Under the pieces are notes generated by a model. The model had not been told where the DNA came from. It ran no database searches and saw nothing but the letters and a program-made list of their open reading frames with translations. Position numbers and translations under genes: made by a program. Shown piece by piece: positions 1 to 64,000 of a DNA stretch of 64,000 nucleotides (position 1 is the first letter of the stretch; every line of letters begins with the position of its first letter). The stretch covers positions 1,116,001-1,180,000 of the forward strand of contig JAGKQI010000081.1 of assembly GCA_018806915.1 (NCBI GenBank), read 5' to 3'. Source of the DNA: Phytophthora colocasiae (Eukaryota; Oomycota; Peronosporomycetes; Peronosporales; Peronosporaceae).

Positions 1-2
1 GA

Positions 3-866
3 GTGAGTGCTTCAGCTTGTGCAGCGTCAATGGACATCCCTGAGCACGTTTTAGACAATCTACCGGCCGAAAATCGTAGTAAACACCCTATGGATTCGAA
101 TCGACTGGAAGTTGTGCCTTGGGACGAGCTGCTACTGTATCGGGAGTTCGTGGAGCTGCTCGTACGTATTGCGTACTCGTGGGTTATGACAGTGGAAGCG
201 AACGGTACGGTCGAGCTCTCGACCAACAGCGATAGTACGGTCTTCCTCGCGGACATTTTCTCCGATCTCTTTGATCAAATGACACGTGAACGGCAGGAAA
301 ACTTAACGAGTTCACCCACGTGGCTTTCACTTCTGCGGGCAGAGCTCATGGGCAAAAATCTCCACAATATCTTCACGAAACATCACAAACGCCTTCAAAC
401 CTTGTACAGCAGTTGTGTAGCACCCTCAGCTCCCCGTAATGAGGAGGAAGACGGCGATTTGGAGCCAATGACACCTGAATACAAGCAAGAGGAGGTGTCT
501 ATCCGGTCAGTGTTAGTCATGCTGCGTAACCAAGCGCCTGTAAAGACACCCGTCTTCACTAGTGGCTTTCAGGTCCGAGATGCTCTTTCGGCACTAAACG
601 AGGCATTCGCAACGTCGGCTCCAGCTCTAACAGCTGAGCTTCGGAGTGTGGCTGGCTGTAACTCAACGGAAGACGACAGCGAATCGGACGCTTTCTTCAT
701 GGGCACAAAACTGGTATTCTCCGAGTTCTTGGACGCGATCGCCATTGTGCTCTTCATCAAGCAGCACACGGCCAGTCCACCAAACAAACAGCAACTTCCT
801 CTTCATGTGCTGGTGGATCAATTCGTACAGTCAGTGAGGGTGGAAGCTCATCCATTACAGGAATAA
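3..866 (+). CDS. C-terminal part of an unidentified protein (5' end outside window)
   Basis: An open frame runs from the window edge to a stop at 864-866. The true start is probably upstream of the window, because the first codon seen is GTG and the reading frame is open at the edge. About 287 residues are visible: a mixed-charge, Leu-rich, probably helical protein with an acidic linker (EEEDGDLEP) near the middle. I see no signal peptide, membrane segment or catalytic motif, and I do not recognise the family. It converges with the J-protein gene on the other strand, with only 57 nt between the two stops. Composition and codon use resemble the neighbouring housekeeping genes, so it is likely a real gene end. 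Confidence 0.6.
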   Translation: MSASACAASMDIPEHVLDNLPAENRSKHPMDSNRLEVVPWDELLLYREFVELLVRIAYSWVMTVEANGTVELSTNSDSTVFLADIFSDLFDQMTRERQENLTSSPTWLSLLRAELMGKNLHNIFTKHHKRLQTLYSSCVAPSAPRNEEEDGDLEPMTPEYKQEEVSIRSVLVMLRNQAPVKTPVFTSGFQVRDALSALNEAFATSAPALTAELRSVAGCNSTEDDSESDAFFMGTKLVFSEFLDAIAIVLFIKQHTASPPNKQQLPLHVLVDQFVQSVRVEAHPLQE

Positions 867-923
867 GCTGACAATCCTAGACATCTAGTTTCTAGCGCAG
901 AGCCTTCTGCTATGTCACGTAGT

Positions 924-2958
924 CTAGTACACATTACCAACGGGCCCCATGGCCTGGGCATACCGCGACGGCAAGCTCACCGCTTGGTCGTCATCGAATG
1001 TAGCCTCGAAAACCTGGCCATCATACGAATAACGCACGTAGCTACAACAGAGAAAGAGTTAGTAACGATACAAGTACAGAGAATATATCACAACACTTAC
1101 AGCAAAGGCTTCACAGCAGAATTGATACTGCTCGTGCATCGGCAATCGACAGATCTTCGCCGATACACGGATTGTAGAATCCTAAGAGTCCAGCCTTCGA
1201 CAGGAGGCAGTCAGAGCCAACTCTCCGTCCTAATCAACCCAGAAACCAGTTAGCACTTTCGACTCTACAAAGACAAAACTCGAAAACTTCATCGTACCTT
1301 GACGAAAAACTGAAGAGGAACTGTGACATCGATCCACTTTGCTCCAAGAGCTCCGCCTCCTCTTCCTGTTGTGAGATGCTATCACCACTGCCAGTCTCCA
1401 CTTCGTCCCCAACCCCACGGCTCAAATCTCGCTCGCGCATTGCACGGAGAGCCATATCCAGGTCGTTTCCACGGATCTCCCGTGAATCCGGACTTGTGGG
1501 GTTCTTGCCGTACCTGCCCAGCAGAATAACCAGTCCCTTACCGTCCTCTCGCTGCTGCTCCTGCTCCGTTTTCTCCTTCGCACAACGATGCATGAGCTTC
1601 TGCTGTTCCAGAGCACCTTGACGTGCCGTTGCAAGATACTGGACACGCTGATCGTGTCGATGTTCCAGCTCCAATCGACGTTTGCGCTCCTGCGCAGGCT
1701 TCACAAGCTGTGTGACGACTGCAGCTACCACGAACGGCGAAGTGGCTGCACAGAACGTAGAGAACGCTGACTGCGCCGAGAACGGAGACAGGAAAATGGG
1801 GACCACGAAGCGCACACTGCCCCGCGTAAAGCCCACACGCAGCGTCACGCCGGCACGTGCGAGCAAGACACCCAGTGCCAGTCGCGTCCGGTTCGAGATC
1901 TCTCTGCTCGCTCCTGCAACAAGAGACAAGCCCGTCGCCAGACTCGCGCGCAGCGACAGCTTGGCCGTCGTCGCTTCCATAAGACCGCGACGGAACTGGA
2001 ACGTCACGTTGGGTCCTCCTCCATTCACTGCGACAGCAGCTGTGGCGTTATACGCGCCTGTATCCTGACTGAGCGAGCCTGAAAGTCCATCACGCGTACT
2101 CCACATCATGGCGCCGGTTAGTTGCGGCGTGAGGATGCGGTTCGCCCCCATGGAAATGTCCAGTCCGTTGTCGTCCAGCTCTGGGATCAGCATAAACACT
2201 GTAACTGGAGACACTGGCTGGCTGATCTGGCAATTGAGCTTTGGCGCCCAGCCCAGTTCGCTCGTAAGCGTGAACGACGGGATGCTCGGGTCGAATGACG
2301 TGTACTGCACCTGAGTCGTGAAGCTGCCCATTGCGAGGCCTCTCCTATCGAACATGTAGCCTCCAAGTGTCAGCGTTGTGCTGCGTGACAGCGGGAACAC
2401 TGTTCGTTGGTGGATCGTCATCTCCGTCCGGTCGACGAACCGCGCGCCGCGGTGGAACAGGCTGCGCAGACCCTGCATCGGCGCCTGAACGAGGTCCGAG
2501 GCGTCTACATGCATGGACATCTCGCTAAATGACGAGAACTGAGCTTCAAGGGCCTGTTGGTTCATACGGCGCAGGATTTTCTCCGCGTACTGCTGGACTT
2601 GGTCCGCCGTCTGCAGGTGCTCACCGATGGCGTGCGACCGGGTCGCTCCATCCTGTTCCAGCGCGTGCACGGCTTTCTCGCCGTAGATGTCATATACGCG
2701 GCGCTTCACTGGGTCGCACAGCACCTTGTACGCACGATCTAGCACAGCGTATTGAGCGTTAGCAGCGGCGACCAGCGCGCCGTTCCCATGCCGGCGCGGA
2801 TGCCGATCCGGGTGGAATTCACGCGACAGCGATAAGAAACGGCAGCGGATCTCGTCACTGGATGCGTCACGTGGTACGCCTAGTAACGCGTAGTAGTCGC
2901 GCTCGAATTGCCGCCAGTACGCGGCCTCTTCCTCGGACGAAGCGTGCGCGTCCGCCAT
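924..2958 (-). CDS. DNAJC11: DNAJC11-type J-domain protein, 3' part split by introns and frame changes
   Basis: The start is the ATG at 2958. Residues about 20-92 form a J domain with the HPD motif at 49-51, which in this class stimulates Hsp70 ATPase. A long beta-rich middle follows, then the DUF3395-type C-terminal region found in DNAJC11, a protein of the mitochondrial contact-site/cristae machinery. The simple open frame stops at 1234, but family-like sequence continues: WIDVTVPLQFFVK just before a GT-AG intron (1297-1230, branch TGCTAAC), then SKAGLLGFYNPCIGE, a second intron (1100-1042, branch TTACTAAC), then YVRYSYDGQVF, with a stop at 926-924. These pieces lie in different frames and would need about three one-base additions, one of them at an AAA run near 1342. 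The family assignment is firm. The exact 3' structure is inferred, and the breaks may be decay or assembly indels. Confidence 0.8.
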
Positions 2959-4363
2959 GTGATTATCTGCCCACCGTTGATGGAGATGCGATATGGACTG
3001 GTGTTCGTAGCGTTATTGCAGTTAAGTTAGTAATGGCAGTTATGTTAAGGGCGGTTGAATACCTGTAATAAGCTGCTAAATCGAGCAGATTCGTTTTCCG
3101 CCAATCAGCAGCCATCTGGTCTATGATTGGCGGACATGTTTACACAGCCGGGACAGGGATTTTAGTCAAACAAAAGTCTAGGTGCGCTCGGCAAGCTACT
3201 TTGAAGACTTCCTGCTCTCATACTCTGTGCGAGCTCGAGTTAAATGTGTTGTCTGTTCTGCTTGCCACTTTAATTCGGTGAGGCTGTTTGAGGTTGTATG
3301 TGTCATTAAAAATTGACTTCTGTAGCTGACAAGAAGCACAAGTGCGTTTGCCTAACTTTTTGCTATACATGTAGTGTACCACTAGATTTTGTATGTATGG
3401 AATCAAAATTAAGCCGATTGCGAGTGGAAAAATTCAGGACATTCTTTCCTGCGCTATGTCAGGAGTACCAACACGATGGCCCACAGGTTCGTTCAGAGAA
3501 CCAGAGTTCTTGAAAATTGGCCAAACGATACAGTACGACTACTTGGTGCTGTCGCTCAACGCCGGACCTCTCTGCACGCGTATTATTTCTCATCTGTACG
3601 GAGAGTAGTCTCGACATGTACGCGAAGAACTCAACAAGCTGATCTCAATCTGGACCGCGATCCGATCCTGCAAACGGAGACAAGTGCAGTAAATTGTGAC
3701 AAAACGGTGGCTACTGCAACGAGTCCTTTGATGGTCGAGGTTATTTTGCTATTGAGCTGTACTCAGTTGTGCAGTCGCCAAGAGATAAAGGTCCGTTCTG
3801 CTGAGAAACCTCACGTCCGAGCTCGAGACGCTACGTGGCTCTAGCAACCCATTACGCACAAGCGTCTATCGAGTTATCAGACTCTGGCCAAATGAGAGGA
3901 CGCAGAAGAAGCCGTTGCCGTCGTAAGGCCTTTGAGTCGTGCGACTTGCAAGCGCGTTGCAAATTTGCCAAAGAGAGTTTAACCAGGCAGAAGAACCACG
4001 TACCAGCGGTGCTACAACACCACCCAACAGAGAAGGCTGTCCCTATAGAAACTAGCCCAGCCATCCAGCGGCAAGGGCACCTCAACTCAAATCATTCGAA
4101 TGCCCGCGTTTCGGGCTTCTGCTTTCCGCAACAATGTGTATCTTGTTGTAGTCGGCAGAAAAGTCGCTGTACCTAGACAACTTAGTTCCGTTGGTAAAAA
4201 AGTGTACTAGTTTCCCCTCTTCCATGGAGTGCCAAGCCCTGGTGCTTTGGGGTGGTGAGAGGCCGGCTTTCGGTTCAGTTTGCTGCTCAACGCCACACAA
4301 ACTCAACTCTCCCAGCCCAGCTCGCTTATCGTCGTCATTTTGCATTCCGCCGGCTCGAACGCA
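2959..4363. other. Divergent intergenic region between J-protein and RING genes
   Basis: About 1.4 kb separates two divergent starts and should hold both promoters. Short open frames occur (for example 3476-3844), but they show no recognisable domain and have a composition unlike their neighbours. I see no repeat, RNA gene or transposon remnant. A candidate oomycete initiator lies at its right edge. Confidence 0.5.
4335..4346 (+). promoter_or_regulatory. Candidate oomycete initiator (Inr) of the RING gene
   Basis: TCATTTTGCATT fits the oomycete core-promoter initiator pattern (TCAYTYY followed by a CA-containing block). It sits 18 nt before the ATG at 4364, a spacing compatible with the short 5' UTRs of these organisms. 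This is a motif match only; no transcript evidence is available. Confidence 0.4.
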
Positions 4364-5383
4364 ATGACAAAGCCGATAATGGAAGGGGAACGCGAGACTA
4401 AACGCGTTAAACTCGTACACACAGCCACGATCCACTCTAGCAACGGTCCTGTACAGCGTCGACTGCGTAAGATGAGCGAAGAGTTCCAACCGTCCAGCTT
4501 CAGCTTCGCAGTGCAAGCGCGTCTGCTCTGCGTAGGGATGTCGGTGGTTTACCGGGTGTCGCTCTCCTTGACCATCACCAGCACTTGCACGACGAACGGC
4601 TCGACGACATCGAACGGCGGACACGCGACACAATCGGCGTGGGTTATCGCAATGAGCCAGACCAAGTTCCGTGGATTTTACGCTCAAGTGAACTCCATTC
4701 TGCACCATCCAACCGTAACGCAACAGCTCGGTCCGGCAATCCAGCAGGATGAAAATGCCGTCGTCGAATGGAAACCCTTCGAAGTGTTTGTACGAATTCT
4801 AACCGATGTGTTCCAGCGATATGAGCATCTGCAGTACGCGGCCTTCTGCATCCAAGCAGACGCTAGCACTATGAATGCAGGGAAGATTGAGCTCGAAGGG
4901 TTTCTGTTCGACTGCTGGAAAGCACTGGAAGTAATCGTCCCAGCGCTTGTGGTGGAGCCGTATCTTCCAGCTCCCTTAGGACGCGAGGTGCTCCGTATCT
5001 ACTTGCTAATGCGCGACTTCCTCTCGCTCCCGGATAGTGTGCTGGACGCCAATTGCACGTACGCAAACGCCATTCTCAGCCTTGAAGATGTGGAAGATCT
5101 TCTGCCCACGCACTCCGAGCACTCGTGTAGTGTTTGCCTCGAACCGCTGGTCTCAAGTGAAATGAAGGGGCTTGAACTTCCGGAAAACAATAGCAGTAGT
5201 AGTTCCAGCAGCAACAACAGCGACAGCGAAGACACAGTGTTGGTAGCTGTCGACACGACCAACAACTTCTCTGTCAAGTTGCCCTGCGCACACGTCTACC
5301 ACGAAAACTGTATCATGTCATGGCTGCGTCATAACCCCAGCTGCCCTGAGTGCCGTGCTCCTGTCGGTGCAGGACACCTGTAG
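4364..5383 (+). CDS. RING-H2 zinc-finger protein, probable E3 ubiquitin ligase
   Basis: The predicted protein has 339 residues. I chose the first ATG (4364) because the longer frame upstream starts only at a TTG and because an initiator-like motif precedes this ATG. The N-terminal third is Ser/Thr-rich with a basic KRVK stretch. The middle is a helical domain I do not recognise. The C-terminus carries a C3H2C3 RING: CSVC at about 255-258, then CAHVYHENC at about 308-316, then CPEC at 327-330. The loop between the second and third zinc ligands is about 49 residues and contains a poly-Ser/Asn tract, much longer than the usual 10-40. RING-H2 domains recruit E2 enzymes for ubiquitin transfer. Substrate and cellular site cannot be read from the sequence. 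Confidence 0.8.
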   Translation: MTKPIMEGERETKRVKLVHTATIHSSNGPVQRRLRKMSEEFQPSSFSFAVQARLLCVGMSVVYRVSLSLTITSTCTTNGSTTSNGGHATQSAWVIAMSQTKFRGFYAQVNSILHHPTVTQQLGPAIQQDENAVVEWKPFEVFVRILTDVFQRYEHLQYAAFCIQADASTMNAGKIELEGFLFDCWKALEVIVPALVVEPYLPAPLGREVLRIYLLMRDFLSLPDSVLDANCTYANAILSLEDVEDLLPTHSEHSCSVCLEPLVSSEMKGLELPENNSSSSSSSNNSDSEDTVLVAVDTTNNFSVKLPCAHVYHENCIMSWLRHNPSCPECRAPVGAGHL

Positions 5384-6254
5384 TGACGCGGGCAAAATAC
5401 TATTCCATAGAGATAGCTGTAATACAACTGCGAATAGAGATTCTATTAGAGAAACGTACACATACAATCCAATATGAAGATACTTTTCACACTAAGACAC
5501 ACTTGCTCATGATGTAGGTTTTGAGCCACGCAGATATCATTTTGGTATTCAACACGTTCCTAGATACCTTGGTTCTAAAGCTGCATACGCACGATCCCTT
5601 ATAAACCATGACCTAGGTAAATTGGATGTATGAGTCATGGTTGCAGCCCAAAAACCCATCCCTCCTCTATTGTTGTCAGTCAACGCCAGCAGCAAGATTG
5701 CCACGACTCACAGCATGCATTTGAATCCAAAGCTTGCACTTCAGGCAGCATGCAGCAGAAAAGCCCAACCTTACGCACCCAGCGGACAAGATACTTTTGC
5801 AAACGAACTGTCAATACAACAAATTGTGCTTCTGTCTCAAAGAAGAACAACGATATCCATACCAATGACCAGATAATGAACACATACTTCAGCAGGCACA
5901 CTACAACAACTGACAGAGGCCAAGCACTTCAACGCTCCTCCGTTTCAGAACGCTGCTCGAAGATTCTCTCCGCATCGCTGACCCTATACGAAGGAGGAGT
6001 TCATCGCAAAACTAAAACTCTCTGCCAACACTATCTTCTTCATACACCAAGCTCTTCCAACACAGACAAACGGTCTCAAAGCTATTAAGTCGGCATACGC
6101 GATCCATTGCAATTTGAAGTTGACCATCTGGGTAGAAGAGTCAGTTACCACACAAACTTTATGTATCGCTGGTGTAACGTGCAAAGCACATACAAGCCGT
6201 CACCTCGAAAATGTGTCTGCTCAGTCTGGAATTCTCCGGGTACCACGCACAATA
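5384..6254. other. Intergenic region
   Basis: 870 nt between the RING gene and the first FYVE gene. Short frames around 5630-6088 overlap each other on both strands and have no domain signature. Nothing else is recognised. The promoter of the FYVE gene should lie here. Confidence 0.4.
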
Positions 6255-9200
6255 ATGGCGACGGAGCTGCCGTCCCCGCTGTACTCCGGCTTCTTCCCGC
6301 AGATGGTGTTGACGGTGGAGGAGCTCATGCACTACCGGCGCTTCGGCAAGGAGCGGGTGGCGCAGCTCGTGCGCATCATCGACGACGCGGATTGCGTCTA
6401 CCGTTGGACGGATATGAAGGCGCGAAATGGACGACCCGTGCAAAAAGCACAATTCCTGGATATTCAGCCGAGTACGAAGCAACCAGCGTCACAACAACCC
6501 TCTACTATACTGAAATCCAGTGTTCATATTGTGGATGTACAGCCAGAGGAGATTCTGCAAGCTATTGCAAAAGTTAAAACAAAAGATGCCCGTCGAGCAA
6601 TGAGTTATCTCCATGGAGAGGAATTGATGGATACACAGACGTTGCTGACGTTCCCTACGTCCTCGGAACTCAAGAAACCCAGCTATTCCTACAGAGCTGT
6701 CAAGTGGTGTCTACTTAAAGCGAAGAGAAGAGAAGGACAGAAGAGTCTGGACTTTGCTATCTAGAGTACGCTGGAAAGAGGAAAGCCCATGCAGGGAGCC
6801 AGTAGTGTGGTGGGATTCTGTGTGCAGGAGTCTATTGCCAGAGATCGAGAAGTGCCGACACTGGAGAGATACGATATTCTACGTGGTCAGTTCATGCGCA
6901 CGGGTATCGTGATCACTAAGACGCACCAGTCCAATATCCTTAAGATTACTTCTATTGCACAGATTGACGGAGCAATGGTGCCTGCTGCAGTGCGGATGAC
7001 GATGGAAGAGATAATGGTGGACTATGTGGCTGCAGTGCATCGTGTTAAGGGACTACTGGAACGACAACGGATGGGGAGACTGCAGTATTTGGACGAATGG
7101 GAGTGGGTATCTACTAAGGAGCGCAAGGCATGTGCGGTTTGCCTGCGTAACTTTTACTTCCATCGGAAACATCATTGCGCGACGTGTGGAGAAGTAGTGT
7201 GCTCCAATTGTGCCCCGTTGCGGGAGTTGGAGGAGCCTCTGGATGAGCACACGCTTGCAATGCGTGTGTGTTCTCTGTGTATGGCTCAAGCTGGCAGTCA
7301 TCGCGACAGCAGCATGTCTGGAGTTACAGAGAGTGAGGACGGCATGCTGGAAACGACCACTTCTACGACGAATGTTGGGACTGAGACGTACGTTGGAGGA
7401 TTGCGGTACCCAAAACATCGAGGACTGCGGAGAGGAGGCATCGAGGGATCTGTACGCGGATCTTCATCACAGGCAACCTCCATACGCTCGCCACTTCCAC
7501 CATTCCGACAGCGACATCACCCCCTCTCGAGTCGAAGCAGTGCTCAAGGTAATGGGTACGAGTATGAATCAGACGGTAGTGAACAGTATCAGGCTGTACG
7601 ACGAGAGCGACGATCAAGTGTTCTTCGTCACTCCACGCTGTCATCTTCGACTATGTCAGCCCAAGCGAAGAAAGAGGCTCTGGATAAATTGGTGGAGCAC
7701 GTTCGGCAAATTCGAGATACGATCAGCGTGGCAATTTCAGAGGCCGAAGAAGAGGAAGAGCGTCATAGTATGATGCTTGAGAGTGGTCGTGGAGATCCAG
7801 ACGTTGGTGCAGAACGGTACGATGAGATATACGACCGGATTATGAAAATCCGAGAAACTCTGGACGTGTCGAGCTTGGATTTCGATGCGGTGCTGGAGTC
7901 TATCGGCCACAATGATGTGCGGCCATCCGACACCATATCGGATCGTTTAGATAGCGACTTGGCCTTTAGTCTAAGCGAAGGTGCAGATAGTGAGCACCCG
8001 AGTGAAAGCGTCGAGTTCCTTTCGTCACGATCGTCGCTGTTGTCGGCTTCTGTCCAGTCCCTAGATCACCAAGATGCTGGAGAACCACTACCTACGCTGA
8101 CATCTGAACTTCAGGCTGAAGAGGAAGCACGTGCTCTTGAGGAGGCAATGCAGTGGGTTCGTCAATCAGAACCAACCGCAAGTCTACACTCCACTCGTGC
8201 TGCTTCTGCAGTGGGGTCTCCCAAGGTACACGAGACTACCCAGCAGATTGAACCGGCACCACCGGTCGTGAGTGTGAGTAAGAATCGAGGCATTGAACGG
8301 CTTTCACAAAAAATCGGGCGTCTTCAGCAGCGTCTCGAAGCTTCTCAGCGCGAGTCGGAGGCTTCAAGTAGTGGTCCAGTCTCCGTTACAGTAGCTCCTG
8401 TTACACCAACTCCGCTCGGTGTGCCGCCGGTAGTTGACGAACAAGACGAACAGTCGGAAGACGAAGACGAACCAGAGCCTGAAAAACGCCCAACTCTTCA
8501 TCGACGACAGTCGTCTGAGCCGATTCCGGTACTAAAGCAGCCTCAGGGACCTGGACGGCAAAACTCCAAGGAGAAGCATGTGGCGATTGCTCCTGATGCA
8601 GCTCCGTCTTCCCCCAGTCCCAGCACAAGTGCTTCTCGTCTTTCCGAGCCGGCTCGTGCTCCTCCTGACCTCGTAGCCAGTCTGCGTGGTGTCATGAACT
8701 CGAGTGAACTTACCCACGCACCTCCCCGTCGACGATCTGGTGCCAGCAGTGCTACACCATCGCTATCCCCACCAGAAACGCCGTCAAGCACGCCTGCGAT
8801 GCCATTTCCTACGCGGAACTCCTACTCCGGGCCGTCAAGGAGAGCACCTCCACCGCCACCTCCAGCTGCACCGCCAGCACTTCCGCCTTTCAGCTCAGCG
8901 CGACCAACAGCAGCCGGAGCGACTCCAGTACAAGGCACTACGATCTACGTGTTTGACCCCAAAGACCGATTTCAACGAGTTCAACGGCGAAGTCTCGACC
9001 GTCGCCCCCCAGACGCTACCGAAGCAGTAGAAACAGGGCCTGATGAAGTACCCGGTGGAAACGACGATGGAGAAGAAGCAAACCCCCGAAACGCGTACTT
9101 GTCCTCCTCGGACGAAGAGAGAGAACAAGCACGTGGTGCTGCTGCAACACGACCCCCTGTTGCTGGAAGAGTAACGAGATCTCGCGACGAGAGTGGTGAG

Positions 9201-9302
9201 TTACGCGAGCTGATGGAGAGCTTGACGAAGGCTCCGTTGCGCAGTCGCTGCTCGAGTGGGCAGTCTACCGGCGCTCCACCCTCTGAAAAATTCGACTTTT
9301 AG
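6255..9302 (+). CDS. FYVE zinc-finger/START-like protein, paralogue 1 (locally out of frame)
   Basis: The ATG at 6255 is chosen because the following residues (GFFPQM..) align with the start of paralogue 2 at 10,588. The N-terminal ~290 residues resemble the START-like lipid-binding region common in oomycete FYVE proteins. The FYVE finger lies around 7120-7300 with the phosphoinositide-binding core RKHHCATCGEVVC, which in this family binds PI3P on endosomes. A long acidic, Ser-rich, coiled-coil-prone tail follows, with a poly-Pro run near 8850. Between about 6747 and 6790 the frame is displaced: a stop occurs at 6762-6764, while the paralogue-like residues CYLEYAG continue in another frame, and the original frame resumes by 6790. 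The two offsets compensate; one sits at a TTT run and the other at a CC. This could be an assembly error or a real lesion. Confidence 0.78.
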
Positions 9303-10587
9303 TCAATGTTCAAAACCGCTAGACAGGCAAACCGAAGAAGATGGAGAGGAAAGCCCATCATGTTGCCGTCACTGTAGGTATCTAAACTTTGAAGATGTGT
9401 TTGTCGTGAAAAAAGAGATTGTTTTACAGACACTGGCATCAGTCCTGCAAATGTTATGCTACCAGCTAAAGTTCTGAACTCTGTCAACGTAGCGCGAATA
9501 GTTCGTTTATATGCACACAGGTGCTAGTACATGGGGACGTTAGTTCTAGTTCTAGTTTGACAGTGCTGCTAGTACAGTACGTTAGTTCTAGTTCTGGTTA
9601 CTGCGACGAAAAGGATAGGTTGCCATGCAACTGCGACGGTGAGATCAGCGACAACCTATATGCCGCGAGATATCCCACCGACTAAGATTTTCACTAACCT
9701 TCCAGATCATGCGAATCAAACCTGTGTCCCTTCGGGGGCAAAGCTGCCTCTGGTGCATTCCAAGGCGCTGACTCAATGGCATTGAGTCAATAATGCCAAG
9801 CTTGCTTATCGGCGCCCGCTTCAACTGCGAAACAGCTGGCGGAGGGAGGTGTATCTCGCTCGCTGAACCAAGCTCCAAAACGGCGGCGCCACGCTGCGAT
9901 TGACACCAGCGAGATCTCCACCCCAATGTGCGGCCCACACCGCGCAGGCACACGACGGCAACGAGTCGCAGTCGTCATCGTCCATCGCCTCGTGCGTGCC
10001 GCACCCCTCCACACAGCAACGCCCATTGCCACATTTAAAAAAACAACCGGTACATCAACAGCAGTGACTAGGAAACCGACTGCTGACTAGCATGCACAGA
10101 GCACTATCAGATCCCTTATGTATCTTCTCGACTAAGTCAGTACTCTTAGAGGCATTCGGTCTTGTTGTCGCAGACATCGCATCAGCCTTGTGTGTATTTT
10201 GACTGTACCCAATCGCAACGGCAACGACCGCGACCTTTCTGTCCGCTTTTCGACCAATCGAAAACGTTCCAAAGCTCGCGAGGAGCTACAATTGTACGAC
10301 ATCGCTGCTTACCGGAAGCCGCCTCTTTCCCTCGAGCGGCCACTCTAATCCCCAGCGTTTCGCGCGCCAACGCGAGCCACTCGGTGGTTCACTCTCCGAT
10401 TCCTCCGTCGCTAGATACACGTCTCAAAGTGCAGGTATCCCCCCTCCAGGCGACTTTGCGTGGTCGACTAGGGAAAAAAAAGCAACTGGACAGTAGCAAC
10501 ACCTACCCCACGCCCGCCGTCTTCAAGTTACCCCTGATCCAATTCCGCACTCTGTAGCATTCCGATTCCGCACTGAGTAGCGACCAA
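9303..10587. other. Intergenic region between FYVE paralogues
   Basis: About 1.3 kb. It contains a small direct repeat, ACGTTAGTTCTAGTTCT at about 9537 and again at about 9579, and G+C-rich sequence on the right that should include the promoter of paralogue 2. Frames within it (for example 10,162-10,557) look like chance ORFs. Confidence 0.4.
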
Positions 10588-13500
10588 ATGCTCGAGTTCC
10601 CGCTACATGACGGCTTCTTCCCGCAGATTGCACTGTCGAGAGAGGAAGTCAAGTACTACAAGCGACTGGGCAAGGAGCGAGTGACCCAGCTAATCCGCAT
10701 TATTGAGGACGCAGACTGCGCCTACAAATGGACCAGCGCGGACACCATGCACCGCAGCCACCGCTCGCGGATCCCTGGACGCACTCGTCTCGGTCTGGAG
10801 ACCAAGGACGAGCCGGCTGTGACGTGCCAACGTGCCAATTTCCTGGACTTCCAGCCGGCCAATAAGTCCACACACGCGTCTACGTTACTTAAAGCTAGTG
10901 TACAGTTAACTGACACGAAGGTGGATGAGGTCTTGCGAGCTGTGGCCAAGGTGAAGACGAAAGATTTCAGGAAAGCCATGCGGTATATGCATGGTGACGC
11001 CTTCGTAGATGGAAGGACATTGTTTACCTTCCCGCAACATTCGTCTCGATCCGGCAGTGATGCCACAGATAGAACCCCATCTAGAGCTTCGTATTCGTAT
11101 CGTGCCATAAAGTGGCATGCTTTCAAGACGCAACGCCCAAGGCACGGAGAAGACCAGAAGATTTTGGACTTCTGCTATTTAGAATACGCCGGCAAGAAGA
11201 AACCCCACCCTGGATCAAATGTAGTAGGGTTCTGTGTCCAGGAATCTATTTCTCGAGATCGAGAAGTGCCCACTTTGGAGAATTTCAGCGTCGCGAGAGG
11301 ATATTTGTCCCGAATGGGCATTATTGTGTCCAAAACACACCAGCCTAACACGTTCAAAGTGACTTCTATTTGCCAGATCGACGGAGACCTCAACCCGATT
11401 GTACGAGGAGTTCTGGAGGAATTAATGAAGAAAACAGTGTGTGCAGTGGCTAAAATTCCAGGACTTTTAGCTCGTCAGCGAGTGAGCAGCTTGAGATTCG
11501 TGGAGCAGTGGCAATGGGTGCCCAATTCGGACCGTAAAGCTTGCGCAGTTTGCTTGCGGGGTTTTTACTTTCGGCGCAAACATCATTGTCGAACATGTGG
11601 AGAAGTAGTTTGTTCATCCTGTGCATTGCTGAGGGAACTGGAAGAACCGATCTTTGACATCACCCATTTACGTGTCTGCTCTGCCTGTATGACCAGTGCT
11701 GGAGCACGGCAACAACAGTTCTCGGCAGTGAGTGCAACTGGAACTGGGGATGAACCTGCTTCATCGACATCCAACGACACGGAGTCGTACATCCGCGGAC
11801 TACGCAGCCCACAACACAATTCTTACGAGGATATGATCTTCCAGATGCGTGAATCTCGTGATCGCGACCGTCGACAGAGTGATTTGGCCATGGAAGTGCT
11901 TGAAGCATCCGACACTGAGCTGAAGCCTGCGAATCCCCCGCGTAAAATTGATGTCAGTCCACAACTGCGGCCTCAGGACAAGATGCAGGCTCTCACAGAC
12001 GTGGTGACTCATATTCGAGAGGTTCGGGACACGATTAACCTTACGATGTCCGAGGCAGCGTACGGAGAACGGCTGCATGAGGACAGCGATGAAACGGAAG
12101 AGTTTAATGACATGTACAGTGAAATTACGAGCATCCGTGAGGCGCTGGAGAGCTCCGTCTCAAACTTTGATGCTGCCTTGGCGAATGCTACGAATGCGGC
12201 ACCTGCCATGTATTATTCTGGCCCAAGTGATCGCAGCCAGGACTCTCTACGAGACGGCAGTGAACGCGACGGCGAAATGACGCCTTATCAATTCAATTCA
12301 GTTGCTCGCATCACCTTTGCAGCAGCTCGAGCTACGAGTCAGGCCGGTCAAGCGTTTTTATCTGTTGGAGATCGCCAGCAAGAGCTGAATAACGCTCGAG
12401 ACAATCAAGAAGGTCACGATGATGACGCCTTATCTGCGAACTCAGCATCGGTGGCTAGTTATCCGACAGTATACGACAGCGATGATAGCTCGGCTCAGAG
12501 TCCTGATCCGTATTCCGCCTCAAACTACGAGAAAATCATGGCAACATACCAAGCCGAACGCGATGGTTCGGAACACGAAGATGAAGATGACAGAGGCTCC
12601 TCCCACAATTTCGCGAACTCCGTACGACGCGCGGGTGAAATTCACGAGCTGGAGAAAAAGATTCGTGACCTGCAGCGTAGCCTGGAAGACGCACAGCGAA
12701 AGCTTTCAGTTATCGACAGCGACGAGCCTGAGCCTGAAGCTAGGTCGCGTCAGCAGCTAGAAGCTGTGCGTGAACGTTCCGCTCAAGTGGAAATTGAGAG
12801 CGTTTTCGAGATCTTTGGCGAGCGCGGTGAAGAGAAGAACACACCCTTTGGAGATGCAGCCTCATCCGTTTCGTCAGGTCCTAGAGCAATGTCATTGCCT
12901 TCAGAAGCAATGGGATCAAGAGGATTAACGACGCAAGACTTGGTGTCGGAGCTTCGCGGGTTATGGCTTCCAGTGAAAATCTTGTCCGAGTTAGTGGTGG
13001 TTCGCGGAAGTCCATGTCCAGGTCATCGACGCCTCCACCTCGCCTCTCCGTGCCAAAAGCTCCGATCAGCCCTCCTCCTCCACCACCACACCCGGCATCT
13101 ACTAAGAGTGTGTCTCCAGATTTAAAAATTCGTCGGTCGCTGCCCGAATTAAAACCGAAAGCCAGCTCGAATGGTGGCCTAAACGACAGTCATGGAAACA
13201 GCAAGAAGAACCAAGTGACTGGACGCAACCCGCCCACTGATGGATCCTACTTGAAGTCTTTAGGTACTACAGGTGGAACTCGGTATGGCGATGACGACGA
13301 CTATGATTCTTCATCTGATGAGGAAAGTTACGACGACTCATCCGATGACTTGTCGCTGCTAAGTAGCGAAGAATTCCACGAGCCCCAGTTCAAGAAATAC
13401 CAAAGACCTGACGCGTTTTTTGTGGAAGAAGACCTTGGTGCTTTGCTGAAGAAGAGGAAGGCAGCGGAAGCTGGGGCCTCGCCGCCTATTAATCCTGCGG

Positions 13501-14054
13501 ATTCGCCATCCTCGCCATTGCCTCCTGCGCCCGCAGTTGGCAAGGACGAGCGTGATGAACTTCGAGCATTAATGGCAGGACTCGTCCGTCCTCGAAGTTC
13601 ATCGCTTCCGTTTCAGTCAGGCCAAATGGGGGGCGCGTCATCCGGTGAACCGCTTCACGCCTACGAGAAACCATCCTGGAGTGACGACGCTCCTGATCGC
13701 GTTCCGACAGCACACCAAGTGGATGAAGCTGTACGTGAGATCCGCGCGTGTCTGGCAAGCTGCAGATGCGAGTGTCCGTCTGATACGGAGCGAGCGCGAA
13801 AACTTACCTCCATATTCAAGGTGCTACGATCTCTTCACCGAGAGGGTGTACGCTCCAAGTTCCGTACACTGCAGCATGACGACATCCGCTACTCGAAGAT
13901 GCGCAAGGCGACACCCAGCATTATCAAGCTGCTCAAGCTCGCTGGATACGTCTCTCTGCAGCAAAAACTCACCATGCGGCGTGTGGATCAAGACTACCTC
14001 GCTCTGTTCCTGCGGGAATTAGAGCAGGAACTCCACTCTTCTGCTGCTGTATGA
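10588..14054 (+). CDS. FYVE zinc-finger/START-like protein, paralogue 2 (one frame change)
   Basis: ATG at 10,588, followed by GFFPQIALSREE. A START-like region covers roughly residues 100-290. The FYVE domain lies at about 316-368, with core RRKHHCRTCG at 329-338 and four CxxC-type ligand pairs. The tail is acidic, Ser-rich and coiled-coil-prone. The first frame ends at 13,125, but the protein clearly continues in the -1 frame from about 12,960 (MASSENLV.., poly-Pro PPPPPPHP) to 14,054. The break lies at CGCGGGTTATGG. Paralogue 1 has an RGVM codon series at the equivalent place, so one G appears to be missing from a G run. The C-terminal ~100 residues contain a compact helical domain with conserved Trp/Arg positions that I cannot name. 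The gene is in tandem and co-oriented with paralogue 1, implying local duplication. Confidence 0.8.
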
Positions 14055-14567
14055 GCTCAGCTACACCACCAAGTTTTTGATAAAATGCACGAAGAAGTAC
14101 AGAACTACTAGTACAAGACTAGCAAAGCATAGACTAGAAATACTATTCCGTGATAAATTATCATAGTATACAGACTGTTCTCTTTATAAAGGAGAATTGC
14201 CCGTGGACAGCTACGACTGCACTGAACGAATTACAGAGACAACAACTCCTCGACAGTGTGCAAAATGAGACGCGTTCGATTCAGTGCAAGATACTGCACA
14301 CGAAGCAATCGCTCACAACATTTTGCGGCAGCCAACCGTCTTAACATGAGCTAGTACTTCCTGAGCTCACTTGCCTTCCTAGTGTTCGGCAACCGCTGCA
14401 AAAGGGTCACCCTCCCCCCGCACCATAGCCGAACGTTTGCTGGATGGATGGAGCCTTTGCTGGACGAATGGAACCGGGTTGAGCCTCTACCACAGGCTTC
14501 GAAAAAGTGAGAGCCCTGTCGCCAGCTACTTGCTGCCTGCTACTTGGTGTTCACTTCTCATTTTGCT
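14055..14567. other. Intergenic region with candidate initiator at its right edge
   Basis: 513 nt downstream of FYVE paralogue 2. The only element I can point to is TCTCATTTT at 14,556-14,564, an initiator-like match immediately before the ATG at 14,568. Confidence 0.35.
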
Positions 14568-15158
14568 ATGGATCCGAACAGAGACCGTCTGTGTAGGTGT
14601 TTCCGCGCGTGGAATTCACAGCCCTACGTTGCGCACTCTACCTTGCGCGACTTCGAAAAGATTTTTCCCGAGTATGTTTACTTCAACGGGGTTCCGTTCT
14701 TCCCGTGGACGAGTATAGCGGGCTTGTGCCATGTTGCGCCACGAGGCTTGGCGATAGCGGTCAGGGATTACTTCCAGGGAGAGCGTCTACTTGTCGAAGC
14801 AGGACAGGAGAATACACTCTCGTACGGACTAATTACTCGTGGAAACGCTCGACCCGAGCAAACGTATCTCAGACTCGAGTTCGCACTCATGGCTACGACA
14901 ACCATTCTCCCCCACCTGCTCACTCTCAAAGTCCGATTTTTTTTAAGCACCGAGGCTCCAAACGTGGTTTTCAACCCCATCTTCAGAGTGTACAGAGGTC
15001 CTTTTGTTTCAGGCGTGTTGTATGAGAGACCACCGCCAGGAACATCAGGGGTGTACCTCCTTCTCTGTGGACCTGCGAGCGCTTTCACCCCTGGTCGGTA
15101 CAGCAGCCCATCCTTCATAATGAAGGTTGAGAAATTCGACATGGATGAATATCATTAA
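14568..15158 (+). CDS. Hypothetical protein, ~196 aa
   Basis: The ATG at 14,568 directly follows an initiator-like TCTCATTTT. The start (MDPNRDRLCRCF) is rich in Cys/Arg, and the rest is beta-prone with several Pro/Gly turns. No signal peptide, membrane helix or known motif is visible. It lies just upstream of the Crypton-like recombinase on the same strand and may be cargo of that element or an independent orphan gene. The reading frame is intact, which supports coding, but I do not recognise the family. Confidence 0.4.
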   Translation: MDPNRDRLCRCFRAWNSQPYVAHSTLRDFEKIFPEYVYFNGVPFFPWTSIAGLCHVAPRGLAIAVRDYFQGERLLVEAGQENTLSYGLITRGNARPEQTYLRLEFALMATTTILPHLLTLKVRFFLSTEAPNVVFNPIFRVYRGPFVSGVLYERPPPGTSGVYLLLCGPASAFTPGRYSSPSFIMKVEKFDMDEYH

Positions 15159-15438
15159 ATCTCCGACTACACTAGATCAAAGTATGCTGAGAACTGGCCA
15201 ATCAGACACTTCAATTACCTACTTTCGTAGTTTCGGCGAATCATTTCGCTCTCTTTTTGTCATTTTCACCCAATCAAAATGTGTATAGTGGCTGTAGTCG
15301 GACCTGAGCGATTCCGACGTATCGAGTCGGAAATAATGACTAGATATGTGTACCATGCTACAAATGAGTCGTATGCGTAGTATCACTCCCATATTTGCTG
15401 CGTCTCCGACTACAAACGCCCAAGAACTTTAAAGAACA

Positions 15439-17468
15439 ATGAGTCTAAACGACCTCAAGCCTGCCAACACCAAGCGGGCGCGCGCGACAGCGGTGAAGGC
15501 TTTCGAGCGCTTCCTTACTGTTGAGAGCACTAACATGGAGCATGTCAGGGCTCTCATCGCCGTGGACCCAAGACGCGCAGAAAGTATTCTCGTGACGCTA
15601 ATGGATAAGTTTGGTGTGTACTTGGCCTTCCACGCAGGAGCTAGGGGCCAACCTCTATCGCGCCACTCCGCTGCTCAATATTTCCGCCAAGTGAAGTGCT
15701 GGCTTCTGGACGAGTATCCTGTTCAAGGTGGAGCTGTGGAACGGCAGCTGCTCAGTTTGGGGCGCACGCTTGAGCAGCACTGCGTCAAGCGTGAAAGTGG
15801 TGGTTTTGTCAAGAAGGCAGTTGCGTGCACGAAGGAGAGTCTCAAGAAGATGACAAGTTATCTGTATTCAACGGCTAGCTGTGCATCGGACTACCAAGAT
15901 GCCGCGCTGTTATGTCTTCTTTGGTATCTGTTTGGACGTGCGTCGGATTTAACTTTCGTTCGGAAGCAGCAGCTCTCCATCGGAGCTGGTGAAGTGTTCT
16001 TCATTCGCTTCATCCGTGTGAAGACATCCGATGAGCAAGCGCTGTCACTCTTCCCTGATGGAGATCCCGCTACCTGCCCGCTGCTTGCACTGGCACTGGC
16101 CTTGATCGTGCAGGAGTCTCCGTGCGCCGCTCTGCTCAACCACTTGCCAGTCAAGTCGAAGGACGTCCCTGTCGAGCTGACTGAGTCCATTCCGCTTCTG
16201 GACTTGCTCGATGACAGTAGCACGCCGGGTTCCTCGCAGGCTCCAACAACAAGCTACACCACAAGCATCAAACCGGTAGCTGGTATCCACGCTCTCGTCA
16301 ATCGCTTACTGGATCGTGTTGCTGGTCCAGCTGGAGTTGAAGACGCGCTGACTTCTCACTCGTTTCGGAGAGGTGGTGCACAGCATGCGAACGCTTGCTC
16401 AGAGCTGACGGCGCAGTGGATATTCGATCGTGGAGCTTGGAACTTGACCACGACGAACAAAGCTTTTGCATACGTCTTCAACCCTTTAAAAGAAGATCAC
16501 CAGGTCGCGAAGGTTCTGAGCGGGATGTCTCCACGGCAAGCCTCTGTTCTTCCGTCGTTGGGTATCTTCGACTCGGTCACACAAGAGGAAATCAGAGCGG
16601 TTAGCTTCAAACTCTTCAATGCCAGCCATGGACTTGCCAACAAGTCCTTCAACCTCAGCAGTGGTGTGATTGATGTGCTGACAGCAACCATCATCCAACA
16701 TTACCCGGCGTTGATGAAGATCAATGAAGACGCTCCCGCGATGAAGACGATCCAGCGCTGTACCGAAGCGTCTGGAGTGGCAACGACAAGCTTGTTGGCA
16801 TGGTCACAGCAACTCGCGAGGTCAACTGCTCACACGAAAGCCACAGCAGATGATCTAATGGGAGGGAACGCAAAGGCCAAGTTGTGTTCGATCACCAAAG
16901 TGCCTTAATTGAACGGTTAATCGAGGTCAATCGGAACCTTGAGGCTCGAGTCAACTTGCTAGAGTCTACAAATTCATACGCGGCAGGTAAAACATCGGCA
17001 TGTGAGAATCAAAAGAAGCGATCAAGAGACGAAGATGAAAACGTACCAGTGAAGCGCCGGCGCCGATCAAAGACGATACCACTTGTGGACACCTGGTTCG
17101 CGTGGTATACTACAGTTCCGCGTGGATGGCTGAGCACGAACAAGCACAAGAAGTCCGACTCCAAGCAACTGGTGGCCTTCATGCGGCTGTTCATCGACGA
17201 CGGGTACGCGCTCGACGAATCATCACCCACCTACAAAGACAATGTCCGTCAGCTTGGAGAGCGAGCATCGCAAGAAATCACAGCGTTCCTGAGTGCACAA
17301 GGTATACCGTCAAAGGGTTCCAACGCGGTACTCAAAGTGCTTCGTCAACTGCATCGCGAGGGTATCCTGAATGACCGCATCTCTGCCTACCAACAGCGCC
17401 TCGCGGTCGGCCGCATCGCAGATCCTGCACCAAGTCACTGCCGAAGTGTGCTCAAGGTGCGGTTGTAA
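15439..17468 (+). mobile_element. Crypton-type DNA transposon (coding extent; termini undetermined)
   Basis: Defined by a tyrosine recombinase with no nearby transposase, reverse transcriptase or inverted-repeat structure, matching the Crypton class known in oomycetes and fungi. Cryptons lack terminal inverted repeats, so the ends cannot be set by eye. A repeated word, TCTCCGACTAC (15,160 and 15,403), and its inverse (18,229) might bracket the element, but this is weak. Confidence 0.5.
15439..17468 (+). CDS. Crypton-like tyrosine recombinase with C-terminal DNA-binding domain (one frame change)
   Basis: The frame 15,439-16,908 encodes 489 residues with the full tyrosine-recombinase set: Arg167 (LFGRASDL), Lys195 (RVKTSD), His307-x-x-Arg310 (HSFRRGG), Trp334 in the second His/Trp position, and nucleophile candidate Tyr345 (AFAYVFN). 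Such enzymes cut and rejoin DNA through a 3'-phosphotyrosine. The protein then appears to continue in the -1 frame (from about 16,884) to 17,468, giving a coiled coil, a basic KRRRRSK nuclear-localisation-like run, and a Trp-rich domain (WFAWYTTVPRGW) like the GCR1_C-type DNA-binding domain of Cryptons. The break is near AAGTTGTG, where one T more would keep the frame. All catalytic residues are present, so the element may be recent. Confidence 0.7.
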
Positions 17469-17949
17469 CGCAGTCCGGCGTCCATTGTAATGCAGCTTGC
17501 AATTTTTATCCCTGTTAGCAAATACATCGGCAACAGGCAATCGAGATTGAATATCGATGGGTGGAATCGAACCACTTTCGGGAGCTCTACATCGATGGGG
17601 GTTAGCAACAACAATATCGCAGGATACTCATCTGGGTGCTCGACGGGGAATTACAAGCCTCAGTAACTTCGTGGCCAGGACAACCCTCTCAGGGGCGATG
17701 CTCGGTGCCACCCCCCCAATTCACCCTCCTGAGTGGTCAATCGAGCACTGAGCTCGCAGGGCAAAATGGCGCAGTTGACTCGCATGTGTACCATTCATTT
17801 AACCTCGTAATTACTCCTGTCACATACACATATGGACCAATCAAACGTTTTTACTGAACCTCTATAAATCGGTGCAATATCAATTCTTGCGAGATGTTGA
17901 TGCGTCGGATGCAAGTCGGAATTGCACTGACGGTCGGAGTCGTTACGCT
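17469..17949. other. Intergenic region right of the Crypton-like gene
   Basis: 481 nt. It contains an isolated tRNA B-box-like word (GGTTCGATTCC on the minus strand, near 17,562-17,572) without a foldable tRNA around it, and a TATAAAT word at 17,863-17,869 upstream of the next frame. I support no gene here. Confidence 0.35.
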
Positions 17950-18318
17950 ATGGACCAGCGTTTTGACCAGCACGGGTCTCCCAATGCCATCTACCGTGCA
18001 GGTGGTGTGTTGGAATTCATTTTCGGGCTGGAGATTCCGCACAAGTACATCCACGACGCAGAACGTATGCTCCTTGTGAAACTGAACGCGCTGGGCTTCT
18101 TCTGGCCTATTATGACGGAAACTGGACTACGGACGCAGGAGACGTTTGCCTTCACTGAGAAGAGTCTCCGTCTCATCCACGACGTCGTATGTGCTCTGCG
18201 TTGCGTTCTCGAGCCACCTACGAGGAGAGTAGTCGGAGACCACCCTGGTAGCATTGTGAACCCCTTCGACAGACTCTTCGCAGCGGAGTTTCTAGCTCCG
18301 GCCCAAGCTCAACCGTGA
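17950..18318 (+). CDS. Hypothetical protein, ~122 aa
   Basis: Start taken at the in-frame ATG 17,950; an upstream GTG at 17,872 is less likely. The predicted protein is globular with several Leu/Phe-rich helices and no signal or recognised motif. It lies between the Crypton-like element and NOP14 on the same strand. It could be a remnant of the transposon or a lineage-specific gene. The intact frame and balanced composition are the only support. Confidence 0.35.
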   Translation: MDQRFDQHGSPNAIYRAGGVLEFIFGLEIPHKYIHDAERMLLVKLNALGFFWPIMTETGLRTQETFAFTEKSLRLIHDVVCALRCVLEPPTRRVVGDHPGSIVNPFDRLFAAEFLAPAQAQP

Positions 18319-18530
18319 ACCTGCATGCACAGCGATTCCATGTGTAGTTAGTTAATGCAGTACTTGAAGTAATGTAGACTGGATCTGGAAGCGGATGCCA
18401 GGTTTTTGTCCAGCTAGATTTCAGAACTATTTTTTCATCACGCAACTTAAATATTACCGCAACTTAATTTGAAACGATGCAAAAGACTGGCTGGCACTTG
18501 ATCACCTTTCGACAAGCCTGTAAGACATCG

Positions 18531-21191
18531 ATGGCGTTCAAGAAAGGTGGCGGTAAGAAAGTAGCGTCCACCAAAAAGCAGAAGCACGGCTTCCGTGCCA
18601 ATAGCTCCAAAGGTGGCAACCCCTTCGACGTCCGTAGCAATGCCAGCAAGCAGAAGCACGAGGTCATTGGCCGTCGCGTTAAAGGTGCAGGCCGAAACGT
18701 AGCTGCTGCTCGAGCTGAAGCCGAACGCAAGAGACACAAGACGTTGGGCGCTGAGTTTAAGGCCCGCAACAAGAGCAACGTGTTCAAGGACAAGCGATTG
18801 GGTGAACAGGACCCTACGCTGTCTATGGAGGACAAAATGATGGCTCGTTTCCAGACGGAGCGGAAACGTAAACTACGCAATGCTTCAGCTTTTGCCCTGC
18901 ATGATTCCGACTCGGAACAGGAAGGAGAGGAGGATTCGCTCTTCCTTACACACAAAGGAGCTAGAATCGGTGAAGATGACTATGATCAGCTCAATGCTGA
19001 TGGTCCATTAGAAGAGGACGACGAGGACAGGAAAATGGACAGAAATATCGTGGATAAACTCCATTTCGGAGGTGGCAAGGGAGATGCTGATGCCCCGGAG
19101 GACGCAGATGGCAAGAGGAAGACGCACAAGGAAGTGATGCAGGAGGTTATGATGAAGGCCAAGCTGTACAAGGCAGAACGTCAGAAAAACAAAAATTCGC
19201 AGGAAGATGCAACGGACAAGCTGGATGAAGGTTTCGCTGATCTTCGTGGACTGCTGGAGTTCCGTCCTACCCGTGCGAACGGAAAGGAACTGCTGCCGAA
19301 GGAGCCTATGGATGATTTTGATAAACTCACGAGGGAGTTCGCGTTTGAAGCCAAGGCGAAAGCTACGGAACGACGTATGTCACCTGAAGAAGCTGCTGCC
19401 AAGGAGAGAGATCGTCTGGCTGAGCTGGAGAAGAAGCGTGTGGCTCGTATGCATGGCGCTGACGACGACAGTGATAGTGATGGTGATGGGAAGCGCAAGG
19501 GCAAGAAGGGGAAGAAGGGAAAGAAGAAGGAGAAGACCCCGCAGCTCATTATGATGCCGCCTACTGATGATGATCTGACTGATGGCTACGCAGTGGATGC
19601 CCGTTATGCTGGTGAAGAGGAAGAAGCTGAGGAGGGAGACGAGATGGAGGAGGAGAACGAAGCTGAAGAGCAGGAAGAAAGTGAAGAGGAGGACTCAGAG
19701 CCAGACTCGGAAGCTGAGTCGGACGATGAGGAGGAAGCTGAGGAGAAGGAGACGAAGGAAGAAGAACAGAAAGATGAAGAGGAGGAGGAGGAAAGCGACG
19801 AGGAAACGGAGAAGCAGAAGCGCCAGCAGGATGCTGAAGATGCTGATGCCGAGCTCCCGTTCGTGTTTGAGTGCCCTGAGTCACCAGAGGAGCTGGCTGC
19901 TCTGTTCAAGACGCACGCGCGCAACTCGCCTGAGAAGCGTGGACTTATCTTGGAGCGTATTGTGGCGTACTACAACCCGCGCCTTAGCGTGGAGAACAAG
20001 AACAGTATGAAGCGCTTCTTCGCGGTGATGGTACGCCAGTTCCTCATCTTTGCGGCTCGCTACGCTGCGCACAAGCAGGACCTGGACTCATTATCGAAGA
20101 GCATGTACACGCTGACTCAGCAGATGGGCGACACTGCGGGTATTGTGGTGCGCGAACTGCTTGTTCAGCTCTTTAAGCGGTTGCACAAGCGTGCTTCCAC
20201 CTCTGCGTGGCCTACGCTTCCGGAACTGCTTCTTTTCAAGGCTTTGACCTCGATTTTCCCGACATCAGACTTACGACACAACGTGGTGTCTCCTATGGAG
20301 ACTCTGCTTGGAGAGAGCTTGGCTCGCGGCACGGTGAACTCACCACAGGAGGCTACCCAGGCTCTGTTCGCTGCTTCGTTGTCTCTGGATATGACGCGTT
20401 CGAAGGAGCGCTTCATGCCTGAGGTCGTGACATTCCTGACGCACATCCTCCGTGCCTTCGTGATCTCCAGTGCTGACGATGACAGCAAGACCTCAATCCA
20501 TTGGCTGCGTCGTGATCTGTTGGAGTGGGTTTCTGCTCGCGCAAAGGAGAAGATGATGCCTGCGCTCCCGCGTCTTTCTCTAGCTGGTAGCTCGTCTTGC
20601 AGTGGTGCTCAAGTGTTGAGTTCGCTGTTGGCTCTGCTGGACGCTGCGTCGGCTCAATACGCGTCGCTGCCTTCGTTCGACGAGCTGTTCTACCCGTTGT
20701 ACTTGCTGCTCCATGCTTTGGTGAAGCAGTTGGAAGACACCAAAGTGTCGGAAGTGAACGCTGTCATCTCGAAGCTCCACACTCGTCTCGAGACCTGCTG
20801 GAGTGCTCGACGTCCGCTTCGACTGCAGAGTTTTGCACCAACGATTCTGCCGACGTTTGCACCGCAGTTCGACGAGAACTACACGGTGCGCAAGGACAAA
20901 ACTGCTCCCAAGGACACCGCCCAACTCAAGCAGCTCAAGCGCCAGGTCAAGAGAGCTCGCAAGGGCGCGGCTCGCGAACTGCGTCGCGATGCAGAGTTTA
21001 TCCACCGCGAGAAGCAGAAGGAAGAAGAGGCTCGTTTATCGGCCAAGGAGGAGAAGCAGAAGGAGATCCGACGTTGGCTCGAGGAACAGAACGCCACGTT
21101 CAACCAACAAGTTCGCAAGGGTGGCCACATGCTCAAGGGCGGAGGTTCTGCTCGTGGCCCTGCTCCTCGCGCTCGTACCCCCAGGAAGTAG
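18531..21191 (+). CDS. NOP14: Nucleolar protein 14 (SSU processome component)
   Basis: About 886 residues, close to other NOP14 proteins. I take the ATG at 18,531 (MAFKKGGGKK), because the longer frame adds only a short unsupported leader. Family hallmarks are the Lys/Arg-rich N-terminus with a NPFDVRSNASKQKHEV-like block, a strongly acidic centre (about 19,610-19,830, Glu/Asp runs), a helical C-terminal half, and a very basic, Arg-Gly-Pro tail. NOP14 binds pre-40S precursors in the nucleolus and is needed for 18S rRNA maturation and 40S export. The coding sequence is uninterrupted. A decayed duplicate lies at 28,040-30,657, so this is the presumptive functional copy. Confidence 0.9.
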   Translation: MAFKKGGGKKVASTKKQKHGFRANSSKGGNPFDVRSNASKQKHEVIGRRVKGAGRNVAAARAEAERKRHKTLGAEFKARNKSNVFKDKRLGEQDPTLSMEDKMMARFQTERKRKLRNASAFALHDSDSEQEGEEDSLFLTHKGARIGEDDYDQLNADGPLEEDDEDRKMDRNIVDKLHFGGGKGDADAPEDADGKRKTHKEVMQEVMMKAKLYKAERQKNKNSQEDATDKLDEGFADLRGLLEFRPTRANGKELLPKEPMDDFDKLTREFAFEAKAKATERRMSPEEAAAKERDRLAELEKKRVARMHGADDDSDSDGDGKRKGKKGKKGKKKEKTPQLIMMPPTDDDLTDGYAVDARYAGEEEEAEEGDEMEEENEAEEQEESEEEDSEPDSEAESDDEEEAEEKETKEEEQKDEEEEEESDEETEKQKRQQDAEDADAELPFVFECPESPEELAALFKTHARNSPEKRGLILERIVAYYNPRLSVENKNSMKRFFAVMVRQFLIFAARYAAHKQDLDSLSKSMYTLTQQMGDTAGIVVRELLVQLFKRLHKRASTSAWPTLPELLLFKALTSIFPTSDLRHNVVSPMETLLGESLARGTVNSPQEATQALFAASLSLDMTRSKERFMPEVVTFLTHILRAFVISSADDDSKTSIHWLRRDLLEWVSARAKEKMMPALPRLSLAGSSSCSGAQVLSSLLALLDAASAQYASLPSFDELFYPLYLLLHALVKQLEDTKVSEVNAVISKLHTRLETCWSARRPLRLQSFAPTILPTFAPQFDENYTVRKDKTAPKDTAQLKQLKRQVKRARKGAARELRRDAEFIHREKQKEEEARLSAKEEKQKEIRRWLEEQNATFNQQVRKGGHMLKGGGSARGPAPRARTPRK

Positions 21192-21972
21192 ACTTGACCT
21201 ACGTAACAATTGCATTAGATTCATGCCACTACTTCATTCCAATAGAAAGTTGCCTAACACTACTGCTTGTAAGGAGGTTGGCCACGAACGCCTACCTGTA
21301 TATGGTGGTGTTTTGTTAAAAGATATCGACGGTTCTGCCTTCGTTTGCGTGATAACGGAAGCCGATTCGGGTTTATCTTCGAAACAAGAATGGACGACAA
21401 CCTGCCTTCAACGGATCGAGACTGGAAGACATGGAGCCTGAGTCAGTCTTAGGAGAACGGGCAATCTGTGGATCCATTGGACGATGATTCAGCAGCACTT
21501 CCTTGGTAGAACAGCGGTGCTTCCGACAAGCCTGTCTGGTCGACCAACTCTCAATTGTGTTGTCCAAGGAAAGCCCAGGCGTGTCGTCGCTTATAGTGCC
21601 CTTCTGCATGTCCTGGAAGGCCTTATCGCCTATGTACAATGTCCGCACCGGCTGTAAGACGACAATTAGCCCCACGAGGCTGGTATCCGAGGTATTGAGC
21701 TTCTGTATGCCACGCTCGATCACGTTCCGCATTGTATCCCTTTCCTGGAACTCCATTTCAGCGACGTGGTATTGACCGAAATGAGCAGCATCTGAGATAG
21801 AATTCTATCACGACGACCCAGGTCGTCTATCACTACGTCCGTTGCCGGCCACGTAGACTGCAGAATACTTGTCAGGATCGTTGCCACTCCTCGGTCAAGA
21901 ACGGAAACGTCCTAGTGTTATTCGCCCAAAAGCACAGCGTGTATGCCTTTTCACTGGACCCTTTGAGGTTTC
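21192..21972. other. Degraded 3' end of NTPase/nuclease copy A plus an inverted fragment
   Basis: From about 21,790 to 21,972 the minus strand matches the last part of copy C but is frame-shifted. About 245 nt (21,541-21,788) have no counterpart in copy C, and similarity resumes at about 21,475-21,540. A plus-strand piece at about 21,360-21,455 repeats the segment found at 22,000-22,060 in the opposite orientation, so it is a small inverted duplication. The stretch 21,192-21,230 matches sequence downstream of the NOP14 duplicate. Confidence 0.5.
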
Positions 21973-24541
21973 CTACCGACTCAGGCTCCATGTCGTCCAC
22001 TCGTTTCCAGTCTCGAGCAGGTTGTCCTCCATTCTTGTTTCGAAGATAAACCCGAATCGGCGGCTGTTTTCACGCAAACTAAGGTAGATCCAAATGACAC
22101 CGTCGATGCAAACCATCCTCAGCGGATTCCCTTGTGCCGTTAGAGCAAACCACCCGGTAAGCTTCTTTGCCGCCGCCTTGACAAATCCAGCGTCGCGAGG
22201 GTGACGATTTTTTACTTGTATCAGCATCATTGAGACCTCCCCTTCAGTGGTTTCCCCATCCAACTCCTCGCTCGAGTCACGCTCAGCACCCGACTTCCTC
22301 TTGACCATCGGGATTAGCAGATCTGCTCCGTCTTGGCCCCGTGGAAAGACACCTGCAGCCCGACGTCCTAGCAAATACCACAACGTGTCTTCACTCGGCT
22401 CGTCAGTCAACTGCACGAAATGAGTATAACCTATGTACCAGCCGTTCCACTTCTCCCTCCATTCCTCAAAGGCTTTTTTTGCGCTGCTATCGGGATTCTT
22501 CCCCCTCTTGATATATGCACGCACCCTTTTAACTCCCAGCTCCTTCAGGAACGCATTCACAGGCACAAGCTGGCCGATCAATCTGTCGTCCAGCTTGCCG
22601 GGACTGCTCATCGCACACCTGTCCATCGCGAGTAGCAGCAGAATGCGAGCGACCATTTCTCCAATTTCACCAGTGTCCAGTGTTTCGTCCAAGATCAACT
22701 TCTTGAGTTGAGGAAGAATGAACTTCGATAGGCCATTATCGAGCGCATACCACACTTTCATCGCCCCACACGTCAGCACAGGGTCCGAAGCATAACTGCA
22801 GAGATAGCCATCTCTCTCGTAGTTCACGTAAGCCAATGTTGCCATAAAATCTGCAACGACTCGAGAAGCCAACGCTGACTTCAAGTACGGACGTACGCCC
22901 AGTCGACACAGCATGGACGCGACGCCGTACATGGTGTCCGCCTTGTAGTTTCTCTCCAACCAAGGACTCACCCCTAACATGAGCTTATTGGCGGCGAAAG
23001 TGATCAAGCTCCACCGATTCACTACCGGATCTTGCTCACGTGGCAGGTTCGTCCACATGGGACGACCCATGCACTTCAACGCGTTCCACGCCTCATCCTC
23101 GTTTCCCAGCACAACGCGCTTGTACACAGCCACCTGCTCACTCATTGTAACGCTGTTGTCCATCTCGACGTTGGGGTCTTCCATAGTACTGTCTTCTTCC
23201 TGCTTCTCTTCATCTTCTTCATCAGCACTCCACGCACCGGTATCAACCTCTTCACGTTGATCTCGGCAGTACTGCAGCCAGTTCACGTCCATAGTGTGCG
23301 TCATCACAAACGGTGGGAACACCATAAAGCTCCCAGCATCGTCTTTGCGCCTCGAGGACGGGTCGAACGCTGCTGGCGGCGACAGATCCGCGATCCTGGA
23401 GTTTGTGTCCACTAGAACCCCGAAGATCTGGCCCTTGCCGCCAATACCAACGTTCGCAGCCACCAGAGCATGCCGCAGCAGGCGAAAGCGATCCAATCCA
23501 CTCCTGGGGTTGTTGAACAGGTTCCTCGCCTCGTCGATCACCACCACCTGTCTACGACGTTTTGAAGTACTCGGCTTGTGGTCTGGGTTGCTAGCCTTCT
23601 TGACTTCTTGGTGCTCGCGCGTTTTCTCCAACGCCTTTGCCACATCAGCAACAGCCATCGTATCAGTAAAAACTTCCAGCCATTCAGTCTGGACGGTATC
23701 CCAATTTTCGGTCGCGTAGTAGAATATTGCTTGCAACCGCTTGGCAATCTCAGACTCCTCCGCCTCGTCGGGAAACAGCCATTGACAGAGCGACGTCGTA
23801 GCCTTGGGATACCCTGTCGAGTTTTGCGGACGCATGCACATGTACAGCACTCTCATGTCCTTGTCGGTCATCGCGTTGACGGCGAGTTCCCGAATCATCC
23901 GACTCTTGCCAAAGCCGGAGCTCTGCGCGACCGCCACGTATGGCGCCTTGAATTTGTTTGGTGTCTTGGCATACACGCTGTAGCATCGCCGTAGATACTG
24001 GCCGAACTTGACATGGGCGTCGCCGAGGTATTCGGTCTTGGTGAATGCGTACTCGAGCTGATCGACTTCTGTCGTAGTTTGGGCTCGGGGTGAAGACTCT
24101 CTTGACTGGAGTTGCGTGATGAGGTTGTTCATCGCCGTGGCCGCAATAGAAGAGGCGTCGGTTCTCTCTTTGACAATTGGGTAGTCAAGCAGGATTCCTT
24201 TCCCCATGAAAGCTGTGGCAATTCTCCTGGTTCCTTCATCTTGGAGCTTGGTCGCGTCACAAAACAATTTCATAACGTCGGCGTCCACAACTACTGCCGC
24301 TGCCAACTCCATCGCGGTACCAAACTTATGTTGGATTTGCCTGTAGATGTCGTCATTCAGGAATGTAGCCATGTTCTCAGGAGTGAGTTTGAAGTTCTAT
24401 AACCATAGACGACCCATGCATACACAGCAGTGTCAGTAGGAAAGAGAGAAAACAATCGATCTCTAGCTACTTACGTACCTGTACTAGAGCAGGAGGGGGG
24501 CTGATCTCCTCCATGTCCACATCCGATCCTGAGCTAGCCAT
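21973..24541 (-). CDS. P-loop NTPase/PD-(D/E)XK-like nuclease protein, copy A (C-terminus altered)
   Basis: Exon 1 is 24,541-24,479 (21 codons, acidic MEEISPPP leader). A GT-AG intron follows (24,478-24,397) and exon 2 starts at 24,396. The protein has a Walker A motif (SSGFGKS), a Walker B motif (VVVIDEAR), and further on a GADLLIP strand followed by LIQVKN (QVKN at 22,218-22,207). The pairing of Asp with Q-x-Lys is the signature of PD-(D/E)XK-fold nucleases. NTPase-nuclease fusions of this kind occur in mobile elements and in proteins related to oomycete and fungal Crinkler effectors. I see no LFLAK-type secretion leader, so effector status is not supported. A frame change just after FIFET replaces the C-terminus seen in copy C. 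Function is inferred from motifs only. Confidence 0.65.
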
Positions 24542-24845
24542 TGGGACCTTTGACAACAAATGACAAATGCAGCGTTATGTTCTTCTAGAATAATAGCCAA
24601 TCGTTGATGGACTCTTGACACAACAGACGTTCTGCAAATGGGCATCAAAAACTGACGAGTCGTCATCACCCTCTAGAGATATACTACCGGTAGTATTCAA
24701 TAATGCTGTGGGGATTGACGTCACTATTCCGTCCAAGCAGCCTCCAAGCCCCCAGCCGTACTGGCCTCGGAGACCGATTCGATTGCCCCGTGCTCAATGG
24801 TGGACGTCTTCCTGTCGTCTATCGTGGTGACGGTGTAAATCGAGA
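24542..24845 (-). promoter_or_regulatory. 5' flank of copy A, shared with copies D and F
   Basis: Read on the minus strand, this matches the region immediately upstream of copy D (about 57,690-57,991) and F, including TACCGGTAGTA and the segment encoding the end of the small ORF at 57,483-57,809. The match stops abruptly at 24,845. Confidence 0.55.
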
Positions 24846-25248
24846 CGCAACTCGCCGTCAACGCGATGACCGACAAGGACATGAGAGTGCTGTACATGTG
24901 CATGCGTCCGCAAAACTCGACAGGGTATCCCAAGGCTACGACGTCGCTCTGTCAATGGCCTTGCCGCCAATACCAACGTTTGCAGTAACCAGAGCATGCC
25001 GCAGCAGGCGAAAGCGATCCAATCCACTCCTGGGGTTGTTGAACAGGTTCCTCGCCTCGTCGATCACCACCACCTGTCTACGACGTTTTGAAGTACTCGG
25101 CTTGTGGTCTGGGTTGCTAGCCTTCTTGACTTCTTGGTGCTCGCGCGTTTTCTCCAACACCTTTGCCACATCAGCAACAGCCATCGTATCAGTAAAAACT
25201 TCCAGCCATTGAATCTGGACGGTATCCCAATTTTCGGTCGCGTAGTCG
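24846..25248. other. Scrambled junction of two inverted family fragments
   Basis: About 24,846-24,957 is a plus-strand piece of the NTPase domain (matching about 58,655-58,765). About 24,958-25,247 is a minus-strand piece (matching 23,440-23,710 of copy A). At 25,248 the sequence switches again to the plus strand and enters copy B. Three breakpoints lie within 400 nt and no gene is encoded. Confidence 0.65.
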
Positions 25249-27155
25249 GGGTTCTAGTGGACACAAATTCCAGGATCGCGGCTCTGTCGCCGCCAGCAGC
25301 GCTTGACCCGTCCTCGAGGCGCAAAGACGAAACTGGGAGCTTTATGGTGTTCCCACCGTTTGTGCTGACGCACACTATGGACGTGAACTGGCTGCGGTAC
25401 TGCCGAGATCAACGTGAAGAGGTTGACACCGGTACGTGGAGTGCTGATGAAGAAGATGAAGAGAAGCAGGAAGAAGACAGTGCTATGGAAGACCCCAACG
25501 TCGAGATGGAGGACAGCGTTACAACGAGTGAGCAGGTGGCTGTGTACAAGCGCGTAGTGCTGGGAAACGAGGATGAGGCGTGGAACGCGTTGAAGTGCAT
25601 GGGTCGTCCCATGTGGACGAACCTGCCACGTGAGCAAGATCCGGTAGTGAATCGGTGGAGCTTGATCACTTTCGCCGCCAATAAGCTCATGTTAGGAGTG
25701 AGTCCTTGGGAAGAGAGTAACTACAAGGCGGACACCATGTACGGCGTCGCGTCCATGCTGTGTCGACTGGGCGTACGTCCGTACTTGAAGTCAGCATTGG
25801 CTTCTCGAGTCGTTGCAGATTTTATGGCAACATTGGCTTACGTGAACTACGAGAGAGATGGCTATCTCTGCAGTTATGCTTCGGACCCTGTGCTGACGTG
25901 CGGGGCGATGAAAGTGTGGTATGCGCTCGATAATGGCCTATCGAAGTTCATTCTTCCTCAACTCAAGAAGTTGATCTTGGACGAAACACTGGACACTGGT
26001 GAAATTGGAGAAATGGTCGCTCGCATTCTGCTGCTACTCGCGATGGACAGGTGTGCGATGAGCAGTCCCGGCAAGCTGGACGACAGATTGATCGGCCAGC
26101 TTGTGCCTGTGAATGCGTTCCTGAAGGAGCTGGGAGTTAAAAGGATGCGTGCATATATCAAGAGGGGGAAGACGCCCGATAGCAGCGCAAAAGAAGCTTT
26201 TGAGGAATGGAAGAAGAAGTGGAACGGCTGGTACATGGGTTATACTCATTTCGTGCAGTTGGTAGGCGAGCCGAGTGAAGACACGTTGTGGTATTTGCTG
26301 GGGCGTCGGGCTGCAGGTATCTTTCCACGGGGCCAAGACGGAGCGGATCTGGTAATCCCAATGGTCATGAGGAAGTCGGACGCTGCGAGTGACTCGAGCG
26401 AGGAGTCGGACGGGGAAACAACTGAAGGGGAGGTCTCATTGATGCTGGCTCAAGTGGGAAATTACTCTCAGGATAGAGAAGTGTCCCTGTCCAAGACGGA
26501 GGAATTGGCGCCTTGGTTTGGTTTTGAAGCTGGACACTCTCTGAGTAAAATCGCCGTCAACGATGTGATTCGAATTTGTATGGACATTGGAGAAGAAGCA
26601 AGTGGAGTTTCTCGGTTCATTGTTGCCACCCAGTCTGGTGAAAGACTGTCCAATGTCGACTCGAATAGTAGTGTATCGACGACTGTAATCGGGTCAGACT
26701 GCAGCGATGGAGCGTCGTGGTCTGACTACGATAGCGACAATATGAGCAAGCGTAAGCGGAGTCTGGGTGGAGCATACGATGTCAAAACAACAAGTCAAGT
26801 GGAGACGATGTTCACGACGTGCTTTCGATTGATTGACTGTACTTCACTGCCGTTCTTGGACGAGGACGTAGCAGCGAGTTTGGCGAGTCTTGTGGAGTGT
26901 TCATGGTCAGTTACGGCTCTTGTGGATGATGACTTGGATCGCCGTGATGCTATCCTGGCCGACATTATGCCGAGAGCTGATCTACATGAAACGGTGCTAA
27001 AAGGCCTGGTAAACGCACCGAGGAGAGAACAAATGACGGCCAAGAAACGCGCTGTTGGCAGGCAGACGGAAGAGTCCAGAACTGATCGAGGGGAGTCTAA
27101 GAAGATCAAACGACCTCAACGCAACAGAATAGGATGCTCACAGTCCAAGGGTTAA
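25249..27155 (+). pseudogene. NTPase/nuclease family, copy B, 5'-truncated
   Basis: Family similarity starts at GVLVDTNSR (25,249), so the leader, Walker A and Walker B are missing. Upstream residues in the same open frame are antisense read-through. The rest of the protein is intact to the stop at 27,153-27,155 and is closest to copy D, including the C-terminal basic tail (KKIKRPQRNR). The nuclease-like motif reads QVGN (26,451-26,462): the lysine needed in PD-(D/E)XK enzymes is replaced by glycine. With half of the NTPase domain gone and no promoter, it is unlikely to be functional. Confidence 0.75.
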
Positions 27156-27300
27156 GTGGTATTGTGTCGATGGCAAGAGAAGACAGCGTGAAGTCGGACT
27201 GACTGTGGAGAAGAATGGGTGCTTGCCTCTAGTCGAGGAAGTAGGATTATTTCGCTGAAGTATTTGTTTAAGCGACTTTGTGTGCCTTTCAACTACTTGT
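27156..27300 (+). other. 3' flank shared by copies B and D
   Basis: Similar sequence follows the stop of copy D (61,030-61,250). Copy D has about 70 extra nt (about 61,120-61,190) that are missing here. It probably contains the 3' UTR. No terminal repeat is visible. Confidence 0.5.
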
Positions 27301-28039
27301 GGGTACTTCATTAGGACCGCTTCGATAGCGTCTGGAGGACGACGGTCGAGACTACGCCGTTGCACTCGTTGGAACCGGTCTTCAGGGTCAAACACGTAGA
27401 TCGTTGTGCCTTGTGTTGCTGGAGTCGTTCCTACTACGGCTGTAGGTCGCGTTGAGCTGGAAGGCGTTGACGATCTGGTGCAAGTAGTACGCCACCATGG
27501 CTATCTCCACCCGTCAAGCACGCCTGCGATGTCATTTCCTACGCAGAATTCCTACTCCAGGTCGCCAAGGAGAGCACCGGTAAGTTCATTACCACGCAGA
27601 CTGACTACGAGATCAGGAGGAGCACGAACCGGCTCGGAAAGACGAGAAGCACTTGTGCTGGGATGGGTAGAAGGTGGAGCTGCACCAGGAGCAATCGCCA
27701 CGTGCTTCCCCTTGCATTTTTGTCGTCAATGTCCCGGAAAAGTTGGCCGTTTTTCAGGCTCTGGTTTGTGTCCCGACTACTCGTCTTGTTCATCAACTAC
27801 CCGTTGCTCCGACTCGGGCGGAGAAGCTTCGAGACGCTGCTGCAGGCGCCTGATCTTCTTTTCTGGGAAAGCCTCTCAAAGTATCAAAAGCGCGTCGTGA
27901 AAAAGCGCCACATTATGGCGCGATACGAGTACGAAGCTCTCGACGGGGTTTCATCGGTGTCACGAAGGCGTCACCATGCATATACCGCATGGCTTTTCCT
28001 GAAATCTTTGGGTTTTACCTTGCCCACAGCTCGCAGAAG
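27301..28039 (-). pseudogene. Rearranged fragments of a FYVE/START-like gene
   Basis: On the minus strand, 27,301-27,430 matches the C-terminal region of FYVE paralogue 1 (FDPEDRFQRVQRR). The piece 27,510-27,580 matches 8785-8850 in the opposite (plus) orientation. Pieces at 27,590-27,700, 27,750-27,800 and 27,800-27,870 match successively more upstream parts of the gene on the minus strand. The stretch 27,885-28,035 matches the START-like N-terminal part of paralogue 2 (around 10,930-11,125). The order is mostly collinear, with large internal deletions and one inversion. No finger domain remains. It abuts the NOP14 duplicate directly. Confidence 0.7.
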
Positions 28040-30657
28040 ATGACGTTCAAGGCAAGACGGCGGAAGGTGGCGTCCACCAACAAGAAGCAGAAGCTCGGCT
28101 TCTGCGCCAATACAGTAGCCCCAAGGTGGCAACCCCTTCGACGTCCGTAGCAATGCCAGCAAACAGAAGCACGAGGTCATTGGCCGTCGCGTTAAAGGTG
28201 CAGGCCGAAACGTAGCTGCTGCTCGAGCTGAAGCCGAACGCAAGAGGCACAAGACGTTGGGCGCTGAGTTTAAGGCCCGCAACAAGAGCAACGTGTTCAA
28301 GGACAAGCGATTGGGTGAACAGGACCCTACGCTATCCATGGTTTCCAGACGGAGTGGAAGCGTAAACTACGCAATGCATCGACTTTTGCCCTGCATGATT
28401 CCGACTCGGAACAGGAAGGAGAGGAGGATTCACTCTTCCTGACACACAAAGGAGCTAGAATCGGTGAAGATGACTATGATCAGCTTAATGCTGATGGTCC
28501 GTTAGAAGAGGACGACGAGGACAGGAAAATGGACAGAGATATCGTGGATAAACTCCATTTCGGAGGTGGCAAGGGAGATGCTGATGCTCCGGAGGACGCA
28601 GATGGCAAGAAGAAGAAGCACAATGAAGTGATGCAGGAGGTCATGATGAAGGCCAAGCTGTACAATGCAGAACGTCAGAAAAACAAAAATTCGCAGGAAG
28701 ATGCAACGGACAAGTTGGATGAAGGTTTCACTGATCTTCGTGGACTGCTGGAGTTCCGTCCTACCCGTGCGAACGGAAAGGAACTGCTGCCGAAGGAGCC
28801 TATGGATGATTTTGATAAGCTCACGAGGGAGTTCGCGTTTGAAGCCAAGGCGAAAGCTACGGAACGACGTATGTCACCTGAAGAAGCTGCTGCCAAGGAG
28901 AGAGATCGTCTTGCTGAGCTGGAGAAGAAGCCTGTGGATCGTATGCATGGCGCTGACGACGACAGTGATATGTGAAGCGCAAGGGCAAGAAAGGAAAGAA
29001 GGGAAAGAAGAAGGAGAAGACCCCGCAGCTCATTATGATGCCGCCCACTGATGATGATCTGCTACGCAGTGGATGCCCATTATGCTGGTGAAGAGGAAGA
29101 GGCTGAGGAGGGAGACGAGATGGAGAACGAAGCTGAAGAGCAGGAAGAAAGTGAAGAGGAGGACTAGACTCGGAAGCTGAGTCGGACGATGAGGAGGAAG
29201 CTGAGGAGAAGGAGACGAAGGAAGAAGAACAGAAAGATGAAGAGGAGGAGGAGGAAAGCGACGAGGAAACAGAGAAGCAGAAGCGCCAGCAGGATGCTGA
29301 AGATGCTGCTGCCGAGCTCCCGTTCGTGTTTGAATGCCCTGAGTCGCCAGAGGAGCTGGCTGCTCTGTTCAAGACGCACGCGCGCAACTCGCCTGAGAAG
29401 CGTGGACTTATCTTGGAGCGTATTGTGGCGTACTACAACCCACGCCTTAGCGTGGAGAACAAGAACAGCATGAAGCGCTTCTTCGCGGTGATGGTACGCC
29501 AGTTCCTCATCTTTGCGGCTCGCTATGCTGCGCACAAGCAGGACCTGGACTCATTGTCGAAGAGCATGTACACGCTGACTCAGCAGATGGGCGACACTGC
29601 GGGTATTGTGGTGCGCGAACTGCTTGTTCAGCTCTTTAAGCGGTTGCACAAGCGTGCTTCCACCTCTGCGTGGCCTACGCTTCCGGAACTGCTTCTTTTC
29701 AAGGCTTTGACCTCGATTTTCCCTACATCAGACTTACGACACAACGTGGTGTCTCCGATGGAGACTCTGCTTGGAGAGAGTTTGGCTCGCGGCACGGTGA
29801 ACTCACCACAGGAGGCTACCCAGGCTCTGTTCGCTGCTTCGTTGTCTCTGGATATGACGCGTTCGAAGGAGCGCTTCATGCCTGAAGTCGTGACCTTCCT
29901 GACTCGCATCCTCCGTGCTTTCGTGATCTCCGGTGCTGACGATGACAGCGAGACCTCAATCCACTGGCTGCGTCGTGATCTGTTGGAGTGGGTTTCTGCT
30001 CGCTCAAAGGAGAAGATGATGCCTGCGCTCCCGCGTCTTTCTCTAGCTGGTAGCTCGTCTTGCAGTGGTGCTCAAGTGTTGAGTTCGCTGTTGGCTCTGC
30101 TGGACGCTTCGTCGGCTCAATACGCGTCACTGCCTTCGTTCGACGAGCTGTTCTACCCGCTGTACTTGCTGCTCCATGCTTTGGTGAAGCAGTTGGAAGA
30201 CACCAAAGTGTCGGAAGTGAACGCTGTCATCTCGAAGCTCCACACTCGTCTCGAGACCTGCTGGAGTGCTCGCCGTCCGCTTCGACTGCAGAGTTTTGCA
30301 CCAACGATTCTGCCGACGTTTGCACCGCAGTTCGACGAGAACTACACGGTGCGCAAGGACAAAACTGCTCCCAAGGACACTGCCCAACTCAAGCAGCTCA
30401 AGCGCCAGGTCAAGAGAGCTCGCAAGGGCGCGGCTCGTGAACTGCGTCGCGATGCAGAGTTTATCCACCGCGAGAAGCAGAAGGAAGAAGAGGCTCGTTT
30501 ATCGGCCAAGGAGGAGAAGCAGAAGGAGATCCGACGTTGGCTCGAGGAACAGAACGCCACGTTCAACCAACAAGTTCACAAGGGTGGCCACATGCTCAAG
30601 GGCGGAGGTTCTGCTCGTGGACCTGCTCCTCCTCGCGCTCGTACCCCCAGGAAGTAG
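28040..30657 (+). pseudogene. NOP14: NOP14 duplicate, frame-shifted and internally deleted
   Basis: Nearly identical to 18,531-21,191 over most of its length, and it begins at the equivalent ATG. Lesions include a scrambled first ~90 nt, a 20-nt deletion near 28,341, loss of about 10 nt with a TGA at about 28,972, a small deletion near 29,060, and a TAG in the acidic region near 29,165. From about 29,326 the C-terminal 443 residues remain open. Similarity continues only about 35 nt past the stop and does not extend upstream of the ATG, so almost exactly the coding sequence was duplicated. No poly(A) tract is seen, and the parent is intronless, so a retrocopy origin can be neither shown nor excluded. 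Confidence 0.85.
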
Positions 30658-30790
30658 ACTTGACCTACGTAACAATTGCATTAAATTCATGCTTTTCACT
30701 AAACCCTGCGACTACTTTTAAGGATGAACATGTTTATTGAGAGTAGGTGTTTTGTTAAAAGACACAGTGCTGTGAGGGCAATCTGTGGCT
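30658..30790. other. Spacer between NOP14 duplicate and copy C
   Basis: 133 nt. The first ~35 nt match sequence downstream of the parental NOP14. TTTTGTTAAAAGA near 30,748 also occurs near copy A (21,312). Nothing else is recognised. Confidence 0.4.
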
Positions 30791-33700
30791 TCACTCGTAA
30801 ATGGACGAATCGTCATCGGATCCATTAGACGATAATTCAGCAGCACTTTTGAACAGCGGTGCTCCCGACAAGCCTGTCAGCGCAATTTGCTTTAGTTCGT
30901 CGCTCGGCATCACCTCCGATATAGTTTCATCACGACGACCCAGGTCGTCTATCACTACGTCCGTTGCCGGCCGCGTCGACTGCAGAATACTTGTTAGAAT
31001 CGTTGCCACGTCCTTGGTCAAGAACGGAAACGTCCTAGTGTTAATTGCCCGAAAGCACAGCGTGTATGCCTTTTCACTGGACCCTTTGAGGCCTCCTACC
31101 GACTCAGGCTTCATGTCGTCCACTCGTTTCAGGTCTCGCTTCGTTGAAGGCAGGTTGTCCTCCATTCCTGTTTCGAAGATAAACCCGAATCGATTGCTGT
31201 TTTCACGCACACTAAAGTAGATCCGAATGACACCGTCGATGCAAACCACCCTCAGCGGATTCCCTCGTGCCTTTAGAGCAAACCAACCGGTAAGCTTCTT
31301 TGACGCCGCCTTGACAAATCCAGCGTCGCGAGGGTGCCGATTTTTTACTTGTATCAGCATCATTGAGATCTTCTCATCAGTTGTTTTCCCGTCCGACTTC
31401 TCCCTCGAGTCGCTCCCAGCGTCCGACTCCTTGCTCGAGTCGCTCTCAGCGTCCGACTCCTCGCTCGAGTCGCTATCAGCGTCCGACTCCTCGTTCGAGT
31501 CGCTATTAGCGTCCGACTCCTCGCTCGAGTCGCTCTCAGCGTCCGAATTCCTCTTGACCATCGGGATTACCAGATCCGCTCCGTCTTGACCCCGTGGAAA
31601 GATACCTGCAGCCCGACGTCCTAGTAAATACCACAACGTGTCTTCACTCGGCTCGCCTACCAACTGCACGAAATGGGTATAACCCATGTACCAGCCATTC
31701 CACTTCTTCTTCCATTTCTCAAAGGCTTCTTTTGCGCTGCTATCGTGCTTCTTCCCCCCCTTGATATATGCACGCATCCCTTTAACTCCCAGCTCTTTCA
31801 GAAACGCATTCACAGGCACAAGCTGGCCGATCAATCTGTCGTCCAGATTGCCGGGACTGCTCATCGCACACCTGTCCATCGCGAGTAGCAGCAGAATGCG
31901 AGCGACCATTTCTCCAATTTCACCAGTGTCCAGTGTTTCGTCCAAGATCAGCTGCTTGAGTTGAGGAAGAATGAACTTCGATAGGCCATTACCGAGCGCA
32001 TACCACACTTTCATCGCCCCACACGTCAGCACAGGGTCCGAAGCATAACTGCAGAGATAGCCATCTCTCTCGTAGTTCACGTAAGCCAATGTTGCCATAA
32101 AATCTGCAACGACTCGAGAAGCCAATGCTGACTTCAAGTACGGACGAACGCCCAGTCGACACAGCATGGACGCGACGCCATACATGGTGTCCGCCTTGTA
32201 GTTACTCTCTTCCCAAGGACTCACTCCTAACATGAGCTTATTGGCGGCGAAAGTGGTCAAGCTCGACCGATTCATTACCTCACTTGGCAGGTTCGTCCAC
32301 ATGGGACGACCCATGCACTTCAACGCGTTCCACGCCTCATCCTCGTTTCCCAGCACAACGCGCTTGTACACAGCCACCTGCTCACTCATTGTAACGCTGT
32401 TGTCCATCTCGACGTTGGGGTCTTCCATAGTACTGTCTTCTTCCTGCTTCTCTTCATCTTCTTCATCAGCACTCCGCGCACCGGTATCAACCTCTTCACG
32501 TTGATCTCGGCAGTACTGCAGCCAGTTCACGTCCATAGTGTGCGTCAGCACAAACGGTGGGAACACCATAAAGCTCCCAGCATCGTCTTTGCGCCTCGAG
32601 GACGGGTCAAGAGCTGCTGGCGGCGACAGATCCGCGATCCTGGAGTTTGTGTCCACTAGAACCCCGAAGATCTGGCCCTTGCCGCCAATACCAACGTTCG
32701 CAGTAACCAGAGCATGCCGCAGCAGGCGAAAGCGATCCAATCCACTCCTGGGGTTGTTGAACAGGTTCCTCGCCTCGTCGATCACCACCACCACCTGTCT
32801 ACGACGTTTTGAAGTACTCGGCTTGTGGTCTGGGTTGCTAGCCTTCTTGACTTCTTGGTGCTCGCGTGTTTTCTCCAACGCCTTTGCCACATCAGCAACA
32901 GCCATCGTATCAGTAAAAACTTCCAGCCATTGAGTCTGGACGGTATCCCAGTGCTCGGTCGCGTAGTAGAATATCGCTTGCAACCGCTTGGCAATCTCAG
33001 ACTCCCCCGCCTCGTCGGGAAACAGCCACTGCCAGAGCGACGTCGTAGCCTTGGGATATCCTGTCGAGTTTTGCGGACGCATGCACATGTACAGCACTCT
33101 CATGTCCTTGTCGGTCATCGCGTTGACGGCGAGTTCCCGAATCATCCGACTCTTGCCAAAGCCGGAGCTCTGCGCGACCGCCACGTATGGCGCCTTGAAT
33201 TTGTTTGGTGTCTTGGCATACACGCTGTAGCATCGCCGTAGATACTGGCCGAACTTGACATGGGCGTCGCCGAGGTATTCGGTCTTGGTGAACGCGTACT
33301 TGAGCTGATCGACTTCTGTCGCTGTTTGGGCTCGGGGTGAAGACTCTCTTGACTGGAGTTGCGTGATGAGGTTGTTCATCGCCGTGGCCGCAATAGAAGA
33401 GGCGTCGGTTCTCTCTTTGACAATTGGGTAGTCAAGCAGGATTCCTTTCCCCATGAAAGCTGTGGCAATTCTCCTGGTCCCTTCATCTTGGAGCTTGGTC
33501 GCGTCACAAAACAATTTCATAACGTCGGCGTCCACAACTACTGCCGCTGCCAACTCCATCGCGGTACCAAACTTATGTTGGATTTGCCTGTAGATGTCGT
33601 CATTCAGGAGTGAGTTTGAAGTTCTATAACCATAGACGACCCATGCATACACAGCAGTGTCAGTAGGAAAGAGAGAAAAAAGACAATCGATCTCTAGCTA

Positions 33701-33844
33701 CTTACGTACCTGTGCTGGAGCAGGAGGGGGGCTGATCTCCTCCATGTCCACATCTGAGTCTGACATCTCCACGTCGGAAGTGAAATTGCCTTCTATAGAC
33801 TTGTGTGGCCGCTTTCGCTTCATAGACGTTGGAGGGGAAACCAT
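30791..33844 (-). pseudogene. NTPase/nuclease family, copy C (QVKN type), broken at exon 2 start
   Basis: Exon 1 is 33,844-33,710 (45 codons), longer than in A and D, and carries a nuclear-localisation-like MKRKRPHK. The intron is 33,709-33,624, and exon 2 starts at 33,623. Exon 2 lacks 20 nt present in A and D (near 33,605), lost between two TCAGGA repeats. The spliced frame then meets TGA at its eighth codon. Beyond this the domain set is complete: Walker A, VVVVIDEAR, GADLVIP and LIQVKN (QVKN at 31,351-31,340), plus a C-terminal region missing from copy A. A frame opened inside the intron would bypass the stop, so an intron-retained product is formally possible. A 30-nt Ser/Asp repeat lies between the nuclease strands. 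Neighbour D is divergent, across the Helitron array. Confidence 0.7.
31391..31550 (-). repeat. In-frame 30-nt tandem repeat encoding an acidic Ser/Asp linker
   Basis: About five copies of a 30-nt unit (CGCTCGAGTCGCT.. on plus strand) encode ten-residue blocks such as SDSSEESDAE. Copies A, B and D have roughly one such block, so this is a copy-number expansion in copy C. It lies between the GADLVIP strand and the QVKN motif. Confidence 0.8.
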
Positions 33845-33909
33845 CGTATTCTTGTTGGTCGGAAAGGAAATCTAGGACTGCAACCGCATTGAGGTTGCCT
33901 TTCTGACCA
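33845..33909. promoter_or_regulatory. Left flank of the Helitron array / 5' flank of copy C
   Basis: These 65 nt up to the A at 33,909 match 62,865-62,929 almost perfectly. There the sequence continues uninterrupted into the 5' flank of copy F. Confidence 0.7.
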
Positions 33910-34547
33910 TCTCTACCCTCTAGGCTAGTGCCGTGTCTGTGTGTCTGTGTGTCTGTTCAACGTCGTAGCGCATAAACCTGCGTAGCTACCTGTCTCTCCA
34001 TTTTGTACATGTACGTATTCTATACTGTATTTTCCCATGGTGTAGCCTATCCCTATGTTCTAGACTGCTCTCAGGAATGCCAAAATTACAAATATAGCCC
34101 ACTAATGATAACCCTCTCAATGGCCTCTGATTGGTCCGCACACCCGGCCACAAAATAATTGATTGGACAAAATGAAGCTAAGTACGATTAAAATGCTGAG
34201 CTGCCCGCTTTACAGACCGGTGATTGGCTAAAATACATCCTACCGAGCGAAGCGAAGGTAGCACCTCGGCCAACTGGCGCGCGCCGAAGGTGTGGCGCCG
34301 ATGGTAGTAGTGGAGCGAACTGGAACAGTGAGCCCACGGGTTTCAACCAAACACATACAAACCGCCCGCAAAGCGGGCGGCACTGCTAAAATACATCCTA
34401 CCGAGCGAAGCGAAGGTAGCACCTCGGCCAACCGGCGCGCGCCGAAGGTGTGGCGCCGATGGTGAGTAGTGGGCGAACTGGAACAGTTCACCACGGGTTT
34501 CAACCAAACACATACACACCGCCCGCAAAAGCGGGCGGCACTGCTGG
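33910..34547 (+). mobile_element. Helitron unit 1, 638 bp, non-autonomous
   Basis: Preceded by A at 33,909, as expected for an A^T target. Two 3' modules. It ends CTGG rather than CTAG, and its spacer after the hairpin is CACTG instead of CACTCGG. Confidence 0.75.
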
Positions 34548-35954
34548 TCTCTACTCTCTAGGCTAGTGGCGTCTGTGTGTCCGTTGTGTGTGTGTTCAAC
34601 GTCTTAGCGCATAAACCTGCGTAGCTACCTGTCTCTCCATTTCGTACATGTAGGTTTTCCATACTGTATTGTCCCATGGTGTAGCCTATCCCTATGTTCT
34701 AGACTGCTCTCAGGAATGCCAAAATTACAAATATAGCCCACTAATGATAACCCTCTCCATGGCCTCTGATTGGTCCGCACACCCGGCCACAAAATTTTCA
34801 TTGGACAAAAGTAAGCTAAGTACGATTAAAATGCTGAGCTGCCCCGCTTTACAGACCGGTGATTGGCTAAAATGCATCCTACCGAGCGAAGCGAAGGTAG
34901 CACCTCGGCCAACTGGCGCGCGCCGAAGGTGTGGCGCCGATGGAGAGTAGTGGGGCGAACTGGAACAGTGAGCCCCACGGGTTTCAACCAAACACATACA
35001 AACCGCCCGCAAAAGCGGGCGGCACTCGGCTAAAATTGCTTCGATAAGTACGAAATATTAGCTGCGAGCTCGCAGCCCCCACTGGTGATTGGCTAAAATA
35101 CATCCTACCGAGCGAAGCGAAGGTAGCACCTCGGCCAACTGGCGCGCGCCGAAGGTGTGGCGCCGGTGGTGAGTAGTGGAGCGAACTGGAACAGTGAGCA
35201 CCACGGGTTTTAACCAAACACATACAAACCGCCCGCAAAAGCGGGCGGCACTCGGCTAAAATTGCTTCGATAAGTACGAAATAGTAGCTGCGAGCTCGCG
35301 AGCTCGCAGCCCCCACTGGTGATTGGCTAAAATACATCCTACCGAGCGAAGCGAAGGTAGCACCTCGGCCAACTGGCGCGCGCCGAAGGTGTGGCGCCGA
35401 TGGAGAGTAGTGGGGCGAACTGGAACAGTGAGCACCACGGGTTTCAACCAAACACATACAAACCGCCCGCAAAAGCGGGCGGCACTCGGCTAAAATTGCT
35501 TCGATAAGTACGAAATAGTAGCTGCGAGCTCGCAGCCCCCACTGGTGATTGGCTAAAATACATCCTACCGAGCGAAGCGAAGGTAGCACCTCGGCCAACT
35601 GGCGCGCGCCGAAGGTGTGGCGCCGATGGTGAGTAGTGGGGCGAACTGGAACAGTGAGCCCCACGGGTTTCGACCAAACACATACAAACCGCCCGCAAAA
35701 GCGGGCGGCACTCGGCTAAAATTGCTTCGATAAGTACGAAATAGTAGCTGCGAGCTCGCGAGCTCGCAGCCCCCACTGGTGATTGGCTAAAATACATCCT
35801 ACCGAGCGAAGCGAAGGTAGCACCTCGGCCAACTGGCGCGCGCCGAAGGTGTGGCGCCGATGGAGAGTAGTGGGGCGAACTGGAACAGTGAGCCCCACGG
35901 GTTTTTAACCAAACACATACAAACCGCCCGCAAAAGCGGGCGGCACTCGGCTAG
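34548..35954 (+). mobile_element. Helitron unit 2, 1407 bp, non-autonomous
   Basis: Longest short unit, with five 3' modules. Four of the hairpins are followed by CTAA and a ~75-nt linker with the CTGCGAGCTCG palindrome; the last ends CTAG. Confidence 0.75.
35288..35309. repeat. 22-bp perfect palindrome in the inter-module linker (type example)
   Basis: Two inverted 11-mers, CTGCGAGCTCG and CGAGCTCGCAG, abut with no spacer. The same palindrome recurs in most long linkers of the array (for example about 35,748, 36,641, 37,447, 39,474, 42,505). A 14-bp version (CTGCGAGCTCGCAG) replaces it in others, for example about 35,052 and 38,355. Confidence 0.85.
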
Positions 35955-37008
35955 TCTCTACCCTCTAGGCTAGTGCCGTGTCTGTGTGTCTGTGTGTCTG
36001 TGTGTCTGTGTGTCCGTTGTGTGTGTGTTCAACGTCTTAGCGCATAAACCTGCGTAGCTACCTGTCTCTCCATTGTGTACATGTACGTATTCTATACTGT
36101 ATTTTCCCATGGTGTAGCCTATCCCTATGTTCCAGACTGCTCTCAGGAATGCCAAAATTACAAATATAGCCCACTAATGATAACCCTCTCCATGGCCTCT
36201 GATTGGTCCGCACACCCGGCCACAAAATATTTAATTAAACAAAAGTAAGCTAAGTACGATTAAAATGCTGAGCTGCCCCGCTTTACAGACCGGTGATTGG
36301 CTAAAATGCATCCTACCGACCTCGGCCAACCGGCGCGCGCCGAAGGTGTGGCGCCGATGGTGAGTAGTGGGGCGAACCGGAACAGTGAGCACCACGGGCT
36401 TCAACCAAACACATACAAACTGCCCGCAAAAGCGGGCGGCACTCGGCTAAAATACATCCTACCGAGCGAAGCGAAGGTAGCACCTCGGTCAACTAGCGCG
36501 CCGAAGGTGTGGCGCCGATGGTGAGTAGTGGGGCGAACTGGAACAGTGAGCACCACGGGCTTCAACCAAACACATACAAACCGCCCGCAAAAGCGGGCGG
36601 CACTCGGCTAAAATTGCTTCGATAAGTACGAAATAGTAGCTGCGAGCTCGCGAGCTCGCAGCCCACACTGGTGATTGGCTAAAATACATCCTACCGAGCG
36701 AAGCGAAGGTAGCACCTCGGCCAACTGGCGCGCGCCGAAGGTGTGGCGCCGGTGGTGAGTAGTGGAGCGAACTGGAACAGTGAGCACCACGGGTTTCAAC
36801 CAAACACATACACACCGCCCGCAAAAGCGGGCGGCACTCGGCTAAAATACATCCTACCGAGCGAAGCGAAGGTAGCACCTCGGCCAACTGGCGCGCGCCG
36901 AAGGTGTGGCGCCGATGGTGAGTAGTGGGGCGAACTGGAACAGTGAGCACCACGGGCTTCAACCAAACACATACAAACCGCCCGCAAAAGCGGGCGGCAC
37001 TCGGCTAG
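35955..37008 (+). mobile_element. Helitron unit 3, 1054 bp, non-autonomous
   Basis: Four 3' modules. The first lacks part of the GAGCGAAGCG stretch (near 36,320), a deletion also present in unit 9, which marks the two as sister copies. Confidence 0.75.
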
Positions 37009-37814
37009 TCTCTACCCTCTAGGCTAGTGCCGTGTCTGTGTGTCTGTGTGTCTGTGTGTCTGTGTGTCCGTTGTGTGTGTGTTCAACGTCTTAGCGCATA
37101 AACCTGCGTAGCTACCTGTCTCTCCATTGTGTACATGTACGTATTCTATACTGTATTTTCCCATAGTGTAGCCTATCCCTACGTTCTAGACTGCTCTCAG
37201 GAATGCCAAAATTACAAATATAGCCCACTAATGATAACCCTCTCAATGGCCTCTGATTGGTCCGCACACCCGGCCACAAAATATTTGATTGGACAAAAGT
37301 AAGCAAAGTACGATTAAAACCCGATGAAGAGTAGTGGGGCGAACTGGAACAGTGAGCCCCACGGGTTTCGACCAAACACATACAAACCGCCCGCAAAAGC
37401 GGGCGGCACTCGGCTAAAATTGCTTCGATAAGTACGAAATAGTAGCTGCGAGCTCGCGAGCTCGCAGCCCCCACTGGTGATTGGCTAAAATACATCCTAC
37501 CGAGCGAAGCGAAGGTAGCACCTCGGCCAACTGGCGCGCGCCGAAGGTGTGGCGCCGATGGAGAGTAGTGGGGCGAACTGGAACAGTGAGCCCCACGGGT
37601 TTCAACCAAACACATACAAACCGCCCGCAAAAGCGGGCGGCACTCGGCTAAAATACATCCTACCGAGCGAAGCGAAGGTAGCACCTCGGTCAACTGGCGC
37701 GCGCCGAAGGTGTGGCGCCGATGGTGAGTAGTGGGGCGAACTGGAACAGTGAGCACCACGGGTTTCAACCAAACACATACAAACCGCCCGCAAAAGCGGG
37801 CGGCACTCGGCTAG
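37009..37814 (+). mobile_element. Helitron unit 4, 806 bp, non-autonomous
   Basis: Three 3' modules. The 5' module is cut short near 37,320 and joins the middle of a 3' module, removing the CCGGTGATTGGC block. Confidence 0.75.
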
Positions 37815-38944
37815 TCTTTACTCTCTAGGCTAGTGCCGTGTCTGTGTGTCTGTGTGTCTGTGTGTCTGTGTGTCCGTTGTGTGTGTGTTCAACGTCTTAG
37901 CGCATAAACCTGCGTAGCTACCTGTCTCTCCATTTTGTACATGTACGTATTCTATACTGTATTTTCCCATGGTGTAGCCTATCTCTACGTTCTAGACTGC
38001 TCTCAGGAATGCCAAAATTACAAATATAGCCCACTAATGATAACCCTCTCAATGGCCTCTGATTGGTCCGCACACCCGGCCACAAAATATTTAATTGGAC
38101 AAAAGTAAGCTAAGTACGATTAAAATGCTGAGCTGCCCCGCTTTACAGACCGGTGATTGGCTAAAATGCATCCTACCGAGCGAAGCGAAGGTAGCACCTC
38201 GGCCAACTGGCGCGCGCCGAAGGTGTGGCGCCGATGGTGAGTAGTGGGGCGAACTGGAACAGTGAGCACCACGGGTTTCAACCAAACACATACAAACCGC
38301 CCGCAAAAGCGGGCGGCACTCGGCTAAAATTGCTTCGATAAGTACGAAATAGTAGCTGCGAGCTCGCAGCCCCCACTGGTGATTGGCTAAAATACATCCT
38401 ACCGAGCGAAGCGAAGGTAGCACCTCGGCCAACTGGCGCGCGCCGAAGGTGTGGCGCCGGTGGTGAGTAGTGGAGCGAACTGGAACAGTGAGCACCACGG
38501 GTTTCAACCAAACACATACAAACCGCCCGCAAAAGCGGGCGGCACTCGGCTAAAATTGCTTCGATAAGTACGAAATAGTAGCTGCGAGCTCGCGAGCTCG
38601 CAGCCCCCACTGGTGATTGGCTAAAATACATCCTACCGAGCGAAGCGAAGGTAGCACCTCGGCCAACTGGCGCGCGCCGAAGGTGTGGCGCCGATGGAGA
38701 GTAGTGGGGCGAACTGGAACAGTGAGCACCACGGGTTTCAACAAAACACATACACACCGCCCGCAAAAGCGGGCGCCACGCAGCTAAAATACATCCTACC
38801 GAGCGAAGCGGTAGCACCTCGGTCAACTGGCGCGCGCCGAAGGTGTGGCGCCGATGGTGAGAAAAGTGCGAACTGGAACAGTGAGCTCCCTACGGGTTTC
38901 AACCAAACACATACAAACCGCCCGCAAAGCGGGCGGCACTCGGC
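37815..38944 (+). mobile_element. Helitron unit 5, 1130 bp, non-autonomous
   Basis: Begins TCTTTACTC. Four 3' modules; the third has a mutated hairpin arm (GCGGGCGCC). The right boundary is irregular: CTCGGC joins TCTACCCC without a full CTAG. Confidence 0.7.
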
Positions 38945-39678
38945 TCTACCCCTCTCTCTAGCCGTGTCTGTGTGTCTGTGTGTCTGTGTGTCCGTTGTGT
39001 GTGTGTTCAACGTCTTAGCGCATAAACCTGCGTAGCTACCTGTCTCTCCATTTCGTACATGTAGGTTTTCCATACTGTATTTTCCCATGGTGTAGCCTAT
39101 CCCTATGTTCTAGACTGCTCTCAGGAATGCCAAAATTACAAATATAGCCCACTAATGATAACCCTCTCAATGGCCTCTGATTGGTCCGCACACCCGGCCA
39201 CAAAATATTTAATTGGACAAAAGTAAGCTAAGTACGATTAAAATGCTGAGCTGCCCCGCTTTACAGACCGGTGATTGGCTAAAATGCATCCTACCGAGCG
39301 AAGCGAAGGTAGCACCTCGGCCAACTGGCGCGCGCCGAAGGTGTGGCGCCGATGGTGAGTAGTGGGGCGAACTGGAACAGTGAGCCCCACGGGTTTCGAC
39401 CAAACACATACAAACCGCCCGCAAAAGCGGGCGGCACTCGGCTAAAATTGCTTCGATAAGTACGAAATAGTAGCTGCGAGCTCGCGAGCTCGCAGCCCCC
39501 ACTGGTGATTGGCTAAAATACATCCTACCGAGCGAAGCGAAGGTAGCACCTCGGCCAACTGGCGCGCGCCGAAGGTGTGGCGCCGATGGTGAGTAGTGGG
39601 GCGAACTGGAACAGTGAGCACCACGGGCTTCACCCAAACACATACAACCCGCCCGCAAAGCGGGCGGCACTCGGCTAG
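38945..39678 (+). mobile_element. Helitron unit 6, 734 bp, non-autonomous
   Basis: The 5' tip is degenerate (TCTACCCCTCTC). Two 3' modules, separated by a linker with the 22-bp palindrome. Ends CTAG. Confidence 0.7.
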
Positions 39679-40422
39679 TCTCTGCCCTCTAGGCTAGTGC
39701 CGTGTCTGTGTGTCTGTGTGTCTGTGTGTCTGTGTGTCCGTTGTGTGTGTGTTCAACGTCGTAGCGCATAAACCTGCGTAGCTACCTGTCTCTCCATTTT
39801 GTACATGTACGTATTCTATACTGTATTTTCCCATGGTGTAGCCTATCCCTATGTTCTAGACTGCTCTCAGGAATGCCAAAATTACAAATATAGCCCACTA
39901 ATGATAACCTCTCAATGGCCTCTGATTGGTCCGCACACCCGGCCACAAAACTTTGATTGGACAAAATGAAGCTAAGTACGATTAAAATGCTGAGCTGCCC
40001 GCTTTACAGACCGGTGATTGGCTAAAATGCATCCTACCGAGCGAAGCGAAGGTAGCACCTCAACCAACTGGCGCGCGCCGAAGGTGTGGCGCCGATGGTG
40101 AGTAGTGGGGCGAACTGGAACAGTGAGCCCCACGGGTTTCAACCAAACACATATAAACCGCCCGCAAAAGCGGGCGGCACTCGGCTAAAATTGCTTCGAT
40201 AAGTACGAAATAGTAGCTGCGAGCTCGCGAGCTCGCAGCCCCCACTGGTGATTGGCTAAAATACATCCTACCGAGCGAAGCGAAGGTAGCACCTCGGTCA
40301 ACTGGCGCGCGCCGAAGGTGTGGCGCCGATGGTGAGTAGTGGGGCGAACTGGAACAGTGAGCCCCACGGGTTTCAACCAAACACATACAAACCGCCCGCA
40401 AAAGCGGGCGGCACTCGGCTAG
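39679..40422 (+). mobile_element. Helitron unit 7, 744 bp, non-autonomous
   Basis: Starts with the G variant (TCTCTGCCC). Two 3' modules; the first has CTCAACC in place of CTCGGCC. Confidence 0.75.
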
Positions 40423-40919
40423 TCTCTACCCTCTAGGCTAGTGCGGTGTCTGTGTGTCTGTGTGTCCGTTGTGTGTGTGTTCAACGTCGTAGCGCATAAA
40501 CCTGCGTAGCTACCTGTCTCTCCATTTTGTACATGTACGTATTCTATACTGTATTTTCCCATGGTGTAGCCTATCCCTATGTTCTAGACTGCTCTCAGGA
40601 ATGCCAAAATTACAAATATAGCCCACTAATGATAACCCTCTCAATGGCCTCTGATTGGTCCGCACACCCGGCCACAAAATATTTAATTGGACAAAAGTAA
40701 GCTAAGTACGATTAAAATGCTGAGCTGCCCCGCTTTACAGACCGGTGATTGGCTAAAATGCATCCTACCGAGCGAAGCGAAGGTAGCACCTCGGCCAACT
40801 GGCGCGCGCCGAAGGTGTGGCGCCGATGGTGAGTAGTGGGGCGAACTGGAACAGTGAGCCCCACGGGTTTCAACCAAACACATACAAACCGCCCGCAAAA
40901 GCGGGCGGCACTCGGCTAG
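40423..40919 (+). mobile_element. Helitron unit 8, 497 bp, minimal unit
   Basis: One 5' module and a single 3' module with one hairpin and CTAG. This is the simplest version and probably the ancestral non-autonomous structure. Confidence 0.8.
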
Positions 40920-41964
40920 TCTCTGCCCTCTAGGCTAGTGCCGTGTCTGTGTGTCTGTGTGTCTGTGTGTCCGTTGTGTGTGTGTTCAACGTCTAAGCGC
41001 ATAAACCTGCGTAGCTACCTGTCTCTCCATTGTGTACATGTACGTATTCTATACTGTATTTTCCCATGGTGTAGCCTATCCCTATGTTCCAGACTGCTCT
41101 CAGGAATGCCAAAATTACAAATATAGCCCACTAATGATAACCCTCTCAATGGCCTCTGATTGGTCCGCACACCCGGCCACAAAATATTTGATTGGACAAA
41201 ATTAAGCAAAGTACGATTAAAATGCTGAGCTGCCCCGCTTTACAGACCGGTGATTGGCTAAAATGCATCCTACCGACCTCGGCCAACCGGCGCGCGCCGA
41301 AGGTGTGGCGCCGATGGTGAGTAGTGGGGCGAACCGGAACAGTGAGCACCACGGGCTTCAACCAAACACATACAAACTGCCCGCAAAAGCGGGCGGCACT
41401 CGGCTAAAATACATCCTACCGAGCGAAGCGAAGGTAGCACCTCGGTCAACTAGCGCGCCGAAGCGTGTGGCGCCGATGAAGAGTAGTGGGGCGAACTGGA
41501 ACAGTGAGCACCACGGGCTTCCACCAAACACATCCAACCCGCCCGCAAAAGCGGGCGGCACTCGGCTAAAATTGCTTCGATAAGTACGAAATAGTAGCTG
41601 CGAGCTCGCGAGCTCGCAGCCCCCACTGGTGATTGGCTAAAATACATCCTACCGAGCGAAGCGAAGGTAGCACCTCGGCCAACTGGCGCGCGCCGAAGGT
41701 GTGGCCCGGTGGTGGTAGTGGAGCGAACTGGAACAGTGAGCACCACGGGTTTCAACCAAACACATACACACCGCCCGCAAAAGCGGGCGGCTGCTCACTA
41801 AATACATCCTGCCGAGCGGAGGCGAAGGTAGCACCTCGGCCAACTGGCGCGCGCCGAAGGTGTGGCGCCGATGGAGAGTAGTGGGGCGAACTGGAACAGT
41901 GAGCCCCACGGGTTTCAACCAAACACATACAAACCGCCCGCAAAAGCGGGCGGCACTCGGCTAG
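40920..41964 (+). mobile_element. Helitron unit 9, 1045 bp, non-autonomous
   Basis: Four 3' modules. It shares the first-module deletion with unit 3 but carries additional small lesions near 41,460 and 41,800. Confidence 0.75.
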
Positions 41965-43268
41965 TCTCTACCCTCTAGGCTAGTGCCGTGTCTGTGTGTC
42001 TGTGTGTCTGTGTGTCTGTGTGTCCGTTGTGTGTGTGTTCAACGTCTTAGCGCATAAACCTGCGTAGCTACCTGTCTCTCCATTGTGTACATGTACGTAT
42101 TCTATACTGTATTTTCCCATAGTGTAGCCTATCCCTATCTTCTAGACTGCTCTCAGGAATGCCAAAATTACAAATATAGCCCACTAATGATAACCCTCTC
42201 AATGGCCTCTGATTGGTCCGCACACCCGGCCACAAAATATTTGATTGGACAAAATTAAGCAAAGTACGATTAAAATGCTGAGCTGCCCCGCTTTACAGAC
42301 CGGTGATTGGCTAAAATACATCCTACCGAGCGAAGCGAAGGTAGCACCTCGGCCAACTGGCGCGCGCCGAAGGTGTGGCGCCGGTGGTGAGTAGTGGGGC
42401 GAACTGGAACAGTGAGCCCCACGGGTTTCAACCAAACACAAACAAACCGCCCGCAAAAGCGGGCGGCACTCGGCTAAAATTGCTTCGATAAGTACGAAAT
42501 AGTAGCTGCGAGCTCGCGAGCTCGCAGCCCCCACTGGTGATTGGCTAAAATACATCCTACCGAGCGAAGCGAAGGTAGCACCTCGGCCAACTGGCGCGCG
42601 CCGAAGGTGTGGCGCCGGTGGTGAGTAGTGGGGCGAACTGGAACAGTGAGCCCCACGGGTTTCAACCAAACACATACAAACCGCCCGCAAAAGCGGGCGG
42701 CACTCGGCTAAAATACATCCTACCGAGCGAAGCGAAGGTAGCACCTCGGCCAACTGGCGCGCGCCGAAGGTGTGGCGCCGATGGAGAGTAGTGGGGCGAA
42801 CTGGAACAGTGAGCCCCACGGGTTTTAACCAAACACATACAAACCGCCCGCAAAAGCGGGCGGCACTCGGCTAAAATACATCTTACCGAGCGAAGCGAAG
42901 GTAGCACCTCGGCCAACTGGCGCGCGCCGAAGGTGTGGCGCCGATGGTGAGTGGTGGGGCGAACTGGAACAGTGAGCACCACGGGTTTCAACCAAACACA
43001 TACAAACCGCCCGCAAAAGCGGGCGCCACTCGGCTAAAATTGCTTCGATAAGTACGAAATAGTAGCTGCGAGCTCGCGAGCTCGTAGCCCCCACTGGTGA
43101 TTGGCTAAAATACATCCTACCGAGCGAAGCGAAGGTACCTTGGCCAACTGGCGCGCGCCGAAGGTGTGGCGCCGATGGAGAGTAGTGGGGCGAACTGGAA
43201 CAGTGAGCCCCACGGGTTTCACCCAAACACATACAAACCGCCCGCAAAAGCGGGCGGCACTCGGCTAG
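41965..43268 (+). mobile_element. Helitron unit 10, 1304 bp, non-autonomous
   Basis: Five 3' modules. Same length and module order as unit 11, including a shared GCGGGCGCC hairpin-arm change and a shared AAGGTACCTTGG deletion. Confidence 0.8.
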
Positions 43269-44572
43269 TCTCTACCCTCTAGGCTAGTGCCGTGTCTGTG
43301 TGTCTGTGTGTCTGTGTGTCTGTGTGTCCGTTGTGTGTGTGTTCAACGTCTTAGCGCATAAACCTGCGTAGCTACCTGTCTCTCCATTGTGTACATGTAC
43401 GTATTCTATACTGTATTTTCCCATAGTGTAGCCTATCCCTATCTTCTAGACTGCTCTCAGGAATGCCAAAATTACAAATATAGCCCACTAATGATAACCC
43501 TCTCAATGGCCTCTGATTGGTCCGCACACCCGGCCACAAAATATTTGATTGGACAAAATGAAGCAAAGTACGATTAAAATGCTGAGCTGCCCCGCTTTAC
43601 AGACCGGTGATTAGCTAAAATACATCCTACCGAGCGAAGCGAAGGTAGCACCTCGGCCAACTGGCGCGCGCCGAAGGTGTGGCGCCGGTGGTGAGAAGTG
43701 GGGCGAACTGGAACAGTGAGCCCCACGGGTTTCAACCAAACACAAACAAACCGCCCGCAAAAGCGGGCGGCACTCGGCTAAAATTGCTTCGATAAGTACG
43801 AAATAGTAGCTGCGAGCTCGCGAGCTCGCAGCCCCCACTGGTGATTGGCTAAAATACATCCTACCGAGCGAAGCGAAGGTAGCACCTCGGCCAACTGGCG
43901 CGCGCCGAAGGTGTGGCGCCGGTGGTGAGTAGTGGGGCGAACTGGAACAGTGAGCCCCACGGGTTTCAACCAAACACATACAAACCGCCCGCAACCGCGG
44001 GCGGCACTCGGCTAAAATACATCCTACCGACCGAAGCGAAGGTAGCACCTCGGCCAACTGGCGCGCGCCGAAGGTGTGGCGCCGATGGAGAGTAGTGGGG
44101 CGAACTGGAACAGTGAGCCCCACGGGTTTTAACCAAACACATACAAACCGCCCGCAAAAGTGGGCGGCACTCGGCTAAAATACATCTTACCGAGCGAAGC
44201 GAAGGTAGCACCTCGGCCAACTGGCGTGCGCCGAAGGTGTGGCGCCGATGGTGAGTGGTGGGGCGAACTGGAACAGTGAGCACCACGGGTTTCAACCAAA
44301 CACATACAAACCGCCCGCAAAAGCGGGCGCCACTCGGCTAAAATTGCTTCGATAAGTACGAAATAGTAGCTGCGAGCTCGCGAGCTCGTAGCCCCCACTG
44401 GTGATTGGCTAAAATACATCCTACCGAGCGAAGCGAAGGTACCTTGGCCAACTGGCGCGCGCCGAAGGTGTGGCGCCGATGGAGAGTAGTGGGGCGAACT
44501 GGAACAGTGAGCCCCACGGGTTTCACCCAAACACATACAAACCGCCCGCAAAAGCGGGCGGCACTCGGCTAG
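43269..44572 (+). mobile_element. Helitron unit 11, 1304 bp, near-duplicate of unit 10
   Basis: Differs from unit 10 by scattered substitutions, for example a hairpin loop and arm changed to CAACCGCGGGCGG near 43,992, pointing to recent whole-unit duplication. Confidence 0.8.
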
Positions 44573-45271
44573 TCTCTGCCCTCTAGGCTAGTGCCGTGTC
44601 TGTGTGTCTGTGTGTCCGTTGTGTGTGTGTTCAACGTCGTAGCGCATAAACCTGCGTAGCTACCTGTCTCTCCATTTTGTACATGTACGTATTCTATACT
44701 GTATTTTCCCATGGTGTAGCCTATCCCTACGTTCTAGACTGCTCTCAGGAATGCCAAAATTACAAATATAGCCCACTAATGATAACCCTCTCAATGGCCT
44801 CTGATTGGTCCGCACACCCGGCCACAAAATATTTAATTAGACAAAAGTAAGCTAAGTACGATTAAAATGCTGAGCTGCCCCGCTTTACAGACCGGTGATT
44901 GGCTAAAATACATCCTACCGAGCGAAGCGAAGGTAGCACCTCGGTCAACTGGCGCGCGCCGAAGGTGTGGCGCCGATGGTGAGTAGTGGGGCGAACTGGA
45001 ACAGTGAGCCCCACGGGTTTCAACCAAACACATACAAACCGCCCGCAAAAGCGGGCGGCACTCGGCTAAAATTGCTTCGATAAGTACGAAATAGTAGCTG
45101 CGAGCTCGCGAGCTCGCAGCCTCCACTGGTGATTGGCTAAAATATATCTTACCGAGCGAAGCGAAGGTGTGGCGCCGATGGAGAGTAGTGGGGCGAACTG
45201 GAACAGTGAGCCCCACGGGTTTCAACCAAACACATACAAACCGCCCGCAAAAGCGGGCGGCACTCGGCTAG
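44573..45271 (+). mobile_element. Helitron unit 12, 699 bp, non-autonomous
   Basis: Two 3' modules. The second has lost the GGCGCGCGCC block (near 45,165). It ends CTAG at 45,268-45,271, directly against the autonomous element. Confidence 0.75.
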
Positions 45272-45490
45272 TCTCTGCCCTCTAGGCTAGTGCCGTGTCT
45301 GTGTGTCTGTTCAACGTCGTAGCGCATAAACCTGCGTAGCTACCTGTCTCTCCATTTTGTACATGTACGTATTCTATACTGTATTTTCCCATGCTTTAGC
45401 CTATCCCTATGTTCCAGACTGCTCTCAGGAATGCCAAAATTACAAATATAGCCCACTAATGATAACCCTCTCAATGGCCTCTGATTGGTC

Positions 45491-46378
45491 GATTTAAATT
45501 CTAGGATTCTTTCATTCCAAAACGCAAACGGCGTCAGCAGCGACAGAGGACATTACGCGAACGGCGCGGCGGCTAGCGAGGACAGGAGTGATCGAGCGGC
45601 GCAGCCAGCCTAGGAATACTCGGTAAGTACCCATATAAACATAATACAGCTATCAAATCTTTACGGTGTCGGGTGTTCCGCCTTGTGGGAGAACTGGTAC
45701 CACATTGGGGCAACTGGGAGCTGGTGTGTACAAAATTAAGGGTGGGCTGGAGCCTGCGGAGGACTCTGACAGGTCCTCTGCGGGGCTTGAGGGAGGGTTG
45801 CAGTGGGTGCCACGCCACGGCCATTCTGACCGAGACCCCTCTCGAGCGCACAGACGCCGGGCAGTCCACCTCCGAATCTACAATATTGCCCATTTAAGCA
45901 AGTAAGCCATCCCTGCGGGTACTTTGGTGAAAATTGAAATTTGGGTACTGTAGCTTTGCGCCCAAATCCATGACCTTCCCATTTTTGGGATAAAAGGTTG
46001 CAGCTGGCCACCCTTCGCCGTTCCTGTCTCAGTTCTGCCTCTCTATTGCTCTTCGGAGCCCCGACCCTGAGACGCCCATGTTCGCCCGCCAGCGGCATGG
46101 GAAGCCTCATACCAATCCGGGGTCCTGGGGTAGATCCATGTGGCGATAAAAGCCGGCTTGGCCGGGCCGCCCACCTCAGCCTTGGGCCAGTGGTCGTGTG
46201 TGAGACCGGCACATGTTATGGAGACATTTCATGCTGCTTACCGTGTCAGGGGCAGAACGGCATGCACTGCATGTTCCCATTCACCTATCAAGAATTAGTT
46301 TACAGTTAAAATACAATTATTCAGTGTTAGACCGTTGTCTAACGCTGCTTCCTTTGTGCTTTTTTGCGAGGGAAGGCT
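45491..46378 (+). other. Non-coding 5' interior of the autonomous Helitron
   Basis: About 890 nt absent from the short units. It includes a possible splice donor (CGGTAAGT at about 45,621) and G+C-rich sequence on both strands with overlapping short frames but no recognisable protein. It may be leader/intron sequence, captured host sequence, or another nested element. I see no long terminal repeats or target duplication. Confidence 0.4.
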
Positions 46379-46619
46379 ATGGCTCCGGTCAGGGTCGGCA
46401 CGAAGCGGGATAGGTACGTAAAATTAATGTTTCGTGCTGTTGGAAGTCTTCTAACATTCTACTGTGTAGAGACGACCGTCGAGGACAGCTGCAGCATCGT
46501 TTAGACGAAGCGGAGCGCGTGAACGCAACTCCAGCAGAGGATGAATCGCCTACTGCAAAGCGACGACGGATCAACAGAAGGAAGCAGGCACGCAACCGTT
46601 TTCGAGGGCTTCGCGAGAA

Positions 46620-47129
46620 TTGGAACTACTCAGTCAGCAGGTAAACAACGTTTCGGTTTCAGGCGACCCCATTGTAGCCCCTGTAGATGCACCGGTGGTT
46701 CCTCCGACAGGAACAACCATGGCCCCCACTACGAATCCATCCAGTGCTGCGGCGCTTAGGATGAGTGACGCAGAGAGAGCCAGGCTGCGGCGGGCAAATA
46801 TGAGCTCTTCCCAACGCGAACGTACGCGGCAACGGGATGCCGAACGCCAGCGGCAACGGAGAGCTCAACGAAGTGCTGAACAAATGGTAGCAGATCGCGA
46901 AAGAAACCGACTTGGACAGCAAAATCGACGTCAGACGGATGAGGAGCGTGCGGCAGAGAGAGAACGGGACCGAGAGCGTCACGCCATTAGAAGGGCGTTA
47001 CAAACGGAGGAAGAGCGCGAAGAGGAGCGCGAGCGTGTTCGAGAACGTCGACGTATCACTCGCCATCGAAAAGCACTTCTAAACCATGAAGATTTCCGTC
47101 CTTCGATGGTCAGCAGGTCCAGATGTTGA
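46620..47129 (+). CDS. Helitron N-terminal basic/coiled-coil region
   Basis: The in-frame ATG is at 46,719. The product is extremely rich in Arg, Glu and Gln (RERTRQRDAERQRQRRA..), a coiled-coil leader typical of oomycete Helitron proteins just before the Rep domain. Upstream, an ATG at 46,379 followed by a candidate intron (GTACGT.. at about 46,413 to TGTAG at about 46,469, branch TTCTAAC) and a basic second exon to about 46,640 may be the true beginning, though the frames do not join cleanly. The frame ends at 47,129, overlapping the next one, whose protein continues the same order. It is thus probably part of one RepHel polypeptide. Confidence 0.55.
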   Translation: MELLSQQVNNVSVSGDPIVAPVDAPVVPPTGTTMAPTTNPSSAAALRMSDAERARLRRANMSSSQRERTRQRDAERQRQRRAQRSAEQMVADRERNRLGQQNRRQTDEERAAERERDRERHAIRRALQTEEEREEERERVRERRRITRHRKALLNHEDFRPSMVSRSRC

Positions 47130-50100
47130 TGAAGACACCAGACGCCACCGGCTGCCTCCCACTACGGTGTGCGGTCATTGTAACGCGTGGAAGTGGCCTG
47201 GTGAAAGCGGGTCTGCCTGCTGTATCGAGGGGAAAGTCAGACTACCACCTCTGGCCCCAGCTCCAGACGAACTTCTCCAGCTTTACGGAGACCCCAATTT
47301 TCGAAAGCAGATACGGGCGTACAACCAGGCGTTTGCCTTTACGTCTATCGGTGCTTCAAACCCGAACACGGGTAGGTTTCAGAACGTCAACCAGGACAAC
47401 AGCGTCGCGGGTGAACGTGGCGTATACTCCTACCGAATTCAAGGTGCTATGGGCCACTACATGGGTTCGTTGTTGCCATACATTGATCGTCGAACTGGCC
47501 AAAGGACTCAGCCCAAGTTTGCGCAGATCTATATCGTCAATCCGGACATGGAGCGCCGAGCTGAGAGACGTATGGGGATTTTCGCAGACCTGGACCCTGT
47601 GGCTTTGTTAGACATCGAGCGGGTGATGCAAAGGTACAACCCGTTCGCTCAGCAGTTTCTCACGTTTGGCGAAAGGGTGCGTCAAAGCGATATGCAGCAG
47701 CCAATCGACTTGGTGTTCCGTCTGAGAAACAATCCTTCCAGACCTCGAACGGAAAATCTGCCGACGGTTTCTGAAGTGGCCGTCACTATGATTGAAGACG
47801 GCAACCTCGCACAGCCTCGCGATCTCTTGGTATATACAAAGACAGAAATCTCATGCGTCTCTGGGAAACAAACGCCAACTACGACCCCCTTCAGTACCCG
47901 CTACTTCTTCCGTATGGAGAACTGGGGTGGACGTATACGGATACGTACGAAGGTGATGTGGTGCGCAGGAACAAACGCGCTATGGCTCTACGTGAGCACG
48001 TCGCGTATCGACTCTTCCAAAAGGACGATGACCGATCAGCTCTACATAAAGGGGGGCGCCTTTTCCAACAGTATTGTGTGGACCAGAGAGCCAAATGCGA
48101 GCAAGAAGAACTTCGCTGGATAGCAACTCACCAGAAGGAGATCCGTGCTTACCAGTACAATGGACTGCGAGATGCGTACCTGAGCGAAGCTATGGAAGAG
48201 GCTAGGACTATCCTGGGCGATGGCGAAGGCCTCCTAGCGGAATATGATCGCGAGACTGGAGAGCTGGCTCACCCCGACCGAGCCCGAAACAGGCACTTCC
48301 TCAATCAGGTTGGGAAGAAGATCATCTTACCGTCTTCTCACTCAGGGAGCCCGCGTCAGATGTACCAATCGTACCAAGACTCGATGGCAATCGTTAGGGA
48401 GTACGGCAAGCCAGATATCTTCGACACGATGACTTGCAATCCAAAGTGGGAAGAGATCCAAGAGCAGATTCGCGATCCTAACCAGAGCGCCCAAGACCGC
48501 CCAGACATCGTCGCGAGAGTATGGCAGCAAAAGCTGGCTGCTCATTTAAAAGACTTAGACGAGGGTGTGCTTGGGCGGGTTTCCGCTCGGATTTACGTGG
48601 TGGAGTTTCAAAAGCGTGGACTTCCTCATGCGCACATCATTGTCATCTTGGCGGACGAGGACAAGCCACGCACAAGGCAGATTATTGACAAGATTGTATC
48701 GGCGGAAGTACCGGATCCTGACACCAACCCCGGCCTTTATGAAACGGTCATGACGAATATGATGCACGGGCCCTGTGGCGCGGCGAATCCATCGTGTGTC
48801 TGTATGAAGGATGGCAAGTGTACAAAGGGCTACCCGAAACCGTTCGTGGAGACAACGCGGGTGAGCGAAGACGGTTTCCCGCAGTACAGACGCCGACGAC
48901 GATCGGAAGGATTTTTTACATTCAATGGAAGACGGTACGACAATGCTACGCTGAATCAGTGGGTGGTGCCATACAACCCTTACTTTTCATACAAGTACAA
49001 CTGCCACATCAACATTGAAATCTGCACAGCACTGTCAGTGGTGAAGTATCTCTACAAGTACGTGTACAAGGGATCCGACAGAGCTGTGATTACAGTGGAG
49101 ACGGTGCAAGACGAAGGTAATATCGACAGACGGGAACCCAACGAGATCATCCGATACTTAAGCGCGAGGTACATCTCTCCCATTGAGGCGTGTATGCGTC
49201 TCCTCGGGCACGTAGTGCAAGGGAAGTCCCATGCGGTTTTCCAGCTCACGGTACACCTCGAAGGTGAGCAGATGGTGGTATTCCGCGAGACCGAAGATCC
49301 GGAACGCGTCATGGATCGTAGTGAGCGCACGAAGCTTACTGCCTTCTTCGACATATGTGCGAGTAGAGCGCCCGAAGACCAGTTAGCTAAGACAATTGTG
49401 TATCAGGATGTGCCGAAGTACTTTAGATGGGACAAACACAAGATATGGGTCCGCCGCAAAAAGTATCAAGCTGCACTAGGACGAATGATTCACGTGTCTC
49501 CGCGAGATGAGGAGAGGTTCTACTTACGCGTCTTGCTATGCCATCGCAAAGGACCTACTTCTTTCCAGGATATCCGGACTGTGGATAACGTCGTATGTGG
49601 ATCGTATAAGGATGCCGCGTTACGTCTAGGATATCTCGAGAATGATGAGGAGTGGGCAGCCTGTATGGAGGAAGCCGCGACGTTCCAGATGGCGTATCAA
49701 CTGCGTCAGCTATTTGCTACGCTGTTAGTATACTCTCAGGTTGGGCAGGTGCGTCAGCTATGGGATAATTACTACGGAGCATTGTCTGAGGATTTCCACC
49801 GTCGATTCCGCGCCATGGAAGGCCAGGCGAGGGACGACGTGGTGATGTTTAACACGCTCAAGAGTCTGAACGAGTTGCTTCAAGTGAGTGGGAAAGCGGT
49901 ACATGAGTTTAACCTTCCACAACTTGCCGATTTCCCTGATCTGCTTCTTCGAGACGCACTCCAGACCAACAACAGTTTGATTGACCGCGAGACCATGGCG
50001 TATGACTATCACATGCTTCAAGAAATTGTGGAGCATGAGGATGGACTTAATGAAGGTCAACAAGCTATCTACGCGAAAGTCATAGCGGCTGTCGATGGAT

Positions 50101-51533
50101 CTTCAGAAGGCAACAAGTTATTTTTTCTGGATGGACCTGGTGGTACTGGAAAATCAACTTTGCTCAAGCACATCCTGGCAAAAGTTCGTTTGTCTGGGAA
50201 AATTGCCATTGCGGTAGCTTCGAGTGGAATTGCCGCACTTCTACTAATGGGTGGTCGCACTGCACATTCTACCTTTCGAATCCCGCTAAAGCTGAATGCG
50301 GAGTCTACGTGTGCGATCAATAAGAACTCCGCCCTGAAGGAACTTATCAAGATGGCCAGTTTAATTATCTGGGACGAAGCTCCGATGGCCCATCGTCACG
50401 CTTTTGAGGCTGTGGACCGTTCGCTACGGGATATCTTGGACATCGATGAACCATTTGGCGGGAAAGTGGTCGTCCTTTCAGGAGATTTCAGACAAATTCT
50501 ACCGGTGGTACTGCAGGGAACGCCTGCCGATACCATCGACGCGTGTCTAAAGTCTTCGGAGTTGTGGAGCAAATTCGAACAAGTTCATCTTACGGAGAAC
50601 ATGCGTGTGAGGTCGGCTGCGAATGAAACGACAGCGGAAGAACTGGCAGCATTCTCTGAGTTTCTCCTTCAAGTGGGCGAAGGAAGGCACCAAGTGAATG
50701 CTGGACTTGGACCAGATTTCATCAAGATCCCGAACGACATGTTGATTGAGAGCGAACCGGAGGAGGAGCCGGAAGAAGAAGATGAAGAGGTTCGGCCTGG
50801 CACCACTCCCAGAGGCATGCGACGCATCATTGACGAGATGTATGCAGACATTAATAACCCTGAGATCGCCACGGATGAGTACTTTGCCAACCGAACGATA
50901 TTGACGACTACGAACATGATCGTGCAGCGTATCAACGAAGCTGTTTCTCAGAAGCTGGAAGGTGACGCCCAGGAGTATTTGTCCAACGATTCAGTGGATA
51001 ATGACGGTGACGCTGATTACTTTGAGCCTGAACTCCTGCATTCAGTGAATATGAACGGAATCCCGCCGCACAAACTAACTCTGAAGAAGGGTGCGCCGAT
51101 CATGATGATGCGCAACCTGAATCCCAATCTTGGACTGTGCAACGGAACGCGCCTCCGTGTTGTGGAGCTGAAACCTCACGTGATCCATGCGACCATCATG
51201 ACAGGGGAACGCCACGGCCAGCATGTGTTCATTCCGCGGATTGTGTTCCTCAGTGACGGGGACACGCGTGAGTTCCCCTTCCGTCTACGTCGTAAGCAGT
51301 TCCCAGTGCAACCAGCGTTTGCGATGACAATCAACAAGGCCCAAGGACAAACGGTACAAAATCTCGGACTATACTTGGCGACTCCTTGCTTCTCACACGG
51401 ACAGCTGTACGTGGCGTTATCGAGAGTGACAGCGCGGTCGAGACTCAAGGTGATGATCGAGTATCCTGACCAGGTGGACGCCGATGGAGTGTACACACAG
51501 AATATTGTTTACCGACAGATATTCGAGATGTAA
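47086..51533 (+). CDS. Helitron RepHel: HUH replication initiator plus PIF1-type helicase (one frame change)
   Basis: A first frame, 47,086 to about 47,850, holds a CxxC zinc-finger-like start and the Helitron-like N region. The second frame, 47,853-51,533 (1226 codons), continues it after a -1 shift near 47,848. Rep motifs: FDTMTCNPKW (~48,417), the HxH of GLPHAHIIV (~48,620) for metal binding, and the two-tyrosine YLYKYVYKG (~49,047), which nicks DNA in rolling-circle transposition. Helicase motifs: Walker A GPGGTGKST (~50,131), Walker B IIWDEAP (~50,366), GDFRQILPVV (~50,480), and the C-terminal INKAQGQT and YVALSR motifs. All key residues are present, so the enzyme looks active apart from the frame change, which could be an assembly indel. 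Confidence 0.85.
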
Positions 51534-51738
51534 GCAAGAGGCAGAAAGAGATCACTGCATTTTTCATAACAACAAATACATGTTCACTGTGCATATGAAA
51601 CACTGTGTATGTTTTTGTCCCCTCCGAGCGAAGCGAAGGCAGGGGATACAGAGTAGTAGGGCGAGCTGGAACAGCGAGCACTACGGGTTGGGACCTAACA
51701 CATACACACCGCCCGCAAAGCGGGCGGCACTCGGCTAG

Positions 51739-52378
51739 TCTCTGCCCTCTAGGCTAGTGCCGTGTCTGTGTGTCTGTGTGTCTGTTAGCGCATAAACCTG
51801 CGTAGCTACCTGTCTCTCCATTTTGTATATGTACGTATTCTATACTGTATTTTCCCATAGTGTAGCCTATCCCTATGTTCCAGACTGCTCTCAGGAATGC
51901 CAAAATTACAAATATAGCCCACTAATGATAACCCTCTCAATGGCCTCTGATTGGTCCGCACACCCGGCCACAAAATATTTAATTGGACAAAAGTAAGCTA
52001 AGTACGATTAAAATGCTGAGCTGCCCCGCTTTACAGACCGGTGATTGGCTGAAATGCATCCTACCGAGCGAAGCGAAGGTAGCACCTCGGCCAACTGGCG
52101 CGCGCCGAAGGTGTGGCGCCAAAGGTGAGTAGTGGGGCGAACTGGAACAGTGAGCCCCACGGGTTTCAACCAAACACATACAAACCGCCCGCAAAAGCGG
52201 GCGGCACTCGGCTAAAATACATCCTACCGAGCGAAGCGAAGGTAGCACCTCGGTCAACTGGCGCGCGCCGAAGGTGTGGCGCCAAAGGTGAGTAGTGGGG
52301 CGAACTGGAACAGTGAGCCCCACGGGTTTCAACCAAACACATACAAACCGCCCGCAAAAGCGGGCGGCACTCGGCTAG
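51739..52378 (+). mobile_element. Helitron unit 14, 640 bp, non-autonomous
   Basis: First unit right of the autonomous copy. The 5' microsatellite is short and the GTTCAACGTC word is lost. Both 3' modules read GCGCCAAAGG where most units read GCGCCGATGG. Confidence 0.75.
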
Positions 52379-53035
52379 TCTCTACCCTCTAGGCTAGTGC
52401 GGTGTCTGTGTGTCTGTGTGTCCGTTGTGTGTGTGTTCAACGTCTTAGCGCATAAACCTGCGTAGCTACCTGTCTCTCCATTGTGTACATGTACGTATTC
52501 TATACTGTATTGTCCCATGGTGTAGCCTATCCCTATCTTCTAGACTGCTCTCAGGAATGCCAAAATTACAAATATAGCCCACTAATGATAACCCTCTCAA
52601 TGGCCTCTGATTAATCCGCACACCCGGCCACAAAATATTTGATTGGACAAAATGAAGCAAAGTACGATTAAAATGCTGAGCTGCCCCGCTTTACAGACCG
52701 GTGATTGGCTAAAATGCATCCTACCGAGTGAAGCGAAGGTACCTCGGCCAACAGGCGCGCGCCGAAGGTGTGGCGCCGATGGTGAGTAGTGTGGCGAACT
52801 GGAACAGTGAGCCCCACGGGTTTCAACCAAACACATACAAACCGCCCGCAAAAGCGGGCGGCACTCGGCTAAAATACATCCTACCGAGCGAAGCGAAGGT
52901 AGCACCTCGGTCAACTGGCGCGCGCCGAAGGTGTGGCGCCGATGGTGAGTAGTGGGGCGAACTGGAACAGTGAGCCCCACGGGTTTCAACCAAACACATA
53001 CAAACCGCCCGCAAAAGCGGGCGGCACTCGGCTAG
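52379..53035 (+). mobile_element. Helitron unit 15, 657 bp, non-autonomous
   Basis: Founding member type of the homogeneous right block: CTGATTAATCCGC in place of CTGATTGGTCCGC, and GAGTGAAGCG in the first 3' module. Two modules joined directly, without the palindromic linker. Confidence 0.8.
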
Positions 53036-53692
53036 TCTCTACCCTCTAGGCTAGTGCCGTGTCTGTGTGTCTGTGTGTCCGTTGTGTGTGTGTTCAACGT
53101 CTTAGCGCATAAACCTGCGTAGCTACCTGTCTCTCCATTGTGTACATGTACGTATTCTATACTGTATTGTCCCATGGTGTAGCCTATCCCTATCTTCTAG
53201 ACTGCTCTCAGGAATGCCAAAATTACAAATATAGCCCACTAATGATAACCCTCTCAATGGCCTCTGATTAATCCGCACACCCGGCCACAAAATATTTGAT
53301 TGGACAAAATGAAGCAAAGTACGATTAAAATGCTGAGCTGCCCCGCTTTACAGACCGGTGATTGGCTAAAATGCATCCTACCGAGTGAAGCGAAGGTACC
53401 TCGGCCAACCGGCGCGCGCCGAAGGTGTGGCGCCGATGGTGAGTAGTGTGGCGAACTGGAACAGTGAGCCCCACGGGTTTCAACCAAACACATACAAACC
53501 GCCCGCAAAAGCGGGCGGCACTCGGCTAAAATACATCCTACCGAGCGAAGCGAAGGTAGCACCTCGGTCAACTGGCGCGCGCCGAAGGTGTGGCGCCGAT
53601 GGTGAGTAGTGGGGCGAACTGGAACAGTGAGCCCCACGGGTTTCAACCAAACACATACAAACCGCCCGCAAAAGCGGGCGGCACTCGGCTAG
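53036..53692 (+). mobile_element. Helitron unit 16, 657 bp, near-identical to unit 15
   Basis: Same length and same diagnostic variants as unit 15, with only a few substitutions (for example CCAACCGGCG versus CCAACAGGCG). Confidence 0.8.
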
Positions 53693-54352
53693 TCTCTACC
53701 CTCTAGGCTAGTGCGGTGTCTGTGTGTCTGTGTGTCCGTTGTGTGTGTGTTCAACGTCTTGGCGCATAAACCTGCGTAGCTACCTGTCTCTCCATTGTGT
53801 ACATGTACGTATTCTATACTGTATTGTCCCATGGTGTAGCCTATCCCTATCTTCTAGACTGCTCTCAGGAATGCCAAAATTACAAATATAGCCCACTAAT
53901 GATAACCCTCTCAATGGCCTCTGATTAATCCGCACACCCGGCCACAAAATATTTGATTGGACAAAATGAAGCAAAGTACGATTAAAATGCTGAGCTGCCC
54001 CGCTTTACAGACCGGTGATTGGCTAAAATGCATCCTACCGAGTGAAGCGAAGGTAGCACCTCGGCCAACCGGCGCGCGCCGAAGGTGTGGCGCCGATGGT
54101 GAGTAGTGTGGCGAACTGGAACAGTGAGCCCCACGGGTTTCAACCAAACACATACAAACCGCCCGCAAAAGCGGGCGGCACTCGGCTAAAATACATCCTA
54201 CCGAGCGAAGCGAAGGTAGCACCTCGGTCAACTGGCGCGCGCCGAAGGTGTGGCGCCAAAGGTGAGTAGTGGGGCGAACTGGAACAGTGAGCCCCACGGG
54301 TTTCAACCAAACACATACAAACCGCCCGCAAAAGCGGGCGGCACTCGGCTAG
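53693..54352 (+). mobile_element. Helitron unit 17, 660 bp, non-autonomous
   Basis: Right-block type. It retains GTAGCACC in the first module (three nt longer than units 15 and 16), and the second module has GCGCCAAAGG as in unit 14. Confidence 0.8.
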
Positions 54353-55020
54353 TCTCTACCCTCTAGGCTAGTGCGGTGTCTGTGTGTCTGTGTGTCCGTT
54401 GTGTGTGTGTTCAACGTCTTAGCGCATAAACCTGCGTAGCTACCTGTCTCTCCATTGTGTACATGTACGTATTCTATACTGTATTGTCCCATGGTGTAGC
54501 CTATCCCTATCTTCTAGACTGCTCTCAGGAATGCCAAAATTACAAATATAGCCCACTAATGATAACCCTCTCAATGGCCTCTGATTAATCCGCACACCCG
54601 GCCACAAAATATTTGATTGGACAAAATGAAGCAAAGTACGATTAAAATGCTGAGCTGCCCCGCTTTACAGACCGGTGATTGGCTAAAATGCATCCTACCG
54701 AGTGAAGCGAAGGTAGCACCTCGGTCAACCGGCGCGCGCCGAAGGTGTGGCGCCGGTGGTGAGTAGTGGGGCGAACTGGAACAGTGAGCACCACGGGTTT
54801 CAACCAAACACATACAAACCGCCCGCAAAAGCGGGCGGCACTCGGCTAAAATGCATCCTACCGAGCGAAGCGAAGGTAGCACCTCGGTCAACTGGCGCGC
54901 GCCGAAGGTGTGGCGCCGGTGGTGAGTAGTGGGGCGAACTGGAACAGTGAGCACCACGGGTTTCAACCAAACACATACAAACCGCCCGCAAAAGCGGGCG
55001 GCACTCGGCTAAAATACATC
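54353..55020 (+). mobile_element. Helitron unit 18, 668 bp, irregular right end
   Basis: Both modules have the GCGCCGGTGG variant. The right end does not stop at CTAG: it reads CTAAAATACATCC and then enters the CTACCCTCTAGG of the next unit, so a CTRR end was passed and the TCTCT tip of unit 19 is missing. Confidence 0.7.
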
Positions 55021-55683
55021 CTACCCTCTAGGCTAGTGCGGTGTCTGTGTGTCTGTGTGTCCGTTGAACTGTGTGTGTTCAACGTCTTAGCGCATAAACC
55101 TGCGTAGCTACCTGTCTCTCCATTGTGTACATGTACGTATTCTATACTGTATTGTCCCATGGTGTAGCCTATCCATCTTCTACTCAGCGAATGCCAAAAT
55201 TACAACTGGCGCGCGCCAAGGTGTGGCGCCGGTGGTGATAAACTGGAACAATGGCACTCTGATTAATCCGCACCACAAAATATTTGATTGGACAAAATGA
55301 AGCAAAGTACGATTAAAATGCTGAGCTGCCCCGCTTTACAGACCGGTGATTGGCTAAAATGCATCCTACCGAGCGAAGCGAAGGTAGCACCTCGGTCAAC
55401 TGGCGCGCGCCGAAGGTGTGGCGCCGGTGGTGAGTAGTGTGGCGAACTGGAACAGTGAGCCCCACGGGTTTCAACCAAACACATACAAACCGCCCGCAAA
55501 AGCGGGCGGCACTCGGCTAAAATACATCCTACCGAGCGAAGCGAAGGTAGCACCTCGGTCAACTGGCGCGCGCCGAAGGTGTGGCGCCGATGGTGAGTAG
55601 TGGGGCGAACTGGAACAGTGAGCCCCACGGGTTTCAACCAAACACATACAAACCGCCCGCAAAAGCGGGCGGCACTCGGCTAG
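55021..55683 (+). mobile_element. Helitron unit 19, 663 bp, damaged interior
   Basis: A scrambled stretch at about 55,170-55,275 contains a displaced GGCGCGCGCC/AAGGTGTGGCGCC piece inside the 5' module. Two normal 3' modules follow. Confidence 0.7.
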
Positions 55684-56343
55684 TCTCTACCCTCTAGGCT
55701 AGTGCGGTGTCTGTGTGTCTGTGTGTCCGTTGTGTGTGTGTTCAACGTCTTAGCGCATAAACCTGCGTAGCTACCTGTCTCTCCATTGTGTACATGTACG
55801 TATTCTATACTGTATTGTCCCATGGTGTAGCCTATCCCTATCTTCTAGACTGCTCTCAGGAATGCCAAAATTACAAATATAGCCCACTAATGATAACCCT
55901 CTCAATGGCCTCTGATTAATCCGCACACCCGGCCACAAAATATTTGATTGGACAAAATGAAGCAAAGTACGATTAAAATGCTGAGCTGCCCCGCTTTACA
56001 GACCGGTGATTGGCTAAAATGCATCCTACCGAGTGAAGCGAAGGTAGCACCTCGGCCAACCGGCGCGCGCCGAAGGTGTGGCGCCGATGGTGAGTAGTGT
56101 GGCGAACTGGAACAGTGAGCCCCACGGGTTTCAACCAAACACATACAAACCGCCCGCAAAAGCGGGCGGCACTCGGCTAAAATACATCCTACCGAGCGAA
56201 GCGAAGGTAGCACCTCGGTCAACTGGCGCGCGCCGAAGGTGTGGCGCCGATGGTGAGTAGTGGGGCGAACTGGAACAGTGAGCCCACGGGTTTCAACCAA
56301 ACACATACAAACCGCCCGCAAAAGCGGGCGGCCACTCAACTAG
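55684..56343 (+). mobile_element. Helitron unit 20, 660 bp, non-autonomous
   Basis: Right-block type. The spacer before the terminal CTAG is CCACTCAA instead of CACTCGG. Confidence 0.8.
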
Positions 56344-57003
56344 TCTCTACCCTCTAGGCTAGTGCGGTGTCTGTGTGTCTGTGTGTCCGTTGTGTGTGTG
56401 TTCAACGTCTTAGCGCATAAACCTGCGTAGCTACCTGTCTCTCCATTGTGTACATGTACGTATTCTATACTGTATTGTCCCATGGTGTAGCCTATCCCTA
56501 TCTTCTAGACTGCTCTCAGGAATGCCAAAATTACAAATATAGCCCACTAATGATAACCCTCTCAATGGCCTCTGATTAATCCGCACACCCGGCCACAAAA
56601 TATTTGATTGGACAAAATGAAGCAAAGTACGATTAAAATGCTGAGCTGCCCCGCTTTACAGACCGGTGATTGGCTAAAATGCATCCTACCGAGTGAAGCG
56701 AAGGTAGCACCTCGGCCAACCGGCGCGCGCCGAAGGTGTGGCGCCGATGGTGAGTAGTGTGGCGAACTGGAACAGTGAGCCCCACGGGTTTCAACCAAAC
56801 ACATACAAACCGCCCGCAAAAGCGGGCGGCACTCGGCTAAAATACATCCTACCGAGCGAAGCGAAGGTAGCACCTCGGTCAACTGGCGCGCGCCGAAGGT
56901 GTGGCGCCGATGGTGAGTAGTGGGGCGAACTGGAACAGTGAGCCCCACGGGTTTCAACCAAACACATACAAACCGCCCGCAAAAGCGGGCGGCACTCGGC
57001 TAG
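56344..57003 (+). mobile_element. Helitron unit 21, 660 bp, last unit
   Basis: Almost identical to unit 20. Its CTAG (57,000-57,003) is followed by TCAGATTATCAG, the flank that also occurs at 62,942 with no Helitron before it. Confidence 0.8.
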
Positions 57004-57991
57004 TCAGATTATCAGATTCAGCTCGGATGCCCCACTGCTCCACGATTATCAGGAATGCGATGCAAACCGCTGCGCTCTTGTTGTTGTAGTGGGTTCAGAG
57101 GGCTTAGAAGATGAATCCCGTCTCATTGTCTGAGCGTGAGGCCTGGATGAGCTCGTTCGTGGCCATGACGTTGCTCTTAAATTCGTTCGTTGAATAAATC
57201 ATCGTCCAGTTCGATCAGACGTGTGCTGAGCGTTTCCACGGGTTCTCAGCCTCAAGAAGGCACGAAAATCGGCAGGTTCTTCAGGAGCTGTTCGGCCGTC
57301 GCGTGCTCTTAACGGACGGGTCACGAGCATGAAGCTGTCCACGAGCCAGCAGTGTGACGTTCATCGCTCCGTTCCGACCCAAATTGCTCCCAGTATGATG
57401 GACATCATACTTGAATACTTGAATTGCGTGGACAGAGTCCTGATGCTGATACTGTAGCTAGGTAAGAGGCGGAGCGGCTACCATGGAGCGAGCCAGCAAC
57501 ATGTCCACCTTCTCGATTGTAACAGGTCTCTCCCTGTACAACGTCCATGCAATTGCCTCACTTGTCATCCTCGTAAGCCTTCTGGCGTGCAATCGGATCA
57601 ACATCGACCGTCGTCATAGCTTCCTCATCCTCTTCGGATACTTATCCACTGCACTGATTCTTAACGGGTCCTCTAGGAACGTGTGCGTCTCGATTTACAC
57701 CGTCACCACGATAGACGACAGGAAGACGTCCACCATTGAGCACGGGGCAATCGAATCGGTCTCCGAGGCCAGTACGGCTGGGGGCTTGGAGGCTGCTTGG
57801 ACGGAATAGTGACGTCAATCCCCACAGCATTATTGAATACTACCGGTAGTATATCTCTAGAGGGTGATGACGACTCGTCAGTTTTTGATGCCCATTTGCA
57901 GAACGTCTGTTGTGTCAAGAGTCCATCAACGATTGGCTATTATTCTAGAAGAACATAACGCTGCATTTGTCATTTGTTGTCAAAGGTCCCA
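57004..57991 (+). promoter_or_regulatory. 5' flank of copy D, shared with copy F
   Basis: 988 nt that match 62,942-63,895 throughout, with small indels. It should hold the copy D promoter. TGTCATTTGTTGTC at about 57,968 resembles an initiator, 24 nt before the ATG. A small open frame lies inside. Confidence 0.6.
57483..57809 (+). CDS. Small hydrophobic ORF, 108 aa, in the 5' flank of copy D
   Basis: ATG at 57,483. Residues about 10-55 contain two hydrophobic stretches (VHAIASLVILVSLLA and FLILFGYLSTALIL), suggesting membrane helices, followed by a Ser/Thr/Glu-rich tail. A related frame begins at 63,402 in front of copy F but loses the same C-terminus by a frame change. Differences between the two are mostly amino-acid-changing, so there is no sign of strong protein constraint. 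It may be a decayed captured gene fragment rather than an active gene. Confidence 0.3.
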   Translation: MERASNMSTFSIVTGLSLYNVHAIASLVILVSLLACNRINIDRRHSFLILFGYLSTALILNGSSRNVCVSIYTVTTIDDRKTSTIEHGAIESVSEASTAGGLEAAWTE

Positions 57992-60900
57992 ATGGCTGCT
58001 AGCTCAGTATCGGATGTGGACATGGAGGAGATCAGCCCCCCTCCTGCTCCAGCACAGGTACGTAAGTAGCTAGAGATCGATTGTCTTTTTTCTCTCTTTC
58101 CTACTGACACTGCTGTGTATGCATGGGTCGTCTATGGTTATAGAACTTCAAACTCACTCCTGAGGACATGGCTACATTCCTGAATGACGACATCTACAGG
58201 CAAATCCAACATAAGTTTGGTACCGCGATGGAGTTGGCAGCGGCAGTAGTTGTGGACGCCGACGTTATGAAATTGTTTTGTGACGCGACCAAGCTCCAAG
58301 ATGAAGGGACCAGGAGAATTGCCACAGCTTTCATGGGGAAAGGAATCCTGCTTGACTACCCAATTGTCAAAGAGAGAACCGACGCCTCTTCTATTGCGGC
58401 CACGGCGATGAACAACCTCATCACGCAACTCCAGTCAAGAGAGTCTTCACCCCGAGCCCAAACAGCGACAGAAGTCGATCAGCTCAAGTACGCGTTCACC
58501 AAGACCGAATACCTCGGCGACGCCCATGTCAAGTTCGGCCAGTATCTACGGCGATGCTACAGCGTGTATGCCAAGACACCAAACAAATTCAAGGCGCCAT
58601 ACGTGGCGGTCGCGCAGAGCTCCGGCTTTGGCAAGAGTCGGATGATTCGGGAACTCGCCGTCAACGCGATGACCGACAAGGACATGAGAGTGCTGTACAT
58701 GTGCATGCGTCCGCAAAACTCGACAGGGTATCCCAAGGCTACGACGTCTCTCTGTCAATGGCTGTTTCCCGACGAGGCGGAGGAGTCTGAGATTGCTAAG
58801 CGGTTGCAAGCAATATTCTACTACGCGACCGAAAATTGGGATACCGTCCAGATTCAATGGCTGGAAGTTTTTACTGATACGATGGCTGTTGCTGATGTGG
58901 CAAAGGCGTTGGAGAAAACGCGCGAGCACCAAGAAGTCAAGAAGGCTAGCAACCCAGACCACAAGCCGAGTACTTCAAAACGTCGTAGACAGGTGGTGGT
59001 GGTGATCGACGAGGCGAGGAACCTGTTCAACAACCCCAGGAGTGGATTGGATCGCTTTCGCCTGCTGCGGCATGCTCTGATTACTGCGAACGTTGATATT
59101 GGCGGCAAGGGCCAGATCTTCGGGGTTCTAGTGGACACAAACTCCAGGATCGCGGATCTGTCGCCGCCAGCAGCGTTCGACCCGTCCTCGAGGCGCAAAG
59201 ACGATGCTGGGAGCTTTATGGTGTTCCCACCGTTTGTGCTGACGCACACTATGGACGTGAACTGGCTGCAGTACTGCCGAGATCAACGTGAAGAGGTTGA
59301 CACCGGTGCGTGGAGTGCTGATGAAGAAGATGAAGAGAAGCAGGAAGAAGACAGTGCTATGGAAGACCCCAACCTCAAGCTGGAGGACAGCGTTACAATG
59401 AGTGAGCAGGTGGCTGTGTACAAGCGCGTTGTGCTGGGAAACGGCGATGAGGCGTGGTGCGCGTTGAAGTGCATGGGTCGTCCCATGTGGACGAACCTGC
59501 CACGTGAGCAAGATCCTGTAGTGAATCGGTCGAACTTGATCACTTTCGCCGCCAATAAGCTCATGTTAGGGGTGTGTCCTAGGTTGGAGAGAAACTACAA
59601 GGCGGACACCATGTATGGCGTCGCGTCCATGCTGTGTCGACTGGGCGTTCGTCCGTACATGAAGTCAGCATTGGCTTCTCGAGTCGTTGCAGATTTTATG
59701 GCAACATTGGCTTACGTGAACTACGAGAGAGATGGCTATCTCTGCAGTTATGCTTCGGACCCTGTGCTGACGTGCGGGGCGATGAAAGTGTGGTATGCGC
59801 TCGGTAATGGCCTATCGAAGTTCATTCTTCCTCAACTCAAGCAGCTGATCTTGGACGAAACACTGGACACTGGTGAAATTGGAGAAATGGTCGCTCGTAT
59901 TTTGCTACTACTCGCGATGGACAGGTGTGTGATGACCCGTCACGGCAATCTGGACGACGGATTGATCGGCCAGCTTGTGCCTGTGAATGCGTTCCTGAAG
60001 GAGCTGGGAGTTGAAGGGATGCGTGCATATATCAAGAGGGGGGAGACGCACGATAGCAGCGCAAAAGAAGCCTTTGAGGAATGGAAGAAGAAGTGGAACG
60101 GCTGGTACATGGGTTATACTCATTTAGTGCAGTTGACTGGCGAGCCGAGTGAAGACACGTTGTGGTATTTGCTGGGGCGTCGGGCTGCAGGTATCTTTCC
60201 ACGGGGCCAAGACGGAGCGGATCTGCTAATCCCGATGGTCAAGAGGAAGTCGGGTGCTGAGAGTGACTCGAGCGAGAAGTCGGACGGGGAAACAACTGAA
60301 GGGGAGGTCTCATTGATGCTGGTTCAAGTGGGAAATTACTCTCAGGATAGAGAAGTGTCCCTGTCCAAGACGGAGGAATTGGCGCCTTGGTTTGGTTTTG
60401 AAGCTGGACACTCTCTGAGTAAAATCGCCGTCAACGATGTGATTCGAATTTGTATGGACATTGGAGAAGAAGCAACTGGAGTTTCTCGGTTCATTGTTGC
60501 CACCCAGTTTGGTGAAAGACTGTCTAATGTCCACTCGAATAGTAGTGTATCGACGACTGTAATAGGGTCAGACTGTAGCGATGGAGCGTCGTGGTCTGAC
60601 TACGATAGCGACAATATGAGCAAGCGGAAGCGGAGTCTGGGTGGAGCACACGATGTCAAAACGACAAGTCAAGTGGAGATGGTGTTCACGACGTGTTTTC
60701 GATTGATTGACTGTACTTCGTTTCCGTTCTTGGACGAGGACGTAGCAGCGAGTTTGGCGAGTCTTGCGGAGTGTTCCTGGCCAGTTACGGCTCTTGTGGA
60801 TGATGACTTGGATCGCCGTGATGCTATCCTGGCCGACATTATGCCGAGAGCTGATCTACATGAAACAGTGCTAAAAGGCCTGGTAAACGCACCGGGAAGA

Positions 60901-61029
60901 GGACAAATGACGGCCAAGAAACGTGCTGTTGGCAGGCAGACGGAAGAGTCCGGAACCGATCGAGGGAAGCCTAAGAAGATCAAACGACCTCAACGCAACA
61001 GAATAGGATGCTCACAGTCCAAGGGTTAA
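57992..61029 (+). CDS. P-loop NTPase/nuclease-like protein, copy D, complete (QVGN type)
   Basis: Exon 1 is 57,992-58,057 (22 codons, acidic MEEISPPP leader). The intron is 58,058-58,143 (GTACGT..TATAG, CTGAC branch) and exon 2 is 58,144-61,029, giving about 983 residues with no break. Walker A SSGFGKS is at 58,618-58,638, and Walker B VVVVIDE at about 58,993. The GADLLIP strand lies near 60,214, followed by VQVGN (QVGN at 60,325-60,336), where copies A and C have QVKN. If the PD-(D/E)XK reading is right, the nuclease lacks its lysine, while the NTPase motifs are intact. The C-terminus has a basic, nuclear-localisation-like region (KKRAVGR, KKIKRPQRNR). No secretion signal is seen. The family relationship to Crinkler-type NTPase-nucleases is inference. 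Confidence 0.75.
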
Positions 61030-61260
61030 GCGGTACTGTGTCGATGGCAAGAGAAGACAGCGTGACGTCGGACTGACTGTGGAGAAGAATGGGTGCTTGC
61101 TTCTAGACGAGGTAGTGGCGAATGTATGGGTAGCTTGTCCTACCAGCCTGGTCGGTCAGTTGGGGAATGACAGTTGCCGCTCTCTAGGATTATTTCGCTG
61201 AAGTATTTGTTTAAGCTACTTTGTGCACCTTTCAACTACTTGTGGGTACTTCATTAGGAC
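61030..61260 (+). other. 3' flank of copy D
   Basis: Homologous to 27,156-27,300 downstream of copy B, with an extra ~70 nt (about 61,120-61,190). No terminal inverted repeat or poly(A) is visible. Confidence 0.5.
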
Positions 61261-61620
61261 CGCTTCGAAAGGGTCTGGAGGACGTCCAGGTCCCTGAGGC
61301 TGCTTTAGTATGATACCGGAATCCAGACGACTGTCATTGATGAAGAGGTTGGGCGTTGTTCAGGCCGAGCAGAGTTAGTGTAACAGGAGCTACTGTAACG
61401 GAGACTGTGCCACTGCTTGAAACCTCCGACTCGCGCTGAGAAGCTTCAAGACGCTGCTGAAGACGCCCGATCTTCTTGGAAAACCTCTCAAAGCAGCAGA
61501 AATCCAAAATCTACTGGTCATCTCTGTGCGTCTTGAAAGAGCGCCAGGTTATGGCGCGATACGAGTACGAAGCTCTTGACAGGGTTCCATCTACGCCACG
61601 AAGGCGTCGCCATGCATGAC
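61261..61620 (-). pseudogene. Collinear antisense fragments of a FYVE/START-like gene
   Basis: On the minus strand, blocks match FYVE paralogue 1 around 9030-9060, 8510-8560 and 8290-8410, then paralogue-2-type START sequence around 11,060-11,170. Only the order is retained; the finger domain and most of the gene are deleted. The same arrangement follows copy B, but with different deletions. Confidence 0.7.
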
Positions 61621-62049
61621 CAGACTTTGTGGATTGCTATCATGGCACCACTTTACCGGTATACCCGTCCATGAATCTCCAACACCAGCGTACGTAGCTG
61701 TAAAAAAGTCAATGCAAATGTTAAAACCCTGCAACTAAACCAGAAACGGCAGAGCTTGATCTCACCTTATAGACGTAAGCCTCACCTCACGTTGGGCACT
61801 AACCGGCCGCATATGCAGCGCGTGATGATAGTACGCGTGTTCAAGCGTCCACTCCAGTGCTCAACAACAAATGCGATAAACCGCTGCTGCGCTCTCGCTC
61901 AGAAGATGGGAATCCCGTCTCATTGTCCTAGCGACGATCATTTGCAGAACGACACGTCTCTTTCCATCAACGATTGACTTTTATTGTCGAAGAACATAAC
62001 GCTGCTTTGTCATTTTTTGGTGCTCTCAGCTATCCGTCAAAGGTCCCAA
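61621..62049. other. Unassigned spacer merging into a copy of the family 5' flank
   Basis: 61,621 to about 61,880 is not recognised. From about 61,900 the sequence matches parts of the copy D/F 5' flank (CCCGTCTCATTGTC, then CGTCTCTTTCCATCAACGATT and onwards), with most of the flank deleted. Confidence 0.45.
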
Positions 62050-62350
62050 TGGCTAGCTCAGTATCGAAGGGCCAGATCTTTGGGGTTCTAGTGGACACAA
62101 ACTCTAGGATCGCGGATCTGTCGCCGCCAGCAGCGCTTGACCCGTCCTGCCTGTGAATGTGTTCCTGAAGGAGCTGGGAGTTGAAGGGATGGATGCATGT
62201 ATCAAGGGGGGAAGAAGCACGATAGCAGCGTAACAGAAGCCTTTGAGGAATGGAAGAAGAAGTGGAACGGCTGGTACATGAGTTATACTCATTTCGTGCA
62301 GTTGGTAGGCGAGTCGAGTGAAGACACGTTGTGGTATTTGCTCGATGGTT
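62050..62350 (+). pseudogene. NTPase/nuclease family, internally deleted copy E+
   Basis: The start of exon 1 (ATGGCTAGCTCAGTATCG) is joined at about 62,067 to an internal segment (matching about 59,107-59,180). That in turn joins at about 62,147 a further internal segment (matching about 59,980-60,180), which breaks off near 62,345. About 2.5 kb of the gene is missing and there is no functional product. Confidence 0.7.
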
Positions 62351-62365
62351 AAGAGGAGGTCGGGT

Positions 62366-62864
62366 GTACCTGTACTAGAGCAGGAGGGGGGCTGATCTCC
62401 TCCATGACCACATCGCCAATGTCAACGTTCGCAGTAATCAGAGCATGCCGCAGCAGGCGAAAGCGATCCAAGCCACTCCAAGTGTTGTTGAACAGGCCCC
62501 TCGCCTCGTCGATCACCACCACCACCTGTCTAGTACGTTTTGAAGTACTCGGCTTGTGGTCTGGGTTGCTAGCCTTCTTGACTTCTTGGTGCTCGCGTGT
62601 TTTCTCCAACGCCTTTGCCACATCAGCAACAGCCATCGTATCAGTAAAAACTTCCAGCCATTGACTCTGGACGGTATCCCAGTGCTCGGTCGCGTAGTAG
62701 AATATCGCTTGCAACCGCTTGGCAATCTCAGATTCCTTCGCCTCGTCGGGAAACAGCCATTGACAGAGAGACGTCGTAGCCTTGGGATACCCTGTCGAGT
62801 TTTGCGGACGCTCTATAGACGTGTTTGACCGCTTTCGCTTCATAGACGTTGGAGGGGAAACCAT
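62366..62864 (-). pseudogene. NTPase/nuclease family, internally deleted copy E-
   Basis: From 62,864 leftward: the first ~16 codons of the copy C-type leader (with MKRKR), joined directly to the segment after Walker A (RPQNSTGYPK..), continuing through Walker B to about 62,406. A fragment of exon 1 then appears at about 62,366-62,405. Walker A and the whole nuclease part are absent. It is head-to-head with copy F. Confidence 0.7.
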
Positions 62865-62941
62865 CGTATTCTTGTTGGTCGGAAAGGAAATCTAGGACTG
62901 CAACCGCATTGAGGTTGCCTTTCTGACCATCACTCTTGATA
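62865..62941. other. Unoccupied equivalent of the Helitron array site
   Basis: 62,865-62,929 equals the left flank of the array (33,845-33,909), and sequence from 62,942 equals the right flank (from 57,004). Twelve nt (TCACTCTTGATA, 62,930-62,941) lie between them and are absent from the array-bearing locus. Confidence 0.8.
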
Positions 62942-63895
62942 TCAGATTATCAGATTCAGCTCGGATGCCCCACTGCTCCACGATTATCAGGAATGCGATG
63001 CAAACCGCTGCGCTCTTGTTGTTGTAGTGGGTTCAGAGGGCTTAGAAGATGAATTCCGTCTCATTGTCTGAGCGTGAGGCCTGGATGAGCTCGTTCGCGT
63101 CCATGACGTTGCTCTTAAATTCGTTTGTACGATAAATCATCGTCCAGTTCGATCAGACGTGTGCTGAGCGGGTTCTCAGGCATGAAATCCGCAGGTTCTT
63201 CAGGAGCTGTTCGACCGTCGCGTGCTTAACGGACGGGTCACGAGCATGAAGCTGTCCACGACGCGCAGTGTGACGTTCATCGCTCCGTTTCGACCCAAAT
63301 TTGCTCCCAGTATGATGGACATCATACTTGAATACTTGAATTGCGTGGGCAGAGTCCTGGTCGAGCTCCGTAGCTAGATAAGAGGCGGAGGAGCGTCTAC
63401 CATGGAGCAAGCCAGCAACATGTCCACCTTCTCGATTGTAACAGGTCTCTCCCTGTACAACGTCCATGCAAATGCCTCACTTATCACTCTCGTAAGCCGT
63501 CTGGCGTGCAATCGGATCAACATCGACCGTCGTCATAACTTCCTCATACTCTTCGGATACTTATCCACTGCACTGATTCTTAACGGGTCCTCTGGGAACG
63601 TGTGCGTCTCAATTTACACCGTCATCACGATGGACGACAGGAAGACGTCCACCCTTGAGCACGGGGCAATCGAATCGGTCTCCGAGGCCAGTACTTGGAG
63701 GCTGCTTGGACGGAATAGTGACGTCAGTCCTCACAGCACACTTCACGTATACCTCCAGAGGGTGATAACGACTCGTCAGTTTTTGATGCTCATTTGCACG
63801 TCTCTTTCCATCAACGATTTACTTTTATTGTCGAAGAACATAACGCTGCTTTGTCATTTTTTGGCATGCTGCTCAGCTATCCGTCAAAGGTCCCA
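62942..63895 (+). promoter_or_regulatory. 5' flank of copy F, with decayed small ORF
   Basis: Homologous to 57,004-57,991. The small hydrophobic frame begins at 63,402 (MEQASNMSTF), but a deletion near 63,694 changes its frame, so the C-terminus differs from the 57,483 version. Confidence 0.6.
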
Positions 63896-64000
63896 ATGGC
63901 TGCTAGCTCAGTATCGGATGTGGACATGGAGGAGATCAGCCTCTCTCCTGCTCTAGTACAGGTACGTAAGTAGCTAGAGATCGATTGTCTTTTTTCTCTC
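63896..64000 (+). CDS. NTPase/nuclease family, copy F, first exon only (continues off window)
   Basis: Exon 1 is 63,896-63,961 (22 codons, VDMEEIS leader as in copy D), followed by the conserved donor GTACGTAAG at 63,962 and the start of the intron. Everything downstream lies outside the window, so its class and intactness are unknown. Confidence 0.7.

Follow-up and report, generated by a model that had tools for sequence, protein, structure and literature searches.

A 23-kb head-to-tail array of Helitrons in Phytophthora colocasiae, possibly stacked by separate insertions at resident Helitron ends

Results

A transposase-bearing Helitron array

The window analysed here is a 64,000-nucleotide stretch of the P. 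colocasiae contig JAGKQI010000081.1 (assembly GCA_018806915.1, positions 1,116,001 to 1,180,000, forward strand), and all coordinates without a contig label refer to it. Cutting at 20 joints divides about 23 kb of the window, from the TC at 33910 to the CTAG at 57003, into 21 Helitron units (u01 to u21), all head-to-tail, as proposed in a preliminary description made from the sequence alone. The following features make up the array, its flanks and the paralogous empty site that the window also contains:

33792..33909, + strand: left host flank, with ...GACCA at its right end; matches 62812-62929, next to the empty site, at 97.5% identity
33910..57003, + strand: head-to-tail array of 21 Helitron units, delimited by TC/CTAG ends and joints
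33910..34547, + strand: u01, first unit, A-flanked (from unit comparison)
34548..45271, + strand: u02-u12, 11 units without transposase, 497-1406 bp
45272..51738, + strand: u13, 6467 bp, RepHel-bearing, sharing its TC and hairpin-CTAG ends with the neighbouring units
47086..48123, + strand: 345-aa ORF, in a frame other than that of the RepHel ORF, similar to a P. infestans Helitron protein
47853..51533, + strand: RepHel ORF, 1226 aa, with LPHAH and YLYKY stretches aligned to Helraiser, and a PIF1 helicase
51739..57003, + strand: u14-u21; u19 opens with an irregular joint at about 55013
56973..57003, + strand: array 3' end, with 8-bp-stem hairpin, CACTCGG and CTAG, then T
57004..58200, + strand: right host flank, beginning TCAGATTATCAG; paralogous to 62942-64000
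62930..62941, + strand: 12 bp, TCACTCTTGATA, between two A^T points of the empty site; missing from the filled site

Unit lengths are 639, 1406, 1054, 806, 1126, 738 and 744 bp for u01-u07, 497, 1045, 1304, 1304, 699, 6467 and 640 bp for u08-u14, and 657, 657, 660, 660, 671, 660 and 660 bp for u15-u21, where the cut points of u02 and u06, also used in the nearest-relative test below, are 1 and about 3 bp off. At 18 of the 20 joints, CTRG is followed directly by TC without a spacer (CTAG/TC at 17, CTGG/TC at 34548). Two joints are irregular: the one at about 38944 has lost its CTAG, and the one at 55013, judged by eye, looks recombinant. The unit 3' end reads CCGCCCGC-AAAA-GCGGGCGG, then CACTCGG, then CTAG, that is, a hairpin with an 8-bp stem and an AAAA loop, 7 nt ahead of CTAG. 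The preliminary description had likewise reported such a hairpin before CTAG or CTGG and the absence of spacers at most joints, and both observations stand. Because Helitron ends form 18 of the 20 joints and a transposase unit lies inside, the array is not a simple satellite. Separately, in 18 of the 21 units the 3' end recurs internally, once or more, as an exact copy that terminates in CTAA.

The transposase reading frame of u13 is split into two ORFs. The 1226-aa product matches Helraiser with an E value of 1.4e-247, and its LPHAH and YLYKY stretches are what we take to be the HUH nuclease motif and the two tyrosines. The 345-aa product is 73% identical over 235 aa to the part of a P. infestans Helitron protein that lies upstream of the Rep domain. 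A member with the ends of this family thus encodes RepHel. Helentron/Helitron2 elements have a C-terminal endonuclease domain, insert at T-rich sites and possess other ends. No endonuclease family is found among the eight Pfam matches of the 1226-aa ORF (E 0.001), and an assignment to Helentron/Helitron2 is ruled out by this result together with A^T insertion and the TC/CTAG ends.

Helitron ends and target sites across the genome

In the 92.5-Mb genome, exact 5' ends of the family occur 194 times (0 with a reversed-pattern control) and exact 3' ends 279 times (control 0). The 5' ends are preceded by CTRG in 140 cases, by A in 49 and by other bases in 5; accordingly, A stands upstream of 49 of the 54 ends that are not joined to CTRG, against a frequency of A of 25% in the window. 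T directly follows all 279 exact 3' ends, and joints similar to those of the array are present on many contigs.

Comparison with the empty site places both edges of the array at A^T. The right flank aligns to 62942-64000 with 87.6% identity over 1117 columns. Insertion between A and T occurred without target duplication, but the 12 bp between the two A^T points are absent from the filled site, a difference that a simple single insertion does not explain. Units of the array have a TC 5' end, a CTRR 3' end and a hairpin shortly before it. Taken together with the RepHel ORF, the flanking A and T counts and the empty site, these features strongly support the units being canonical Helitrons, the identity first assigned to them from their ends.

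Joints between different families

Spacer-free joints also connect different Helitron families at other places in the genome. Family F3, one copy of which contains a stretch only 65% identical at the DNA level to the helicase part of u13, has 9 starts immediately preceded by CTRG and 10 preceded by A. In five loci read, the CTRG ahead of F3 is the 3' end of the family to which u13 and its array belong. Of the 10 F3 starts that follow A, five are clustered together at C58:1803-1827 kb and therefore do not necessarily represent separate insertions. Conversely, at C5:958423, a sequence that by eye looks like the terminus of a different RepHel element, including a hairpin end of its own, is joined to a 5' end of the array's family. 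No cross-family joint occurs within the window.

At C33 and C94, 19-nt leftovers of 5' ends remain. We considered a CTAG^T insertion inside these 5' ends and rejected it, since a deletion at GGCTAGT explains the leftovers better. A 3' end followed by the remainder of a cut-off 5' end was not found in the window or in 90 further loci.

Relatedness of units within and between arrays

Over their first 300 bp, 15 of the 20 neighbouring pairs in the window are only 94.6-98.3% alike. Near-identity of adjacent units, as expected of a concatemer, is confined to u10-u11 (1304 bp each, 99.4% identical) and to u15-u21 without u19, among which u15-u18, u20 and u21 share a common build and are 98.3-99.8% identical. 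Judged by lengths and identities, the window holds no repeating order of several unit types beyond these two groups.

We then compared units across loci, leaving out 14 of 97 modules from the fetched loci whose start or body did not fit the family. The nearest relative lies only outside the unit's own array for 60 of 94 sampled array units, where the other arrays were mostly partly read; in the fully read window this holds for 8 of 21 units. For the remaining 34 of 94, a nearest relative is found inside the same array, whereas permutations gave 10.9 on average and 22 at most. Neighbours are therefore more alike than chance would have it, and local copying is important.

Between u01 and the units that open the arrays on C84, C6 and C46, identity is 99.2-99.5%, with 8-15 gaps. 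The first units of these four arrays are 98.7-99.8% alike, whereas their 1400-bp upstream flanks show no similarity and their second units differ in length and are 95.5-97.9% alike; in the C46 array, the first and second units are themselves 98.2% alike. C6_519392 and C22_767818, which belong to different arrays, show 0 differences over the first 300 bp. The tree, from which C94_621978 (a 19-nt leftover) was omitted, does not resolve the four near-identical first units. Nine units from eight loci have 5' modules that group together (SH-aLRT 89; 99 with C22:2140720 as a tenth row), and a same-strand match to Helitron_like_N lies 2.7-3.4 kb downstream of every one of the nine.

The data do not support the idea that, in general, the youngest unit of an array stands first. 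As a class, A-flanked units are not closest to one another: 6 of 18 have another member of the class as nearest relative, where 4.8 would be expected, and the mean distance among them exceeds the random value (24.9 versus 20.5). This class test likewise omitted C94_621978, as well as five units with neither A nor CTRG upstream, u19 included. Because the A-flanked class is not mutually closest, the first unit shared by four arrays represents one subfamily. By a hand tally, which is weak since arrays are partly read, first units are closest to an outside unit in 11 of 12 cases compared with 49 of 82 for the others (Fisher one-sided p 0.027).

Discussion

How the array may have formed

With about even confidence, we read the array as a stack built from a single family of canonical Helitrons, one unit bearing the transposase and 20 lacking it, in which most units arrived as separate insertions at resident ends. 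The grouping of nine 5' modules from eight loci and the near-identical first units of four arrays, with their unlike flanks and second units, speak for separate arrival. The RepHel protein would nick or target the ends of resident Helitrons, and in the simplest case a new copy would insert where the A of the flank meets the first T of the resident, a junction that is itself A^T. The product would be A/TC-new-CTAG/TC-resident, spacer-free, and would restore that A^T target for further insertions; an insertion at CTAG^T, at the 3' edge of the resident, would give an identical product. Some units may later have multiplied locally by unequal recombination or as rolling-circle multimers, and this local multiplication accounts for u10-u11 and u15-u21. 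Units could also be exchanged between arrays by ectopic recombination, which counts against stacking.

The preliminary description had taken spacer-free joints to favour rolling-circle concatemers over independent insertions, which it expected to leave A/T target nucleotides between units. This does not follow: an independent insertion need not leave a spacer either, because the flanking A and the T of the resident's TC make up A^T again. The divergence of most neighbouring pairs, the majority of sampled units with relatives only outside their array and the cross-family joints also speak against one concatemer, although concatemer formation may apply to u10-u11 and u15-u21.

A broader and more tentative proposal is that Helitron 5' ends act as landing pads across families, at which the A^T edge or a RepHel nick would be preferred, the target restored each time and the array extended 5'-ward by one unit. 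If this is true, spacer-free head-to-tail arrays are not a signature of rolling-circle concatemers.

Among the alternatives, we regard it as unlikely that unequal crossing-over and gene conversion from a founding dimer, followed by exchange between arrays, produced the copy number and the common unit types. The excess likeness of neighbours, the varying number of internal 3' domains, the recombinational look of the joint at 55013 and the fit of the C33 and C94 leftovers to deletion at the shared GGCTAGT (both judged by eye) are what this process would leave. However, it makes neither the first spacer-free joint nor the joints between families, and a repeating order of several unit types is absent from the window beyond u10-u11 and u15-u21.

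Read-through past an internal 3' end, as described for Helraiser (PMC4778049, PMC5148889), would move runs of several units together and seed new arrays, and near-identical units in different arrays, such as the C6 and C22 pair, fit this. It is nevertheless improbable, as the second units differ in length and sequence among the four arrays that share a first unit.

Comparably doubtful is a rolling-circle concatemer, in which repeated copying of one Helitron or circle past its 3' end gives a multimer that inserts as a whole. The joints match the precise TC-CTAG circle joint described for Helraiser (PMC4778049), A^T stands at the edges of the whole block, and both near-identical groups, u15-u18 with u20 and u21 in particular, are of the expected kind. 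A concatemer does not, however, yield a 6.5-kb transposase unit among non-autonomous units of many lengths or the cross-family joints elsewhere, and it sits poorly with the outside relatives of most sampled units; a single concatemer for the entire array is ruled out by unit heterogeneity.

An assembly artefact that collapsed or strung together copies from many places is very improbable: the repeat is long and the array known from the assembly alone, but many units are individually distinct, the A^T edges are clean, the array has a paralogous empty site as its counterpart, and many contigs carry comparable joints.

The 140 of 194 exact 5' ends joined to CTRG, the empty site and the cross-family joints suggest that head-to-tail Helitron joints can also arise by separate insertions. 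The genome offers material for distinguishing this route from the rolling-circle one, and a transposon can build satellite-like blocks that bear a transposase gene.

Comparison with known Helitron arrays

Among comparable known systems is the P. infestans 'proto-Helentron' family, which has canonical ends and inserts between A and T; its account in PMC4067079, as far as consulted, does not mention array organisation. A P. infestans helitron helicase-like protein of 1791 aa is 69% identical to the RepHel of u13. Head-to-tail Helitron joints have been cited in favour of rolling-circle transposition (PMC5876387). Tandem arrays are described for bat, silkworm and maize, of which bat and maize also show distantly related Helitrons that in some cases lie immediately side by side (PMC4067079, PMC5876387); the passages concerned give neither counts nor a test of the order of arrival, and the main text of a silkworm paper (PMC3789558) contains neither 'tandem' nor 'array'. 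In Metarhizium acridum, three tandem Helitron2 copies are reported, for which the authors left 5'-end insertion versus rolling-circle replication undecided; unlike the units of this array, the Metarhizium and Fusarium elements have non-canonical, Helitron2-type ends (PMC5148889). Plant tandem arrays have been ascribed to rolling-circle amplification or circular intermediates (PMC12628747 and PMC5148889, summarising Xiong et al. 2016), and consist, by that account, of truncated copies in partial decay, many of which combine several 5' ends with only one 3' end. Unlike them, the array described here keeps both ends at 18 of 20 joints and includes a transposase-bearing unit. Tandem Helitron arrays are thus already known; what is new is the scale, the completeness of the units and the evidence for stacking.

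Structure of the array

As the preliminary description had it, the block at 33910-57003 is a head-to-tail array of 21 units (u01 to u21) in a single orientation; the assembly holding it comprises 92.5 Mb in 105 contigs (C-numbers below). The 3' terminus of the units also agrees with that account, consisting of a hairpin with an 8-bp stem, then seven bases and CTAG. Spacer-free joining was seen at 17 of the 20 joints as CTAG followed at once by TC and at one as CTGG followed by TC, but not at the two irregular joints near 38944 and 55013. All joints in the window lie within this family, and cross-family joints are known from other loci of the genome. By exact string, at least one internal 3'-end copy reading CTAA, not CTAG, occurs in 18 of the 21 units, within a domain some 163 bp long that is itself repeated. 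This 3' domain stands in tandem within many of u02-u21, and its exact internal copies retain the hairpin.

Features of the array and its surroundings
18477-21191, Nop14-like gene, full
22214-24849 and 25246-27242, DNA related to the flanking gene pair
29470-30657, copy of the last 395 aa of the Nop14-like gene, 98% identical
30791-33559 (-), left flanking gene copy
45272-51738, u13, same ends as the other units, encoding a 1226-aa protein
58168-61029 (+), right flanking gene copy
62812-63320, paralog of both array flanks, without the array

The flanking genes belong to one duplicated family, inverted across the array, and share 75% amino acid identity over 937 columns, with nearly identical N-terminal halves. 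No Pfam match was found for them at E 0.001; by eye, the motif SSGFGKSRM resembles a P-loop. The left copy contains a 30-bp tandem repeat (31390-31546), and the partial Nop14-like copy lies within a duplication of about 2.7 kb (94.9%) inside the window.

The array units are a Helitron family. A Pfam search of the u13 protein found Helitron_like_N (E 1.5e-59), PIF1 (1.5e-75) and Pif1_2B, and its top match among solved structures was Helraiser (7lcc, E 1.4e-247), whose LPHAH and YLFKY align with LPHAH and YLYKY of u13, stretches that we take to be the HUH and tyrosine motifs. The coding region is split over two frames, because the sequence upstream of the Rep domain sits in a different frame, as a 345-aa ORF with 73% identity over 235 aa to a P. 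infestans protein. Among the best 120 of 3909 matches of the transposase, Phytophthora proteins were most alike, at 69% for P. infestans and P. ramorum across the full query and 77% for P. fragariae across 38% of it; the genome is accordingly treated as that of a Phytophthora-like oomycete. The genome holds at least 150 Helitron_like_N matches, given that scoring covered 150 of the 229 initial candidates.

Runs of units that carry a transposase recur at nearly regular spacing at G000:C50:1778917-1793022 (4695, 4705 and 4705 bp) and G000:C34:1104590-1124614 (6673, 6669 and 6682 bp), and look like arrays made up of autonomous Helitrons. A more distant Helitron_like_N type (E about 2e-8 to 5e-21) is clustered at G000:C30:1165-1200 kb and C41:138-147 kb and is perhaps another array-forming family.

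Insertion sites

Exact 5' ends of the family (TCTCTRCYCTCTAGGCTAGT) number 194 genome-wide, preceded by CTRG in 140 cases, by A in 49 and by other bases in 5. A thus precedes 49 of the 54 non-joined ends (binomial p 2e-24, against 25% A in the window). T comes directly after all 279 exact 3' ends (GCGGGCGGCACTCGGCTAG), with no other base in that position. With up to 3 mismatches allowed, 90 fetched loci contained 85 distinct 5' ends, 64 after CTRG, 19 after A and 2 after G. Solo copies bounded at the TC and CTAG ends exist (e.g. C28:307036-307820 and C33:1433652-1432933), so solo ends off these boundaries, the finding by which the earlier proposal was to fall, were encountered in none of the copies read.

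The empty paralog reads ...TTTCTGACCA TCACTCTTGATA TCAGATTATCAG... and the filled site ...TTTCTGACCA, array, TCAGATTATCAG...; in this comparison, each array edge coincides with an A^T in the empty copy. The 12 bp between the two A^T points are absent from the filled copy. Since the flanks are 97.5% (left, 118 bp) and 87.6% (right, 1117-column alignment) identical, this difference may reflect either loss upon insertion or separate divergence of the paralogs.

Origin of the spacer-free joints

The preliminary description took spacer-free joints as evidence of a rolling-circle concatemer. This does not follow: on logical grounds, the joint alone cannot separate a rolling-circle multimer from insertion, and is compatible with insertion at A^T, insertion at CTAG^T and a multimer alike. 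More specifically, a resident Helitron has A before it and T as its first base, and this A^T would be a legal target. Insertion there would yield A/TC-new-CTAG/TC-resident with nothing between, and insertion at the resident's 3' CTAG^T would give the identical product. Arrays may grow on either side.

Over their first 300 bp, 104 units were compared; 21 came from the window, and the other 83 were retained from 97 modules excised from the fetched loci. The nearest relative, ties included, lay inside the own array for 34 of 94 array units; label shuffling gave a mean of 10.9 and a maximum of 22 (1000 shuffles), and the excess therefore shows local copying. Two blocks of the window count as local amplification: u15-u18, u20 and u21, which match each other at 98.3-99.8% over about 657 bp, and the pair u10 and u11, at 99.4% over 1304 bp.

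For 60 of the 94 units, the nearest sampled relative lay solely outside the own array, a count overstated because most arrays are partly read; in the fully read window this applies to 8 of 21 units, with one further unit tied. By their 5' modules, nine units drawn from eight loci (window u13, C104, C20, C36, two rows from C44:892-902 kb, C81, C5 and C34) fall into one group (SH-aLRT 89; 99 with a tenth row, C22:2140720), and every one of the nine is followed, 2.7-3.4 kb downstream and on its own strand, by a Helitron_like_N match. The first units of the window, C84, C6 and C46 arrays align over 622-645 bp at 98.7-99.8% identity (3 to 15 gaps), and the 1400-bp upstream flanks of these arrays show no mutual similarity at E 1e-3. 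Identity among the second units of these arrays is 95.5-97.9%, and their lengths are 1407, 512, at least 1167 (cut by the locus end in C6) and 729 bp, respectively. The tree recovered no clade of the four first units, and in C46 the first and second units are 98.2% alike. Unit exchange between arrays through recombination could imitate part of this pattern.

The data disfavour a simple rule by which the first unit would in every case represent the youngest active type, because A-flanked units are no closer to each other than random as a class (mean distance 24.9 versus 20.5); 6 of 18 are nearest another A-flanked unit, versus 4.8 expected.

Joints between families

The 5' end of another Helitron family, F3 (TCAACTTCACAGTAAGATC), is preceded by CTRG in 9 cases and by A in 10, five of the latter in one C58 cluster. 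It directly follows the array family's own 3' end in five loci read (C57, C81, C104, C6 and C31). The C81 copy shares solely its first 75 bp with other copies, and the C57 copy includes a stretch 65% DNA-identical to the helicase part of u13. At C5:958423 (L061), a different hairpin end (GCGCCCGC-GTA-GCGGGCGC...CTAG) is joined spacer-free to the array family's 5' end; by eye, this hairpin lies just downstream of an apparent Rep/helicase transposase gene end and looks like that of another element of this type.

Further 5' end types were observed directly after the array family's 3' CTAG, namely TCTCAACACAGT (8), TCAACTTCACAG (5) and TCYTAAAAAATG (3), in L014 (1965 on), C6, C20, C22, C31, C32, C33, C36, C57, C81, C82, C83, C84, C94 and C104; TCTCAACACAGT-type copies have the same body in the five compared. 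At C33:1031744 (L075) and C94:621978 (L023), an A flank precedes a 19-nt 5' end (TC...GGCTAG) and then a full 5' end, suggesting that a unit lost the stretch between its two GGCTAGT copies.

Taken as a whole, a stack is the best reading of the block: several Helitrons would have come separately to Helitron ends, and some would later have multiplied in place.

Comparison with known Helitron arrays

Titles and abstract openings among the matches listed for Phytophthora Helitron and tandem/oomycete literature contained no description of Helitron arrays in oomycetes. The words 'tandem' and 'array' are both absent from the main text of a silkworm paper (PMC3789558). In earlier work, a P. infestans family has canonical ends and inserts at A^T (PMC4067079), Helitrons are treated together with CRN clusters (PMC9667082), and a precise circle joint is described (PMC4778049). 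Plant and bat Helitrons in tandem arrays, and their head-to-tail junctions, are cited in support of rolling circle (PMC5876387); tandem arrays in plants are also covered by Xiong et al. (2016), as summarised in PMC12628747. Helitron arrays are reported from bat and silkworm, and in bat and maize distantly related Helitrons are sometimes immediate neighbours (PMC4067079). For three tandem copies in Metarhizium, a similar choice of origins was left open (PMC5148889).
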